Assembly (NCBI GenBank): GCA_016490735.1
Contig: JAEMWC010000378.1
Span: 353,501-417,500 of the forward strand
Length of the DNA: 64,000 bases
Source: Pachyseris speciosa
Lineage: Eukaryota > Cnidaria > Anthozoa > Scleractinia > Pachyseridae
Direction: 5' to 3'
The number at the start of each line of letters is the position of its first letter. Position 1 is the stretch's first letter. A program made the position numbers and the translations under genes. Of this stretch, positions 1-64,000 are shown piece after piece. The notes under the pieces are model-generated. The model ran no database searches, was not told where the DNA came from, and worked only from the letters and a program-made list of their open reading frames with translations.

Positions 1-201
1 CATTTAGCAGCGGGTAAATTTAGTTAATGGAACATGACGCCCCAGAGGAGGGGGGGGGGGGGGGTAGGCTGAGAAAGCCTGCCCTGTAGTAGGCCCGGAG
101 GTATCTTGAGAGCCTGATTCATTAAATGAAAGCACTCTATTCTTTAAGCCGAAAACAAAAGCATTTCGTGCCTGGAATCCCACTAATTTTTCGCATGTTT
201 G
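1..201. repeat. Dispersed repeat, copy A
   Basis: About 200 bp that recur in direct orientation at 1560-1748. Both copies share the starting CATTTA, an internal GGTAGGCTGAGAAAGCCTG block and the ending CACTAATTT...CGTGTTTG. Copy A is cut by the window edge or starts exactly here. Copy A has an expanded G-run (about 15 G) where copy B has six. No coding potential. Family unknown. Confidence 0.7.
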
Positions 202-900
202 ATAAGGGAACAGATAGAAACTAATAGTTTTTCAGCTTCATGTTGAAGCAGCTAAATTTTGTAAGCCACACATGTACGCATTGTGGACCTATTTTTATAT
301 GTGACGTCCGTTCATTCAGGTAATTTACACGTGCGCATACACCGTTACTTTCAATTAAACCGCAAAGTTTTCTTTAAAAAATAGTTCTAAGGGATATTCT
401 CGACTCGCATCACGCACTATGAGGAATAGCAAATACTGTCCAGAGTCTAGTTTTGACACAAACGTTGATTCAGTATTTCATGATTACAATCATCACATCA
501 GATTTGTTGTGGTCGTTCAGTGTATGTATTCATAGCTTATTGCGGCAATTAGTCATCACTCACCAAGTGGAGTTGGAGTTGGGATTCGGATTCCTATGTT
601 GGCGGCTGACAACACGGCTGTTGGACTTGCTACTGACAGAGTACAACAAAAATACTCTTAGAATGCCATGCACGCATATCCGAACTTTAACATTAATTTA
701 CCCACATTCAAAATGACTGTCTGACTTTTTCTTCCAATGGAGGACCTGTTAGACATACCCCTCATTTAAGCTTTAAGTGATAATGACTCTAAAACGAGCA
801 TATGTCAAGTTGCGCTCATACTTTACACTAGTGAAGTATTGTTGTGCGTCCGAACTAGCCCTTAATAAATCCTCTTTATAAATTATTTGCGATAAATTCT
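202..900. other. No recognisable gene
   Basis: AT-rich non-coding sequence. Short open frames are present but have no family resemblance and no splice-site support. Nothing else seen. Confidence 0.5.
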
Positions 901-932
901 CAGAAACGAAAGAAAGAAAAAAAGAAATAAAA

Positions 933-1014
<82 letters not shown>

Positions 1015-1018
1015 CAGA
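901..1018. repeat. (GAAA)n microsatellite
   Basis: A run of GAAA units, nearly pure from about 937 to 1015. The poly-Phe/Ser/Leu reading frame on the minus strand is an artefact of this repeat. Confidence 0.95.
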
Positions 1019-1559
1019 AAAATGGTTTCATCAAGAAAGAATACATAGTAGGCATAACTGTGTTACATAATGCCTTACTCACTTGCGGAAGAGGGAGACG
1101 AGTTTGCGGGTGATATAGTTGCATTTTGTATAAGAATTTGTGCTGAAAAAAAAATGCCGCGAGTGACCAAATCAGCCATTGTAAGGGTTTATTGTTGGAA
1201 ACTAAATGCATTCAGTGAAGTATGAAGTAATCAAAATAAAGTAATCAAATTGTTGTTGTTGTATTTAACTCTTAAAAGCCAAATTGATCCAAGAAGATGT
1301 TCCATATAGTCCACCCTTGATATCTGGAAAAAAAAGCTGGATACCTATTATTTAGGGCGCACTTGTTTGGAACTATTAGTGCTACTACAGCCGAATAGGA
1401 ATTATTGAAATAGACAGTATTTGCTTAAATCGTCGGACAGCATTACTTTTGATATTTCTTTCTCTTTTTGCTCTAAAAGAATCATTTTTTTTTTTGCGAT
1501 TACTTTACGAAATGGGTTCTTTACTTTGGGCCAGCAGAGTATTTTCAGTATAAATAAGA

Positions 1560-1748
1560 CATTTACCAGCCGGTAAATGCAGTTAATGGAAGATGACGCC
1601 CCAAGGGGGGTAGGCTGAGAAAGCCTGCCCCGTATTAGGCTCGGAGGTATCTTGAAAGCCTGATTCATTAAATGAAAGCTCTCTATTCTTTAAGCCGAAA
1701 ACAAAAGCTTTTTGTGGCTGGAACCCCACTAATTTGTCGCGTGTTTGT
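1560..1748. repeat. Dispersed repeat, copy B
   Basis: Direct-orientation copy of the repeat at 1-201, about 85-90% similar by eye, with a shorter G-run. The spacing of about 1.36 kb fits either two insertions or a segmental duplication. Confidence 0.7.
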
Positions 1749-3560
1749 TATGGTATATTTTCTTAGCTTCGCAAAGACTGGTCCCTGTTTTCAAGGCCCT
1801 ACTCATGGCTAGACCTTAATCGTGATAAGTTGAGGTAATTTATAGTACTTACAACTGTGCCGATTGGTCGTACTTTGAGACATTGTCTGACTATAAAGTT
1901 TTCCTAATGCCACTCCTAGTCATTATTTGATTAGCTTGCACGAAGCAATCTTTTAAAGTAGTTTTGTTACGCGCCCTCCCCCCGTTTGGAGGAGTGGTTG
2001 CTATGTTATGTCTCAATAAAGTTTGGTGGGTCACTCCTTGTGGTACGGTTAAGTCTGCGTTGCGAGTACCCCCAAGCTTTTGACATTGCTTGTGTCTTGC
2101 CATCTTTTGAGCTATTCCTTTACCTTAATCTTGTCCGATCCAGCCCGTGCGGCGCTGGGGAGATAAGAAAGGCCCTGCCAAGACTCTTGTCCTACCCCTC
2201 GGTAGTGGGGCGATAAGTAAGGCTTGTGTTATTTTGTGCGCATAATCCGAAGTCGCTATAACCTGCCACAGGGCTGCTGTGTTCTCCCCCCCCTCCCCCC
2301 CCCCCCCTTATTACGCCATCATGTAGTTGTTGTTTATTTAGCCTGCGTGCGTCATTTAGTTGCGTGACGTTTGTATGCGTATCTTACAAGCGGAATAGTG
2401 ACATTAACGCTTTATTTTCGAGCTGTGACTATTCATCCACTTTTGACTGCACCCCTTGTTTCCAGTTTGTTTGCTCCTCCTCCTTGCAGACTCGTTTCAT
2501 GCTCGTTTTCTTCCGTTATCTGTATTCTCTTTCTATTATTCTCTTTCTCTGATTGATTATTTTTATATTTTAACCTTTTTACCTCAGATCGATCGGCCGA
2601 CGTAAATTGACTGCATCAACAGGAAATGGGGAAGAGAGAAAGAAAAAAAAATTCTACTTACAACGTAACACAGTATCAAATGGACCCCATGGCCATTGGC
2701 ACCTAACTTCGGCTATCATTACTGTATCAACAAAAAAAATTAATTAATTAATATGCATTACACAAACAAATAAAGAATTCAAGAACAACGTAAATAGGAC
2801 AAAATCATCTTAATGAATAACTAAAAACATCTCTCAAGCTTTTCATTTTTGGCTGGGACAAATTACCCCTCTAAGTCGGTCACGGGGGAGAACAGATCTT
2901 TGGTCCTTCCATATTCTTTAAATAACCGTACAAATCAAATAATTTGTTTCTTTGCTAAAATTACGTACTTTATATGGGTAAAATTGTGAATAATTTTACA
3001 AATTGAATAGAATACTTACCGGAAGCCATAGTTATGCAGGTCACAAGAAGGCTTATTTCCCTCTCCATTTTGGGATCAGTCTAATTAAGGCAAAATAAAT
3101 TAAAATTCTCCTGTACCAGCTAGCTCTAACACATATACAAGAGCAGTGACCCTGTGCCGTATGACAATCCAACTGCTATTTAATAAAGATGGCAACACAA
3201 ATATAGAAATTCTTGAAGAAAGATCATAATTAATAATTATTATAACCCCCGACAAGAAACTTTGCACTAAAGAACGATATCTACTTATGCTAAAAATATA
3301 AGAAAATTGGAAATCGTGCCTCATAATACATAGCAACTCGATCGACGACTATCCGTACTAGCGAAGAAAACCTGTTTATTTAAACAAATTTTCTGCCATT
3401 ACCAGCGCTTAACAAATTTTGTTCACGACGAGAAGATCTTCAAAGTCACCGCCGACAAAATAACGAACAAAATAGGAAAAACAAACAGAAGCCTGTCATT
3501 TCTCATAAAACGGCCAGGTCAATGTCTCTTGTTGCGAAACCGAAGTTTTAATCTCAAGGA
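1749..3560. other. Non-coding stretch with a poly-C tract
   Basis: No gene or mobile element recognised. A C-rich tract lies at 2285-2309 and short A/T runs near 2650 and 2735. The open frames here are short and look random. Confidence 0.5.
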
Positions 3561-3691
3561 CCCCGATATAACGATGTACCTCGGGAATGGTAAACTGAAT
3601 TACGTCGTTAAAAAGGGGTATCGTTATAAACTAATCTCTGATATAATGATATATTGGAGGAAAGCAATCACAATTATCGTTATATCGGGGT
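3561..3691. mobile_element. Small MITE-like inverted repeat
   Basis: The 15-bp terminal inverted repeat CCCCGATATAACGAT (3561-3575) and its complement (3677-3691) enclose about 100 bp of AT-rich, non-coding DNA. A related partial motif lies at 3871-3885, which suggests a second decayed end nearby. No transposase; class not determined. Confidence 0.55.
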
Positions 3692-3892
3692 ATGGAAATC
3701 CCAACAACTGAAGCAAGTGAACAAGTTATTAGCAATGTTAAAGGATAAATTTCGTTAAGAGGATCAAACACGTTCAGGTACATTAAAGTCAAAAAAGGAA
3801 ACGTCTTGCTCGGTATCTGGGTTGGTTGAAGCGTCTGCCATTCCTTTCCGGCCGCGTGATGGTTGATTTTACCGTTATATCGAGGTCAATTT

Positions 3893-4024
3893 TACGTAGC
3901 CTGCGTAGCAAGCGTTTCCGTGTGGTTCTTTAACGATAAAAAAGCCGATTTCCGAATTTTGGAGGAAATCGGCTTTTTTAGCGCTCAAAGACCACACGGA
4001 ACTGAACGCTTGCCAGCCTACATA
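3893..4024. mobile_element. Palindromic MITE
   Basis: Inverted arms: GTAGCCTGCGTAGCAAGCG...GTGTGGTTCTTT on the left pair with AAAGACCACACGGAAC...CGCTTGCCAGCCTAC on the right. The centre holds a perfect hairpin of AAAAAGCCGATTTCC with its complement. Non-coding and non-autonomous. Confidence 0.7.
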
Positions 4025-4043
4025 CATAAACAGAAACTAATAA

Positions 4044-4427
4044 TTAACAACAGTTCTTTCTATTAATTGAGCGACAATGAGGGCAGACTGTTTTCCATTT
4101 TTGAATTCTAGAAGTGTCAAAATTAGCGATAAATTTATTGAAGAAGTACTTAAATAGACGGTCTTTAAAGGTAGAGAGAGCTTTAGTTTCACGAATATCA
4201 AACGGAATATTGTTCCATAAAGGAACAATGCGATTGAAAAATGAGTCACGAAATAAAGAAGTACGGACACGATTAGGTCCTAAGTTAGAGTTGTTGGCAT
4301 TCCTAGTACGACCAGTGATTATATTGGTATATTCATTAACATTAATATTGTAGTACTTATGGATACGCTTGCTACGAAGGCTAAATTTTACGTTTGGAAT
4401 ATTCACCAAATCGAACTGGTTCATCAT
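4044..4427 (-). pseudogene. 3' end of a CR1/Jockey-like LINE reverse transcriptase
   Basis: A 127-codon open frame whose middle reads FFNRIVPLWNNIPFDIR, followed by an LSTFKDRL-type segment and a C-terminal WKTVCPHCR. This WN-LP signature plus short Cys-rich end is typical of the extreme C-terminus of non-LTR retrotransposon ORF2 in marine invertebrates. The reverse transcriptase core and endonuclease are absent, so this is a 5'-truncated insertion. Its 3' terminus lies at lower coordinates, next to the MITE at 3893-4024. Confidence 0.75.
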
Positions 4428-4474
4428 AGAGCAGCAAGTTTCGTTTTTAGAGACTACTCAAATTTTTGCCATAT

Positions 4475-5130
4475 TACTCCCATGTTCAAACAGCTTGGTT
4501 GGAACACTCTGGAACATCGCTGAACGGTGGCTACATTAAAGGTACTGAATAGCCTACTGGGTTACAGAAAATGCAAACTTAGCTTCTTAATTACACCACT
4601 ATATTAAGAAGCGCCGAGAAACCGACCTCGACCGCACGAAAGAACAGACGCTAGTGGCCTCACAATTTCAACTCACTTCCTTATTGTGCGTGCGCCTTTC
4701 AGGCCTTATATAAACATTCTGCAATGCTAAGATCGGCAAGCTGCAGCTGTAAGAGGGAACAAAACTCGCAATATTGCACCGACTGTACTGCTACCTTTAT
4801 ACGGTGATTCTTCAGCGATGCAATAAATGCGAACGAGGCAGCAATTCTTGAAGTTGCGTTGTCGAAGACGACACTGTTCACAAAGCATTCAAAACGAATG
4901 TACTTTTACAATATTCAAGGAGTAATAAAGATTCAAGCGTATCTCAGTTCACTTCGAAGACGAAACACCCTTTAGTGGCAGCACAATTCTGTCCAACCCA
5001 GGAATCGTGAGCGCGATTGTTTGTATCGTTCACACAACATCGGCGTCCCGTTATTGGAGAGGCTTGCAAAGGTCTAGATTTTGAGTTGTGTTGTTGTCAC
5101 AATATGACAAAAAACGTTTCCTTGTTCACG
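4475..5130. other. No recognisable gene
   Basis: Non-coding sequence between the LINE tail and the start of the large palindrome. Nothing identified. Confidence 0.5.
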
Positions 5131-5316
5131 AACTCGCAATAAGGCAACAAAAGGAAGCATAACTAGTATCTTGAAATGGACATGAGCAAGGTCTAACCTG
5201 TAAACATCAGCAATGGAATCTTGACGTGTGCATGCTGCTATGGGAAATTTTAAAGCGTGATGTGCCTTGACCCGCTTCTCTCACGTGATGCACTAAAATA
5301 TGATACCAAGTGATCT

Positions 5317-6701
5317 GTACGGGTCCGCAAATGATCCCAGGACCTCAAATGATCCCGGACCGCAAATGATCCCCAAAATGGACCGCAAATGATCCCGGAC
5401 CGCAAATGATCCCCACATTGGACCGTAAATGATCCCGAGCAAAAAATAAGGAATGGAATGGATTGATATAAAAATCACACACAAAAGACATGTTTTTCAT
5501 TTTATGAGAATTATTCCATAGTTCCTTTTGTTTTTATTATTATTATTATTATTTTTTTTTTTCGTTTTTAGTGGAAAATCTGTGATCTTGCGTGACGTTC
5601 TGTCTGTTTGTTGATTTCAGGACGCCGGCTGCATAGTACAGTAATTGATTTTGCAAAGACACTTGTTGTGATCGTGGACTGCGAAAAGTTTCGCTTCATG
5701 TCTTCTGTTTATTGTGTTGTACATCCCAGGACGTTCGAGAACATGCTTAATCAGATTTCATTTCTGTCGGGTATATCATCAACGCTTCTGTGCACGTGCC
5801 TGATTTCAGTGAAAATCGAGCATGTATAAATTAGCCTGGAAACAGGCTCCGCCGTGGGATTTTAAAGGAGCGAAAAGAAGGATCGTGGCTAAAAAGCGAG
5901 CCGCCAGTCCCCCGCTCGGCTCGCTTCGCTCGCCGGTTTTTTTTTGGTCACGTTCCTTCTTTCCGCTCCTAAACCCCACTGCGGAGCCTAGTCCCAGGCT
6001 AGTATAATTCAATTGTATAATCACAAATACAACGGAGAATTAAAATACACACATACCCGTAAAGAAATAGAAGAAACATTCCGCAGTTGATTTCGTTATC
6101 TTTTGAAATAAAAGTCTTTTGTTCACTGAGCACTCTAATTTTAAATTGTACCCAGAATACTTGAAGTGTTTCTTTCTCACATTCATGGGATCAGCCGACT
6201 GGCCTGTCGGCAGGCGAGAAACGCGGTGATGTGGTTGAAATCGGAGCAGGGGTCAAAGATCATCCGAAACTTGTCACCGTCGTGTGAGCTGTGACTCCCA
6301 CGCGTTTGGAAAATATGGCTAAACTGTCTTGTTCATATTTCATTGGTATCATTTGTGAACGTTCTTGGAGTTACTAAAGGTAAGAACAAACACAAAGATC
6401 TCTAAAGTCGGAAGGAAAAACGAGATAGGTTTGGATCCTAGTGTGATAACACTGATTGACTGCTTCACATCGGTTGCACAAATTGTGACCACGTTTACCT
6501 TTTTAAAATTAATCAGATGATGATAGTTGTGAGCCATGATTTAAGGCTTTGATTAAAATAATCGTAATTCATGCTAATTCGCTATCCATACCATTTCACC
6601 ATCCATGCCATTCCATATTTTTTGTTCGGGATCATTTGCGGTCCAACATGGTGCAATACGGGGATCATTTGCGGTCCTGGTATCATTTGCGGACCCGGAC
6701 A
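5317..6701. mobile_element. Non-autonomous element with GGTCCGCAAATGAT ends
   Basis: A 1,385-bp insertion in only one arm of the palindrome; the other arm shows the empty site. It is bounded by the 5-bp direct repeat GATCT (5312-5316 and 6702-6706). Both ends carry inverted clusters of CGGGTCCGCAAATGATCC-type units, several tandem copies on the left and three on the right. The internal open frame at 5608-5829 has no recognisable domain. A second palindromic MITE is nested inside. Superfamily not determined. Confidence 0.8.
5832..6002. mobile_element. Nested palindromic MITE
   Basis: Inverted ends TAGCCTGG...CAGGCTCCGC and GCGGAGCCTAGTCCCAGGCTA surround a GC-rich core with AGCGAGCCG and its near complement. 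Non-coding; inserted inside the 5317-6701 element. Confidence 0.65.
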
Positions 6702-7030
6702 GATCTTCAAAACGACTTTGTTGTTACCAATTGACAGGTTCTTTTGACGGGGTCGTATTCTGTGACCTCGCCATTTGTTTGTGCTTGTGTCTGCTGCTTG
6801 AGACTGAGTTGGGAGGGGGAGTCTTTTTCTTTAGCAGCTCAATCACCAAAGAATAAAGCTATTCTGTTGAACACGTCTCGGCATGGGATTTATAACAGTC
6901 ATATGAACTTGTAAGAATGAATATATGAAAATCATATATTTGAACTGCGGATTTAAAGAATGAATATGTGAATGATCATCGCAGTTATGAACACTACTTA
7001 AGCAGCAGTGAAAAGAAAGCCTGAAAAAAA

Positions 7031-7094
7031 ATTCGAACACACGACCTCTGCGATACCGGTGCACTCTGCGCTCTTCCAGCTGAGCTAACAAGCC
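7031..7094 (-). repeat. tRNA-derived SINE head
   Basis: On the minus strand: TTAGCTCAGCTGGAAGAGCG (A box-like) and GGTCGTGTGTTCGAA (B box-like). The anticodon-loop region reads CCGGTAT. It resembles a tRNA-Thr-type body, but the arms pair badly. Related copies lie at 8755, 45.9-46.5 kb and 48.8-49.1 kb. Confidence 0.6.
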
Positions 7095-7696
7095 ACCTGG
7101 AAGCTGGTCATTTTGTTGGTTCGTTTTCAACCAACAAAGTGACGTGCTTAAGTAGTGTTCATCATGAACTGCGATGATCAGTCACATATTCATTCTTTAA
7201 TCCGCAGTTCAAATATATGATTTTCATATATTCATTCTTGCAAGTTCATATGACTGTTATAAATCCCATGCCGAGACGTGTTCAACAGAATAGCTTTATT
7301 CTTTAGTGATTGAGCTGCTAAAGAAAAAGACTCCCCCCCCCCCCCCCCCCTCCCAACTCAATCTCAAGCAGCAGACACAAGCACAAACAAATGGCCAGGT
7401 CACAGAATACGACCCCGTCAAAAGAACCTGTCAATTGGTAACAACAAAGTCGTTTTGAAGATCACTTGGTATCATATTTTAGTGCATCACGTGAGAGAAG
7501 CGGGTCAAGGCACATCACGCTTTAAAATTCGCCATAGCAGCATGCACACATCAAGATTCCAATGCTGATGTTTACAGGTTAGAACTTGCTCATGTCCATT
7601 TCAAGATACTAGTTGTGCTTCCTTTTGTTGCCTTATTGCGAGTTTTCATATACTCATTCTCACATATTCATCATTCACGGGTATCTGATTACGGAT

Positions 7697-8713
7697 CGTG
7701 ACTAAAACATCACACGAGTACTACGAGTAACACACGAGTGACATACCAGTACATACGAGTGACATACGGGTACACACACATACACACGAGTAACATACAA
7801 GTAACATACGAATACATACCAGTAACACACAGGTAACATACGGTCAAATGTGGGTAATACCCATGAAATCTACAAAGTAAAAAAACAAGAAATTTAATCT
7901 TTCTCCGAAATATTTGTGATCTGTGGAATGGGGAAGGGGGTGGGGGGGGGGGGCTTGATGGGACTCTCAATTGTCCCTGAGCCAAGGAATTGGATCTTTC
8001 TTCGAAATATTTGATTTGTCTTTTATTGCTCGGTGTATTTATTAATTCAAGGGTGTAGTGTGGGGAGAAAGTAGCATTTGAGGGTGTGTGTATTTGCGTG
8101 TGTGGTGGGAGTGGGGAAGGGGCGCGCGCGGGGGGGGGGGGTGATGCGATCAGTTTGCTCTGAGAAAACATGTGTTTGCATTTCACAAGTTTCTATTTTT
8201 CGTACTAGTTTCAGTCCTCTTGGCGTTTGGCCGAGCGTAATCTATCAAGATCTATCCAGCAAATGGTAAACAACAAGTACCGTTCCTTCTGAAAGAAAAG
8301 TCCTAACCAAAATTTCAGGATTTTTTATAAATGGTAAACAACCCTGCAGATACCCCAGTCGAAGCTGTATCACCCTCCCTCCTCACCCCTCCCTCCCCAC
8401 CCCTCCCATCACACACCCTCAGATGCTAATTACTGCCCACACTACACCCTTGAATTAATAAATACACCAAGCTGTATAAAAAACAAATCAAAGTTTCGGA
8501 GAAAAATCCAATTTCTTGTATTTTACTTTGTAGATTTCATGCGCATTACCCACATTTGACCGTATGTTACCTGTGTGTTACTATGTATTCGTATGTTACC
8601 TGTGTGTTACTCGTATGTATCTGTATGTACCCCTATGTCACACGTATATACTCGTATGTACTCGTATGTTACTCGTGTGCTACTCGTAGTACTCGTGTGG
8701 TGTTTTAGTCACG
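7697..8713. repeat. Fold-back element with CGTATGTTACTCGTG-like tandem arms
   Basis: Outer arms 7697-8060 and 8450-8713 are inverted copies: CGTGACTAAAACATCACAC on the left, complement at the right end. Inside the arms are many diverged ACACGAGTAACATAC units. The loop holds purine/pyrimidine-rich DNA with G- and C-runs. No coding content. Confidence 0.8.
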
Positions 8714-8754
8714 ATATCTGATTACGAACCGACAGAATGACCAGCTCCTAGTTG

Positions 8755-8870
8755 GTTTGTTAGCTCAGTTGGTAGAGCACTGTACCGGTATCGCAGAGGT
8801 CGTAGGTTCGAATCCCGTACAAGCCTGAATTTTTTTTCTTTTTTTTCAGACTTAATTTTCACTGCTGCTT
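8755..8870 (+). repeat. tRNA-derived SINE copy
   Basis: Starts with TTAGCTCAGTTGGTAGAGCA and GGTCGTAGGTTCGAATCCC, the Pol III A and B boxes of a tRNA-like head with an anticodon loop CCGGTAT. It is followed by AAGCCTGAA, a T-run and TTCAGACTT, a short hairpin. Same family as 7031-7094 in the opposite orientation. Confidence 0.65.
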
Positions 8871-8871
8871 A

Positions 8872-11745
8872 AAGAGCTCCTGCCTGAGAGCACTGAGAAT
8901 CTCGCGACAGCGACTATTTTGGCACATTGTTCACATTTTGCATGAAGAGACCCTTCGGTGAACTATTTTCAAAAATCATAATTTTAGGTTCCAGCGCTTT
9001 TTCATTTTTGAAAAAAATTCGAAAGTTTGAAAATGCGGTCAAAGTGCATTTTCCGCCCAGTAGAATGCGGCCAACACGGAGAGACGAAGCGTTCTTAAAG
9101 TCTCGAAATTTAATCAAGTACTATTAAATTTTGCTCAGATACAGAATAGCTATTCCTCTTTACGGCTAAAGTGAAAAGATATGTCAAATGCTCTAATGTT
9201 TTACATTTTCAAGCCATTCAAAAAACACTTCCGACTACCACTGAACGAGCGGAAAATTTTTGGCTATTTTTGACCGGAAAAACCCCTCCCTGGTACCTAA
9301 TTATTTCAGAATCTAACTTTATAGATGAAAAGGTATGTCTTTTAACTGTTATCCTGCCAAATCGCAAGGTCGGACTCCAACTGGTTCCCTTTCAAGAAAC
9401 CTGAAATCCACGAACAATGTTCAGCACGTCTTTCAAAATATTTATCTACATTTCGACGTGAAGAAAGACCGAAACCTCAACGTTCGCTGCTTTGTACATT
9501 TGAGTGACTGAATCATTGTTATTTCTGGCATCTTACAAAATAAAACCCTAATATATATATTTATCGTGTGATACGATTATTACCTTGAGATTTCAAGATA
9601 AGTTGTTGTAAGAAAGTTATTTTAAAATGACATGACGACTTGCTATGTAAACATTGCGGGAATGGTCGTCTTTTCTCGGATGTATTTTCAACTTTATGAA
9701 TGCATTTCAGATCTCTCCAAACACGATTTAGAAAAAGATAACATCTCGTCAGTGTCTAACGACGCTAGGTTTACTCGCAATGGTGTAAACTTATTTGTTA
9801 TTTCTCATTTTCCGACTGGACTGTAACTTGATCTAATTTCGCCTCACGTACAACTTCCCGATCCCACGCAGCCCACACACAGAAATATATGTCTAAAATA
9901 AACACAAAATACGCACCAAAACCCAACTCATCTTCTTCTTCCACTGTAAACACACCTGAAACATTGGCAGCTTCCAGCTAAGCATCTCATCTGTATGTGA
10001 GCATTGACCGGTTCAGAAATAGCATAAATGACACCACTCACCAGCTCTCGCCAAAAGCAACCTCATCTCTGTATTGATACCCTCATCATTTTTCAAATGC
10101 CATATGAAAAATACAAATACTGGGAACACGAAATGGCACACCTAAGCCCACAGCAGGACTAGTCTCCTATGTTTCAGTTTTTCCAGTTCAATGTAGCCAA
10201 TAATTTTACCGGGAATGTTGTCAGGTACACGTGGTATGCGCGTGACTTAGCTGTTGTGTTACTTCGTAAATAGACTGACCTGTATGGGTCCAGTATCAGT
10301 ATGCTTTCGGGAAGATTTGAAACACCTCTGGTTCTTCCAACAGATGCATTATTGTGAGCTGAAAGCTGGAGCGAAAGCAAGTAGATGGGAAAACGGGTTT
10401 TTGTGCGTATTTTGTGTTTATTTTAGACATAAATTTCTGTGCGTGGGCTGCGTGGGATCGGAAAGTTGTACGTGAAAGGTGAAATGGTGAATGGTGGCCG
10501 GTCTTTTGCGTTGGCTTCATCAGTACTTTGGAATGATCTTCCACAGTCAATAAAAGATTCGCAATCAGTGGAAACTTTTGAACAGAAACTTAAGAGACAT
10601 TTATTTTTACAGGCTTATGGCGGACAATGATTTTTATCGAGTAGTACTAGTAGGTAATGGTAATAATGATGGGAATTTAATATATTTTTTTAACGATTAT
10701 ATTGTATATGATAATTTTAATTTGTCACCTGTAAAGCGTTTTTTGACCACAGGGAAAAGACGCTATATAAATGTATTGTATTATTATTAAAATAGATCAA
10801 GTTACAGTCCAGTCGGAAAATGAGAAATAACAAATAACTTTACGCCATTGCGAGTAAACGTAGCGCCGTTAGACACTGACGAGATGTTATCTTTTCTAAA
10901 TCGTGTTTGGAGAGATCTGAAATGCATTCATAAAGTTGAAAATACATCCGAGAAAAGACGACCATTCCCGCAATGTTTACATAGCAAGTCGCCATGTCAT
11001 TTTAAAATAGCTTTCTTACAACAACTTATCTTGAAATCTCAAGGTAATAATCACACGATAAATATATAAGGGTTTTATTTTGTAAGATGCCAGAAATAAC
11101 AATGATTCAGTCACTCAAATATACAAAGCAGCGAACGTTGAGGTTTCGGTCTTTCTTCACGTCGAAATGTAGATAAATATTTTGAAAGACGTGCTGAACA
11201 TTGTTCGTGGATTTCAGGTTTTTTCAAAGGGAACCAGTTGGAGTCCGACCTTACAATCTGGCAGGATAACAGTTAAAAGACATACCTTTTCATCTATAAA
11301 GTTAGATTCTGAAATAATTAGGTACCAGAGAGGGGTTTTTCCAGTCAAAAATAGCCAAAATTTTTCCGCTCGTTAGTGGTAGTCGGAAGTGTTTTTTGAA
11401 TGGCTTGAAAATGTAAAACATTAGAGCATTTGACATATCTTTTCACTTTAGCCGTAAAGAGGAATAGCTATTCTATATCTGAGCAAAATTTAACAGTACT
11501 TGATTGAATTTCAGAACGCTTCAGACTTTAAGAACGCTTCGTCTTTCCGTGTTATTTGGCCGCATTCTACTAGGCGGAAAACGCACTTTGACCGCATTTT
11601 CAAACTTTCGAATTTTTTTCAAAAATGAAAAAGCGCTGGAACCTAAAATTATGATTTTTGAAAATAGTTCACCAGGCAAAATATGAACAATGTGCCAAAA
11701 TAGTCGCTGTCGCGAGATTCTCAATGCTCTCAGGCAGGAGCTCTT
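8872..11745. repeat. 2.9-kb fold-back element
   Basis: Left arm (8872 to about 9925) and right arm (about 10395-11745) are inverted copies. The outer pair AAGAGCTCCTGCC matches its complement at the right end. The arms match over roughly 1 kb with a few substitutions. The right arm is interrupted at 10476-10793 by a LINE 3' fragment absent from the left arm. The unique centre (about 9930-10394) has no recognisable gene. No transposase was found, so it appears non-autonomous. Confidence 0.85.
10476..10793 (+). mobile_element. CR1/L2-like LINE 3' end inserted in the fold-back arm
   Basis: An open frame reads GGRSFALASSVLWNDLPQSI, then a VETFEQKLKRHLF segment, the standard C-terminus of CR1/L2-type ORF2. 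The 3' UTR follows and ends in ATTATTATTAAAA. Its absence from the left arm shows it arrived after the palindrome formed. Confidence 0.8.
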
Positions 11746-12559
11746 AAGACGTGGACCGTGATTAAAAGGCGGCATGATAAAGTCCTCAACAGGAGCAAGA
11801 GAGCAAAGAACAAAAAATATTTGTGTAGGATGGCTTTCCATACCCGTTTTCGACTAAAGATTTGTATCGTTTTTAGCCGTTAAAAGGTCACGTGACCAAA
11901 ATTTAAGATGAAAGAGCATGTCAAATGGGTAAGCATGCGAATACTAAATTGCTCGCCAAGTTTCATAACGATTGGATAAATCCTTCCCTTAAGACAAAAA
12001 TATGCCAGTTTAAGAGCTAGGTCAAGCCTTAACACACTTGAGGCGGCAGTATATAAGGAAAGAAAATTGTTCTAGGAACTCTTTATTACCCTTACTATAG
12101 TTTCCGAGCTTTTAGCTACGTCACGTAACGTGTTTTGTATATAATCGCTGATGGTGTCGAATGATAGAAAATCTATTCAAATAATAAAATCCTGAAGTTG
12201 GTGTCATTTACAATGCGAGAAAACTTTCTACGTGTTGCAGATGTTGAGCGCCTCAATTGACAAGGATTTCTGATCCTCGACAGCTGTTTTTTTTTTTGGG
12301 GGGGGGGGGGGAGGGTAGTCTGATCTCGGAAACTAAAAGCTGATGGACTATGAGAATGTTGCCATTCATCTTGTCTGAATGAAGGTTGAAAACAGCCGAA
12401 AGATGAAAGAAATCGGTTGACCCCGACCCGTGGCCTCTGCCCGGTTTTCTTAAATGGAACACTTGAAATCCGTCCTCCGCAACAATACCTACAAACCTTG
12501 GATGTTCCAGACCCTTTGAGGAGCGACACCGAAACACAGAAGCACGGCACATTGAAGGA
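11746..12559. other. No recognisable gene; T/G homopolymer tract
   Basis: Non-coding sequence with a poly-T plus poly-G tract at 12287-12311. The last part (from about 12400) may belong to the Penelope relic that follows but is too decayed to call. Confidence 0.45.
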
Positions 12560-13065
12560 AGGTGGCTCCAGCTACAGTGTCCCACTGCCCTGTGTACATG
12601 GGGTGCCTTAAAAATTCACACGAACTTCAGAAAGCCGAAGGAGCCGGCACTTGCCACAAGCCTTTCAGTACCATAAGACAATAACTGGCATGGTACACGG
12701 AAAGGACCTCACAGCCGAGGAAAAGAAATGTGGGTTGGCCTACAAAATTGAATGCAAGGATGGCGAAAACGATTACATCGGTGAGACGTCAAGGCCGTTT
12801 GGGATCAGACTAAGGAGCCTGCCGGAAAACATTAGAAGAGTATCAACAACTGCAGTGGGTGATCACCTAATCACCTAAGGGACACGGGATGGGGCATACC
12901 CTTTATATTTTTTGTCCGTGATCGTTGCAAGGGAAGATGACTCTCTCACGAGAAGAATTAGAGAGGCCATCGAAATACACTATCAGAAACCAACACTGAA
13001 TCGAGACAGCGGATTCGAGCTCCCAGTGTCGCGCGTTTACCACCCTAAATCACGTGCCAAAACGT
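12560..13065 (+). pseudogene. Penelope-like element, GIY-YIG endonuclease relic
   Basis: Successive frames on the plus strand give LPCVHGVP, MVHGKDLTAEEKKCGLAYKI, then YIGETSRPFGIRL, the GIY-YIG-type nuclease segment at the C-terminus of Penelope-like retroelements. A region resembling the IKEAIEI-type ending follows (near 12955-12990), then NRDSGFELP at 13000-13025. Stops at 12609 and 12876 and at least one frameshift break it. The reverse transcriptase is missing. Confidence 0.75.
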
Positions 13066-13156
13066 CAAACTCCATCAGTTGATAAAGATTCCGCAACGGA
13101 ATCGAAATCTTGTGTTTTATACAAATTTCGCGATCCTGGGAAAGAAACCTTATGTG

Positions 13157-13673
13157 CACAGAATAAATGTTATTTTCTGAGAAATCAAACTTGAATTTAT
13201 CGATACTCCGTTACTATACCATTTTAAATATTTCCACCCCGTTTTGAGTAGGTATATTTTAGCTGAATTAATCTGAGTCTTGAGCCGCCAGCTGCGGGGT
13301 AGTGTCTAATTAGAAGTTGTTACTTTGGCCACCGCATACATTTCAAACTCATTCCTTTGTGGCTTACTGACGTTACCGTACGTCAAGGATAAAAAAGTTT
13401 AGTTTTTTTTCTTTTTCATAAAAAAATGAACTTTTTATTGTGATCTTTCAAGCAAAACAAAACAAAAAAAATGGCATAATTCAAAACGAGTGTGATATAA
13501 CATATTTGCACCGGATCGATGTAAACGTTGACAGCATATTGACTGGAATGCAGCCAGCTGGAGCGAATTGCGGGGGAAATATTGAATGCGAAAAAGTTGC
13601 TTTGCTTCATGATGGTTGTGCGCCTTTAGTTTTTCGGCTACGAACCCCACAGAATAAATGTTATTTTCTGAGA
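13157..13673. repeat. 26-bp direct repeat flanking a 465-bp segment
   Basis: CACAGAATAAATGTTATTTT plus CTGAGA occurs exactly at 13157-13182 and 13648-13673. The second copy abuts the tRNA-like SINE head. Could be a target-site duplication around the segment 13183-13647 or a remnant of local duplication; the segment has no poly-A tail. Confidence 0.6.
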
Positions 13674-14129
13674 CCGGTTAGCTCAGTGGTAGAGCACCGG
13701 ACTAGCGTGCGGGAGGTGGCGGGTTCAAACCCCGGCCGGACCAACACTCAGGGTCTTTAAATAATTGAGGAGAAAGTGCTGCCTTTGTAATGACATCTGC
13801 AAATGGTTAGCGGATAAGGACGATAAACCATAGGCCTCGTCTCACAGTACTTTCACTTAATGTGATTCTGTGGGACGTAAAAGAACCATTAGGGACGTAA
13901 CAAAACTCTGGCTGTGACCACCCTAGTGTCTGTCCTAGATATCTACATTACGGGGGCACTCATTAGTTACTTCATTAATTGTAAACTGCACAAGCAGTCT
14001 GGTCAAGTCCCTCGGCCAGTGATGTAAACTATCCCTGAAAAGCCCCGACGGGGAGAGGATAAGTATTGTGTTGTGTTGTGTTGTGTTGTGTTGTGTTGTG
14101 TTGTGTTGTGTTGTGTTGTATTGTATTGT
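13672..14129 (+). repeat. tRNA-derived SINE with (TGTTG)n tail
   Basis: The head (13672-13743) shows GGTTAGCTCAGTGGTAGAGC and GGCGGGTTCAAACCCC, A and B boxes of a tRNA-Ala(AGC)-like body. The anticodon and acceptor stems are mismatched, so it is not a working tRNA. A roughly 320-bp body follows and ends in (TGTTG)n from 14067. A minus-strand copy lies at 50940-51160. Confidence 0.75.
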
Positions 14130-14472
14130 ATGGGTCAAGCAAACTTAGACAAAGCCGGACAATATGCAACAAAATGATAAACTAGTGAACTGTTTCGAGC
14201 ACGAGTGTACGCATGTTTGCGTGGAGATAAAATTACGCGGAAAAAACCCAACACCATTTTATAGCTTCTGGGTTCCAGACTTTCATTAAAATATAAAATT
14301 CCCTAAATACCAAAATCCCATTTAGTTATAGCTTTCAAAAGATAATTTAAACCTCCGAGTTTAGACTCAGTGAAACATTCAGTAATTCCCTTTCTTACAA
14401 AATGAAGGAAATATTCGAATAGCTAGTGTTATTAGCTCTGATGTGATATAGTTAGCTCTAATTTGATATTTA

Positions 14473-15052
14473 ACAATTAGATTATTCGCTCTAGATTTCT
14501 ATCGCGTGATAGCTGATAAGGGCGCAGCCCGAATCAGCTATCACGCATAGAAATCTAGAGCGAATAATTTAATTGTTTTAGTATAAATCTTGCTACTAGT
14601 CGTTCAAAACTAAACAAGTAAATTATCTAAATCCTCCTCGCAGACACTTCTAAAACGCGAAGAAGCGGCCGCCATTTTGTTGACAACCGCTTCTCACTAT
14701 CTATCACAGCCGGAATAGATAGCGAGTAGCGTAGCCAATCAGAGAACGTCATTCGTGATAGAACGCTAGTGGATTTATACTAATTAACAATTAGATTATG
14801 AGCTCGAGATTTCTATCACGCATAAAAATCGAGAGCGAATAATCTAATTGTTTTAGTATAAATCTACTAGTCGTTCAAAACTAAACAAGTAAATCGTTTA
14901 AAACCTCCTCGCAGACACTTCGAACACGCGAAGAAGCGGCCGCAATTTTGTTGACAATCGCTACTCACTATCTATCACAGAATAGATAGCGAATAGCGTG
15001 GCCAATCAGAGAACGGCATTCGTGATAGAACGCTAGTAGATTTGTACTAAAA
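14473..15052. mobile_element. Two tandem copies of a palindromic MITE
   Basis: Unit 1 (14473-14781) and unit 2 (14783-15052) share AATTAGATTATNNGCTC, CTACTAGTCGTTCAAAACTA, CTCGCAGACACTTC and GCCAATCAGAGAACG in the same order. Unit 1 has an extra internal hairpin around GATAGCTGATAAGGGCGCAG. Units end in GATTTATACTA/GATTTGTACTA. Non-coding. Confidence 0.75.
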
Positions 15053-15154
15053 TTTGATATAATACACGTATTTTTTTTGATTTTCGTATATACATTGTCA
15101 CTCACGAAGTTCCGTTGTTTCGCTCTCTGACCACTGGAGGTAGACCTTGTAAGG

Positions 15155-15409
15155 GAAAACAGGGTTAGCGCAGTGGTGAGAGTGCTCGCCTTCCACCAAT
15201 GTATCCCGGGTTCGATTCCCGGACTCGGCGTCATAAGTGGGCTGAGTTTGTTGGTTCTCTACTCTGCTCCGAGAGGTTTTCCTCCTGGTACTCCGGTTTT
15301 CCCTCCCTCCAAAAACCAACATTTGATTTGATTTAATCCGATTTAGCGGTGATTGGTAAATGAAGAGCTACTATGTAGAGATGTTGCCAATAAAGCCATT
15401 ATTATTATT

Positions 15410-15471
<62 letters not shown>

Positions 15472-15495
15472 TATTACTATTATTATTATTACTTC
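15155..15495 (+). repeat. tRNA-derived SINE with (ATT/ATC)n tail
   Basis: The head contains GGGTTAGCGCAGTGGTGAGA and the B box GGGTTCGATTCCC, with TTCCACC in the anticodon-loop position, so it looks derived from a tRNA-Gly(TCC)-type sequence. The body ends with AATAAAGCC and a trinucleotide ATT/ATC tail. A truncated copy lies at 17607-17738. Confidence 0.75.
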
Positions 15496-15957
15496 GTGTC
15501 CACTTGTTGTTCCTCCATAGATGTATTTCCTAAATGCTTATAAATAATAAATAAATAAATAAGGTTTATGGTATTCTAGGCTGTAATCGGGAGCCGCTAG
15601 CTACAGCCCTTATATTAGAGACACACCTGAAGGTACACGGTAACCTTAACCCGTTTCGGTTTACCCTTTTTTCTTTTTTTTTTCTTTTACAATATAAATT
15701 GTGTGTAAATACTCACTACAGTGTGTATAAATAAAGAATTTAGAACTGAATTGAGAGACAGAATATGAGAAAAGTGGGGTTCAGATCAGTGTGAAATCCG
15801 CAACAGTAATTAAGGTTGATGTAAGGCGAACAAACTCTTGGATCAGTGTAGGTCGAGATTTTGCTGAGTTGGAGGGAAACGATTCCCTTTTCTTTGAAAT
15901 GAAACCGACCACAACAAGTTCAGAGCCCAAGTTTATTTACCCATTAATTTACATTAC
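15496..15957. other. No recognisable gene
   Basis: AT-rich sequence with (AAAT)n near 15547 and a T-run near 15670. Possibly SINE debris, but nothing I can support. Confidence 0.4.
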
Positions 15958-16048
15958 ATGAAGTTATTCCCTTTCGATTTATTCTCCATTACGTTCTGCG
16001 TGTCTCTGGCTCATGGATGCCCAGCTTCAGGCTGTGGAGACAAACGAG
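15958..16048 (+). CDS. Candidate first coding exon with signal peptide
   Basis: An ATG at 15958 opens MKLFPFDLFSITFCVSLAHG, a good signal-peptide shape (short basic start, hydrophobic core, small residue before cleavage), followed by a Cys-rich CPASGCGDKR. A GTTGAG donor follows in phase 1. This resembles the phase-1 signal exon seen at 51958-52036 on the other strand. No downstream plus-strand exon was recognised, so this is a tentative call on signal peptide and donor alone. Confidence 0.3.
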
Positions 16049-16394
16049 GTTGAGTACTTTCTTGATCATTTTAGTCTAGTTTATTTTCTCTATTTGTAAC
16101 ACGTTAAGGGGAGATAAGAGTTGAAAACAAATTCAAGAGCCACCTTACGGTTCATTTTCGCCTATTGTTGTATTCCCAAGCGAGAGTGGAACTTCTTGCT
16201 TTCTTCTGATCAGCATGAAGAGAAGTAGAGAGGGGAATGGATCTTGCTGGACTGGGCATTTGATGTCGGGAACTTTTTAATGACAATATTTCAAAAGTCA
16301 GATATGTTTGTATGGAATGAGCGCTCAGCAACAAACCGAACTCGGCTTGATCCCAAGAGTCTGCAATGAGCGAGCACAAAGTAAAATAACAACT

Positions 16395-16750
16395 AAGTGA
16401 AGCACGATCGTCCGGGTGAGTGTAGTCCTGAGAAGGACTATTTGTGGTGACATTGACTGACGTTTCGACAAACTGAGCGGAAGTTATCATTAGAGTCAAG
16501 TGATTTAAGTAACGTCAGGAGATGGTATAAGTACTCTGGTCGCTGATGTGATTGGTAAATAAGACTGGTCAAAACGCACCAATCACGGTTTACAGTCTTC
16601 ACATTCATTAACATCACGGCTTAACTGACAGACGACCAATAACATCACGACTTTTTTGACCAATCACATCAACGACTTCCGCTCAGGTTGTCGAAACGTC
16701 ACTCAATGTCACCACAAACAGTCCTTCTCCCGGACGATCGTGCTTCACTT
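16395..16750. mobile_element. MITE with about 90-bp terminal inverted repeats
   Basis: The left end AAGTGAAGCACGATCGTCCG and its complement at 16731-16750 begin inverted repeats that continue through GGACT...TTGTGGTGACATTGA, CGTTTCGACAA and GAGCGGAAGT. The 170-bp centre holds CACCAATCAC-type short repeats. Non-coding, non-autonomous. Confidence 0.8.
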
Positions 16751-17016
16751 ATAATTATGATATGACTCCTGGGTTCAAACCATTTACGACAAAGTAAAAT
16801 GTATTAAAGACTGAAGCTATAGTCGGCCTAAATAGAAAACTATTACCAGCTAGGATGTCAAATACACCGCCAGACACTAAAACCAACCAGGTTTTCTCAC
16901 TATCATCGCCATTTACGTCGACGTTGATTTAAAGTCACCAACAAAATCATGATTCGGAAGTTGTAAATATTTTGTAACAATATCCTGACTACAACAACTC
17001 TTGAACTTGCCTTCGC

Positions 17017-17171
17017 TTAATTGCACCATCCCCACTCCTTGTCTTGGTCATAGTTATTAGTGGTTCCGCACCACTTTCTGGCAGTCTGTCCTACGCAATT
17101 GTTTTGCTGCTCGCCTTTGTACAGGAACGGAAAAACGCAGCATTTTCCGCCCTCTGTTTTCTCGGTACACC
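17017..17171 (-). CDS. Fibronectin type II domain, terminal exon of a secreted-protein gene
   Basis: On the minus strand an acceptor AG at 17172 opens, in phase 1, a complete FN2 domain: CTEKTEGGKCCVFPFLYKG, then CVGQTARKWCGTT, NYDQDKEWGWC, and a stop directly after WGWCN at 17017-17019. All four canonical cysteines and the FPF/WCGTT/WGWC landmarks are present. Extracellular FN2 domains bind collagen or carbohydrate in other animals; the ligand here is unknown. It is the last of a series of phase-1 FN2 exons (18.1, 40.8, 41.4 kb), so it probably ends that gene. The reading frame is undamaged, unlike two of its sister exons. Confidence 0.75.
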
Positions 17172-17204
17172 CTTCCAATATAAAATAACAACTTTAGTAA
17201 GTAA

Positions 17205-17335
17205 AGAAGGAAGGAAGAAAGGAAGGAAGGAAGCTAAGGGAAGGACGGAGGAAGGAAGGAAGGAAGCTAAGGGAAGGACGGAGGAAGGAAGGAAGGAAGG
17301 AAGGAAGCTAAGGGAAGGAGGGAGGAAGGAAGGAT
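17205..17335. repeat. GGAA-rich minisatellite
   Basis: GGAAGGAAGCTAAGGGAAGG-type units recur three times within a (GGAA)n context, directly upstream (minus-strand sense) of the terminal FN2 exon. Confidence 0.9.
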
Positions 17336-17606
17336 ATAAGCAGGTAAATGAATTTCTGTCTCATCCACAGTCTCTTGGGTAATACGAGGACACGTGGATA
17401 AATTGGTAAATGTAAATGCTTTGTTTATAGTGGAGATGCACTTAGCTGCTCTTTCTAGCTAGTTCACAGACATTCCAGTTAAGAAACCTAACTACAACAG
17501 GCTTAAGAAACCCAACTAGAGTTCATGAAACAACTGCCAACAGATAAATTATCGCAATAAGCCCACTGCAGCCCTTTATAACCTGATAACCTTCGAAGGA
17601 ACCAGG

Positions 17607-17686
17607 AGCAGGGTTGGCGCAGTGGTGAGAGCACTCGCCTTCCACCAATGTGTCCCGGGTTCGATTCCCGGACTCGGTGTCATATG

Positions 17687-17738
<52 letters not shown>
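17607..17738 (+). repeat. Truncated tRNA-Gly-like SINE plus (ATT)n
   Basis: Head GGGTTGGCGCAGTGGTGAGA and GGGTTCGATTCCC matching the SINE at 15155, immediately followed by a (ATT)n run from about 17685. The SINE body is absent. Confidence 0.75.
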
Positions 17739-17766
17739 CCTCGTTTGTGTACCAGCCCCTGTAATG

Positions 17767-18064
17767 GGACAGTTGCATTTGAATGCCTTCCTTGTAGTTT
17801 ACCATTCGTTGAGTTGATGCGTCTCTTATTCATTAAAAAAAAAAGTTTTGTCGCTTTTTCTCAATTTTGTTTTTGATATTATGATAAGTTGTGATAGACA
17901 GTTTTGAGTATATTGTTATATGGCGTCTGCGTTACAGATTGACAAAAGTTAGGTGAAGGACTGTCAGTGAAGCCCGTTGAATTAGGGTAGAGACTGTTAT
18001 AGCTAAACGAGTAGGAGTATAGGTGTCCATTCTCGTATCCTGTTACTCATTTGTAAAAAAGTAC
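17767..18064. repeat. Host intron segment duplicated at 40036-40326
   Basis: Shares GCATTTGAATGCCTTCCTTG, GTTGATGCGTCTCTT, TTTTGAGTATATTG, TATATGGCGT and GACAAAAGTTAGG with the 40.0-40.3 kb segment, in the same order and orientation. Both segments lie just downstream (minus sense) of an FN2 exon, so the FN2 exon plus intron was copied as a unit. Confidence 0.75.
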
Positions 18065-18221
18065 CTTCACACCATCCCCATTGCTTGTCTTGGTCATAGT
18101 TAGAGGTCGTTCCACACCACTTCCTAGCAGCTCCGATGCAATTGGTTTGCTCGTTTCCCTTGTACAGAAAAGGAAAACTGCAAACACACACCGTCGACTG
18201 TCTTCACGCTGCAGTGCCCTT
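18065..18221 (-). pseudogene. FN2 exon with a one-base insertion
   Basis: Acceptor TTGCAG before 18221 and donor GTACTT after 18065 frame a phase-1 FN2 exon. The start reads HCSVKTVDGVC; the remaining FPFLYKGNEQTNC, ARKWCGTTSNY and WGWCEG lie in another frame because one extra T follows the GTGTGT near 18183. The exon is 157 nt, not a multiple of three as its phase-1/phase-1 sisters would need. It is closest in sequence to the FN2 exon at 40714-40871. Could be real decay or a sequence error. Confidence 0.7.
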
Positions 18222-18287
18222 CTGCAATGGTGAAAAGAATAGGAATGCAACCTATACTAAGTTTACAAGGAAGGACGTTGGTGGGCA

Positions 18288-18415
18288 AGTAAGTAAGTAA
18301 GTAAGTAAGTAAGTGAGCGAGTGAGTGAGTGAATAAGCAAGCAAGCAAGTAATTAACTAAAAGTGAGTGAGTGAGTGAGTGAGTGATTAACAGTAACAGT
18401 AACAGTAACAGTAAC
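18288..18415. repeat. GTAA/GTGA and (CAGTAA) repeats at the Polinton left junction
   Basis: (GTAA)n, then GTGA units, then about four copies of CAGTAA ending at the element boundary. The same hexamer continues on the far side of the element from 38451, showing that the Polinton split one microsatellite. Confidence 0.9.
18410..18415. other. Target-site duplication, left
   Basis: AGTAAC directly abuts the left inverted repeat and matches 38451-38456. Six bases is the usual Polinton duplication length. Because the target is a 6-bp microsatellite, the match alone is weak proof. Confidence 0.75.
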
Positions 18416-18760
18416 AGTAGTATAGTGTTTGGGGGTACGAAATCAATTGATTTCGTTTTCCCCAAACACTATACTACTGCCTTCTGGTCTCGTATTCTGG
18501 AATATATAGTTATTTAATTTGATGGAATATATAGTTATTTAATTTGATGGAATATATAGTTATTTAATTTGATGGAATATATAGTTATTAATTTGATGGA
18601 ATATATAGCTATTTAATTTGATGGAATCTATAGTTGTTCAATCTGATGGAACCAAGGTCAGCACACTTCATCTATAGTTTATTAAAATGCGTGACATTCT
18701 CGGAAAAATCACCAAGCGTGACATTCTCGGAAAACAGGGAATGAGTCATCGCCTATAGCT
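18416..18760. repeat. Polinton left terminal inverted repeat
   Basis: Pairs with 38105-38450. The outermost 60 bp form a self-complementary hairpin: AGTATAGTGTTTGGGG, then ACGAAATCAATTGATTTCGT, then CCCCAAACACTATACT. Next come six 24/25-bp tandem units (GGAATATATAGTTATTTAAT core, about 18508-18657) and two copies of GCGTGACATTCTCGGAAAA. Protein-primed polymerases start at such ends; the internal repeats may be protein-binding sites (inference). Confidence 0.95.
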
Positions 18761-19405
18761 GCAGAAAAAAAATAGCAAAACTGGTGGCCACCAGAACCTC
18801 TCATGAGGGACTTAATTTGGAATTTGAATCATCACCCGTCCCTCATGAGAGGTTTTTTTGTTTTATTTTTTTTGAATTCCCACCACCTCACCACCAGAGC
18901 TCTGGCCCTATCAGACCCTCTTGGGGCCAATTATTTGTTTTTTTCACCCTTCGGCTTGAGATTGAACCGGCACTTCTGTCAAGCCAAAGCTTCACTATAG
19001 CTCTACCCAACAATCCGACACCATCTAAGGGTGATTTTTTATTTTTCATTTTTTTATTTTTCATTTTTTATTTTTCATTTTTTTTATTTTTCATTTTTTA
19101 TTTTTTTTTATTTTTTCAACCCATGGAATCAACGGCGGGGGTTTTTCGTTATTCCACGGGGTGGCTTGTATACATTTCGCTAACGAAAGGCCCCCGCTTT
19201 TTCCAATCGTTAGATACTCTGCATACAAGCCACTCTTTATCTGTGTGAAACAACCCTTATATCTTCGTTTGTATTTTCATTTTTATGCTTGTGGTACATA
19301 AATGAAATTTACAAAGATAAAAAATAATACGCATGTGTAAAAGCGAAAAATCTGACGTAGTTTGATGACTCATTCGAAAGGGATCATATGGCGTGACGTC
19401 AACAG
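18761..19405. other. Subterminal non-coding region with two inverted repeats
   Basis: The sequence AACCTCTCATGAGGGAC (18796-18812) is the complement of 18839-18855, about 26 bp apart. A second nested pair includes GCGGGGGTTTTTCGTTA with TAACGAAAGGCCCCCGC and GTGGCTTGTAT with ATACAAGCCAC (19134-19231). Between them lie T-rich tracts of ATTTTTCATTTTT units. The long plus-strand frame here is low complexity and not believed. Possible roles: transcription end or regulatory structure for POLB. Confidence 0.6.
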
Positions 19406-22400
19406 CTAGATTTCATAATGTCCATAAGCATAGCTTGTCACGCCATTATCATGAATATACCGCTTGTCGTCAAAGCAGCTGAGTGATACTTTATTTATCT
19501 CATAACTTCCAAGTTGATGGTTATGACTTCTGATTGTTTTCATTCTATGATGCATCTGTTTATTATCAAATAGTGTCTCTTTATAATTTTCATGTTTGAT
19601 GTTATTCTTAATAATATTCTTCCTAATACCTTTTGCTGTCTTCCCTCCTTTCTGATCATCTTTAATATAGCTATACATCTTCGATCTCAGTCCTACGAAT
19701 TCACATATTGGGACTCCAGCAGCCTTATCTTTCATCTTACCAATTACTTTTTTATTGGTCTTATCGGAGAATGGCGAGCTTTCAGGATAGTCACTGTTAT
19801 CGAATTTATTTTTATCCTTCCAGAAATTTCTATAGATGTCATGGGTTCCAATTTCATAGGTCAGTGAGTCTGTGTCTGTGAATAATAATTTTGCTTCATC
19901 TCCATATTTCTCTTTGATGTAGTTGTAATGGAAATCGTACATCAGTGTCTTGCTAAGGTCTAGAATACACATCCCCACGTATGCTGGCCGGTTTAAAGTA
20001 AGTGTTTCTTTTATCTTATGAACAGCTACTAGATTTTCATCGAAGATTTTACTGCTAACATAAGTGGGTTTACTAGCTAATTTCAATAGCTTCTCCTCAT
20101 CAGTCACCAATCTGACGTCTACTCGCTTTCTGAGGTTTTCCATCGTTTTGCCAAATACACTGTTATTCATCAGCTTGAAAAAGTCTTTCTCAAAAGCATT
20201 TTTAGCATTCTTACGTTTTTCAGTATTGAAATCAATATATTGCCTAAGCCACGCGGACTGATTGAATTCTAACACTCGATGGATTTTAGTTATTTTCAAA
20301 CCGAGATCAGTATATAATTGGAGGTTGCTATAATGGAGCACGTATTTTTCTTTGTTGCTTAATGTTGGTATTAGTTTATGTACCAGACCAGTTGATATAT
20401 TGTATTTCTTTGCTATGTTTTTACAATAATCTGATAGCATGTCCCCAGTCACTTTAATCTTTTCCGGTCCAAGTGGGTAGTCATTATGTAGATCATGTAA
20501 CTCTTGGGGGTATTTGAGGTCAACTTCAAGTATCAACCCTTTGCACTATCTTCTTTATAGACAGCCAGGTCTAAATTATTGATCTGTTTTTGTGTCATCC
20601 ATCTGAATCCGCCTTTTGGTAAATATTGACTCATAGCCCAACCATACAAATTATTAGCATCAAGATACATGATGTATTTCGAGGGCGCCTTCTCGTCATA
20701 CTCTTTCATGTATTTATTATTTGCTTTACCGTAACGGTTGGCTATATAACTGATACCACCACGCATTCCCTTTTCATTGAAACATATCAATGTCTGTCAT
20801 CAATTCTAATTTTATGTCAGTCATTTTTAGCATGGCGTCCCAAGATAAACCGGGAGATGTGAAATAGTGACACGGGTCCAGTTTATAGTACTCAAGGCAT
20901 GTTTTTCTGAAGTTTTCAAATACATCAGCCAGTAGGAGTACATCTGTTTTAAGGTACAGGTCATGATAATCACCCATGTTTTTCAAAGAGAATGTTTCCC
21001 ACACTGTCTGAGCATGTGTGTAGTCTTCATCTGATATATGCGTATCACTCAGTATGCTATAGAATTCATCTTTTGAGGGCAGCTTCTGATTGAATTGATC
21101 GAAACTGTCCATGTAGTCGTAAGGATAAACACCTTTCTGTGCCATCAGATTAAGATCCTTTCCCTTGAACTCTTGTGAGGTGAATTTTAAGGCTTCTTTT
21201 GGTAGATTGCCTACAAGTTTTTCCAAACTGGAGCTCATGAACTGGAAACTATCAATGAAGGTCAAGTGGTTGCCAAGCATGAAAGCCATATACTTCTCCA
21301 TGTTATTTGGGATAGCATTGATGTTCATTTGACAGTCTTCACCTTTCTTGTTTTTGTAAGTGTGCTTCTTAACAATGGCTCCAATCTCCTGCATAATAAA
21401 ATGACTATCATAGCCTCTCAGATTGTGGAATATAACAGGTATTTTTATTTCTTCTGGGTTCACTCTGAGTTTCAGATTACAATCTTGGTGAGCAGAACCT
21501 CTATACTTGCCGGTAATGTGACAATGATCTCGGACTCTAATATCCTTTTCAGTATATTTCTTATCATAGATGTGACAAACTTTGGCTTTTCGGAATTTCT
21601 CTTCATCATCTTTAGTCATTTTCAATGGTTTGTTAAAATTTTTTTCACAACATTCTTGCAATATTTGACCTCCTCCAGCATAGCTTCCATAAATTTGTAC
21701 ACAGCCTTTTCACCCCTGTATATTGCTGCTGGTTTGCTGTATTTATCATCATAACAACAAACCACTTTATAGCCGTAGCCACAGTCAGTATGCTTCTGAT
21801 AAGCCTCTGTATATGATTTATCACTGTTGGGTTGGCAACCGTGTATTTTTTCAGTGATGGCCTCAAAATCAGCATAGATCACAAATGGTACCTGCTGTTG
21901 TTTATGAAAGTTGTTGAATTTCAGTATGTTGTTATCTTTGTTTGGCATTTTTATTGCCTGTGTGCCATTTACTTGCATGCAGTTGCCCTTGTGATCATTC
22001 AGAACCCTTTCAGAGCTGAAACACTGTAAGCAATGCATACAAAAGTGTTTTCTTTCTTTGTGCTTTGTTTGATTGTACATGAACTTATTGAAATCTTTGA
22101 TTAGCACATAATGCTTGTTTTCATTTTCAGTTATTAGAAGCAGATTCAAGCAGTCTGCATATTTCTCTTTTGAAACAAAAATTGGATATGGCTGTCTATT
22201 CTCATAACCAAAAACATTGATGTTGATCTCATTTTGTTTCTCTATCTTGTTGTAATGCTTGGTTGCAACTGGGAATTCAATCCCTGTATAATCCAATTTT
22301 TCAATGTATTTTTTGTCAACTTTTTTAATCCTCTGTGGGTATTTCTCTTGTGGGTTCAGGTGTCTGATGTGACACCATCGGAAGCATTCATTATCCTCAT

Positions 22401-23205
22401 TTTTCAAGTTAATTAAACCCTTCGCACTGTTTCTAAGTTCATTTGGTAGTTTTATGTATGAGGAGCCTCTCATTGGCGCATATTTCACAACATTAAGATA
22501 ATGACTATCAACTGAATCAACAGTCCAACCTGAACCTTCAGATACCCAAACTGCAATCTTATTCATTATTTGGTCTTTTGACAACTGTAGTGATTCAGTT
22601 ACTTCCAGATTATTCACAATTGTTTGAGCTACACTGTTGAAATATGCGGTTTTGTATTCTATTTCTCCGTCAGTCATTTCTGCAAATGTTACCTTGAGTG
22701 TTTCAACAAATTTGAGACCTTTAATTTCATTCAACAATTTTATAATATTATATGCAACAGCCTTTCTTGTGTTTTGCAGTTGCGCAAGCGGGTCTTTGTT
22801 ATTTTTTATACCGATTTCAAAAGATTTTGTGAAGCCCTTCAGAGCTTTCTCTGTTTGCTCTATCTTAGTCCTGGGTGTAGGTGTTGGTCTCTGAATCACC
22901 TGTTTGGTTCTGGGGGCTGGGATCGGTCTCTTTTTCAATTGTTCTATTTCTTCCAACCATTCTTTTGGTGGTGCTGGTAATCTTTTTCTTTCGAAGTAAT
23001 CAACCAATTCTTTGACAGTTGGTCTTTTCGTCCTTGGGGCGGGAATTGGTCTTGTTCTTGGTTTAGGTACAGGTTTTGTGTCATCAACTATAATAACTTT
23101 AGGCTTTTTCTGCTGCTTCAACAACAACTCGATTAGCTTAGATTTGCTCAATTTTTTAAGACTTTTCTTGTCCATATTACTACTAGTTTCGATAATTTTT
23201 TCCAT
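19406..23205 (-). pseudogene. POLB: Protein-primed family B DNA polymerase, three frame breaks
   Basis: About 1,270 codons in four consecutive frames: 23205-21622, 21661-20774, 20790-20533 and 20536-19406. N-terminus: a SAP-like LSKSKLIELLLKQ helix, three PIPAPRTK-type repeats, then a conserved Polinton domain and CMHCLQCFSS...H zinc finger. Exonuclease motifs: YADFEAI (Exo I), NLRGYDSHF (Exo II), YPYDYMDSFD (Exo III). Polymerase motifs: YLDANNLYGWAM (A), MNNSVFGKTMENL (B), FTDTDS (C). It replicates the element from its ends. Breaks: one base missing in an A-run at about 21640, an indel near 20780, and one base missing near 20537. All catalytic motifs survive, so either this is a very young pseudogene or the breaks are sequence errors. 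Confidence 0.93.
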
Positions 23206-23309
23206 TTATAATGTATCTATAGTTATTATTTCTTTAATACATTTCCGTCTGCGTTTAAATATGGTTGAGAATTCAATTGATCCAATTACTGGATCCTTTT
23301 GAATTGTAA

Positions 23310-23507
23310 TTATTGAAGAATATTTTTTTGATGTTTTTTTGTTTTAATATGACAAGATTTTCCTGCCATTGTGTAGTTACGTCCTGTCTTACATATGTTA
23401 CAGTACCATTCTTTATTTAGCATATAGGTAGTCTTGTGTTTTTTTCTTTCCTCATCACTGAGAACTCTAGGCCTTCCCCGACCTCTCTTGACATTTTGAT
23501 TCTCCAT
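23310..23507 (-). CDS. Small AT-hook plus zinc-finger protein
   Basis: 65 residues. RGRGRPR near residue 9-15 is an AT-hook core; EWYCNICKTGRNYTMAGKS followed by HIKTKKH gives a C-x2-C...H-x5-H zinc finger. Likely binds DNA within the element. ATG at 23507 follows an AT-rich TATAGATTATAT without the TCTAA motif of the virion genes. It sits between POLB and the BRO protein, in the replication/regulation half. Intact. Function in the life cycle unknown. Confidence 0.75.
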   Translation of the reverse strand: MENQNVKRGRGRPRVLSDEERKKHKTTYMLNKEWYCNICKTGRNYTMAGKSCHIKTKKHQKNILQ

Positions 23508-23540
23508 ATATAATCTATATATTTTTATTTTTATATCAAT

Positions 23541-24422
23541 TTAATTTTCTTTTAAATCTTTCCTTCTTGATAAGTATAATTTGCTTTCTTCTAAGTGTTT
23601 AGTTATTTCATGAATCAAGTCTTCGAAACTATTGCTCATGAGGTATTTGCATTTGTTTTTCTCATACATTAGCTTCATATCAGACTGTTTGTCTGACACT
23701 TTATACACACCTGTTGGGCTTTTAAATTCAAGACAAAGAGCATTGTATTTTCTTGTGGGATTCATCAGCATTAAATCACATTGTCCAGCCATATATCCTT
23801 TCTTATAACTTCTGATTCTAATGTTCGGGCTTATTTGATTTTCACCTAATCCCGCCACCATTAATGCGTCTTCATATTTCTTTCTGATGAATGACACAAT
23901 CTTGTAGTGCAGATCATCTTCACTTTCAATCATCAGCATATTATTGCTTCTGTCATTGAACTGATTGTAATACCCCTGTTTTCTGATTGATGGCAACACT
24001 TTAGATGTAACCCAATGTTTAAATTTTGCTGCTTCCTGTTTTTTAGAGGACAGTATTAGTGAATAAAATCCTGATTCATTTATAAAAAAACATTTGAAAG
24101 TTTTTTCAATGGTCTCAGCACGAGGTAACGTTTTGTTACATCGTGAATCAGTGGCCTCAGCACGAGGGACCGTTTTGTTACATCGTGAATCAGTGGCCTC
24201 AGCACGAGGGACCGTTTTGTTACATCGTGAATTTATGCTTATTTTGTGGTCTCTTAAGATTCTATCATCAGATAAAACATGATCCTTGATTGCCTTTTGT
24301 GGATTTTTATAGTCGAGAATAATAGCTATGTCTCTTCCTCTGAACCAAATGTCATTGTTATCATCAAGATAGCAATCTATTGATACATCCAATTCTTTAT
24401 TATTGTAGGAATATTTTTGCAT
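23541..24422 (-). CDS. BRO-N domain protein fused to a PD-(D/E)XK-like nuclease
   Basis: 293 residues, intact. Residues about 10-60 (VSIDCYLDDNNDIWFRGRDI, then ILDYKNPQKAI) and 108-155 (FINESGFYSLILSSKKQEAA, then FKHWVTSKVLPSIRKQG) form a BRO-N domain as in baculovirus, poxvirus and phage BRO proteins. The C-terminal half has YMAGQCDLMLMNP and ALCLEFKSPTG, the spaced D and ExK of a VRR-NUC/PD-(D/E)XK-type nuclease. Between the two BRO-N halves are three 14-residue repeats (RCNKTVPRAEATDS type). Probably a DNA-binding nuclease; role untested. Upstream of ATG: TATAATATACAA, no TCTAA motif. Confidence 0.8.
   Translation of the reverse strand: MQKYSYNNKELDVSIDCYLDDNNDIWFRGRDIAIILDYKNPQKAIKDHVLSDDRILRDHKISINSRCNKTVPRAEATDSRCNKTVPRAEATDSRCNKTLPRAETIEKTFKCFFINESGFYSLILSSKKQEAAKFKHWVTSKVLPSIRKQGYYNQFNDRSNNMLMIESEDDLHYKIVSFIRKKYEDALMVAGLGENQISPNIRIRSYKKGYMAGQCDLMLMNPTRKYNALCLEFKSPTGVYKVSDKQSDMKLMYEKNKCKYLMSNSFEDLIHEITKHLEESKLYLSRRKDLKEN
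24113..24238 (-). repeat. Three 42-bp in-frame repeats inside the BRO gene
   Basis: Three head-to-tail 42-bp units with the core GGCCTCAGCACGAGGGACCG; the first unit is the most diverged. They encode three RCNKTVPRAEATDS-like blocks and keep the frame. They split the BRO-N fold in what should be a loop. Confidence 0.9.
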
Positions 24423-24570
24423 TTGTATATTATAATAATTTATTTTTTAATTCATTTTCGACCTGTGTTTAAATATAGTCAGGAATAATAATATTCTTGG
24501 CTACATAATAGCAAATGACAGTATGTACTACTGTAGGGTCTACTCACATATATGTTAGATAATTTTCTCT

Positions 24571-25565
24571 TTATAATATGTCTTTTAAATCCTTGAACGG
24601 TATCCAACTGTTAAATTCGTCACTGTAACCCTTCCACTTCACCAAAGCTTGTTTCTTCTTGTAATCTCTGCGAATGACTTTATCAATACGGAAAACATCC
24701 TGTCTGGCTTTCAATAATTCAGCTTCATAAAAACTCCCTTCAATATCTTCTCCTCTAAGATCTTTTAGTTTGTATGTTATTGGATTAGTGTACTGGATTT
24801 TATCAACTGTAAACACTTCTTCAGTCCAATTTGGTGTATAGCCCTTGTCGAACACATTCCGTTTATACTTGGATATTCGGACCTTGTCACCTATTTTAAA
24901 TTTTGGTTTCTGTTTTAATGTTTTCATATCACCATACAAATTGAAGTAAACAGTTCCTTCATTCCTCTTATCAGATGCTTCAACGGGTGTCATCTTTGTG
25001 CTTGAATGTTTGGTATTATTATACTGTTTCACTAATTTTGGTAACATGTCTAAATACTGTGTATTACCTTGAACAGTGAACTGCTTCCACATTTTGGATT
25101 TAATTGTCCTATTCCATCTTTCAACTACTGATGACTTCTCTTCATTCTCAGTTGAGTACATCTGTACACTATGTTTCTCTAGCAAGTCCTTCAAGTGTTT
25201 GTTGTAAAACTCTTTTCCCTTGTCGACCCATAAATACTGTGGTTTTCTGCCTTCCTTGAATATTGTTTTGAATGCTTCAGTGACAGATTCACCTTTCTTA
25301 TCCTTCAATGGGACAATCCAACCATATTTGCTGAAGACATCAATAACCATAAGAAGATATCGATAACCTTTATTCCATTTACTGAACTGTTGCATTTCAA
25401 CTAGATCACTTGCCCATATTTCATCAATTTTATTTACAATCACACGCCGCCGAGTGAAATTTCGTTTTATGGGTGCATGTAATTCATCAGCTAGTTTTTC
25501 TTGCCAGTTTTCTTCACTCGACGGCTTTTTCCGTTTTTTGAAACACCAAGACCAAGTTTCTGTTT
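24571..25565 (-). CDS. INT: Retroviral-type integrase with C-terminal chromodomain
   Basis: The frame is open from about 25565 to the stop at 24571; no ATG is visible upstream of the conserved ADELHAPIKRNFTRRRV segment. The rve core shows catalytic D (EIWASDLVEM), D (LWVDKGKEFYN) and E (KSSVVERWNRT). The C-terminal 40 residues, VIRRDYKKKQALVKWKGYS then WIPF, are a chromodomain, which in other integrases tethers to chromatin. It joins element ends to target DNA and produces the 6-bp duplication. The frame overlaps the PLA2-like gene by about 75 bp in another frame, so the two may be one fused gene separated by a small indel. No N-terminal HHCC zinc domain seen. Confidence 0.9.
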
Positions 25566-26129
25566 TTTGTCAATTAAGAATCTAGCTGTTTGACCCCATT
25601 TTGGCATCTCACCATATGGTATTTGATCAAGTGACTCGACCATTGTTCTATCACATTCACCTTTATTTTTTCCCATATCATAACAAATATCATGATAAGC
25701 TGCTATTTCATCTACTTTATTGTAAGGCAGGACATTCCATTTTGTGACCTCACCTGTGTTTTTATCATACTCTAACTGTTTATCGAGGGGATTATAAGGT
25801 CCCATGTATTTATACTTTCCGGGTGTCCATCCACTTTTCGGTTTAGGAAGCTTGCCAATAACCTTATGAATGTCAATAGCACCGCCATAATCTAATCCTT
25901 TGATATCTGTTTTGTAACGAATATTTGGTCTCACGTTTGTTGAGAGTTGTTTCAAAGCTTCTGACCCAACCTTTGTGATTGCAGGCTTTGCGAGGGAAAG
26001 TCCTTTGTCAATTAATTTCTTTTGCAGCTTTGGATTTCTCATTGCTTCTGATGCATAATATCTACCCATTTCAACACCCTTCTTCGCTAAATAAGGGACT
26101 CCATGTTCCAAAAATCCTGTTAGTGCCAT
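25491..26129 (-). CDS. Phospholipase A2-like protein (parvovirus VP1u type)
   Basis: 212 residues from ATG at 26129. Residues about 105-120 hold YKYMGPYNPLDKQL, the Ca-binding loop form YxGPxNPL, and about 140-152 EIAAYHDICYDMG, the His-Asp catalytic motif of PLA2-like domains. The N-terminal 75 residues are basic and helical; the C-terminal tail is Lys/Arg-rich. In parvoviruses this domain breaches endosomal membranes; here a role in particle entry or membrane passage is inference. The end overlaps the integrase frame. Related PLA2-like domains occur next to or fused with Polinton integrases in invertebrates (from memory, unverified). Confidence 0.8.
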   Translation of the reverse strand: MALTGFLEHGVPYLAKKGVEMGRYYASEAMRNPKLQKKLIDKGLSLAKPAITKVGSEALKQLSTNVRPNIRYKTDIKGLDYGGAIDIHKVIGKLPKPKSGWTPGKYKYMGPYNPLDKQLEYDKNTGEVTKWNVLPYNKVDEIAAYHDICYDMGKNKGECDRTMVESLDQIPYGEMPKWGQTARFLIDKKQKLGLGVSKNGKSRRVKKTGKKN

Positions 26130-26169
26130 ATCTGCAGCCGAATCTAGTATGCCCGCCCCTTCAGACGGG

Positions 26170-26331
26170 CTAATTAGTTTCCCTTCCCTTTGACAAACTT
26201 AGTCTTTGTGATCCACACTCAGCACATTTGCATTTCATCATAGTTCTTCCATTTTTAGTCTTCTGGTATGTTTCGCTTCCTGGTACACACTCAGTTTGCT
26301 TCTTCTGTTTCACACAATATGATTTTACCAT
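26170..26331 (-). CDS. Small Cys-rich zinc-ribbon-like protein (DUF5679-like)
   Basis: 53 residues. Starts MVKSYCVKQKKQTEC, has KTKNGRTMMKCKCAECGS, resembling the small DUF5679 zinc-ribbon proteins of large DNA viruses and Polintons, though one expected Cys near residue 9 is Gln. A TCTAAC motif lies at 26348-26343, about 12 bp upstream of the ATG. Function unknown; possibly a virion or nucleic-acid-binding protein. Confidence 0.65.
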   Translation of the reverse strand: MVKSYCVKQKKQTECVPGSETYQKTKNGRTMMKCKCAECGSQRLSLSKGRETN

Positions 26332-26342
26332 TATACATATAA

Positions 26343-26348
26343 GTTAGA
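26343..26348 (-). promoter_or_regulatory. TCTAAC motif upstream of the zinc-ribbon gene
   Basis: TCTAAC on the minus strand followed by TTATATGTATA and the ATG at 26331. Member of the shared motif set. Confidence 0.45.
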
Positions 26349-26363
26349 TATTTTCAAAGTAAT

Positions 26364-26801
26364 CTATGATGAATCTGTGATTGACACTTGTGTCTGTTGG
26401 ACTGAATTGGAATTATGTATTGTATTCAGAATGGATCTGCCTTTTTGTCTCTCAAGAAGATAGTACAAACACCAATATCCACACAATACTGAATCCCTTT
26501 CTTGTATCTCATCACCAGAGTATTCAAGTTGTTTTCCACTTGTAGCCATGTATTTCTGTACTTCTGTTGGCATCATTAAACCAAATGAGTCAAAGTATTC
26601 ACAGTATCTATCATTTTTGAAATTCCTATAACAAACCCAATGAGTACCAGGTCCAATTTTGGAATCAAGATTGACTATCCCACATTCATTCTTTTTTATT
26701 TGTCTCGGCATATTGTCTCTTGAAAATACTCCTCTAAAATGTTTTATTCCAAGTTGTTTAACCCAATTGATTAAATCAAAGTTGGATAAGGGTTTATTTA
26801 C
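26364..26801 (-). CDS. PRO: Adenovirus-type cysteine protease (adenain-like)
   Basis: The conserved protein begins around KPLSNFDLINW (26795) and ends at 26364, about 142 residues. Catalytic residues: His in GPGTHWVCY, Asp in YCEYFDSFG, Gln in IQERDS and Cys in VLCGYWCLYYL. It matures capsid precursors. An internal ATG (26711) lies after the conserved N-terminus and is unlikely to be the start. No in-frame ATG exists at the expected N-terminus, where the stop of the glycine-rich virion gene overlaps by a few bases; the start codon may be lost or mis-sequenced. Confidence 0.88.
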   Translation of the reverse strand, partial: VNKPLSNFDLINWVKQLGIKHFRGVFSRDNMPRQIKKNECGIVNLDSKIGPGTHWVCYRNFKNDRYCEYFDSFGLMMPTEVQKYMATSGKQLEYSGDEIQERDSVLCGYWCLYYLLERQKGRSILNTIHNSNSVQQTQVSITDSS

Positions 26802-27654
26802 AAAATGGTTCCTAGTATGGGGATTGAATTGAATGGACTGTTTTTGCCCAGTAGAAGTCCTTTTCCTTTGGTTTTTCTTTTTTTTTTCATTCCCATGCCT
26901 ATTGGGTTATCCCATGTACCAAAAACAGGAGGGGATTGCCATGGAATCATAGCATGTTTCCCACCACTTTTATTTTTGCAATGGAATCTGGAACATGAAC
27001 TGGTAATGACCGTCTTGGACGGCTGCTTTCAACATGCAAACCTTTTCCAGTTAATTTTCTGATTGCTTCTATAGCCAAAGGAATTCCAATGCTGGCGAGT
27101 ATTGTTCCAATACCCTTTCCAGTCTGCGCTTTTGTTGGTTTTATAACAACGTCTCCACCATACTGCATTTTTTGGATAACATCAGCCATCTGTCTCGTAT
27201 TCAATAAATTTCCTACATTCAATAATTGGGATAAATTGGCATTAGGAATAAGAAATCCTCCTTTTTGTTTCTTCCCAAATAGTTTATCAACACCGAGACT
27301 TGCTAATGAAGAAAGAGCACCTGTAGCCAATGCTGGAGCCGCTTTAGCTACTGCTTTACCTGCATAAGGCAATAGTCTTGTTCCAAGTGAAAAAAGACTG
27401 GACCAAAGAGAACCTCCTTCTTGGACTGATTTTCTGATCTGTGCTTTGGATATCTTTACATCAGCACCTGTTCCATTTCTCTGTGCTTTGGCTAATTTTT
27501 TTATCTGTGTTTTTGTCAACATCATTTGATCACCTCCAGTGAGATCTCCATGTGCAAGTCTCAATGTTACCGGTGAATTTGTTTGTATAGCTTTTGCAAG
27601 CCTTTCCTTCTGACTTCCTGAAAGTCTTACTCCATGAGGATGATAAGTAGTCAT
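26798..27654 (-). pseudogene. Glycine/alanine-rich virion protein, one frameshift
   Basis: ATG at 27654. The first 235 codons carry Lys-rich MLTKTQIKKLAKAQ and KISKAQIRKSV segments, Gly/Ala-rich hydrophobic stretches (SLGTRLLPYAGKAVAKAAP) and LTGKGLHVESSRPRRS. An A-run near 26965 lacks one base, and the last about 50 codons (IPWQSPPVFGTWDNPIG, then GKGLLLGKNSPF) continue in another frame to a stop at 26798. Conserved in Polintons next to capsid genes. By layout and composition it may match adenovirus pVI/pX-type internal proteins, but I cannot show homology. Overlaps PRO by 4 bp. Confidence 0.7.
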
Positions 27655-27787
27655 ATAATATATGTTTATACTAAATTGTATTTAATACAATTTAATTTAA
27701 TTATTAATTTATTTATTATTTATTTATTTATTTAATTTATTTATTTAATTTATTTATTTATTTAATTTATTTATTTAATTATTTCAT
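27655..27787. repeat. (ATTT)n spacer between two virion genes
   Basis: AATTTATTTATTT-type units with almost no G or C separate the major capsid stop from the glycine-rich virion gene start. Includes the probable promoter of the latter; no TCTAA motif seen, but TTTAGTATAAACATAT precedes its ATG. Confidence 0.85.
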
Positions 27788-29071
27788 TTACATTGATCTC
27801 AGAATTAATTTTCCATCAGTCTTTCTCATCTCAATATCCTGCTCATAGAGGACCAGTGCATACACACTGTAATCAGCATTTGTTGCAGCACTCAAAGTGT
27901 ATTTGAAAGTCAGTTTTGTCATTCCATCTTTAATATCCTGTTTCTGTTTTGTCAGATCGAAATAAACAAAAGGGAATATTGTACCGAAATTGCCCCTGTT
28001 GAGAAGGGTACTTTCACTGAAATCGTTTACAGCTTGAACATATTTCAAAACATCTCTAAATACTCTTGTTGGTTCTGTTGATGGTTTATAATGAAGCTCT
28101 GGATAATCATTTCCGTTGCCAACCTCAAGATAACAATCAGTCAAAGTTCGGTTATTTGCAACTGAGAATGTGTTGTACAAGAATTTATTGGCTGTCTGAG
28201 ACGAATCATTGGCATCATTGATGATGAATACAAAGACATGCCTGGGTTTGTTTATTCCTGTGGAAATACGGAAATTGGCAGTCTGTTGTCTTGTTGAATT
28301 GCCTCTCTCAACCATTTCTCTCATGTAAGTCCACTTTCTGTTGTCAAGATACTTGCTCATGTATAAGGACTTTCCCGCAGAATTGAAAATAATACGAGGA
28401 ACAATTAGCTGGAATTTAGTTAGTATCACACGACATTCATCAGTAGCTTGCCAAATCATATTGTCATCACTCTCAAGTGTCAATTTCACCTCTACTTTTG
28501 AGTTAGGCATGAGTTCATCCCAAAAGCTCTTGAAAAAACCGTATCTGTTCAATGCTATCTCTGCATTTATTTCACCACCATCATTAAGCAAAGCTTTACG
28601 ATCTGAGAATCCTTTGTTATAAGCAGCTTGTGCCACTCTGTTTTCAGCGCCTCTACTGGTGTCAAGATAGAAGAACTCATTGGTTCCCTGACTTACAGCA
28701 TAACCCTGTGAATACTCAAGCAATGACTTAATATTTGTGGCTTGGTTTGCATCACGGCATTCATAAACATCAAGACCATTCATTTTCACATTAATGGTGT
28801 TAATAAGAGCGTGAACTGAATTAACAATACCATTTCGATCTGCAGCAGCAATGTTAGCTCCATCTGCAAGCTTATTTTCTTTGAAAATAACATTAAAACG
28901 GGCATTGTACCAATCAAATGGTGTAGTCTCTCCACTGTTATCAACAACAAATCGGTAGTCTGTTTTCCTCTGATGATCATTATTTGCTACTACAGTAATA
29001 AGTGCTGTCTCTAGTTCGAACACTACATCTTCATATCTTTCGATATATTTTGAGTCACGATAGTTTGACAT
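27788..29071 (-). CDS. MCP: Major capsid protein, double jelly-roll
   Basis: 427 residues, intact from ATG at 29071. Landmarks shared with Polinton capsids: NYRDSKYIERYEDVVFELET at the N-terminus, FDWYNARF, INVKMNGLDVYE, RGNFGTIFPFVYFDLTKQ near residue 370 and a C-terminal YSVYALVLYEQDIEM. The length suits a compact double jelly-roll. Forms the hexons of a putative icosahedral particle together with the minor capsid protein. A TCTAAC motif at 29087-29082 precedes the start. A decayed C-terminal relic lies at 48569-48692. Confidence 0.92.
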   Translation of the reverse strand: MSNYRDSKYIERYEDVVFELETALITVVANNDHQRKTDYRFVVDNSGETTPFDWYNARFNVIFKENKLADGANIAAADRNGIVNSVHALINTINVKMNGLDVYECRDANQATNIKSLLEYSQGYAVSQGTNEFFYLDTSRGAENRVAQAAYNKGFSDRKALLNDGGEINAEIALNRYGFFKSFWDELMPNSKVEVKLTLESDDNMIWQATDECRVILTKFQLIVPRIIFNSAGKSLYMSKYLDNRKWTYMREMVERGNSTRQQTANFRISTGINKPRHVFVFIINDANDSSQTANKFLYNTFSVANNRTLTDCYLEVGNGNDYPELHYKPSTEPTRVFRDVLKYVQAVNDFSESTLLNRGNFGTIFPFVYFDLTKQKQDIKDGMTKLTFKYTLSAATNADYSVYALVLYEQDIEMRKTDGKLILRSM

Positions 29072-29081
29072 ATATTATTGT

Positions 29082-29087
29082 GTTAGA
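29082..29087 (-). promoter_or_regulatory. TCTAAC motif upstream of MCP
   Basis: TCTAAC then ACAATAATAT and the ATG at 29071. Confidence 0.5.
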
Positions 29088-29103
29088 TAAAAGTTATTTT
29101 ATT

Positions 29104-29334
29104 TTACGTGGTCGACCTCTTTCTTTTGATTAAACCACCAGTCTGGCTCACACTCTCAGTTCCACTCTTTCTCTTTTTCAAAAGTTCTATGATTTTGTCA
29201 CCAGCTTTTTTGCCTGCATGTTCACCAATTGTTGTGGTTGCTTTTTCAGCTGCTTTTTTTCCAGCTGTTTTGATAATGTCAGTAATAACACCTTCACCAC
29301 GTTGTTCATATTTTTTAAACTCAAACCGTTTCAT
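29104..29334 (-). CDS. Small basic virion-associated protein
   Basis: 76 residues: MKRFEFKKYEQRGEGVITDI, then repeated Ala/Lys helices (GKKAAEKATTTIGEHAGKKA), an IIELLKKRK segment and a basic IKRKRS tail. Amphipathic, probably DNA- or membrane-binding. Lies between the two capsid genes, as in the relic element (47769-48013), so the gene is conserved between copies. Preceded by CCTAAT (29346-29341), a variant of the TCTAA motif. Molecular function unknown. Confidence 0.75.
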   Translation of the reverse strand: MKRFEFKKYEQRGEGVITDIIKTAGKKAAEKATTTIGEHAGKKAGDKIIELLKKRKSGTESVSQTGGLIKRKRSTT

Positions 29335-29340
29335 ATACTA

Positions 29341-29346
29341 TTAGGT
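29341..29346 (-). promoter_or_regulatory. CCTAAT, variant late-promoter motif
   Basis: CCTAATAGTAT before the ATG at 29334. The relic orthologue has TCTAAT at the same place (47747-47752). Confidence 0.4.
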
Positions 29347-29348
29347 TT

Positions 29349-30134
29349 TATAATTCTGTCTCTCTCAAGAATAACTCAATATACCAATCTATCCCATTCA
29401 AATCGACTGGAGCTCCAGAAGAGTCTGTGACATAAAAGCGTATTGAGCTGATATTATGTGTTGAGATATCATTCCATTTAAGAAAAGAGGTTTGTAAGTG
29501 AAAGGTAAACTTCTGACTAGATCTGTGACTGGAATAACAGCGATTGTATTTGTGCTATTTCCATCAACAATGCTATCTGTCACCAAATCACAATTGATAT
29601 AAATTTCATCTACTCCTCTTGTAATATCAGGTAGATTTGTTCCATATTCTGTGACTGAAACTAATTTTGAATCGAAACCGATAAGTTTTCTGAAATCAAG
29701 ATTTCTCAGATCCACTCTATAGTTTTCATCAAGTTCAATCAAAATGCGATATGTTGACAAAACGAAATAAATGTTAATACCATACTTGAATTTTGATTTG
29801 TCTGTTTCAGATGGATTAAGTACATGGCTATTTTTTACTCATATACTCATGAATGTAACTATTGATATCGTCGTATGAATACATCCCGTTAACGAATGTT
29901 ATTGTTTCCCAGTTTACACCTTTGTCATAGCTGTATTTAATTTGATTATTCCCAAAAATATCTCTGATATTGTACCAACTGTATGTCATATTGATGGAAT
30001 CCACAGCTATTTTATATTTTAAATCATTCTTTAATTTTAATAGGTGTATTGAATCTTTTTTTAAAATCATGACTCTTGCTGACACCAATTTTGTCTCTGT
30101 TTTTACTGTTGAATCGTAATGAAATTTCTGTCAT
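29349..30134 (-). pseudogene. mCP: Minor capsid (penton-type jelly-roll) protein with frame breaks
   Basis: Conserved Polinton minor capsid segments: LVSARVMILKKDSIHLLKLK, YKIAVDSINMTYSWYNIRD, KYSYDKGVNWETITFVNGMY, IELDENYRVDLRNLDF, GVDEIYINCDLVTDSI and DLNGIDWYIELFLRE. They lie in three frames. Breaks: immediately after the ATG at 30134, at an A-run near 29835 (two bases short), and near 29450. Forms the vertices with MCP. A homologous relic at 47487-47740 keeps the same C-terminal order, which supports this reading. Preceded by TCTAAT at 30150-30145. Confidence 0.85.
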
Positions 30135-30144
30135 ATACTTTTAC

Positions 30145-30150
30145 ATTAGA
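30145..30150 (-). promoter_or_regulatory. TCTAAT motif upstream of the minor capsid gene
   Basis: TCTAATGTAAAAGTAT before the ATG at 30134; overlaps the end of the coiled-coil gene. Confidence 0.45.
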
Positions 30151-30345
30151 TATTTCATCATTATTTTATTTAGCTCACCGGTTTTCAGGATTCCCAGTCT
30201 GTTCAATGTATGCAATATTTTTGTGAATTCATTTTGAACATTTTTGCTGTTGTTGCCGGCTGAAATAGATCCACCAAGTAACTGCAGTCTTGAAAGCATG
30301 TCACCCAAAAATACATCCCTTGAACCCATTGCACCTCTTCTCCTT

Positions 30346-30383
30346 CCTGAACCAATAGTTGATGCCTGAACCAATAGTTGATA
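30346..30383. repeat. 19-bp tandem duplication
   Basis: CCTGAACCAATAGTTGAT plus one base, twice in a row (30346-30364, 30365-30383), differing at the last base. Looks like replication slippage and breaks the coiled-coil gene frame. Confidence 0.9.
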
Positions 30384-31020
30384 TACCTTCCTCAACAGCA
30401 TCGATTCTTTTTCGGTACTTTTGCAATAATTTGATCCTTTGAGTCAATTGATATATCTTTTCTTTGTTTTTATCCCTATTTGTTTTGGTTGTTGATAGAT
30501 GAGCTTTTTTTCTTCCAACATCTTTGGTTATTTCACCAATATTTCTTTTATACTCATCGATGTCGATTGTACCATCCATTATCCTTTTCAAAATTGTTGT
30601 TGGAGGAGACAATTCATATTCCTGTAATACCTTAACCTCATCAAGTGAAAAACCTTTATCAAGATTCGACTTATATGGTGCTTCTGTTTCAGCCATCATT
30701 TTAGGTTTGTAATCAATTGGTAATGTTGTTTTCATAGGTACTGATTCAGGTAACGTGTTTAATAGCATAAGATCTTCAAAACCAGATGTTAAGGCTTTTT
30801 GATTCTTTTTCAACTGTTCAATGACTTCATTCTGTTTTTTGTCGACACTTTCTTTCACACTCTTCTGGACATCAATAGAGGGTTTCAGTAATTCTGATGT
30901 TGTATCATAAGCATCCTGTTTTCTGTATTCATAAGTCTTGATAACATCACGAACTTCTCTTGTTTTGTTTCCAGCTTCAATTCCACTTTTAAGAAGCCTT
31001 TTCATTCGTTCTATATCCAT

Positions 31021-31056
31021 ATACAATTGTGTTAGACTAATCTAAACTATTAACAT
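31021..31056. promoter_or_regulatory. Divergent promoter between coiled-coil and ATPase genes
   Basis: 36 bp hold TCTAAC on the minus strand (31036-31031, 10 bp before the ATG at 31020) and TCTAA on the plus strand (31041-31045, 11 bp before the ATG at 31057). The two motifs face outward and are five bases apart. Confidence 0.5.
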
Positions 31057-31695
31057 ATGGAAATCCCTAATTATGATATTCAGGGTTCAAAGAATTCATT
31101 CAGACAGTTGTATCCGTATATGCCAAAAGACACTTTCAGGATGCTGCTGGCTGGTAATTCAGGATCTGGAAAGACAACACTGTTTATGCATCTGATTATG
31201 GAACCATTGGTTTATTATGATCAGATACATCTTTATGCAAAAAATTTAGATCAAGACAAGTACAAATATCTTCGGAAAGTAATGGATGAAATAAGCAGTC
31301 ACATTGGATATCCTGCCTTGGTTTGCAGTCAAGAAGAGATATTGCCAGTTGAACAAATAAAAGACACAGATTTGCAGCGATTGGTTGTTTTTGATGATTT
31401 TGTCACTGACAAGAAACAAGATCAGATAATCAGCTATTTCATTCAGGGAAGACACAAGAACTGTTCAGTCATATATCTCACACAATCATTCTATGGCTTT
31501 CCAAAATCAATCAGACTCAATTGCAGTCACTTCTGCATTTATGATTTCCCATCATCAAGAGAAAGGAATCTGATTGCACAGGAGCTTGGAATTGACAAGA
31601 AGAAATACATTGAAGCAACCAAAAAACCATATTCCTTCTGTTATGTTGACAAGCCGATGAAGACAATCAAGAGAAATTTTTATGGTGCTGTTTAA
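31057..31695 (+). CDS. ATP: FtsK/A32-like genome-packaging ATPase
   Basis: 212 residues, intact. Walker A GNSGSGKTT at about residues 30-38; Walker B LVVFDDFV at about 109-116; sensor-like VIYLTQSFYG at 135-144; C-terminal DKPMKTIKRNFYGAV conserved in Polintons. Packages DNA into the preformed capsid. N-terminal MEIPNYD is shared with the relic at 43744. First gene of the plus-strand virion cluster. Confidence 0.93.
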   Translation: MEIPNYDIQGSKNSFRQLYPYMPKDTFRMLLAGNSGSGKTTLFMHLIMEPLVYYDQIHLYAKNLDQDKYKYLRKVMDEISSHIGYPALVCSQEEILPVEQIKDTDLQRLVVFDDFVTDKKQDQIISYFIQGRHKNCSVIYLTQSFYGFPKSIRLNCSHFCIYDFPSSRERNLIAQELGIDKKKYIEATKKPYSFCYVDKPMKTIKRNFYGAV

Positions 31696-31705
31696 TCTAA
31701 TCTAA
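31696..31705 (+). promoter_or_regulatory. Tandem TCTAA motif upstream of the small acidic gene
   Basis: TCTAATCTAA directly before TATTAT and the ATG at 31712. Confidence 0.45.
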
Positions 31706-31711
31706 TATTAT

Positions 31712-31957
31712 ATGGCAATCAATAATTTTCAAAATCCGGAAAAACAGGAGAATCCAAAAACAGAAAGAATCGAAAAATTGATCAGGACTGCGGAGAGAGC
31801 CGATGTTGAAACACCATTTGAAATCGCTGAAAAAATCAAAATGGAAGTATACAGGAGGACACAAAAAGTATTGAAAAACAATAAGAGACTACCTGTCATC
31901 TATGAAACCATACCACCTGAATTCTTGGAAGATGAAAGCAGTGATGAAGGAGATTAA
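31712..31957 (+). CDS. Small acidic protein, unknown
   Basis: 81 residues, starts MAINNFQNPEKQENPK, central helix EIAEKIKMEVYRRTQKVL, ends PPEFLEDESSDEGD. No family recognised. Sits 16 bp after the ATPase stop and 17 bp before the fibre gene ATG, in an apparent virion-gene cluster with its own TCTAA motif, so it is probably expressed. Function unknown. Confidence 0.6.
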   Translation: MAINNFQNPEKQENPKTERIEKLIRTAERADVETPFEIAEKIKMEVYRRTQKVLKNNKRLPVIYETIPPEFLEDESSDEGD

Positions 31958-31962
31958 TCTAA
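31958..31962 (+). promoter_or_regulatory. TCTAA motif upstream of fibre 1
   Basis: TCTAACAAGATGATATA then ATG at 31975; overlaps the stop of the small acidic gene. Confidence 0.45.
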
Positions 31963-31974
31963 CAAGATGATATA

Positions 31975-34900
31975 ATGGGAGTTTTTTAATGCTCAAATAA
32001 ATCAAGATAAAACAGAAACTGGAACTGGTGAAAGAGGCCCAGCTGGTCCAATTGGTCCCAAAGGTGAAAAAGGTGATAGAGGTCCAAAAGGTAATACAGG
32101 TGCAATTGGTCCACAAGGAGCTACTGGAGCCGTTGGTCCCAAAGGTGATGGATTCAAATTAACACAAGATGGTAATTATGACATTGAAAACAAAAAAATT
32201 AGTAATGTAGCAGACCCAACTTCTAACAAAGATGCTGTTAATATGAGATACGTCAACGATGCTGTTTTATCAATTGAAGGAACACGTGTTAATCCATTTA
32301 AATTTCTTCTTGAAGATATATCAAAAACAACTATTCTTAGAAATGCAAATAATCTGCAATTTGAAGACTATGATAAAAGCCCTTACTCAATAAATAAAAA
32401 ATCATTGTCTTTTGTCATCCCCACTGCTGGTCGTACAACTGTTCTTCGTTTTGATCTGACACAATTGGAAGTTTAAAAGTACACTTTAGTTGTCGAGTTT
32501 TATACTGATGGTAATCCAAATAATGCAACAGTTGATGACGATGTTTTGTCATCAAATTTAATTGAAAGAAAAGATTCGATAAAAAGAGCCTTTCCAAAGA
32601 CTCATCTTGTTGATGGTTATCTCAAGAGAATATTCTTCCTTGAAAAAACAAGTCATGGTTCCACATCAATGGAGTTATTGTTGATTTCACCATATTTATC
32701 AAATAATGCCAAACATCATGTCATAGTTTATGGTGTTTATGGATTTTCTAATATCATTTTATCACATATTCACGACCCAGCTTTTGAAATAGAAGCAGGA
32801 AGAATTGTATTTAATAATGAGGTTAAAATGAGTTTTCATAGAATAGTCAATGTTGCACGCCCTATACTTCCACAAGACTGTGCAACTAAAAAATACGTTG
32901 ATGATGCTGCCACATATCTGGCGTCAAATAAAGCGGATACAGCATATGTCAATTCTAACTTTGTGAAAAAAGATGGAAGCGTTGCGATGACTTCTGATTT
33001 GAATCTTGGAGGTAATAAATTGACTAATGTAGCAGCGCCAACAGCAAACAATGATACAGCCACAAAGGGGTATGTTGATACTGAAATTGCTGGAATTACT
33101 GGCATTGATGTTTCACCATTTCTTAAAAAAGATGGAAGTGTTGCAATGACTGGAGATTTTGACATGGGTGACAATAAAATAACAAATGTTGGATCTCCAA
33201 ACTCTGATAAAGATTCTGCCAACAAAAAGTATGTTGACGACCTTATTTTATCAGCATCTGGTACCCAACGCAACCCATTCGCTTTTCTGTTAAAAGACAA
33301 ATCCAAGTCTTCTGCAGTCAGTGGTGTGGAAAACCTTCAAATTGAGAATTTTGACAGATCACCTTATCACATAAACAAGTCGTCATTGTCTTTTTTCATC
33401 AAACGAAGAGGCAACTTTACATCCAAAATTCGTTTTGATTTGACACCTTTAACAAAAGGACGGTACACATTTGTTACTGAGTTTTACTCACCATCTGACC
33501 CAAGAAGTGCAACAGTCGAAATGTTCCTTCCAACTGTAAATATGCGAGATGCGGGACAGCCGTTTCAAAAAGCTTTCCTCAAAACTCCACACGTTGATGG
33601 TTACATGAAAAAACTTTTCCAGATAGAAAAAACAAGTGGTGGTCAAGCGGCGATTGAGGTGGAACTTTCCAGCACAGCTCCTGCGTCTAACACCAAAACA
33701 CATATCATCGTTTATGGGGCCTATGGCTATCATACCAATTTGCTTACTTTCTCCATGACCCAGCTTATGAAATTGAAAACGGCCATGTTGCGTTTGGTAG
33801 TAATATTGACATGAAATTAAACAAAATCCTCAACCTACAGGATACCCCACAAACCCACAAGATGCTGTCAATAAAAAATATGTTGATGATGAAATTTCTG
33901 CTATTGATCTTTCACCATTTGTTAAAAAAGATGGAAGTGTAGTGATGACTGGAAACTTGGGTATGGGGGGTTTATTATTAGAAACCATGGTATTGGAAAT
34001 AGCGCGGGAGATCTTGTTAACAAATCTTATATTGACGCTAATCTAGCATCTAAAAGCAATATAAATCAAAACTCTTCTTCGAGATGGAACACAAGAAATG
34101 CTTGCTAATTTGGATCTCGCAGGTTTCAAAATGATAGAAGTTGGAACACCAAATGATGACAGAGATGCTGCCAATAAAATTTATGTTGACCAGGCCCCTT
34201 TTCTTAAACTTGTTGGAGGTCAAATGGCTGGTGATATTGACATGGGTGATAACACACTCGCAAACTTAAAAGAAGGAACAAATAAAACTGATGCCGTAAA
34301 TTTAGATCAATTAGAAAAAAGTCATATTTCATCTGCTTCTCATCCAAAGAATGCTTTCAAATATTTGATGAATGATATCGATGAAGTTAGTACTGAATAT
34401 GGCTTGAAAGTCAATGGATATGTCAATTTACCTCGTTCACCGCATTTGATTTCAAAAAAGGTCATTGATATAGACTTGAATAAAGAAGCTAATCATATTT
34501 ACAGAGCTAGAATTGGATTTAATATGTACACAATAAAAGATGGAAAATACACTTTCATTCTTGAATGGCTATTTCCTGATTATGAAGGAATGAGTCTTAG
34601 TAGTGTAACATTCAGTGCAACTGGTGGAATTACAATTCATAAAACTGTAGGGAGAAAATTTGACAACAGAAAAGAAGATCATTCGAGATACTTATTATGG
34701 ATTGAAAAACCATCAGCAAGTTCACCACCTGAATATTTATATTGTACGATTCATATTAATGCTAACCCAACTTATCCAAATAAGTACAAAGTTCATTGTG
34801 TTGCATATGGTATTGATTTTGAAGCTGTAGACATTCCATCAAGTGTTTACGACTTCTCTGAACCTTTCAAAATCGTTAATGAGGAAATACAATTACAAAC

Positions 34901-35564
34901 TGATTTAGATTTGAATGGTTTTGATGTGAAAGAAAATGAAAATTGGTTGTTTGGTGGAGACAATGGTGAATTGACAATGCTGAATAATATTAATATGAAC
35001 AGCTATTTAATAAAAGAGGCTAAACTTGGTGGTGATTTAAATCTGAATGGCTTTAGAATTCATAATAATAGTTTGAATCTATTTCGTTCAAGCGTTACAG
35101 GTGTAATTATGGAAACGGCTTTCGATTTGGGTGGATTTGCTCTTTACAGGCCGAAATTAGGAGGTGATCTAAATTTGAATGGGAATGGAATAATCGGTCA
35201 AATACAATATTTAAATTGCTCTGTCAAAGCCAAACAAGGACATAATAAGAATGCTTTAAAGCCTGTATTGATAAATGGCTCTGATTTTTTAGTCATTCAT
35301 AACAATAACTTTCACATTAAGAATATGTATGTAATACAAGGAACAAAACCCGGAATATTCTACTTCAAGACAAAAGCTGAAGGTGGTAGGCCTTTGCCAT
35401 TACCAGCAACAATTTTTGAATACAGACATTCTTCTATGAGTAGAAACATCACAACGGTCAACGTCAACAAATCATTATCGAGAGGCTATTTAATCATTGC
35501 TTATTCACATCCCAATAGTGGAGAATTTGATACAGCATTCACACTTGAAGTAATTATGAATTAA
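31975..35564 (+). pseudogene. Collagen-headed repeat fibre protein 1, multiply broken
   Basis: Starts MGVF like fibre 2, then a T-run with one extra base (31981-31986). A Gly-X-Y collagen stretch follows (GPAGPIGPKGEKGDRGPKG type, about 16 triplets). The shaft is made of phage-tail-fibre-like units, DGSVAMTGDFDMGDNKITNV and NKKYVDD, recurring at least five times, with knob-like domains between. An in-frame TAA at 32474 interrupts the first knob; frameshifts lie near 33750, 33850, 33975 and 34080. The last 488 codons (34098-35564) are open. Likely host-attachment fibre. The nonsense codon is not a homopolymer error, so decay here is probably real. Confidence 0.8.
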
Positions 35565-35569
35565 TCTAA
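35565..35569 (+). promoter_or_regulatory. TCTAA motif upstream of fibre 2
   Basis: TCTAAAATAATATTAT then ATG at 35581, right after the fibre 1 stop. Confidence 0.45.
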
Positions 35570-35580
35570 AATAATATTAT

Positions 35581-36591
35581 ATGGGAGTTTTTAATTCTCC
35601 ACAAAATCAAGATAATAAAGGTGATAAAGGCGATACTGGTGCAATTGGTCCTAAAGGTGACAAAGGAATTGGTTTTACATTAACACAAGATGGTCACTAT
35701 GATCTTGGAAACAAACATTTGACTAATGTAAAAGCAGGCAATGATTCTGATCATGTTGTAATCAAATCACAAGTTTCAGATATTGTCAGAGATAGTTTTT
35801 TGGATTTATGGGTTTCTGAATTCATCAGATTATACTCTAAATGTACTTATCAAATCGACAGAGCGAATAATAATTTTTTAGATATGAATGCAGACAGAAA
35901 AGTTGAAACATTGTACGATCTCTCGAATGAAGAAAATAATGCAACACAATCAACTTTAAACATAAGACCCACTGTTTGTACCAAGGCTGAGAAACATAAT
36001 GGACGTTATTTTTTGAAGTTTGATGGATCACAGAGAATGATAAGTCAAATCAATTTGAATAATGATGTTGTTAATGTCTTTATTGTTTATAAATTAAATT
36101 CAAATACAGGTGGAAGTCCATGGAAAAATGGTCTTTTTGGTCATGATAATAGAGGTTATGATAAGTTTGTCAGCTATTACAATGGTTCAAATTTAGTTAT
36201 AAGTGGTGTTGATCAATCAAATTGTGTATATTTTGGTTCAGCAGCATCTATACAAAGTTTCAGAAAAATAGCAGATTATTCAGTAAATGATTTGGGTCAA
36301 ATAAATGTTTGGCACTGCTTGTCTGTTCACTGGGATAATTTATCTTCTCCAAAAACAAACACAAGTAAAATCTATTGGAATAAAAAACATATTGGAAGTT
36401 TTACAGCGGCTAGCAGAAGTGGTAGTCGGCAAATGACTTTTGGTGATTTGGATCCTAGCTCCATCGCACCTCTTGACGGTAGTGTTATTTTTTTCTGTGT
36501 GTACTTGGATTCTATATTAGACGAAAAAACAATTTCAGATCATCATCAAATTTTAATCCAACGATATAATATAAATGAACAAAATAATTAG
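35581..36591 (+). CDS. Collagen-headed fibre protein 2 with lectin-like C-terminus
   Basis: 336 residues, intact. MGVFNSPQNQ head, short collagen stretch GDKGDTGAIGPKGDKG, one fibre unit (TLTQDGHYDLGNKHLTNV), then from about residue 130 a jelly-roll/LamG-like domain with KHNGRYFLKFDGSQRM, VNVFIVYKLN, NVWHCLSVHWD and a VIFFCVYLDSILDEKTI end. The head and first unit are paralogous to fibre 1, so the two arose by duplication and then acquired different knobs. Probably binds a cell-surface sugar or protein (inference). Overlaps the next gene by 17 bp. Confidence 0.75.
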   Translation: MGVFNSPQNQDNKGDKGDTGAIGPKGDKGIGFTLTQDGHYDLGNKHLTNVKAGNDSDHVVIKSQVSDIVRDSFLDLWVSEFIRLYSKCTYQIDRANNNFLDMNADRKVETLYDLSNEENNATQSTLNIRPTVCTKAEKHNGRYFLKFDGSQRMISQINLNNDVVNVFIVYKLNSNTGGSPWKNGLFGHDNRGYDKFVSYYNGSNLVISGVDQSNCVYFGSAASIQSFRKIADYSVNDLGQINVWHCLSVHWDNLSSPKTNTSKIYWNKKHIGSFTAASRSGSRQMTFGDLDPSSIAPLDGSVIFFCVYLDSILDEKTISDHHQILIQRYNINEQNN

Positions 36592-37049
36592 ATATGTGAG
36601 ATGGTTTATTCGGGATGCCGAACGGAAAAACCCTGGTGTTGACAAGAGGATTTTGAAATCAGCTTTGGTTTATCAGTTTCTATATCACAAACATTTTAAC
36701 AAGTATGTTGAGGTGAGAGATATCCTTTTGGAGCATGAAGACATTGGATTAATTGGATATGGTGATGGTTGCCTGACACATTTGTTGGAGCATACTCTTG
36801 GATGGATTAATGTGTTGCAAACACATGCAATATTACATGATGCTTTCGGTCGATTCTACGTCAAACATTCACTTGACAGAGGATATTCTTATGCTTTCCC
36901 CGTTTCTTGACAACGAAATTGAACAAATTGTCACCTCTAAGTGGACAATTGTCTGGTTTGTGGTACTGCGTGTTGAACAGAATCGTTATATAAGCATATT
37001 GTATGAAAGACAGAAAGAGCATATTCAACTGGAACCATATTTCAGGTGA
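36575..37049 (+). pseudogene. Unknown Polinton protein with frame breaks
   Basis: The ATG at 36575 opens MNKIIRYVRWFIRDAERKNP, then LLEHEDIGLIGYGDGCLTHL and LQTHAILHDAFGRFYVKHSL; this frame stops at 36910. A segment reading LSGQLSGLWYCVLNR (about 36943-36990) and then YISILYERQKEHIQLEPYFR (to 37049) follows in other frames, so two small indels are suspected. No family recognised. A TCCAA variant of the promoter motif lies about 12 bp upstream. Confidence 0.5.
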
Positions 37050-37487
37050 ATTAACAGAAGATCAGGTAAATGAATTAAAATCCTATTACCGAACATATCA
37101 CAGAAAGTGTTGGGCTCATAAACAGGCTGTTAAACGGTTCAAAAAATGGAAATTACTGGGAATTCCTTGTCCATCATCTTTGCAACTGGGGGTCTCGCCA
37201 CAAGTGTGGCAACAGGTGGTGTTAGTTTGGTAGCCATCAGTACAGCAGCACTTTTGATACAAGGGTGGATGAAGCATAAAAACCTAGATTTGAAAATCCA
37301 GAATTGCACATATGCTTATCAAAGCTATCAACATCTACTCAATTCAATAAAAGACAAGTTGAGAAGTGGTGATTTTGATGCTTCAAGTATACAAATCTCA
37401 ATGAAGAATATCGATGATTATGTGACTGACAATAGTCCAATTATTGATAAGTACCTACAGAAATATGATGAAAAATTCACTGCTTGA
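37003..37487 (+). pseudogene. Two-helix membrane protein, one frameshift
   Basis: ATG at 37003. N-terminal ELTEDQVNELKSYYRTYHRK is conserved in Polinton proteins; after VKRFKK an A-run near 37145 lacks one base, and the rest continues in another frame: SIIFATGGLATSVATGG and VSLVAISTAALLIQGW make a hydrophobic hairpin, followed by YAYQSYQHLLNSIKDKL and a C-terminal IIDKYLQKYDEKF. Suggests a membrane-anchored virion or entry protein. Ends 11 bp inside the convergent zinc-ribbon gene. Confidence 0.6.
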
Positions 37488-38040
37488 TAATACGAATAAT
37501 CTTATCAAATCTCAACAATAGAATCTCAACCCAATATTGATCATAAAATCCAAGCGTCTTTTTTGATCTAGTAACTATTATTTCATCAAATGGAAGATCA
37601 AGCATTAAAAATATTTGCTTAAGCATAAATTTAGTGCTAATCATTCTTTTACGATTCTTATTCACCAAAGGAAGGACAGTGTCTATCTCTTCGAATATTT
37701 TCAATATTTTACCCTTATCTTTTACAGAAATTTGAAATCTATTCTTGCGACATATACCATTTATCACATTTTCAATATGGTACTTCCGGTGATATACAGA
37801 TTTTCGCCGTATTTTACACATATTATTATGAAAGTCAACATACTCCTTACAATAGTCATAACCATGGACGGAACCACAATTTAGACAAACATTTTCACCA
37901 TCATCGTTAAACATTTTCTGATTATCACAGCAAGGTGCTTTCACACTTTTAACAACTTTGACCAATAGCTGATCACAAAAATAACATGACAATTCTCCCA
38001 TATTCTTTAATTCATTGTGGATTACTGAATTACAACTCAT
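37477..38040 (-). CDS. Zinc-ribbon transcription-factor-like protein
   Basis: 187 residues, intact. Cysteine pairs CYFCDQ, APCCDN and VCLNCGSVHGYDYC form one or two zinc ribbons; then SVYHRKYHIENVINGI, MISTKFMLKQIFLMLDLPF and a TLGFYDQYW end. The layout resembles TFIIB-like ribbons and the poxvirus/NCLDV late factor VLTF3 (A2L type), but I can only suggest this. If so, it could drive the TCTAA-class genes. It lacks that motif itself (ACATAATATTATAGA before ATG), as expected for an earlier-expressed regulator. Confidence 0.55.
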   Translation of the reverse strand: MSCNSVIHNELKNMGELSCYFCDQLLVKVVKSVKAPCCDNQKMFNDDGENVCLNCGSVHGYDYCKEYVDFHNNMCKIRRKSVYHRKYHIENVINGICRKNRFQISVKDKGKILKIFEEIDTVLPLVNKNRKRMISTKFMLKQIFLMLDLPFDEIIVTRSKKTLGFYDQYWVEILLLRFDKIIRIIKQ

Positions 38041-38104
38041 TCTATAATATTATGTGATATTTTATTTTTATGTAACCATCGGATGGTTCCACGTGAGAAA
38101 TAAT

Positions 38105-38450
38105 AGCTATAGGCGATGACTCATTCCCTGTTTTCCGAGAATGTCACGCTTGGTGATTTTTCCGAGAATGTCACGCATTTTAATAAACTATAGATGAAGT
38201 GTGCTGACCTTGGTTCCATCAGATTGAACAACTATAGATTCCATCAAATTAAATAACTATATATTCCATCAAATTAAATAACTATATATTCCATCAAATT
38301 AAATAACTATATATTCCATCAAATTAAATAACTATATATTCCATCAAATTAAATAACTATATATTCCAGAATACGAGACCAGAAGGCAGTAGTATAGTGT
38401 TTGGGGAAAACGAAATCAATTGATTTCGTACCCCCAAACACTATACTACT
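38105..38450. repeat. Polinton right terminal inverted repeat
   Basis: 346 bp, reverse complement of 18416-18760 except for one indel and one substitution inside the tandem units. Contains the same six 25-bp units and terminal hairpin. Confidence 0.95.
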
Positions 38451-38456
38451 AGTAAC
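38451..38456. other. Target-site duplication, right
   Basis: AGTAAC, identical to 18410-18415. Confidence 0.75.
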
Positions 38457-38940
38457 AACAGTAACAGTAACAGTAACAGTAACAACAGTAACAGTAACAG
38501 TAACAGTAACAGTAACAACAGTAACAGTAACAGTAACAGTAACAGTAACAACAGTAACAGTAACAGTAACAGTAACAGTAACAACAGTAACAGTAACAGT
38601 AACAGTAACAACAGTAACAGTAACAGTAACAGTAACAACAGTAACAGTAACAGTAACAGTAACAGTAACAACAGTAACAGTAACAGTAACAGTAACAGTA
38701 ACAACAGTAACAGTAACAGTAACAACAGTAGCAGTAACAGTAACAACAGTAACAGTAACAGTAACAGTAACAACAGTAACAGTAACAGTAACAGTAACAA
38801 CAGTAACAGTAAAAGTAACAGTAACAACAGTAACAACAGTAACAGTAACAGTAACAACAGTAACAGTAACAGTAACAGTAACAACAGTAACAGTAACAGT
38901 AACATTAACATTAACAACAGTAACAGTAACAGTAACAGTA
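38451..38940. repeat. (CAGTAA)n array with regular CAA interruptions
   Basis: 490 bp of CAGTAA with an extra CAA after every three to five units, giving a higher-order period of about 21-33 bp. It continues the hexamer repeat seen left of the Polinton but is much longer. Open frames of pure Thr-Val or pure Leu are artefacts. Confidence 0.95.
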
Positions 38941-39473
38941 ACTCTCTACTGCGCCTTACACTCCAAAGGGAGGTATTGGTCTAGTTACAATAAAGGTAAA
39001 TATATTTATTTAGCCAAGCCTAAAAGCGGAGCTCCAAAGGCATTCTTTTTTTACTGGAATTTACATATAGTCTGCTTGTCATATCACCCATCTGACCTCA
39101 CTCAAGCTACAGACGCAATGCTGTAGAAAATAGTATGGAAAGGTGATCTGAGCCTGTGGCACAGCAGATTTGGATCCCCAGCGGATTTGCACCCTCCATT
39201 CCAGATCTGCTTGTGGATCAGATTTGCATCCCTTGTCCAGAACTGCTAGCAGGTTTATCTCGAGTGTGACTTTTCACTTGGCATACATGGAGGGGTGGGC
39301 GTACGGTCGGTCGTGCTGTGACCAAACCAAATTTTCTCGAACAGATGGGTTACCATATTTTCTTAACCATGGTGCTCCGCGCGCGCGCGAAGCTCTGCTA
39401 TGATGTTCACTAGAATAACTTCTAATTTAATTGGTATAAAAGCAAACTGAAACAAAAATCATTAATTATATTT
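38941..39473. other. No recognisable gene
   Basis: Ordinary intron-like sequence; a GC-rich spot GCGCGCGCGCG at 39379-39389. Nothing identified. Confidence 0.45.
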
Positions 39474-39860
39474 TCATTTTAGGATCTCTTTTTTCTTTTG
39501 AAACATTAAAAATGTATATTTACCTACTATTTTAGAAGTGGTCTCATTTTCTAGGCTAAATAAATACCATATCTTATCATCATCATTCAGGTTTTTGAAA
39601 AAAGCATCGTGTTTTGAAACGAGAGCATGGCCCTCATTTCCCATGTCATCGGACCCTGGGCAACACATCAAGAAGTGCGGTTCGTCCTCAATATAGCCTC
39701 TATTGCAGACTAGACATATTCCTTCTTCTACTGGGATTGGTGCTCCTCTATTTTCATATTTCCTAGTTTGTATTCGCAATGTGTGAACCCCCAGACGTAG
39801 TTTTGTAATACTTATTCTATGTCCTGCTGGGTTTCTGATATTCTTGAGATAGTTTTCTAA
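39474..39860 (-). pseudogene. LINE ORF2 C-terminal zinc-knuckle relic
   Basis: Reads RISITKLRLGVHTLRI, then RGAPIPVEEGICLVCNRGYI and EDEPHFLMCCPG, the C-x2-C...H-x4-C ending of many non-LTR retrotransposon ORF2 proteins. The reverse transcriptase core is absent; a short 3' region follows at lower coordinates. Confidence 0.7.
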
Positions 39861-40035
39861 TTGGTAGTCGAATTTGATTTCTTTGTTTGTAAATTTCTAT
39901 CTAGAGCCCACTGAGGTGTTGTTGCGAGTCCTCATCCAATTTCAAATGTAGCATTTTTAAGTTGTTTTTTAATGGAGGAACGAGCATTCTTGATGTGTTG
40001 TTGGCTTGCTATATTGCTTGTAGAGTGTATTCGAA

Positions 40036-40326
40036 AAAAATGACTGCATTTGAATGCCTTCCTTGTTATTTACCATTCGTGGAGTTGATGCGTCTCTTTA
40101 CTCATAAAAAATGCTTTGTAACTATTTTCTCAAATTTTGTTTTTGTTGTTATGATAAGTTGGTCATCGAAGTTTTATTACTTGTATGATTAAACACCGAA
40201 TTGCATGGACTCCACTCTGTGAGAGACATACAGTTTTGAGTATATTGCTATATGGCGTTTGCTTTACAGATTGACAAAAGTTAGGAGAAAGGACTGTGAG
40301 TGAAGACCGTTGAATTAGGGTAGAGC
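40036..40326. repeat. Duplicate of host segment 17767-18000
   Basis: Same block order as at 17767 (GCATTTGAATGCCTTCCTTG through GACAAAAGTTAGG and GAATTAGGGTAGAG). Its FN2 exon lies 390 bp further, separated by a MITE that the left copy lacks. Confidence 0.75.
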
Positions 40327-40328
40327 AG

Positions 40329-40671
40329 GAGCCCATCACCAGGAGTGTACAACTGCCCTATATTCCGGTCACGGCGTTTTCAGAGACCAATTTATTTTTA
40401 GATTGAATTACCCGTAAATATCAGACTCCCACAGGAGTCCCGATGACTAATCACAAGTCGCTGCACTTGCCACAAGTATCTGCACATGCAGAGCCTTTGT
40501 TTTCGCTCATTAAAACTATTGTTTTGTGGCGTTTTCGTTGCCGTTGCCGTCCTCGTTGCCCTTTTTCGCGGGTAAAGATAGTCTAAAAATAGATGGGTCT
40601 GTGAAAATGCCGTGACATAGGCTTAGTATGGGAGTTGTACGCTCCTAGTGATGGTCTCCTGGGTAGAGACT
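40329..40671. mobile_element. MITE with AGGAGCCCATCACC ends
   Basis: Left GGAGCCCATCACCAGGAGTG then TACAACTGCCCTAT pairs with the right-end GTTGTACGCTCCTAGTGATG; the inner arms GTCACGGCGTTTTCAGA and TTTATTTTTAGA also pair with their complements. Non-coding. Inserted in the duplicated host segment at 40.3 kb but not at 18.0 kb. Confidence 0.75.
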
Positions 40672-40713
40672 GTTATAGCTAGACTGCTATAGCATTTGTA
40701 AAAAAAAAAGTAC

Positions 40714-40871
40714 CTTCACACCAGCCCCATTCTTGTCTTGGTCATAGTTATAGGTCGTTCCACACCACTTCTTGGCAGTTCCCGTGCAAGTGTTTTGCTT
40801 GATGACTTTGTACAGAAAAGGAAACTTGCAACACACACCGTCCATTGTCTTGACGCCGGTACACTTTACCC
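40714..40871 (-). pseudogene. FN2 exon with a one-base deletion
   Basis: Acceptor CACTATAG before 40871, donor GTACTT after 40714. Phase-1 frame: VKCTGVKTMDGVCCKFPFLY, then WCGTTYNYDQDK; after DK one base is missing, so the final WGWCEG is out of frame. 158 nt against the expected 159. Nearest relative: exon 18065-18221. Confidence 0.75.
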
Positions 40872-41286
40872 CTATAGTGAAAATGACAACTAACATGATG
40901 TGAGGAGAGAAAGGAAGACATATTGCTAAGTTCAACCCAAATAACGTAAAAGCAACGGCCACCTTATTTCTGTTTACACGCTTCAAGCTTCAAAAATAAT
41001 TTCAATAAGTATCAACGTCACTAAAAAGGACAGATGATGAAACTGGGCAAAAAAATTGATCAAAATCAAATTGGCTGACTTTTGTTAGCGTGTGTTAATT
41101 GAGTCAAAACTATCAACATCGAGGCGGAAATTAGACGGAGATCATTATTATAGCTACATCGGAGGCTGTACAGGTTACTATCTTACTTAGCTTTACTTGT
41201 AAACCGTTACCCCTTTGTTAAGCTCTTAGCTCGCACCAGTCCTACTACACCTCTTTATAACCTGACTAACCCTCGAAGGAACCTAC

Positions 41287-41457
41287 CCTCGGTTGTGCCC
41301 CAGCCCCACTTCTTGTCTTGGTCATAGTTATAGGTCGTTCCACACCACTTCCTGGCAGCTCCAATACATGTGTCTTGTTTGATTTCTTTGTACAGAAAAG
41401 GGAAGCTGCAACACACACCGTCGACGGTCTTAACGCGGCACCCCTTCGTTGTAGTGT
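41287..41457 (-). CDS. FN2 exon
   Basis: Acceptor TTGTCTTAG before 41457, donor GTAGGT after 41287; 171 nt, phase 1 in and out. Reads GCRVKTVDGVCCSFPFLYKE, then IGAARKWCGTTYNYDQDKKW and GWGTTEG. The last canonical Cys of FN2 (WGWC) is Gly here, so one disulphide would be lost; alternatively a base is misread. Frame otherwise clean. Confidence 0.75.
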
Positions 41458-41806
41458 CTAAGACAAGAAATGCAACATGAGGTGAGGATTGAAAACGACT
41501 GAAGTTAAAAAGCTGCAACTTGATAATCTTTCCCCGCCCAAAAGGTAAAGCCTGTCAAATATACTTTTTATAAAGATCGTCAAATTTTTTGCGCGCTGAT
41601 CACCTAATTTTTATTCTCACTAAGAGTGCAGTCAATAAAAGAACGAAGAAAATAAATGAAATGAAACAGCTGAGCTCAGTTTTAAAAATAGGGTTGAAGA
41701 CAATTTCAGTTTCCGCTTCACAATTGCACTAAAGAATTGGCCAATGACTCAAATTGGTCCTAATTCTATTAATTGAGACAAACTGATTGATTCAAAAAGC
41801 CCTTAC

Positions 41807-41923
41807 CACAATAACCACATCTTTTTTGACAGTTCATTCTGTATATTGGTAGCTCACAAATTTGCTTTCCATGATAATTAAGTTGCAGGCAAAATAAGAT
41901 ATTCCTGTCCCTGCAGCTGCTAT
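41807..41923 (-). CDS. ShKT-domain exon
   Basis: 117 nt, phase 1 in and out, acceptor TTTCCAG and donor GTAAGG. Encodes SSCRDRNILFCLQLNY, then GKQICELPIYRMNCQKRCGYC: six cysteines in the ShKT pattern ending C-x3-C-x2-C. ShKT modules are common in cnidarian secreted enzymes and matrix proteins as well as in channel-blocking peptides; embedded among FN2 exons it is more likely a module of a larger secreted protein than a toxin. Confidence 0.75.
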
Positions 41924-42120
41924 CTGGAAAAAAAATATATAAAGAATTTTTTCAATTATTAAGTTAAAATATAAAATTTTGGACAAAAGAAATGTCACAG
42001 ACTGATTCCACATTATCTGGTTTACATTTGAAAGGAGTCTTAGTCGGGTTGTGATGTATGGAACAATTTTTCTCCTTCGTCTTCTTTCTCTCTTATTATA
42101 ACATCCTTCGTAACATAATA

Positions 42121-42487
42121 GGGAGCTTTAGCAACGACGACGGCGACGGCAACGAAAACGTCACTTCAAAATAGGACTTCTCGTTTTCTTAACGCTTTCG
42201 CTATTATTCCAATTTGTTTAACTTGGAAAGGACTGGCGAACTATTCAGGGACTAAATTGTTATGAACGCCATTAAAGTAAGAAAAAAGAAAGAAAACTTT
42301 ACAGTCACACGCTTCCGTTCTCGCCGAAACCTAAAATTTGGTCATTTCACGTTGTTATTTTGCAGAGGACGGGAAAGAAATGTACCAAAATGTTAAACGC
42401 ACGTGCAGAGCCATTGTTTTTGCTCATTAAGCCTAATGTTTTGTGGCGTTGTCGTTGCCGTTGCCGTCATCGTTGCTAAAGCTCCAA
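42121..42487. mobile_element. MITE with GGAGCTTTAGCAACGACGAC ends
   Basis: The left end GGGAGCTTTAGCAACGACGA then CGGCGACGGCAACGAAAACG pairs with the right end, complement of GGAGCTTTAGCAACGATGAC. A relative lies at 62486-62861. Non-coding. Confidence 0.8.
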
Positions 42488-43094
42488 TAACTCTGCAAGG
42501 ACGTAACTTCCACATCCAGCAGTACAGCAACAGTATGGAAGAGACTCGATAAGGTGAGGGTAGAAAACCAGGATTATCTCGAACTTGTAACTCCGAAAGT
42601 TTCTTATTTTTCGATAGGATGAAGACATGTGGCAATGAATATATGAAAATCATATATTTGAACAGTAGTAAGAGAATGGCGTCACGAGACCAGTTTTGAA
42701 ATGCTGATCTCGTACAACACCACTCTCGATACTATTCCACCAGCTAATGGAAAATATTTTATTCAATCTAAATGTTTCCAAAAATTAAAGTGTATTTGAA
42801 TATTCACATACAACGCCAACTCTTTTTTTAAATATCTTCATACGAAATCACCGTCGCGTGACAATCTCAGAAAAAAACTTACAAACTGATCTGATACCAA
42901 GCCAACTCTAAGAAAATCAGTACTAAATCATTTTTTGACATCATTTTTAACATTAACCAGTTTCTTGGGTAGTATATCTTAATCACCATTATCTGTTAAT
43001 TTGAAACCAATTCCTGGGGGCCTCTGATGCCCCGGATACCATTATCTGTTTGTGTAGTCCTATGCGTCGTTAAAAATTCACATTATATAATTAC
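42488..43094. other. No recognisable gene
   Basis: AT-rich sequence with a SINE-like scrap (ATATATGAAAATCATATATT near 42637). May include unrecognisable ends of the Polinton relic. Confidence 0.4.
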
Positions 43095-43744
43095 ATTACA
43101 TATTTCCAGTTTCTTTTCACCACTTTCAAAGGTTTATCAACATATAAAAATGAGTAGGCTTTTCAGTGGCTCTAATATATTGATCCTTTGCGACTGCCAG
43201 CTCTCTGGATATTAAATTTCTTTCATTGGTACTTGGAAAGTCATAAACACAAAAATGGCTACAATTCAATCGTATTTCCTTTAATTTGGTGTCTTATAGA
43301 AGCTTTGCAAGGGATAGATTACGCTACAATTCTTATGCCGTCCACGTATGAAATAAGCAACCAGAGGTTTTTTATCTTTATCGCATATGAAATCATCAAA
43401 TATTACAATCTTTTGTGTATCATCATTTTCAAGCTTGCTGACTGGAACAATTTCGTCATTGCTGCAAATTAGAACATCATATCCTACCATATCACTAATG
43501 CCATTCAATTTGTTAACCATATCATGTTTTTGTATTTGTCTTGCTCTAGGTTCTTACCATATAAATGAATTTGGTCATAATAAATTAAACACTTCATTAA
43601 AATGTGATACAACAGGTTAGTCTTACTACTTCCACTGTTTCCACATATAAGCATCCGGATGTTATGTTTGGGCATGTAGGAATACAATTGTTTGAACGAC
43701 TGATTTTCATCCTTACCAAAAGAATCATAATTTGGTATTTCCAT
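43095..43744 (-). pseudogene. Relic packaging ATPase
   Basis: MEIPNYDSFGKDENQ start, a Walker A region GNSGSSKTN (the second invariant Gly of GxxGxGKT is Ser), IVIFDDFI Walker B, RGRHKNCSVIY, then in another frame the NERNLI segment and a KPLKVVKRNW-like end. At least two frameshifts and several stops. Confidence 0.85.
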
Positions 43745-43818
43745 TTCTATTATTACATTATATTAAAAGATAACTTAAGATACGTTGAGATAAATTTGTA
43801 TCATGTATTAACGGATAT

Positions 43819-45925
43819 ATGGATATTAAAAGGTATAAGAAACGCACTATTCCTAAAATTGAAACTGGAAAAATGACTCAAATTGTTCGTGATGTCATCA
43901 AAAGCACACAAACTTCTAAACAAGATATTTTTGATGAAAGGAAGGAAGAATTGAAACCAATTACTGAAAAATTAGTAGTAATTTGAGTATTTTATTAATT
44001 AGTAGTAATTTGAGTGAAGAATATAAGAAAAAAGAAATTATATTATTAGCAAGTCCAAAAATTATATTATATTATGAGCAAGTCCAAAAATTAGCATTAG
44101 CTGGTCCTGGTGTTGAAGAGTCAAAATTAGTATCTGATATTAATAAAGGTCTTTCACAGAAAGAATTTGAAATTATACAAAAACAAATTACCCGTACCGG
44201 CTGATGTTTTTAGACACCATGAACGATCCAGCTATTACTGATAAAATGTTGGAAAAATGTGGTCAAATAAATAAGGATCTAGAATCTATATATATACTGC
44301 GAAAACTGCAAAGAAAAAAACAAAGACAAAATAGGTGAATATGATGAGCAGATTACAGCGGTGATTATATCGGCGTGAACACCTAAAATATGTCTGGAAT
44401 GTTGTGCTGTAACCAATCACAGGCGAGATCTTCAAACCACAGAAACCACAGGCAACGAACGGTCACGGAACAAATTATTTTCGTTTTATTTAACATGTTT
44501 AAGGATACAAGCTGTCTTATTAGGAATTTAAAACACCACTGCTCCCCAAGATCAGTGCTGAGGACCGCATTCAGCACATCGTTCGATTTTAGAAAGAAAA
44601 ATTTAGAAGCCAACGCCACGCGACGACGACCGGCTTTCCATGTAACGACATAATGAACAATCGTGTATTCTTAGAAAAATAAATTTTCAGATATGCATTC
44701 AACAATATAAAGCCGTTGGGTTGTAACATGCGAGTTTACGGACATTTACGGAGATCCTTTTGGTAAGAAGAACTGCGATCGGAGATAATCATGTTTTTTT
44801 TTTCTTTTGCACGCAAAATGTGCTAATAATCGCATCCAAAGGGGACTTAAAATCTTCTTGGCTAAATCCCCTCATAACTAGTTTCCTACAGCATGTAATC
44901 CCCCTGATATCAAATGCATAAATGCCTTCAGAGAAAAAGCAAAATTATATTTTGGAAGGAATACCGAAAATTGGGCTGTTTACTTTGCGCGATGTGTCAA
45001 TCATTCTCCATAGATGTTGAATTTGGTCGGTGGTTTTCCAGTTTGCGATCTTGCGATCAAGGAGCTTCTGCCGGCACAGTAGTTCGAAGGTTTAATCGTT
45101 AGCGCACGTAAATCCAATCCCCTTGTTCTACAAAAAAATATTAGCGAGGATTATGTTATCAGAAACGAAAACATCGGCAAGAACAACTCTCGAATTTCAA
45201 CTTTATTATTAGCTACCAAAAAAAAAGAATACCGGTAATAAATTACCAATTTAGTAAATCTCCCTGACCTAACAAAAAAGTGTTAACGCTTGCTGCAATA
45301 GCCGCGAAGCGATGGGAATCAGAAAATTCTAGCGGCTTACCTTGCAACATTGTAACTTGCGATCAGGCGTAACTACCGATTTCGATCGTTACAAAAAGTT
45401 TGAAAATTCCCACGCCAAACCGTCGCGTGCGTCGGCCCGGCACTGCGGCTTTGTAATTCATTTCAAAATCGTTCAAACCTGTATTCTTCGCTATCATAGC
45501 ACACACTGTAAACAAATAGGAAGGAAAAGCAATTGTTTACTTGTAAAGAGACTGAATGTTAAAACAAAACGAAAATAATTTGTTCCGTGACAGATAGGAA
45601 ACCGTTCGTTGCCTGTGGTTTCTGTGGTTTAAAGATCTCGCCTGTGATTGGTTAGAACACAATTAACATTCCAGACATATTTTAGGTGTTCACGGCAATA
45701 CAATCACCGCTGTAATACTATACAAAAATACAGAAAGTGAATAGGTATCATTGAGGAAGGTTAAAAGACTCTACAATCTGGAAAGGGAATTTACATACAA
45801 TCGAAACGAAATTCGTGTAAAATAAACCCAGAAAATGGTACCTATGGAAATTTAATCATTGATGTTCCTAAACTATATGGACAACTTAGATTGATAGCTT
45901 ACCGAGATAATAAAAAAGTATATCA
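43819..45925 (+). pseudogene. Relic coiled-coil protein, interrupted
   Basis: Opens MDIKRYKKRTIPKIETGKMT, matching the start of the intact protein, then IVRDVIKSTQTSKQDIFDER. Stops at about 43983 and after. It continues past the 44356-45712 insertion with a NGTYGNLIIDVPKLYGQLRL segment (about 45833-45892), a C-terminal type known from other Polinton copies. Confidence 0.7.
44356..45712. mobile_element. 1.36-kb non-autonomous DNA transposon, TA-flanked
   Basis: Imperfect inverted repeats of about 160 bp begin CAGCGGTGATT and share GTGAACACCTAAAATATGTC, TGGAATGTT, CCAATCACAGGCGAGATCTT and AACCACAGAAACCACAGGCA. Flanking TA at 44354-44355 and 45713-45714. No transposase frame in the 1 kb interior. 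TA duplication points to the Tc1/mariner-like group, but this is tentative. Confidence 0.75.
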
Positions 45926-45926
45926 A

Positions 45927-46043
45927 ATGAAGAATGATCCTCGCAGTTGTGAACGCAATTTATGCAATTGCGAAAAGAACCCTGAAAAAAAAACAGGACT
46001 TCAACGGGGTTTGAACCCGTGACCTCTCGATTACCGGTGCGAT

Positions 46044-46084
<41 letters not shown>

Positions 46085-46555
46085 AGGTCAATTGTGGGTT
46101 CATATGTTCCCGTGAAAGAAATGAGTGTGAATGATATATGAAATGAATCATATATGAACTGCGGAAATGAAATCAAATGAAGAATGATCCTCGCAGTTGT
46201 GAACGCAATTTATGCAATTGCGAAAAGAAGCCTGGAAAAAAAAATTCAGGACTTCAACGGGGTTTGAACCCGTGACCTCGCGATTACCGGTGTGATGCTC
46301 TAACCAGCTGAGCTATGAAGCCACTGACGTTGGGAGCAGGTCAATTGTGGGTTCATATGTTCCCGTGAAAGAAATGAGTGTGAATGATATGTGAAATGAA
46401 TCATATATGAAATGCGGAAATGAAATCAAATGAAGAATGATCCTCGCAGTTGTGAACGCAATTTATGCAATTGCGAAAAGAAGCCTGAAAAAAATTCAGG
46501 ACTTCAACGGGGTTTGAACCCGTGACCTCGCGATTGAAGTCCTGAATTTTTTTCA
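45927..46555 (-). repeat. Tandem tRNA-derived repeat, 2.5 units of about 247 bp
   Basis: Three starts of ATCAAATGAAGAATGATCCT at about 45927, 46173 and 46422. The first two units each contain, on the minus strand, a tRNA-like body (CATAGCTCAGTTGGTTAGAG; GGGTTCAAACCCCG) with anticodon loop CCGGTAA, i.e. Thr(GGT)-like; the anticodon stem does not pair. The third unit ends in an inverted copy of AAGCCTGAAAAAAATTCAGG. Confidence 0.8.
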
Positions 46556-47486
46556 GGCTTCTTTTCGGGCGGGCGGACAAATGAAGGCTATTATTGTTGT
46601 TTACATGTTCTAAGCTTCGCTAATTTTAAGGATGATTGATCGAAATGTATCCACAAAATCAATTTACTAAGTTTGAAATGATTTAATTGGTGTTACATAA
46701 GACTTGGGATTTGTGAATATTTTCCTGTACTTCCTTCGATAATTACTTCGAGGTTCCGGCTATTTTTCGAAATTCAGCCTGATCATCATATATCAAGAAC
46801 CTAACTTGTTATGGGGAATACAACTGACCACTGAAAACACGTTTAAAAAACAATATGGCGACCGTAGTGGAATGAAAGCAAACCTCTCGAAGATACATTT
46901 TTCCTCCGTAATGGCTTCATCTCGGCTCGTCTCGCATTTCTAGAAAATGCCACTATACACATGAAAGACGGACCATGTTAAGGAAATTTGTTAGAGCCAA
47001 GAATATTATTTTTGCGAGCTTTATATCTTATCTTTTGAATAAGATCGTAGGGAATTAATTCGGTACAGTTGTTTCCTCGAAGCCGACTAAGAAAACCATG
47101 CAGGTAAGACCTGTTTAAAGGAACATTGTGAGAAACGTGTGGCTAGTTTACGAGATTATTTGGATCAAAAACGCACCGCTTAAAACTATTTTTCTCATAT
47201 TTTACTCAATTAAAGATGGTTCGAACTTGACTCTATCCACTAAAATCATGTAGAATGCTGAGTTTTGTGCGGTTACGCCTCAAAATGCAAAACAATATTA
47301 TTTTCCCCTCATTTCCTTTATATTTCGCCGCCATGTTAAATCCGTATGTGCGTGCTCTGCGCATGCTTGCGGCCATTTTGGAAGCCATGTTGTATGGGAT
47401 TTCTGGCTATGAATAATTGGTTGAATCATAAAAACGAGTGACTATGAAAGTAAATTAAATTACCAAACATCACACAATCGATCGAC
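46556..47486. other. Unidentified insert in the Polinton relic
   Basis: No gene, inverted repeat or tail recognised. It separates the coiled-coil relic from the minor capsid relic, so it is either an insertion or unrecognisably decayed element sequence. Confidence 0.4.
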
Positions 47487-47740
47487 CACATTTATATAAA
47501 TACAGACGCGATTACAGACAGCATTCGTAATGGAGTTAACACAAATACCTTAGCAGTAATTCCAGTCGATAATTTGACAAGAAGCTATCCTTTTAGCATT
47601 GAACCAAAAGGGAATTATATTGTCCTGTTGCATCTTCATACATCTCCCAAATTCGGTTTTATATCACAGATTCTCTTGGAAGGTCGATAAATCTTAATGG
47701 TATTGACTGATTTATTAGTTTACTTTTACGATGAACACCA
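47487..47740 (+). pseudogene. Relic minor capsid protein, C-terminal part
   Basis: Frames give DAITDSIRNGVNTNTLAVIP then VDNLTRSYPFSIEPK, then in another frame TDSLGRSINLNGID, stop, FISLLLR. Aligns segment by segment with the intact copy (DLVTDSIVDGNSTNTIAVIP; DLNGIDWYIELFLRE). Confidence 0.85.
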
Positions 47741-47746
47741 CTTTAA

Positions 47747-47752
47747 TCTAAT
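47747..47752 (+). promoter_or_regulatory. TCTAAT motif retained in the relic
   Basis: TCTAATGTAATAGTGTATAA before the ATG at 47769 of the small basic relic, the same place as in the intact element. Confidence 0.45.
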
Positions 47753-47768
47753 GTAATAGTGTATAATC

Positions 47769-48013
47769 ATGAGACGTTATGATCCAGAAGTAGGCCGACA
47801 TGTTAAAAACACATTTATGGAGAAGGTATATCAGATGTAGCTAAATCAATTGTCAAAATACGTTTTGCACAAACAATGAAGGAGGCTGCAAAAACAGCAT
47901 CAAAAAAAGCTGTTTCTACAACAACAACTAAAACCGGTGAATATGCTTGTACAAAGCCGGAGATAAAATAATGGAGCTAATAAGCAAAAATAAAGAAAAG
48001 GAACACAACCAAC
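47769..48013 (+). pseudogene. Relic small basic virion protein
   Basis: Opens MRRYDPEVGRH; the next frame gives YGEGISDVAKSIVK, then EAAKTASKKAVSTTTTKTGE, matching the layout of the 76-residue intact protein. Two or more frameshifts. Confidence 0.75.
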
Positions 48014-48014
48014 G

Positions 48015-48206
48015 ATGACAATACAAAATACACCAATATCTGATAATGAGATGGATGAAAGAGTTAATCAACTACTTTCAGGTGGAAAACTTCGCAAGAT
48101 GTGCAGCACTCATCAGATAAAATTGCCAAACGCGGATTTACCGCATCGTTACACTGATTTGAAATACACATACAACCGTTGGAAATATGATAGCTACAAT
48201 GACTAA
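48015..48206 (+). CDS. Short open frame in the Polinton relic, unknown
   Basis: 63 codons, MTIQNTPISDNEMDERVNQL to RWKYDSYND. No family recognised and no counterpart in the intact element at this place (there the gene is followed directly by MCP). Probably chance or a decayed accessory gene. Confidence 0.2.
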   Translation: MTIQNTPISDNEMDERVNQLLSGGKLRKMCSTHQIKLPNADLPHRYTDLKYTYNRWKYDSYND

Positions 48207-48568
48207 ACACTTTGAAAGAAACGCTTTTACAAAACAATGGAAAGTAAGAGATTATAAATAAATTCCGTTACTATTGCGTGACAAGATTAGCTACATGTAT
48301 AAAATTTAAAGTTTATCATTTTTCAGGAGAAATTTGTTTGCGTGCCTGCATGAAGTTATCAGTTCATTCCGTTTGTTCAGAGAGGCTAAGTCAGGTTTAC
48401 AAATAACAAAGTCTTCTCCCAGAGGCATAGGTTACATCATGTTTGATCTTGAAACACCTCTTAATATACGACTGCAGCTAACAATACACATCTGAGAAAA
48501 GATGGATACCCGGATTTGTTGTAGACGGGGATTTGTTGTAGATAATTCCGGAGAGGTTACACCTTACA

Positions 48569-48692
48569 AGAGTTTACAGAGATGTCCTGAAATATGTACA
48601 TGCAAACAATGAATATCAAGAAGGTACATTATTGAATAGATCTCATTTTAGCACTATATTTCTATTCGTGTAGTTTGATCTTACAAAAAAAA
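48569..48692 (+). pseudogene. Relic major capsid protein, C-terminal fragment
   Basis: RVYRDVLKYVHANNEYQEGT, LLNRSHFSTIFLFV, stop, FDLT: aligns with RVFRDVLKYVQAVNDFSEST, LLNRGNFGTIFPFV and YFDLTK of the intact MCP. Ends at the (ACT)n repeat. Confidence 0.85.
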
Positions 48693-48696
48693 TGGA

Positions 48697-48706
48697 TACT
48701 ACTCAG

Positions 48707-48754
<48 letters not shown>
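48697..48754. repeat. (ACT)n microsatellite
   Basis: About 17 ACT units abutting the MCP relic. Confidence 0.95.
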
Positions 48755-48755
<1 letters not shown>

Positions 48756-48756
<1 letters not shown>

Positions 48757-49160
48757 TGAACTGCGGATGAAAGAAAGAGTATGTGAATGATCATTGCAGT
48801 TACGATCACTACTTAAGCAGTAGGGAAAAGAAAGCCTGAAAATAAAAATCCAGGTTTGTACGGGATTTGAACCCATGACCGCTGCGACATCGGTGCAGTG
48901 TTCTACCAACTGAACTAACAAGCCAACTGAGGGCTGGTCATTTGGTTGGTTCGTATAATATACCCGTGAGTGATGAATATGTGACAGTGAATATATGAAA
49001 ATCATGCGGATTAAAGGATAAATATGTGAATGATCATCGCAGTTATGAACATTACTTAAGCACGGTAGTGAAAACAAAGCCTGAAAAAATCAAACAAACA
49101 AACAAACAAAGGCTTGTAAGGGTTTGAGCCAATGACCTCTTGAAAATCATATATTTGAAC
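48756..49160 (-). repeat. Two tandem tRNA-derived SINE units
   Basis: Minus-strand tRNA-like body at about 48850-48925 (TTAGTTCAGTTGGTAGAACA; GGGTTCAAATCCCG) and a second partial unit with CTTGTAAGGGTTTGAGCC at about 49110. The shared flank TGAATGATCATCGCAGTTA links them to the copies at 7031 and 45927. Confidence 0.7.
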
Positions 49161-50247
49161 AGTCGATTTTCCTATATTAATTTTAATATGAAAAACCTTT
49201 GAACACAGGTCTAATACTACACCACCAGAGACATGTAGACAATCCAGTTACGGTGATATGGGTATATTTTCCTCATCCTTGGGTACGGAACGACGGTATC
49301 CCATTACCGAAATTCCTAGGGTTTTGAGCATCCCGGCAGGGAAACCAAAAAACTTAATTTTTGAAGCTCAAGGGTTATACGTTTAGAACGGCACAAACAC
49401 TGATCGCCATCCATAATCGTGACGAACACGGAAGGTCACCGAGGACATACTGATGCAGTCCCGTGTCCTTAATTCAAGACATGAAGTAGTTTGATTGTGC
49501 ATGTGGTGCTCGAGACGCCAAGCAATGCAAACTTATTGCAAAGGGACTCGATAAGTGCAAAATAATTTGAGTAAATTTCATAAATTCTCAAGACACATTC
49601 CTTTTATGCAAACTTAGGGAAGGATTTGAGACTCGCAAAATTTTTTCACTTTTGTAGCTACTGAAAAGTCGGTTTTTGTCGTAAGGCTTCGCTTGTCTTT
49701 GCATAACGTAACTATTAAAATGTGATATAAAATAGCATTCGTAATCCTTTGATAAAACAACATTAACACTGTGAATGATATATGAAATGAACTGCGAGGA
49801 TCATTCTTCATTTGAGAACATTAACACTGCAGCCAAGATATCTCTCCTTCGCAGTTGTAATCAGAAAATAGTAAAATATACTGGAAAGAATAATATTGCG
49901 ATCAAATTTATAAGGGAGCCAGACGCTAAGGATCACAAGGAGGATGGGGAACGGGGGGGAGGGGGGGGGGGGGCAGTGTGGCCAAACCTTCCAGCAACCA
50001 CATTAGTGGGAGCGCCGTTGATTTAAACAAAGGAAAATTACAAGTTCATTTAGTAGATAAGCTCACAGTCTCCATAAAACTTTGATCTTAGTTGGCTCAC
50101 AATATTTTTCTGTGCAATTTGCCCAAATTTCTAACCCACGTAGAGGCTGCTTGTGTTTCGCTTATTGAACCAATTTTTTTGTGGTCCTTTAGTTGCTTCT
50201 GTATTTGTCCTTGCTAAAGCTCTTTACGTCGCGAGGCTCTGACTTAC
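49161..50247. other. No recognisable gene; SINE scrap and poly-G
   Basis: A short SINE fragment (AACTGCGAGGATCATTCTTC) near 49790 and a G-rich tract at 49953-49973. Nothing else identified. Confidence 0.45.
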
Positions 50248-50296
50248 CATCCACAGCATAGGTATCTTCGACTTTTGCCGCGCTGCCAGTTAAGCC
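50248..50296 (-). CDS. Weak candidate small exon
   Basis: Acceptor TTTTCAG and donor GTAAGT frame 49 nt; in one frame GLTGSAAKVEDTYAVD. Phases do not chain with the phase-1 exons nearby, and no domain is recognisable. Listed only because both splice sites are strong. Confidence 0.15.
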
Positions 50297-50706
50297 CTGA
50301 AAACGTCAGAAGCATATAACAGTGACCTCAAAATGTTTGTCCGTATAAATACCTGACCCATCTTTGCATTTAATTATTATAATTAATTTTCAAAGTAGTT
50401 ATCGTTATTACTTTAAACTTATGTTCAGAGTACGGATGCCGCTCTTTAATATCTTCTTAATTTCTAAACTTGATATGTCAGCAGCTATCTTTCGGTTTTT
50501 CCTAGCTCGGTAACATCCAGGAACAACGAGACCCACTTTAACGTTTTCCACATACTTTGAAAGTGAGAGAATTCGTTCTGAAGCGGTTAGAAAACCAGCA
50601 AGCAACTTTTCTATCTTACTACGCGAGCAAACTACGCGTCTTATTTGTTTTATTGCCGTTGTTACAGTCAAAGTGGAATAAACCCCCCTAGTTACACCCC
50701 ACCACC

Positions 50707-50737
<31 letters not shown>

Positions 50738-50835
50738 ACACTAGATCCCCACAAATTTAATAGAAGCCCCGAGCGTTTATTAGACCATTTACGGTACACG
50801 AATTTACTAGCTATGTTGAATAATAAGTTGAAATG

Positions 50836-50911
50836 GTGTGGTACGGTACGGTACGGTACGGTACGGTACGGTACGGTACGGTACGGTATGGTATGGTATG
50901 GTATGGTATGA
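50836..50911. repeat. (GGTAC)n / (GGTAT)n microsatellite
   Basis: Pentamer GGTAC about ten times, turning into GGTAT units towards 50911. A (CA)n tract after poly-C lies at 50706-50742. Confidence 0.95.
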
Positions 50912-50939
50912 TATATGAAAGACCAGACCAAAAAACTGG

Positions 50940-51160
50940 GTACTAAGTACAGTGTGTCAGGTTCTTTAACGATAGGGTCTTTGAACAAGTGTTATGAGAC
51001 GGGACGTAGGGTTTAGCGACTTTATCCGAGAAGACTAGAAAATCTAACCATTTGCAGATGTCATCATTACAAAGGTAGCACTGAGTGTTGGTTCTGCCAG
51101 GGTTTGAACCCGCGACGCCCCGCATAGTAGTCTGGTGTTCTACCAAGTGACCCAACTGGT
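50940..51160 (-). repeat. tRNA-Ala-like SINE copy
   Basis: Minus-strand head with GGGTCACTTGGTAGAACACC and GTCGCGGGTTCAAACCC, then the body blocks (ACACTCAGTGCTACCTTTGT, GATGACATCTGCAAATGGTT) shared with the SINE at 13672. Truncated, without the TGTTG tail. Confidence 0.7.
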
Positions 51161-51410
51161 CGGATATTCTTAATCTATGAAATTACATACTGAGGCAATT
51201 ATTCCCTTTGTATTCCAAATGCACTGTGCAGTATATTAACTAATTTGTTAACCTCAGGTGGCCAAAACCGTTCGACCATTTTTTTTCCCATCATTTTTAT
51301 CATTTTATCATCCTTTTATTTCAATAATTTAAAATTTACAATTTGGAGAAGTACATGCGGGTTGTGTAACTTACGATCAAATTTAGCAATCCAAGTTTTT
51401 CTTACATTTG

Positions 51411-51850
51411 TCATATGATCATTGAACATAAATGGTAGTACGACTTACTGCAACAAGTGAGTGTAAGTATTTTATTGCGATATAGTTTATATTTTTCATA
51501 ACTTCCAGATACAAATAGAGCATTTTTTATTTGTATTGACTTTACTAGCCTCCAAGTAATCCAAGGTTTAGAAAATTGCTTGGCTTTGCATTTTGAAAGA
51601 GATCGAAGGGGCGCATGTTTGCTTATTATTTTGTTAAGGCTTTTAAAGAATTTAGAAAAAGCAGCATCTGCATTATCTCGATAGTTTATCATGGCTAAAT
51701 CCCAGTTGATCTGGGATAAATCAGAATGAATAATTTCCTCTGTATCTCGGGAACCAATCAAAGTCGAGTGCTCTTGTCCTCCATGCAGGGAAAGGAAATT
51801 AAGACGAAATACTCTCAACTGAGCAGGATTCAGAAATTTTGCCGCCTACG
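51411..51850 (-). pseudogene. LINE ORF2 fragment, endonuclease-RT linker
   Basis: Reads DADAAFSKFFKSLNKIISKH-type (actual DNADAAFSKFFKSL, then IISKHAPLRSLSKCKAKQ), followed by KPWITWRLVKSIQIKNALF and YKLYRNKILTL. This HAPL...KPWIT...K-YRN pattern is typical of CR1/Jockey-clade ORF2 just before the reverse transcriptase. One fragment only. Confidence 0.8.
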
Positions 51851-51957
51851 TCAGAGGGAATAAAGTTTGCAAATTACAGCGTTTGACTATCCAGAGGAAA
51901 GAGGCTTAAAAGCCTTGCAAGTTACCTGGTTGAAAGTTGAATCATCTTGTAATTTAC

Positions 51958-52036
51958 CATGCTTGGATCGCGCCCAGCAACAGCCTTGTTGAATTGCCCA
52001 CAGGCAAACTACCATAAGAGCAAATGAATGCATCAT
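51958..52036 (-). CDS. Signal-peptide exon of the proposed FN2/ShKT gene
   Basis: ATG ATG at 52036-52031 opens MMHSFALMVVCLWAIQQGCC then WARSKH, with donor GTAAAT in phase 1. The hydrophobic core and small residues before the Trp-Ala fit a signal peptide. Phase 1 matches every ShKT and FN2 exon downstream on the same strand. The link to those exons, 10 kb away, is inferred from phase and orientation only. Confidence 0.5.
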
Positions 52037-52750
52037 CTTCGTCTGCTGTTGTGACTATCTGATAAATTAAATATAAAGTGTTAAGTTGTTTGAAGGTTGG
52101 GTGTGATCCTTAATGCTAATTAATTGTTCCTGAAACCATAAAAACGTTTCTGTTTCAACAATGATTTAGTTCCACACGTTTTGAAGGAGGATAATTCAAG
52201 TTGATATAACCACTGGGAACCCATGCCCACAACAGGATCGTTGAAAAGGCAATGTGAGTTTGTGTGGGATTTTATCGTGAGTTTAATAAAAATTGTAACT
52301 CTCCAGACTTTCAGTGCCCACACTGCTGTATTTACAATGAATTTCTCGGCATGTTGCCGGAGCCAGTTATACTTCTACTGCATCACCACCTCTTGTGCAT
52401 TTGCTCTTTACCTGCGGTTGAGCTGACTCTCCTCGGCTGAGCACTTGGAGGAACTACTGTGCTCGACTTGCCGCAATTCTATTAATTGTCACTGTTTTTC
52501 ATAGTCCTACCACAACCCTTATTACGTCTTTTAATCATAGTACATATTTTACTCCCCTTCGTCGATTTATATATTATTATATTACGTGTTTATAGTCTAG
52601 TCTTTTTGTGTATATATGTACATTTATTTACTTTTTGTCTTCTAACTTCGTTTATATGTATTTATATATTTTTTTGAGGACCGTAAGTTAGAAAACTGTA
52701 ATAGGTTATTGCGCTTCCCTCCTTATATAAAGTTATTGTTGTTGTTGTTG
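52037..52750. other. Probable LINE 3' tail ending in (GTT)n
   Basis: From about 52680 the sequence TAAGTTAGAAAACTG...CTTATATAAAG runs into (TTG)n at 52734-52751, as in CR1-type 3' ends. Upstream there is no recognisable coding remnant. Low-confidence call. Confidence 0.35.
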
Positions 52751-55700
52751 TCTTTTTACTCGTTCAAAGGTGGCCACTTTATTTGCTGGCACTCGATTAT
52801 CATACTGTGAAAGGCATAACATTTTCAGGCTCTCCAATGGAAATTTTTTTTTTCAATTTTTCTAATTTGGATGGCACTCCTTACATTGTAGTTATGTTCT
52901 GGAAAATTGGACATAAAACTTGAGGAACTGGGAACGGGTATGAATTTCCGATTAGGACAAATATCCCACTCACTCTTTCAACAAGGATGCTTAATTGACA
53001 TTATTGGGTGAATCATATGATAGAAAACTTGAGCATGCCATCTTCTGAAAAGCCCCAATGTTAAGAACATTATCACTGTAGCCTAGTCCCTCAATGATTC
53101 ATGGAAACCAAGCAACAGGGAATTCAAGTCCAGCGGCCATTAACTTTTCAATGAAATAGGTTCGGAGGGAATGTTGGGATAGTCAAGGAAATCAATTTTC
53201 ATTAGGAAAAGTCTAGCGACAGGGACAGATCCTTAGTTCCGAGATAAAAAATTTAACTTCAATAGTGGCAAAATTATTGTTTGGAACACTAAAATTGCTC
53301 GGACAAGGCCGGGCAAATAAAAAGAAACGTTTGTAATCAGTGGTCGTATGTATTTGCGACCACATTACGTTTCTTTTTTGTCTTAGCTTCTGTACTCGCA
53401 CTTTGGAACTGATAATTGGCTAAATCAACATTGCATTATGGGCGGTGGGGTAACTAGGGACAGTAGAAATTTTTATCGCTAACTTTTCTGTGAGTGTCCC
53501 AAAAATTTTGGGCACGATAACAGTTTTCTGATCGAAAGTAGTATTTTGAACTGGCAATTTGAACGTTCGCCGCTCAACACTGAGATAACCTCACACACGG
53601 AAACAGCACATATATAAATGCCACCTAAACTAAGAGGTGCACCAAAAAGTCAAACACACATGTAATGTAGAGTCTCTATTCAACTTGAAATGCCAACTTT
53701 GTTTATACACCCCTGGTAATGGGTTCTGAAACGAAACCTATAAATCAGCGGACAATTTCGCCCGATAGAATTTTCCAATTTGGACTGTGGGAGCGAGTGA
53801 ATGTTGGAAAGTATTTCCACTGGGCTATCTGTTGTCCACATTTATATCAACACGACCTGGAAATCGAAGTTGTAAACTTACCAGCTTCTACCTTTCTTTC
53901 GTAACTGTCCTTTATGTGTATCACACGCGTACAAGAAAGCATCTTAATTCATGGCCTTGTTGAAACGTATATTTAATACCTGGAAACAGGAACAACATTC
54001 TTCATTGTGCATGACAACTGTTCTGTTGCTGGGGAAGTTTACATTTTGTGGAAACTCTTTGATATTTGAATGTTCTGTTCAAAGAGAATGAAAAACTAAA
54101 AAATAAAAATAAAAATGTTTTGGATTTTGAGCTTGAAAATAATAACAAGACGCCTAAGAGCGTCCACGTGGGATCAGCGCAGAGTTTTGTCGCTACCAAT
54201 AGGTGACTCGATTGAAATAAACGGTGTTCGAACTAAATGCTGCTTCCAGTAAAAAAATTGGTAAACAGTAATCTGTCATACCTTGTCTCAAAAAGTCAAA
54301 CAGACAGGACATTGTAGGCGGTCACCTATCCAAGTGGTAAACCCGGCTAACAGCGCTTAAAGTGCACCTGAATCGAAAATTACGGTAACTACCAATTTTT
54401 TTACGTTTTTAGATAGCTTATAATCTCCATATTGCATTTTCAGTCGTTTCCCTCCGTTTCGTGACAATAATTCAAAAAAATTACCGCCTGAAATTTGAGA
54501 CACTTTGCGCGCGGCGAAAAGGTCTCTGTGACGTCACTCGCGTGTAATGTTCAAGCGTGAAACGTGGCTGATGAGAAGGTGAAAAAGCTTAAACCTAAAA
54601 CGTTTTGCGCAGCTGATAGCCCCGGTAGTGAATCTTCGTAGTTCTCAGGCATTTTTTTTCCTCGGAACTCACAAAATCGACTGAGTACACACGAATGACG
54701 TCAAGACTATTCACCAGACCCCAGGTCTTTGTCTAGAATTTTAGTGACAAAGGCTCAACTTTCGTAGCAAATTATTTTCCCCTCAAAATGTTTCTTAAAG
54801 AACCAATTTTCATATTGGAGAAAAAAACTGGCTTTGACATTTCGATTCATGTGCACTTTACCTTCAGTGACAGTCGGCTAGTGTGCCATGGATTTGACTA
54901 ATTTATCGAGCCAGAGGGTTTTACAGTTGTCAACAAATGAAATCTAATAAATATAAACGGTACAAAATTCAATATTTACGTTCAAAATCCATATCAACAG
55001 AAGATGGGGAAAATGTACTGCAGCCCCGCTCGGGCGTCAACACTTGACTTTTTGGCAAAATTGGTCGACTGTTCGGGTACTACAAAAACGAAAAGAAAAT
55101 GTGTACTTCAATTTTTTAACTTATCTGTTTCCATCCCCAGAACAATAAAAACTCTTTGTTTTGCCTAGTCTCAGAACGCTGTTGAGAAATCCAAGGACTA
55201 ACGTTTCAAAATCTCCCGGCGGAGCATGAACCCGGTCACCCCTAGATGCTCCTGCCTTCGGCGGTTGTTTATTCGAATCCCCTTTCTATAAATCCTAGAT
55301 CCGCTACTGCAGTAGCATCGCCAGAATTTACTGAAAGGGCACATGTCAATAGGATGGAGCAAAATGACATGTAAACGATCATTTGCACATTTGGGGTGCG
55401 GCGAAATAATCCCTCCTCATACCTCTTCTAGGCATAGTGAGTGAATCTCATCTCTTTTTGTGTTTTGAACTTTTGAGATGTTTTGCTGGGGTTTTCCTCA
55501 GCTTTTATCATACAACTTCCCATTTAACGGGTATTGACGAAAATGCGTATAGAAACAAATTTTTAAACCTCAGCTAATTTAAGCATCTAATCTAAAAAAT
55601 CTCTTTTCGGCTCTCAAACTGATTTGTGTATCAGCCAAGCAATCAGGGAAACTGCTGTGTCCTACAACTGAAATAAATCAAAACCTTCGGTGAACTTGGA

Positions 55701-56798
55701 ATCTCCTTGAGCCATTATAGTTTTTTTTCAATGTAAAGCAGCAAACGAGCTACAGATGGCCAATAGGGAGGAGATACAGCGATACGTCCTTTGTTGAGGC
55801 TGTGAGGCCATGGGCCAAAGGATATTATTTAGGTCGCTTCTTTAGCTTTATCCGAAAAAATGAACCCTTAATTCCTTTTGTTTATAGAATTTGGGGCATG
55901 CTCCCTTCAGGCGAAAATCAAAGATGGGCTACAAGAAAATTAGATCCCAATGGGCAAGACTTCAGCCATATTCTCTTGGAGGGAAAAAAAGAAGCGTCTC
56001 CTTACAGTTCCTCCTGACATAGGATCAACAGAACAAAAATTCTATTTACATAGCAAAGTTCGAGCAAAGTTAGTCAATTGGTAAAGCTCATTCATTAAAT
56101 GCACTATGACTCAACGTCTTGCTTTTAGTTTTTAATTCCTTCAATTTATGTTTAAACTTGAGCTTCTTATTCAGTACAATATACGTTTTTTTTTTTTTTT
56201 CAATAAGAAGCATCGATCAAGTTATTGTCAAAACTGCCGCCCAGCTAATAAAACTAAGGTCTAAGACGATTGTTCGCACATCTACATGCATGAAGTTCAC
56301 CTTCTGAACATGATCAAATTTGCATAAAAGTTCTGTTTGCGTCAGTTCTTTTTGTGTTCAGCTAAGCGTTGAGGATAGTTGAAAAGCCGTCATGAATTTC
56401 AAAATAGTTACGTACACTTGTTTTCGGCAAAACTGTGTCCACTTTTGTGACAAATATCTTTCTCTGTTAAAATACGACATCCTTACTGGCATGTTCATGC
56501 ACGCGGCAGCCATGAATGTCATGAATTGCTTCATAGGTCAGTGAAGGAAGAACATAATTTTATGTAAGGTCTGTATTTATGTGTATTGGCCTCCGTAGCT
56601 TCTTTTAAATTTCACACAAAGCGTCTGCCATGGGTTGAGTCTGGGAACATAAATCCAGTTTGATAATTGATACATACAGGAAAAGGAAACATTATAGCAC
56701 GAATTTCAATAGCCTCTCCTGGGTGCAAGGGGTTTCCGCTATGTTAATCTGGATAAATTGTGAAACGTCTTATACTTTGTTTTCTCTGGGAGGATTTA
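52751..56798. other. Long stretch without recognisable genes
   Basis: About 4 kb of mostly intron-like sequence. Short A/T runs at 52840 and 56190. Open frames up to 71 codons (for example 55802-56017) show no domain or splice support. No SINE heads or long inverted repeats seen. Confidence 0.45.
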
Positions 56799-57225
56799 TA
56801 TATGTAAGTACCTTCGAAGCCATGAAAGCCGTAGAACAATATACTAAAGGAACCATGCAAACACATTTTGCCACTCAGCTTTCGACACACATCTCTGTTG
56901 AAAGAAAAACTTTTTGCCCCGAGTCGGAATCGAACCGACGTTCCCCAGTTACTAGTCGGGCGTGATAACCACTACACTACCGAAGCAACCACGCTGGCAA
57001 CGCGGCCACTTTAGAAAGTGAGTAGTATCGCACGTCGGCCATTCCTCGGAACATTTTTCTTTCGAGACTTTTGTGTGTTTCCTGGCTTCTAAATTCCCTG
57101 GACGGGAATTAGAAATATATATATGTAAGTACCTTCGAAGCCATGAAAGCCGTAGAACAATATACTAAAGGAACCATGCAAACACAGTTTGCCACTCAGC
57201 TTTCGACACACATCTCTGTTGAAAG
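56799..57225. repeat. 106-bp direct duplication flanking a tRNA-like gene
   Basis: The block from TATGTAAGTACCTTCGAAGC to ATCTCTGTTGAAAG occurs at 56799-56904 and 57119-57225 with one or two differences. The tRNA-like sequence at 56916-56986 lies just after the first copy. Confidence 0.85.
56916..56986 (-). tRNA. tRNA-like gene, anticodon AGT (Thr) by loop position
   Basis: 71 nt on the minus strand. Acceptor arms GCTTCGG and TCGGGGC pair with three G-U; D arm with GTGTAGTGGTTATCAC; anticodon loop CTAGTAA between CCCGA and CTGGG (four of five pairs); T arm GTCGG-TTCGATT-CCGAC perfect. A TTTTT terminator follows four bases downstream. Intact B box and terminator favour a transcribed gene; the body otherwise looks Val/Asp-like, so it could be a variant or pseudo-tRNA. 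Confidence 0.5.
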
Positions 57226-57364
57226 CTGAGTGTGAGTGTCTTGTATTTTGTTTTCTCTGAGAGGACACCCTAGATCAACCAGATTGAGTCATTACTGACT
57301 TCAGTAGAAAGCGTTTTGTCAAAGAGCAACTTATTGAGTTGCTGGATACCAGGCTCGGTGGTTG

Positions 57365-57367
57365 AAA

Positions 57368-57398
<31 letters not shown>

Positions 57399-57400
57399 AG
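57365..57400. repeat. (AAAT)n microsatellite
   Basis: About nine AAAT units. Confidence 0.9.
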
Positions 57401-58353
57401 ATTACAGATGAGCTAAGAGACGACGAACATTAGCCCACCCCAAAACCCCTCCATTTCTCGCCGCTTTATTTTCGCCTCTCTCTGCCGGTAATTGCTACCT
57501 GTTTACTAACTAAACGCCTGGAACAGGCTAGACGATTATTTGATTTCTTACTAAATTGAACATAATAATCAAGGCTTAAAGTATTCGGCGCAGTTCAAAA
57601 GACGACGGGAGGGCCCCCAGCTGTACTGACAATTGGAAATTCTTTTGACGGCCACATAATCATAAACATAAAGTTCCGAATCCCATGTGAAGCCGAACAG
57701 GGAGGCAATTGTTTAAGATTGTGGTAATTCTGCTTGATGTAACAAGGTGGCCATCTCCAGAAAAAAACTAAAATCTCCAAAAAAACAAAAACAAAACACG
57801 CGATAAACTTTCTGTTTACGGTGAGTAATCTTTTCTTTAAAGGTGGATTGTTTGATAAGGCGTGTTAGCGATCTTACCGTTTCGAGCGATGTCGTCCTTC
57901 AAGCTTCAGCAAAGAGACTGATTTACTTTTCGTGATTCTTTTGTATAAGTGTGGCTAAGGTTTTTGATTTTAATGACTCGAAACAGTTTTAGTGCATGCT
58001 CTACTTCTTCAGCACAATAGGGTTTTTTTGTCTTCTTCTTAATATGTAGGTTAAAGCCCTCGTTGGATATGCCTGAGCAAGAAAATTGCCCCCAACAATC
58101 TTAACCTCGACATGGTTTTAAGCTATAGTAAATAGAAACATCAACAAAATCACTTTTTCAGTTGTTGTTTTTAGTAGAACAAGGTAGAACCTCTCTTCTA
58201 AAAGAAAATAGTTATTGTATGACAACTTGTTATCTCGTGTAAGTCTCTCTGTCACTAAATGAGTCTATTAGAATTGTATGTCGATCACTCTTTGGGGCCG
58301 CAGAGATCTGTTTTCGCATCTTCAGTGAAAAGAAATACCGTAAAAAAATGTAC
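57401..58353. other. No recognisable gene
   Basis: Intron-like sequence; nothing identified. Confidence 0.4.
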
Positions 58354-58506
58354 CCGCAAGGTAGGCTCCCTGATGACGATAGATGTGAAGACAAAACGAT
58401 TTCCTGATTCTCCGCACGTTCGTAGTATGGCTTCAGTGCCCATAAATATGCACCGCATGGATTCTGGGCTTTGAAGTATTCCCCCTATTCTTGTAATTGT
58501 GCCTGT
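58354..58506 (-). CDS. Candidate internal exon, unknown protein
   Basis: 153 nt (51 codons) open on the minus strand between a TTTCTTCAAG acceptor and a GTACAT donor: TGTITRIGGILQSPESMRCI, then FMGTEAILRTCGESGNRFVF. Amino-acid composition looks natural, but I recognise no family and it has no matching exon nearby. Confidence 0.3.
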
Positions 58507-61314
58507 CTTGAAGAAATAATAGAGGCCAATATTTATCTCAAGCACAGATACCAATAGTTATCACAAACACTTTATCTAGCGTTATAAACGTGGGTAAAAT
58601 ACTCATCAGACATGCTTCAAAGCAGAAAACAATTTTAAACAGCATTCCTTCGAGCTACACCTGGAGCCATCATGTCGGGCTCGTTGGGTTTGCTAAGCGG
58701 AGCGTAACTTCAATTTCTTTGCTTTTGAACATAATATAAATAAAGAGATGTAGAAAAAACCATATAAAAATTGCAATAAGCACTCTATTGTTAATTTTAG
58801 GGGATACTAACACTCACTGCCATTTCTTGAGTGATCACTGACTGTTAAAACAGCCCGCTTGGCCGCTTGCGTGTAGTAGCTTTTAAAAACGACTCATTTG
58901 TCAAGCTTCTTAGTTGACAAAAAACAAAAACATCAACGGATGTTATCAGAAAATCTTCTTTTATATTAGTTCTTGTAATTCGATCCCGTAAATGGGAAAC
59001 TTGCCTGCTAGCACTGGAGGTCTCTGGCGGCGAGAAAGGAGAGAGACCTCTGCCGGTGCCCGACGAGTTCTCAGTGTCCGGTATACGGTAGCCCCGGCCA
59101 CATTCTTGGGCGAAACTAACCGGTTGTCCGTTACACAGCAATGTGCTTGTTCTGTTCCTAGTCTCTGCTGAAAACTTCTGAGCCCACTGTACTACAATCG
59201 TAATGACGTCTTTGACTGTAAGCAAAACGCACTTCGATCGAACTTTTAAATAGGCCATTTCTTCCCTTGACAGTCACAAAATCAAGGATATAACACCAGT
59301 GCAGAAGAACAAATGCGATACATTCATGTGCCTTCCGACAGGCTACGGAAAATCCTTTCCAACTGGCCGTCCGCGTAGCCTCAGAGTTGTGAAGTTTGCA
59401 ACTCTACTCTTCCAAGCCACTAGTTTTGGTCGTGTCTCCGTTGAGCTCCCTCATAAAGGACCAGATATTATCGTCTGAAACACTGGCAATCAAAGCTATC
59501 AGTCAAGATCGAAGATGACCTGCCACCCCTTGGAGGCATAGTGTGAGCGCCAAATAACGATAAAAACGATGCTCTCACGGGGAAACGGTAAGTTTAATAC
59601 AGACCCTTCGAAGACGCGTACAGTATGCACGTTGATACACGTTGATACGGTTTCAAAAAGTAAAAAAAAAGACAAAACAGAAACTTACAATAAAGAAAAA
59701 CGAAGAGTACAAAATATGAGTGGAGTGAACACACTTGTCTGTGTCCTAACGGTGAAACGTTAACGATAATCCTTGAATTCGAGCGTTGAATTCAATTGTC
59801 TTGAATTGGCTTGAATCGTCTTCACTCGTTTCGTGTCTACTGTTCAAAACCACATGGCACTTCTTGCCCACAATGCCTTGTGGGCGTTCACGGGCGGACA
59901 CGCGAAGTCGCGCGAGCATTGAGTAATAACCGCACTAACACAAAGAAATCGCATTTGAGAGCGCGGAGCATTTAGATCTTGTTGTAAACCATCGAGCAAT
60001 TCCCAAAATCGGAGAACGTTTACTTGGAATTGCCGTCGACGAGTCTCATTGTGTTGTTAATTGGTAAGTCTTATTATCATTAAAGCTCTTGACTACGACG
60101 ACTCGTTTTGAAATTGATCATTTCTTTGCGGTAGATGGATAAAAGCAGGGGAAAATGCGCCGATTAAAAGTAGCATAATGGGGTGTAGTTAATGTGTTTT
60201 TTACAGGTTGCGCGATCACATTGGACGCTGCATCTTATGGATAATGACATGCATCCTCTCAATCTAGTGCTCACGGGGTATCTGTTAAGAATAAGCTGTT
60301 GTTGTTGTTGTTTGTTTTTTTTTTTTCCTTTATAAAAAGCCTCTTTCTAGTTTGATTTGATAGTGTAAAACGCTTCAATGCTAAAATTGAGAACTATAAT
60401 TCTCGGTAGCCTTTAACATAAGTACGCTCGATGACAACACTGGCACTAAAGGCACGCTTGTAATTTTTGCAAGAGTACTTGTAGTAACTACATTTACGGG
60501 AGTTCTATCAGAATTAACAAGAAAGATCCATTAACAAGAGCGACAAAGCTGGAATCGCGCACTGATTTACCTCAGTGCAAAAATATAATGCGACTGTCAG
60601 ATTATCAGGCCTACATAATATCCACAGACAGGAGAAGGCCAGAGGCAAACACCCCAAAAGGGACAGCCCCCCACTTCCCCTTCCGCCGTACTTGATTAGT
60701 TGGCTAAAAACTTTAAGTGCAAAGTTTGAACATGACGCCTTTATTTAGATTTAGAAAACCAACGTGAAGCGGGTAAAAAAGTTGGGATAGATTTTGTCGG
60801 TTTTAAGCTACATTTTCTGTCTGAGTTGCGGTAAACCCTTATTTATTTCGAGCAGGTATAGGGGGGGGGGTGGTTGGGGGCTTAACAGAAAGAGGAGAGG
60901 GAGGAGAGTGAGAGGGACATCTTATTAATAAATTCTGCGGAAGGCAGTGCTGGTAAAAGAGAAAGAAGCTATCGATTGTGTATAAATACTAGAAAGCAAA
61001 GTGAAAGTTCATGTGTCAGAACATCAGGAAGAAATAAGAATGTTCCTGACGCTCTAGCACGTTAATGAACTGTTAACAACAGTTTGTTTGTATCTGCTTG
61101 TGTACCGACCTAAATTAGTATGATCAGTTTTGTTAAACTGGCTGCCTGCCCTTTTTAACTTTATGGTTATTTCAGGTAGCCAGTCCCCTCTTTTTCTTTT
61201 TATTTAAACGATTGTATGTCTGTAATGTCACTAAATGGGGAAAATAAAGCATGTTGTTGTTGTTGTTGTTATTTATTTTACCCTTTGGATACAAGGACGA
61301 AGCGCACCACTCAC
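58507..61314. other. Mostly featureless; possible 5' exon near 60.06 kb
   Basis: A relatively CpG-rich patch at about 59880-60060 ends in TTAATTG with a strong GTAAGT donor (plus strand, 60063), and a TTTTTTACAG acceptor follows at 60198-60207. This could be the 5' end of a gene leaving the analysed features unrecognised. A G-rich tract lies at 60861-60879 and (TTG)n at 61252-61270. Confidence 0.3.
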
Positions 61315-61354
61315 CGTCATCTGTCTTTATACGGCACTCAGTTTGGTTTCCTTG
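61315..61354 (-). pseudogene. Decayed FN2 exon start
   Basis: Acceptor TTCTACAG precedes QGNQTECRIKTDDG, the opening of an FN2 domain; reading on gives EWCASSLYPKGK, a faint echo of CCxFPFLYKG, before a (AAC)n repeat. Truncated. Confidence 0.5.
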
Positions 61355-62299
61355 CTGTAGAAACGACAATGAAATGCAATTTCTATGAACTGAATTTGAA
61401 GATGAATAAGTTATAGATGCACTATAGTCTTTTGTTGACCTAGTTTGCAACGCCGAAGTGTAACTATTAACTGATTTGATACCGCAATATGTTTATCATG
61501 AAGAAAATTTAAAACCAGCCACACAATAGGAAATCACCGCGTGATGTTTTAAATACTAGTTTTTACAACTGCTTACATTTGTTTCGCTCATGACGGGGGA
61601 AGATGTGTTCGGATTATGTTAGCGTATAAAACACAACAAATACGCCATGCTCTTACCTCTTGGAAGAACAATATCATCCGTGAACCTTTTATTGCGTCAT
61701 ATATGTAAATTGTACAGGCATACCACTGCATATAATTAGATTATCCTAACAACATCAACGGATACAGACATGACGGCAAAACCTTCACCCACGTGAAACA
61801 GGTGAAACAGAAAACATTAGACGTCAAAGACCACGAGGAAAATTCACTGCTGCAATGCGAATCGCTAAATGTTCTCGTCTGCGTTGTATCAGTTTTAAGC
61901 GTGCTAAAAATACGAAATATATGTGATTTCGGAACAGTGACACACGCATACTCGGAAAATAAAGTTCCACCGTGTTCTCCCAGCAGGAGTCAGTACGAAC
62001 TTCCGATTTGTAGTTCGGGTACTCACTACCACCGTGCTGAGCTCGGGTGACTTGTGGGCCCCGGTCCATTGCACAAGGTCCCATGTGAAAATTGACCTAC
62101 AATCTTCTACAATCTGACTGTCGATAGATGGCACATTGGCAACGAGAACAATTGGAAGTGTTTTTTTTATTTCAAGTTCGGCGAATAAATGAAATGCTTT
62201 TTTTGTTCTGGTTGTAACGCATAGTCAAGTCACACAACTTTGAAATTCCTGCTCCCTGAGTAGCTATATGGAGATATTTACGTTCACATCATCCAAACT

Positions 62300-62440
62300 A
62301 CCGGTCTCTGTCATAATTAATATATTGTGAGTAGTTCCACACCACCTTCTGCAATTTTCTATGCACCCGTTTTGCTCGATTCCTCTGTACAAAAACGGAA
62401 ACTTGCAGCAAAATCCATCTTCCGTCCTCTTGTCGCAAGA
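62300..62440 (-). pseudogene. Decayed FN2 exon
   Basis: CDKRTEDGFCCKFPFLYRGI then CIENCRRWCGTT are clear FN2 landmarks; the NYD-WGWC end is broken by a frameshift and stop-containing segment near 62300-62325, and no acceptor AG directly precedes the first Cys. Shows that FN2 modules extend beyond the proposed gene, probably a neighbouring paralogue. Confidence 0.7.
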
Positions 62441-62485
62441 GAATAAGTCAGAATGCAAAAGTTTCAGTCGATCAACAAATAGTAG

Positions 62486-62861
62486 GGAGCTTAAGCAACG
62501 AGGACGACGACGGAAACGAGAACGCCACAAAACAATAGGATTAATGAGCAAAAATAATTGCTCTGCACGCGGGTTTTACATTTTGGTACATTTCTTTGCC
62601 GTTCTCAGCAAAACGACAACGTGAAATGACCAAATTTTATGTTTCCTCGAGAACGTGAGCGCATGATGGCAATTTTTTTTTCTATTTTAGACTTTCTTAC
62701 TTTGACGTCGTTCATAGCAATTTAGTTCCTGGACAGTTCGCCAGCATTTTGTAAGTTAAACAATTTTGAATAATCGTGAAAGAGTTACAAAAACGAGAAG
62801 TTATATTTCGAAATAACGTTCTCGTTGCCGTCGTCGTCGCCTTTGCTTAAGCTCCCTACAG
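62486..62861. mobile_element. MITE with TAGGGAGCTTAAGCAACG ends
   Basis: Left TAGGGAGCTTAAGCAACGAG then GACGACGACGG pairs with the right-end CTTAAGCTCCCTA; inner GAACGCCACAAAAC and CGAAATAACGTTC regions also approach complementarity. Related to 42121-42487. Disrupts sequence just upstream (minus sense) of the FN2 pseudo-exon. Confidence 0.8.
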
Positions 62862-63540
62862 TGTTCCTTTCAATAACGAATTTTCCAAATAGCCTTTGAT
62901 GCCACGACGGTGGGGAATCAAACGTAACTTAATTTTGTCAATTAAGTTGAAGAGGCAGATTGTTCAATTCAAAAGAATCAAAGTTGACGTTTTTACCGTC
63001 AAAATATTGGACAGCAAAACCATGGTAATGAGAGGGAGAAAATTATTGGATCTGCTGTAGTAGAAATCTGTATCAGTGAGAAATGTTTGAAAGTCTCGGT
63101 TTAGAACAACAATTCGGACTTATCTTTACGGCGGAGAAAATCAGTGGGTTGGAGGTGTCTGCTGGTTTTACATATCAAAAACAGGAGCTAAGGTAGTGGT
63201 GGAATGTAAATCATGGCACCGCGATGTAGACCGTGAAATCAAGGCCGAGAATTAGCGATTTAAACACCGACACGGGAGATTTTAAAATTCAGACAAGCGA
63301 CACGGGACCCTGGCAGGGCCTCTAAAATGGCTCCGAATACATAGAGCTAGACATGGAAGAAAAGAAATGAGACAACTTTTAGAAATTAATAATTGTTTAC
63401 CAATAAAGAACTCTTTTAAACGTTTTTTGAAAGAAGCAAGGGACGATAAGATCTAGTGATATCCGAATTAAGTAAATTAAAAATCTTGGTACCTAGCTTT
63501 TGTTCTACAGTATGATGTTAAACGAAAATAAAATATATTG
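62862..63540. other. No recognisable gene
   Basis: Intron-like sequence. A short LINE-like KNSFKRFLKEARD frame on the plus strand (63408-63450) is too small to call. Confidence 0.35.
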
Positions 63541-63544
63541 ACAA

Positions 63545-63860
63545 GTTACACATATAAGATAAAGATAAGATAAGATAAAATAAGATAATATAATATAAGA
63601 TAACTTTATTTTAACACGGTAAAATTCATCAGTAAAAATTACAAAATCCTATGCCTTGTTACAACTTTATCTAGGAATTAATTACTAAATATAAACTGCT
63701 GTACATGAATGCCGTATCTGAGAAAACAGTACAAGAGCTAAGTTTATAAAGGAAAGCGTCAAAGGACTCTGCTTGCCGTACATCATAAGGTAAGCTATTC
63801 CAAAGTACCGCACCGCTATAGCTTAAACTGTTTTTGAGAAAATTAATTAGTGCGGGGCAA
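63545..63860 (-). mobile_element. CR1-like LINE 3' end with (ATCTTA)n tail
   Basis: Minus strand: NSLSYSGAVLWNSLPYDVRQ then AESFDAFLYKL, the standard ORF2 C-terminus, a 3' UTR ending AATAAAGTTATCTTA, and a tail of TATCTTATCTT-type repeats at 63545-63610. 5'-truncated. Confidence 0.8.
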
Positions 63861-64000
63861 TGAAACAGTAAGTTCGTTCACAGAGTCTCTCAGAGAATAG
63901 CTTATTACATCATTTCGAAATGTAAATAGATTGCTTAGCCGATAAATGTAGAGACTTAAATGCCGTTATGGCTTTCTGCAGCTGCCTTTGAGTGCTTAGT

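What the first reader, a model, noticed from the sequence alone, without database searches (positions are those of the whole stretch)
18416..38450. Complete, recently inserted Polinton with the full core gene set in an animal intron
All six core Polinton functions, 345-bp inverted repeats differing at two sites, and a 6-bp duplication are present in one window. The low inverted-repeat divergence points to a recent insertion or active homogenisation. That makes it a candidate for an element still able to move or form particles in a cnidarian.
Basis: partly seen in the sequence, partly recalled or inferred. Interest (0 to 1): 0.85.

Follow-up and report, generated by a model that had tools for sequence, protein, structure and literature searches.

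The report
Decayed Polinton, integrase by ribosomal frameshift
This is one decayed copy of a virus-like Polinton transposon family that has multiplied recently in what is probably a coral genome, and its integrase is likely made by a programmed backward slip of the ribosome, as retroviruses do, which would be a new trait for this group.

Summary
A Polinton lies exactly at 18416-38450, with 345/346-bp inverted repeats differing by one substitution and one indel. "Complete and possibly active" does not hold for this copy: DNA polymerase B changes frame three times, the penton-like gene is broken, and a fibre gene has an in-frame stop and a frame change. Its 6-bp duplication cannot be judged, as both flanks are a period-6 microsatellite, but 22 of 25 paired family copies have matching 6-bp flanks. 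The family is recent: 8 of 25 pairs show no substitution between repeats, and the 121 scored integrase matches are 98-100% identical. One frame break looks functional. The integrase is in the -1 frame of a phospholipase-A2 gene and has no ATG before its first catalytic Asp; no integrase frame of 121 is long enough to include PLA2. A slippery A AAA AAC in correct phase sits 7 nt before a 14-bp helix, the longest behind any of 907 such heptamers in the window, found in 13 of 13 copies read. Some relatives encode both in one frame. I propose -1 ribosomal frameshifting; untested.

The parts
18416..18760 (+). left terminal inverted repeat, 345 nt, POLB side
38105..38450 (-). right terminal inverted repeat, 346 nt; 1 substitution and 1 indel from the left
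18416..18478 (+). 63-nt terminal near-palindrome (DNA dG -25.9; 2,000 shuffles -4.2 +/- 1.8)
   Evidence: nine sequence types over 59 termini
38388..38450 (-). the same terminal near-palindrome at the right end
18410..18415 (+). AGTAAC, left flank; inside (CAGTAA)n, so a duplication cannot be told from the microsatellite
38451..38456 (+). AGTAAC, right flank; start of a ~490-bp CAGTAA/CAA array
21622..23205 (-). POLB piece A
   Evidence: in one open frame with piece B in 6 of 8 siblings
20774..21709 (-). POLB piece B (another frame), PF03175 38.5 bits
20536..20796 (-). POLB middle piece (another frame)
19406..20545 (-). POLB piece C (frame of piece B)
23541..24446 (-). BRO-N protein with a weak C-terminal VRR-NUC match (E=0.049, below cut-off) and three short internal repeats
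24571..25569 (-). integrase ORF (rve + chromodomain), in the -1 frame of PLA2; first ATG lies after the first catalytic Asp
25491..26198 (-). phospholipase A2-like ORF (PF08398)
25533..25539 (-). slippery heptamer A AAA AAC in the PLA2 zero frame
25513..25525 (-). 5' arm of the predicted stimulatory helix, 7 nt after the heptamer
25446..25458 (-). 3' arm of the predicted stimulatory helix
26364..26906 (-). adenain-like protease (sub-threshold Pfam; adenovirus-type protease E=0.002)
26947..27681 (-). small protein, no family match
27788..29071 (-). major capsid protein, open, nearest relatives 74-76% identical; predicted double jelly-roll
29398..30130 (-). penton-like gene in two frames; identity by position and recall only
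30141..31041 (-). protein without a confident family match, split in two frames
31054..31695 (+). packaging ATPase (Pox_A32), open
31976..33814 (+). fibre gene: collagen-like start (above cut-off), T7-tail-fibre-like (just below cut-off) and repeated modules; in-frame stop at 32474-32476
34065..35564 (+). continuation of the fibre gene in another frame (sub-threshold YadA-stalk match)
35575..36591 (+). second fibre gene, open: short collagen-like stalk plus predicted ConA-like lectin knob; 122 relatives
37477..38049 (-). VLTF3-like late transcription factor (PF04947, 25.4 bits, cut-off 25)

Best explanation
The element is one decayed copy of a large, recently amplified Polinton family, and its integrase is likely produced by -1 programmed ribosomal frameshifting from the phospholipase-A2 gene as a PLA2-integrase fusion. 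Shown: the integrase ORF overlaps the PLA2 ORF in the -1 frame and has no ATG before its first catalytic Asp; none of 121 scored integrase copies has a frame long enough to include PLA2; a canonical slippery heptamer in correct phase is followed after 7 nt by a 14-bp helix, in 13 of 13 copies read; some relatives encode the two proteins in one frame. Inferred: most ribosomes would make the PLA2 protein and a minority slip at A AAA AAC and continue into the integrase (about 222 + 320 codons), so that integrase is tied to a particle-associated PLA2 protein at low dose, in the way retroviruses tie Pol to Gag. Inserted copies then decay separately; this copy has lost POLB and the penton-like gene and would move, if at all, only with proteins from other copies.
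For: Family and recency: 40 full-length TIR hits at 96-100% (40 scored of 1,920 first-look candidates); 25 paired elements of 18.9-21.1 kb, 22 of 25 with matching 6-bp flanks, 8 of 25 with no TIR-TIR substitution. Integrase: 121 of 121 scored matches have open frames of 331-345 aa without internal stops, and none reaches the ~540 aa of an in-frame fusion. Junction read in 12 of 14 sampled siblings (8 of 8, 4 of 6; the other 2 stretches missed the gene): all 12 and the window have the same -1 arrangement, the heptamer and the same helix. Signal strength: of 907 X3Y3Z heptamers on both strands of the window, only this one has a helix of >=12 bp with >=5 GC pairs 5-9 nt downstream. A helix of >=14 bp occurs in 1 of 10,000 dinucleotide shuffles, and none of 10,000 synonymous redraws of the integrase frame exceeds 12 bp. 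Product: of 120 listed relatives, 27 carry more than 80 residues ahead of the integrase N-terminal motif, with a similar junction; 19 carry 12-80, 20 fewer, and 54 lacked the motif and were not classed. Several are PLA2 + rve + chromo in one protein, one of them named Oculina patagonica. 12 of 120 are separate ORFs whose start matches, by motif, a -1 reading of the PLA2 end, and a 13th (P0136) is a fusion with that reading. Decay differs between copies: the three POLB junctions are open in 6, 7 and 4 of 8 siblings and the penton junction in 8 of 8.
Against: No expression or ribosome data. The heptamer alone means little: 73% of synonymous redraws of this lysine-rich tail contain one. Fold energy alone is modest (z -2.6; 16 of 1,000 shuffles; 101 of 1,697 element windows are as stable). 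The helix thresholds were set after I had seen the helix. Heptamer and arms do not vary among the 13 copies, so there is no covariation test; such young copies could share an inherited accident. The 121 scored copies are the best-scoring of 5,089 candidates, so the absence of stops is biased; their separation from PLA2 is read from frame length, not from upstream sequence, except in the 13 copies read. Several relatives have their own ATG in the presumed -1 frame, so another start is possible there. L088 and L089 did not contain the junction.
Confidence: 0.6

Rival explanations
1. The PLA2/integrase frame split is an inherited accident of the founder copy; the family multiplied with integrase supplied in trans or made at low level by chance, and the heptamer-helix is coincidence.
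For: The copies are young and could share one mutation; the heptamer is expected by chance in 73% of redraws; no variation in the signal to test.
Against: The integrase frame stays open in 121 of 121 scored (best-scoring) copies; separate ORFs that by motif read the PLA2 end in the -1 frame occur in 12 of 120 relatives less than 90% identical to this family; the helix is the longest behind any of 907 heptamers.
Confidence: 0.23
2. Integrase is made through splicing or a separate, non-ATG or upstream-ATG start, without frameshifting.
For: In several relatives the presumed -1 ORF has an upstream ATG (for example P0123, P0184).
Against: In this family that ATG is followed by a stop in the same frame and no ATG precedes the first catalytic Asp; intact vertebrate Mavericks were reported without introns (PMC8097293, passages).
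Confidence: 0.12
3. One reading: a complete, recently inserted element still able to move or make particles.
For: Near-identical TIRs, open MCP and ATPase, recent family.
Against: POLB frame changes at three places, the penton-like and fibre genes broken.
Confidence: 0.05
4. The frame breaks are assembly errors, and the copy is in fact open.
For: I had no reads; the assembly method is unknown to me.
Against: The same assembly reads the three POLB junctions open in 6, 7 and 4 of 8 siblings and the penton junction open in 8 of 8, so it can resolve these genes; the fibre stop lies in frame between two open stretches of the same frame, which a single indel error would not give.
Confidence: 0.1

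Closest known systems
Polinton/Maverick elements (Kapitonov and Jurka 2006, recalled; intact vertebrate Mavericks, PMC8097293, passages)
   Same: ~20 kb, long TIRs, 6-bp flanking repeats in sibling copies, PolB, rve-chromo integrase, ATPase, protease, predicted double jelly-roll MCP
   Different: Integrase in the -1 frame of a PLA2 gene with a frameshift-like signal; terminal 59-63 nt near-palindromes; phage-like fibre genes, BRO-N and VLTF3-like genes; this copy not intact
Adintoviruses (PMC11071296, passages)
   Same: rve integrase with C-terminal chromodomain, adenain-like protease; that preprint predicted -1 slippery sites in penton genes and saw a similar relation for hexon-adenain
   Different: In the passages seen the predicted shift is in penton or hexon, not in integrase; I did not test the OTU-like PolB domain that defines the group
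Retroviral gag-pol -1 frameshifting (recalled)
   Same: A particle protein upstream, a homologous integrase downstream in the -1 frame, A AAA AAC-type heptamer, stem after a short spacer
   Different: A DNA transposon/virus, no reverse transcriptase found; upstream protein is PLA2-like, not Gag; unproven by experiment
Polinton-like viruses of protists with phage-like fibres (PMC12220804, section 13 part 1 read)
   Same: Collagen-like, phage-tail-like and LamG/ConA-like modules in fibre genes
   Different: Here in a probable animal Polinton with rve integrase; no Peptidase_S74 chaperone domain among the Pfam hits

Membership tests
Polinton/Maverick | Long terminal inverted repeats, element of about 15-25 kb | tested here: met
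   345/346 bp, 20,035 bp; 25 paired family copies of 18.9-21.1 kb
Polinton/Maverick | 6-bp target-site duplication | tested here: inconclusive
   In this copy inside a period-6 microsatellite; matching 6-bp flanks in 21 of 24 other pairs
Polinton/Maverick | Family-B DNA polymerase (protein-primed) | tested here: met
   PF03175 in piece B only; broken in this copy; protein priming not tested
Polinton/Maverick | Retroviral-type integrase | tested here: met
   rve + chromo above cut-off; PFV integrase E=5e-7; D-D-E at residues 55, 116, 150
Polinton/Maverick | Packaging ATPase and C5-type protease | tested here: met
   Pox_A32 61.8 bits; protease only by weak matches
Polinton/Maverick | Double jelly-roll MCP and single jelly-roll penton | tested here: inconclusive
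   MCP model (pLDDT 72.9) matches double jelly-roll capsids of iridovirus, PBCV-1, Sputnik, mavirus, PRD1; penton not identified by any search
Intact Maverick (PMC8097293) | All conserved ORFs uninterrupted | tested here: not met
   POLB and penton-like genes interrupted
Adintovirus | PolB with N-terminal OTU-like domain | not tested
   POLB piece A had no Pfam match
Adintovirus | rve integrase with C-terminal chromodomain | tested here: met
-1 programmed ribosomal frameshift site | X XXY YYZ heptamer in zero frame, 5-9 nt spacer, downstream stem or pseudoknot, -1 ORF | tested here: met
-1 programmed ribosomal frameshift site | Measured -1 product | not testable with these tools
   no expression data

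The most novel reading that the evidence does not exclude
A capsid-bearing DNA transposon expresses its retrovirus-type integrase the way retroviruses express Pol: by -1 ribosomal frameshifting from a particle-associated membrane-active protein (PLA2), so that integrase would be packaged into the particle as a minor fusion. This would link Polinton transposition to a virion stage and make 'Polintons are viruses' testable by finding the fusion protein.
Probability: 0.5. Interest if true: 0.78.

Novelty: new variant of a known kind. Interest (0 to 1): 0.6.

Why it matters
Polintons encode capsids, yet particles had not been observed as of a 2021 survey (PMC8097293, abstract start). A PLA2-integrase fusion made at a set low ratio would make most sense if integrase travels with a particle protein, which gives a concrete protein to look for. 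It would also add DNA transposons to the users of retrovirus-like recoding. For the host, the data describe a genome with at least 121 nearly identical integrase copies of one Polinton family, a recent burst that can be dated and mapped.

Tried and rejected
Viral contigs: three scans (MCP, MCP alignment, integrase) and one scan of prokaryote genomes (integrase) found no relative, so no second DNA source for the overlap was available. Empty allele or haplotig search with the flanks did not complete (right flank; left flank). Genome-wide counts for MCP and PLA2 did not complete either (MCP; PLA2). Terminal palindromes as parvovirus-like replication hairpins: considered, not adopted. They sit exactly at all 59 termini, but 30 of 59 carry a shortened form with an unpaired bulge, and an inner A.C mismatch is common, with one copy restoring a pair, so strict pairing is not required. 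PDB sequence search with the MCP profile and POLB piece C gave nothing useful. The Foldseek top matches of the fibre knob were the lectin-like part of clostridial neurotoxin receptor-binding regions at TM (query) 0.34-0.46 and 11-17% identity among the 50 listed. I read this as the common ConA-like lectin fold only, in line with 2 of 37 relatives matching Laminin_G_3. Selection on integrase: 0-3 synonymous and 0-1 nonsynonymous differences per pair of copies over 112 codons, too few to use. Pseudoknot partner for the helix loop: at best 7 bp with the following stretch, not claimed. Papers: nine searches; in their listings and the passages I opened I saw no report of a frameshifted Polinton integrase. 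One paper that holds the three terms, PMC12567637, speaks of frameshifting only for a tombus-like virus (passages).
Full report
What is there. The window is G000:C378:353501-417500 of a 983.7-Mb assembly in 2,368 contigs. The element spans 18416-38450. Its repeats of 345 and 346 nt differ by one substitution and one indel and contain a run of about six 25-bp units each. The one coral-named integrase relative in the list is from Oculina patagonica (P0195). Size and contig number remind me of the coral Pachyseris speciosa (recalled, unverified; PMC11370458, one passage read, says only that this is one of two coral assemblies larger than 822 Mb). 'Coral' is therefore an inference.

Target site. 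The flanks read AGTAAC on both sides, but the left flank ends in about five CAGTAA units and the right flank is about 490 bp of the same kind of array, so an apparent 6-bp duplication is expected either way. I therefore looked at sibling copies. Of 59 termini with base 1 matched, all 59 begin AGTAGTATAGTG; 25 elements could be paired, and 22 of 25, this one included, have identical 6-bp flanks (C1521, C1834 and C367 do not). So the family makes 6-bp duplications, although this copy cannot show it.

Age and numbers. TIR-TIR substitutions range from 0 to 11 per 257-345 compared columns; 8 of 25 pairs have none and this copy has one. Without a mutation rate I give no years. The integrase query gave 121 scored matches out of 5,089 first-look candidates, all 121 at 98-100% identity: a recent burst, with counts as lower bounds.

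Genes. Pfam matches above cut-off: POLB (piece B), BRO-N, rve and chromodomain of the integrase, a PLA2-like domain, the ATPase, a collagen-like start of a fibre gene, and a VLTF3-like factor just above its cut-off; the T7-tail-fibre match is just below. The MCP has no Pfam match, but 2,192 relatives and a predicted fold whose 50 listed PDB matches include double jelly-roll proteins of iridovirus, PBCV-1, Sputnik, mavirus and PRD1 (mean pLDDT 72.9). The fibre gene at 35575-36591 has 122 relatives, with a predicted lectin-like knob (pLDDT 80.6; weak structural matches; 2 of 37 relatives hit Laminin_G_3). Bacteriophage-like fibres with such modules are described in protist Polinton-like viruses (PMC12220804, section 13 part 1).

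What is broken. POLB changes frame near 21.63, 20.78 and 20.54 kb; the penton-like gene changes frame near 29.83 kb and has its first 31 residues in a different frame from 8 of 8 siblings; 30.1-31.0 kb is split; the fibre gene has an in-frame stop and a frame change. In pieces of eight siblings the three POLB junctions are open in 6, 7 and 4 of 8, and the whole fetched 1.7 kb is open in 2 of 8; one sibling (C221) shares the first break exactly. The penton junction is open in 8 of 8, one of which is broken a little upstream. So these are losses that differ from copy to copy, some of them shared by a few, and by the published criterion (PMC8097293, passages) this copy is not intact. I did not ask whether any sibling is wholly intact.

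The frame that does not look like decay. PLA2 (26198-25491) and integrase (25569-24571) overlap by 79 nt, integrase in the -1 frame. In the integrase frame the first ATG is residue 59, after the first catalytic Asp at residue 55, and the nearest upstream ATG in that frame is followed by a stop. Of 14 siblings sampled at this place, 12 contained it, and all 12 have the same arrangement (8 of 8; 4 of 6). In the whole genome, 121 of 121 scored integrase matches have open frames of 331-345 aa (70 of 332, 40 of 336, 11 others), never the ~540 aa of an in-frame fusion; upstream sequence of these was not read. Yet some listed relatives carry PLA2, rve and chromodomain in one ORF of 428-576 aa. Among 120 listed relatives, 27 have more than 80 residues ahead of the integrase motif, with a similar junction; 19 have 12-80, 20 fewer, and 54 lacked the motif. 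12 of 120 are separate ORFs whose start matches, by motif, a -1 reading of the PLA2 tail, as here, and a 13th (P0136) is a fusion with that reading.

The signal. The PLA2 zero frame contains A AAA AAC at 25539-25533, followed by 7 nt and a helix with arms 25525-25513 and 25458-25446 (13 bp in the fold, 14 with a further G-U pair; 8 GC), dG -24.3. Controls: a heptamer by itself is expected in 73% of synonymous redraws, and the energy is only z -2.6, with 101 of 1,697 element windows as stable. The position-specific helix is rare: 1 of 907 heptamers in the window with >=12 bp and >=5 GC (threshold chosen after seeing it), 1 of 10,000 dinucleotide shuffles at >=14 bp, none of 10,000 synonymous redraws above 12 bp. 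The heptamer is present and the same helix is predicted in the window and 12 siblings, although the four siblings differ from the window by 0.8-2.1% in this stretch.

Mechanism. I commit to -1 programmed ribosomal frameshifting making a PLA2-integrase fusion of about 222 + 320 codons. The frame geometry, conservation and helix are shown by calls; the slip, its ratio and the packaging of the fusion are inferred. The closest published idea that I saw is the prediction of slippery sites in adintovirus penton genes and a similar relation for hexon-adenain (PMC11071296, passages); my searches listed no such claim for integrase in the held library.

Surroundings. A second, older Polinton remnant lies at 43.1-48.7 kb (fragments of ATPase, of the protein at 30.3-31.0 kb, of the penton-like gene and of MCP, at 43-69% amino-acid identity). 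FN2 modules on the minus strand flank the insertion (17.0, 18.1, 40.7, 41.3, 62.3 kb), in line with an intron of a multi-FN2 gene, without transcript proof.

Verdict. Ordinary in kind, a Polinton copy that is partly dead, but with a shared recoding-like arrangement of the integrase that is new to me and testable.

Noticed in passing
   Followed up: partly
window 18416-18478 and 38388-38450; 59 family termini: Every examined terminus begins with a 59-63 nt near-palindrome that folds back on itself (28 of 31 possible pairs here); 5' arm the same in the nine types, 3' arm varies, 30 of 59 carry a shortened form. No Polinton terminal hairpin was mentioned in the passages or listings.
   Followed up: partly
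window 23541-24446: BRO-N protein with a weak VRR-NUC match (E=0.049); a BRO-N-VRR-NUC fusion was called not previously described in a dinoflagellate PLV in 2025 (PMC12721341, passages), so the fusion may also occur in this Polinton. Three 43-bp repeats (91-100% alike) sit inside the gene.
   Followed up: no
window 37477-38049: VLTF3-like late transcription factor (just above cut-off) with a sub-threshold A2L-type zinc ribbon beside the right TIR, a giant-virus type gene.
   Followed up: no
window 18075-18213: The FN2 module nearest the insertion (about 200 bp away) changes frame within the domain, so the host exon itself may be dead.
   Followed up: no
G000:C823:144748 and 146961: One sibling has two right termini 2.2 kb apart with the same flank, a local duplication of its end.
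   Followed up: no
L080, L083, L086, L087: Four siblings carry a different version (about 62-68% identical where aligned) of the protein at 30.1-31.0 kb next to a penton-like gene 74-94% alike, a sign of recombination between subfamilies.
   Followed up: no
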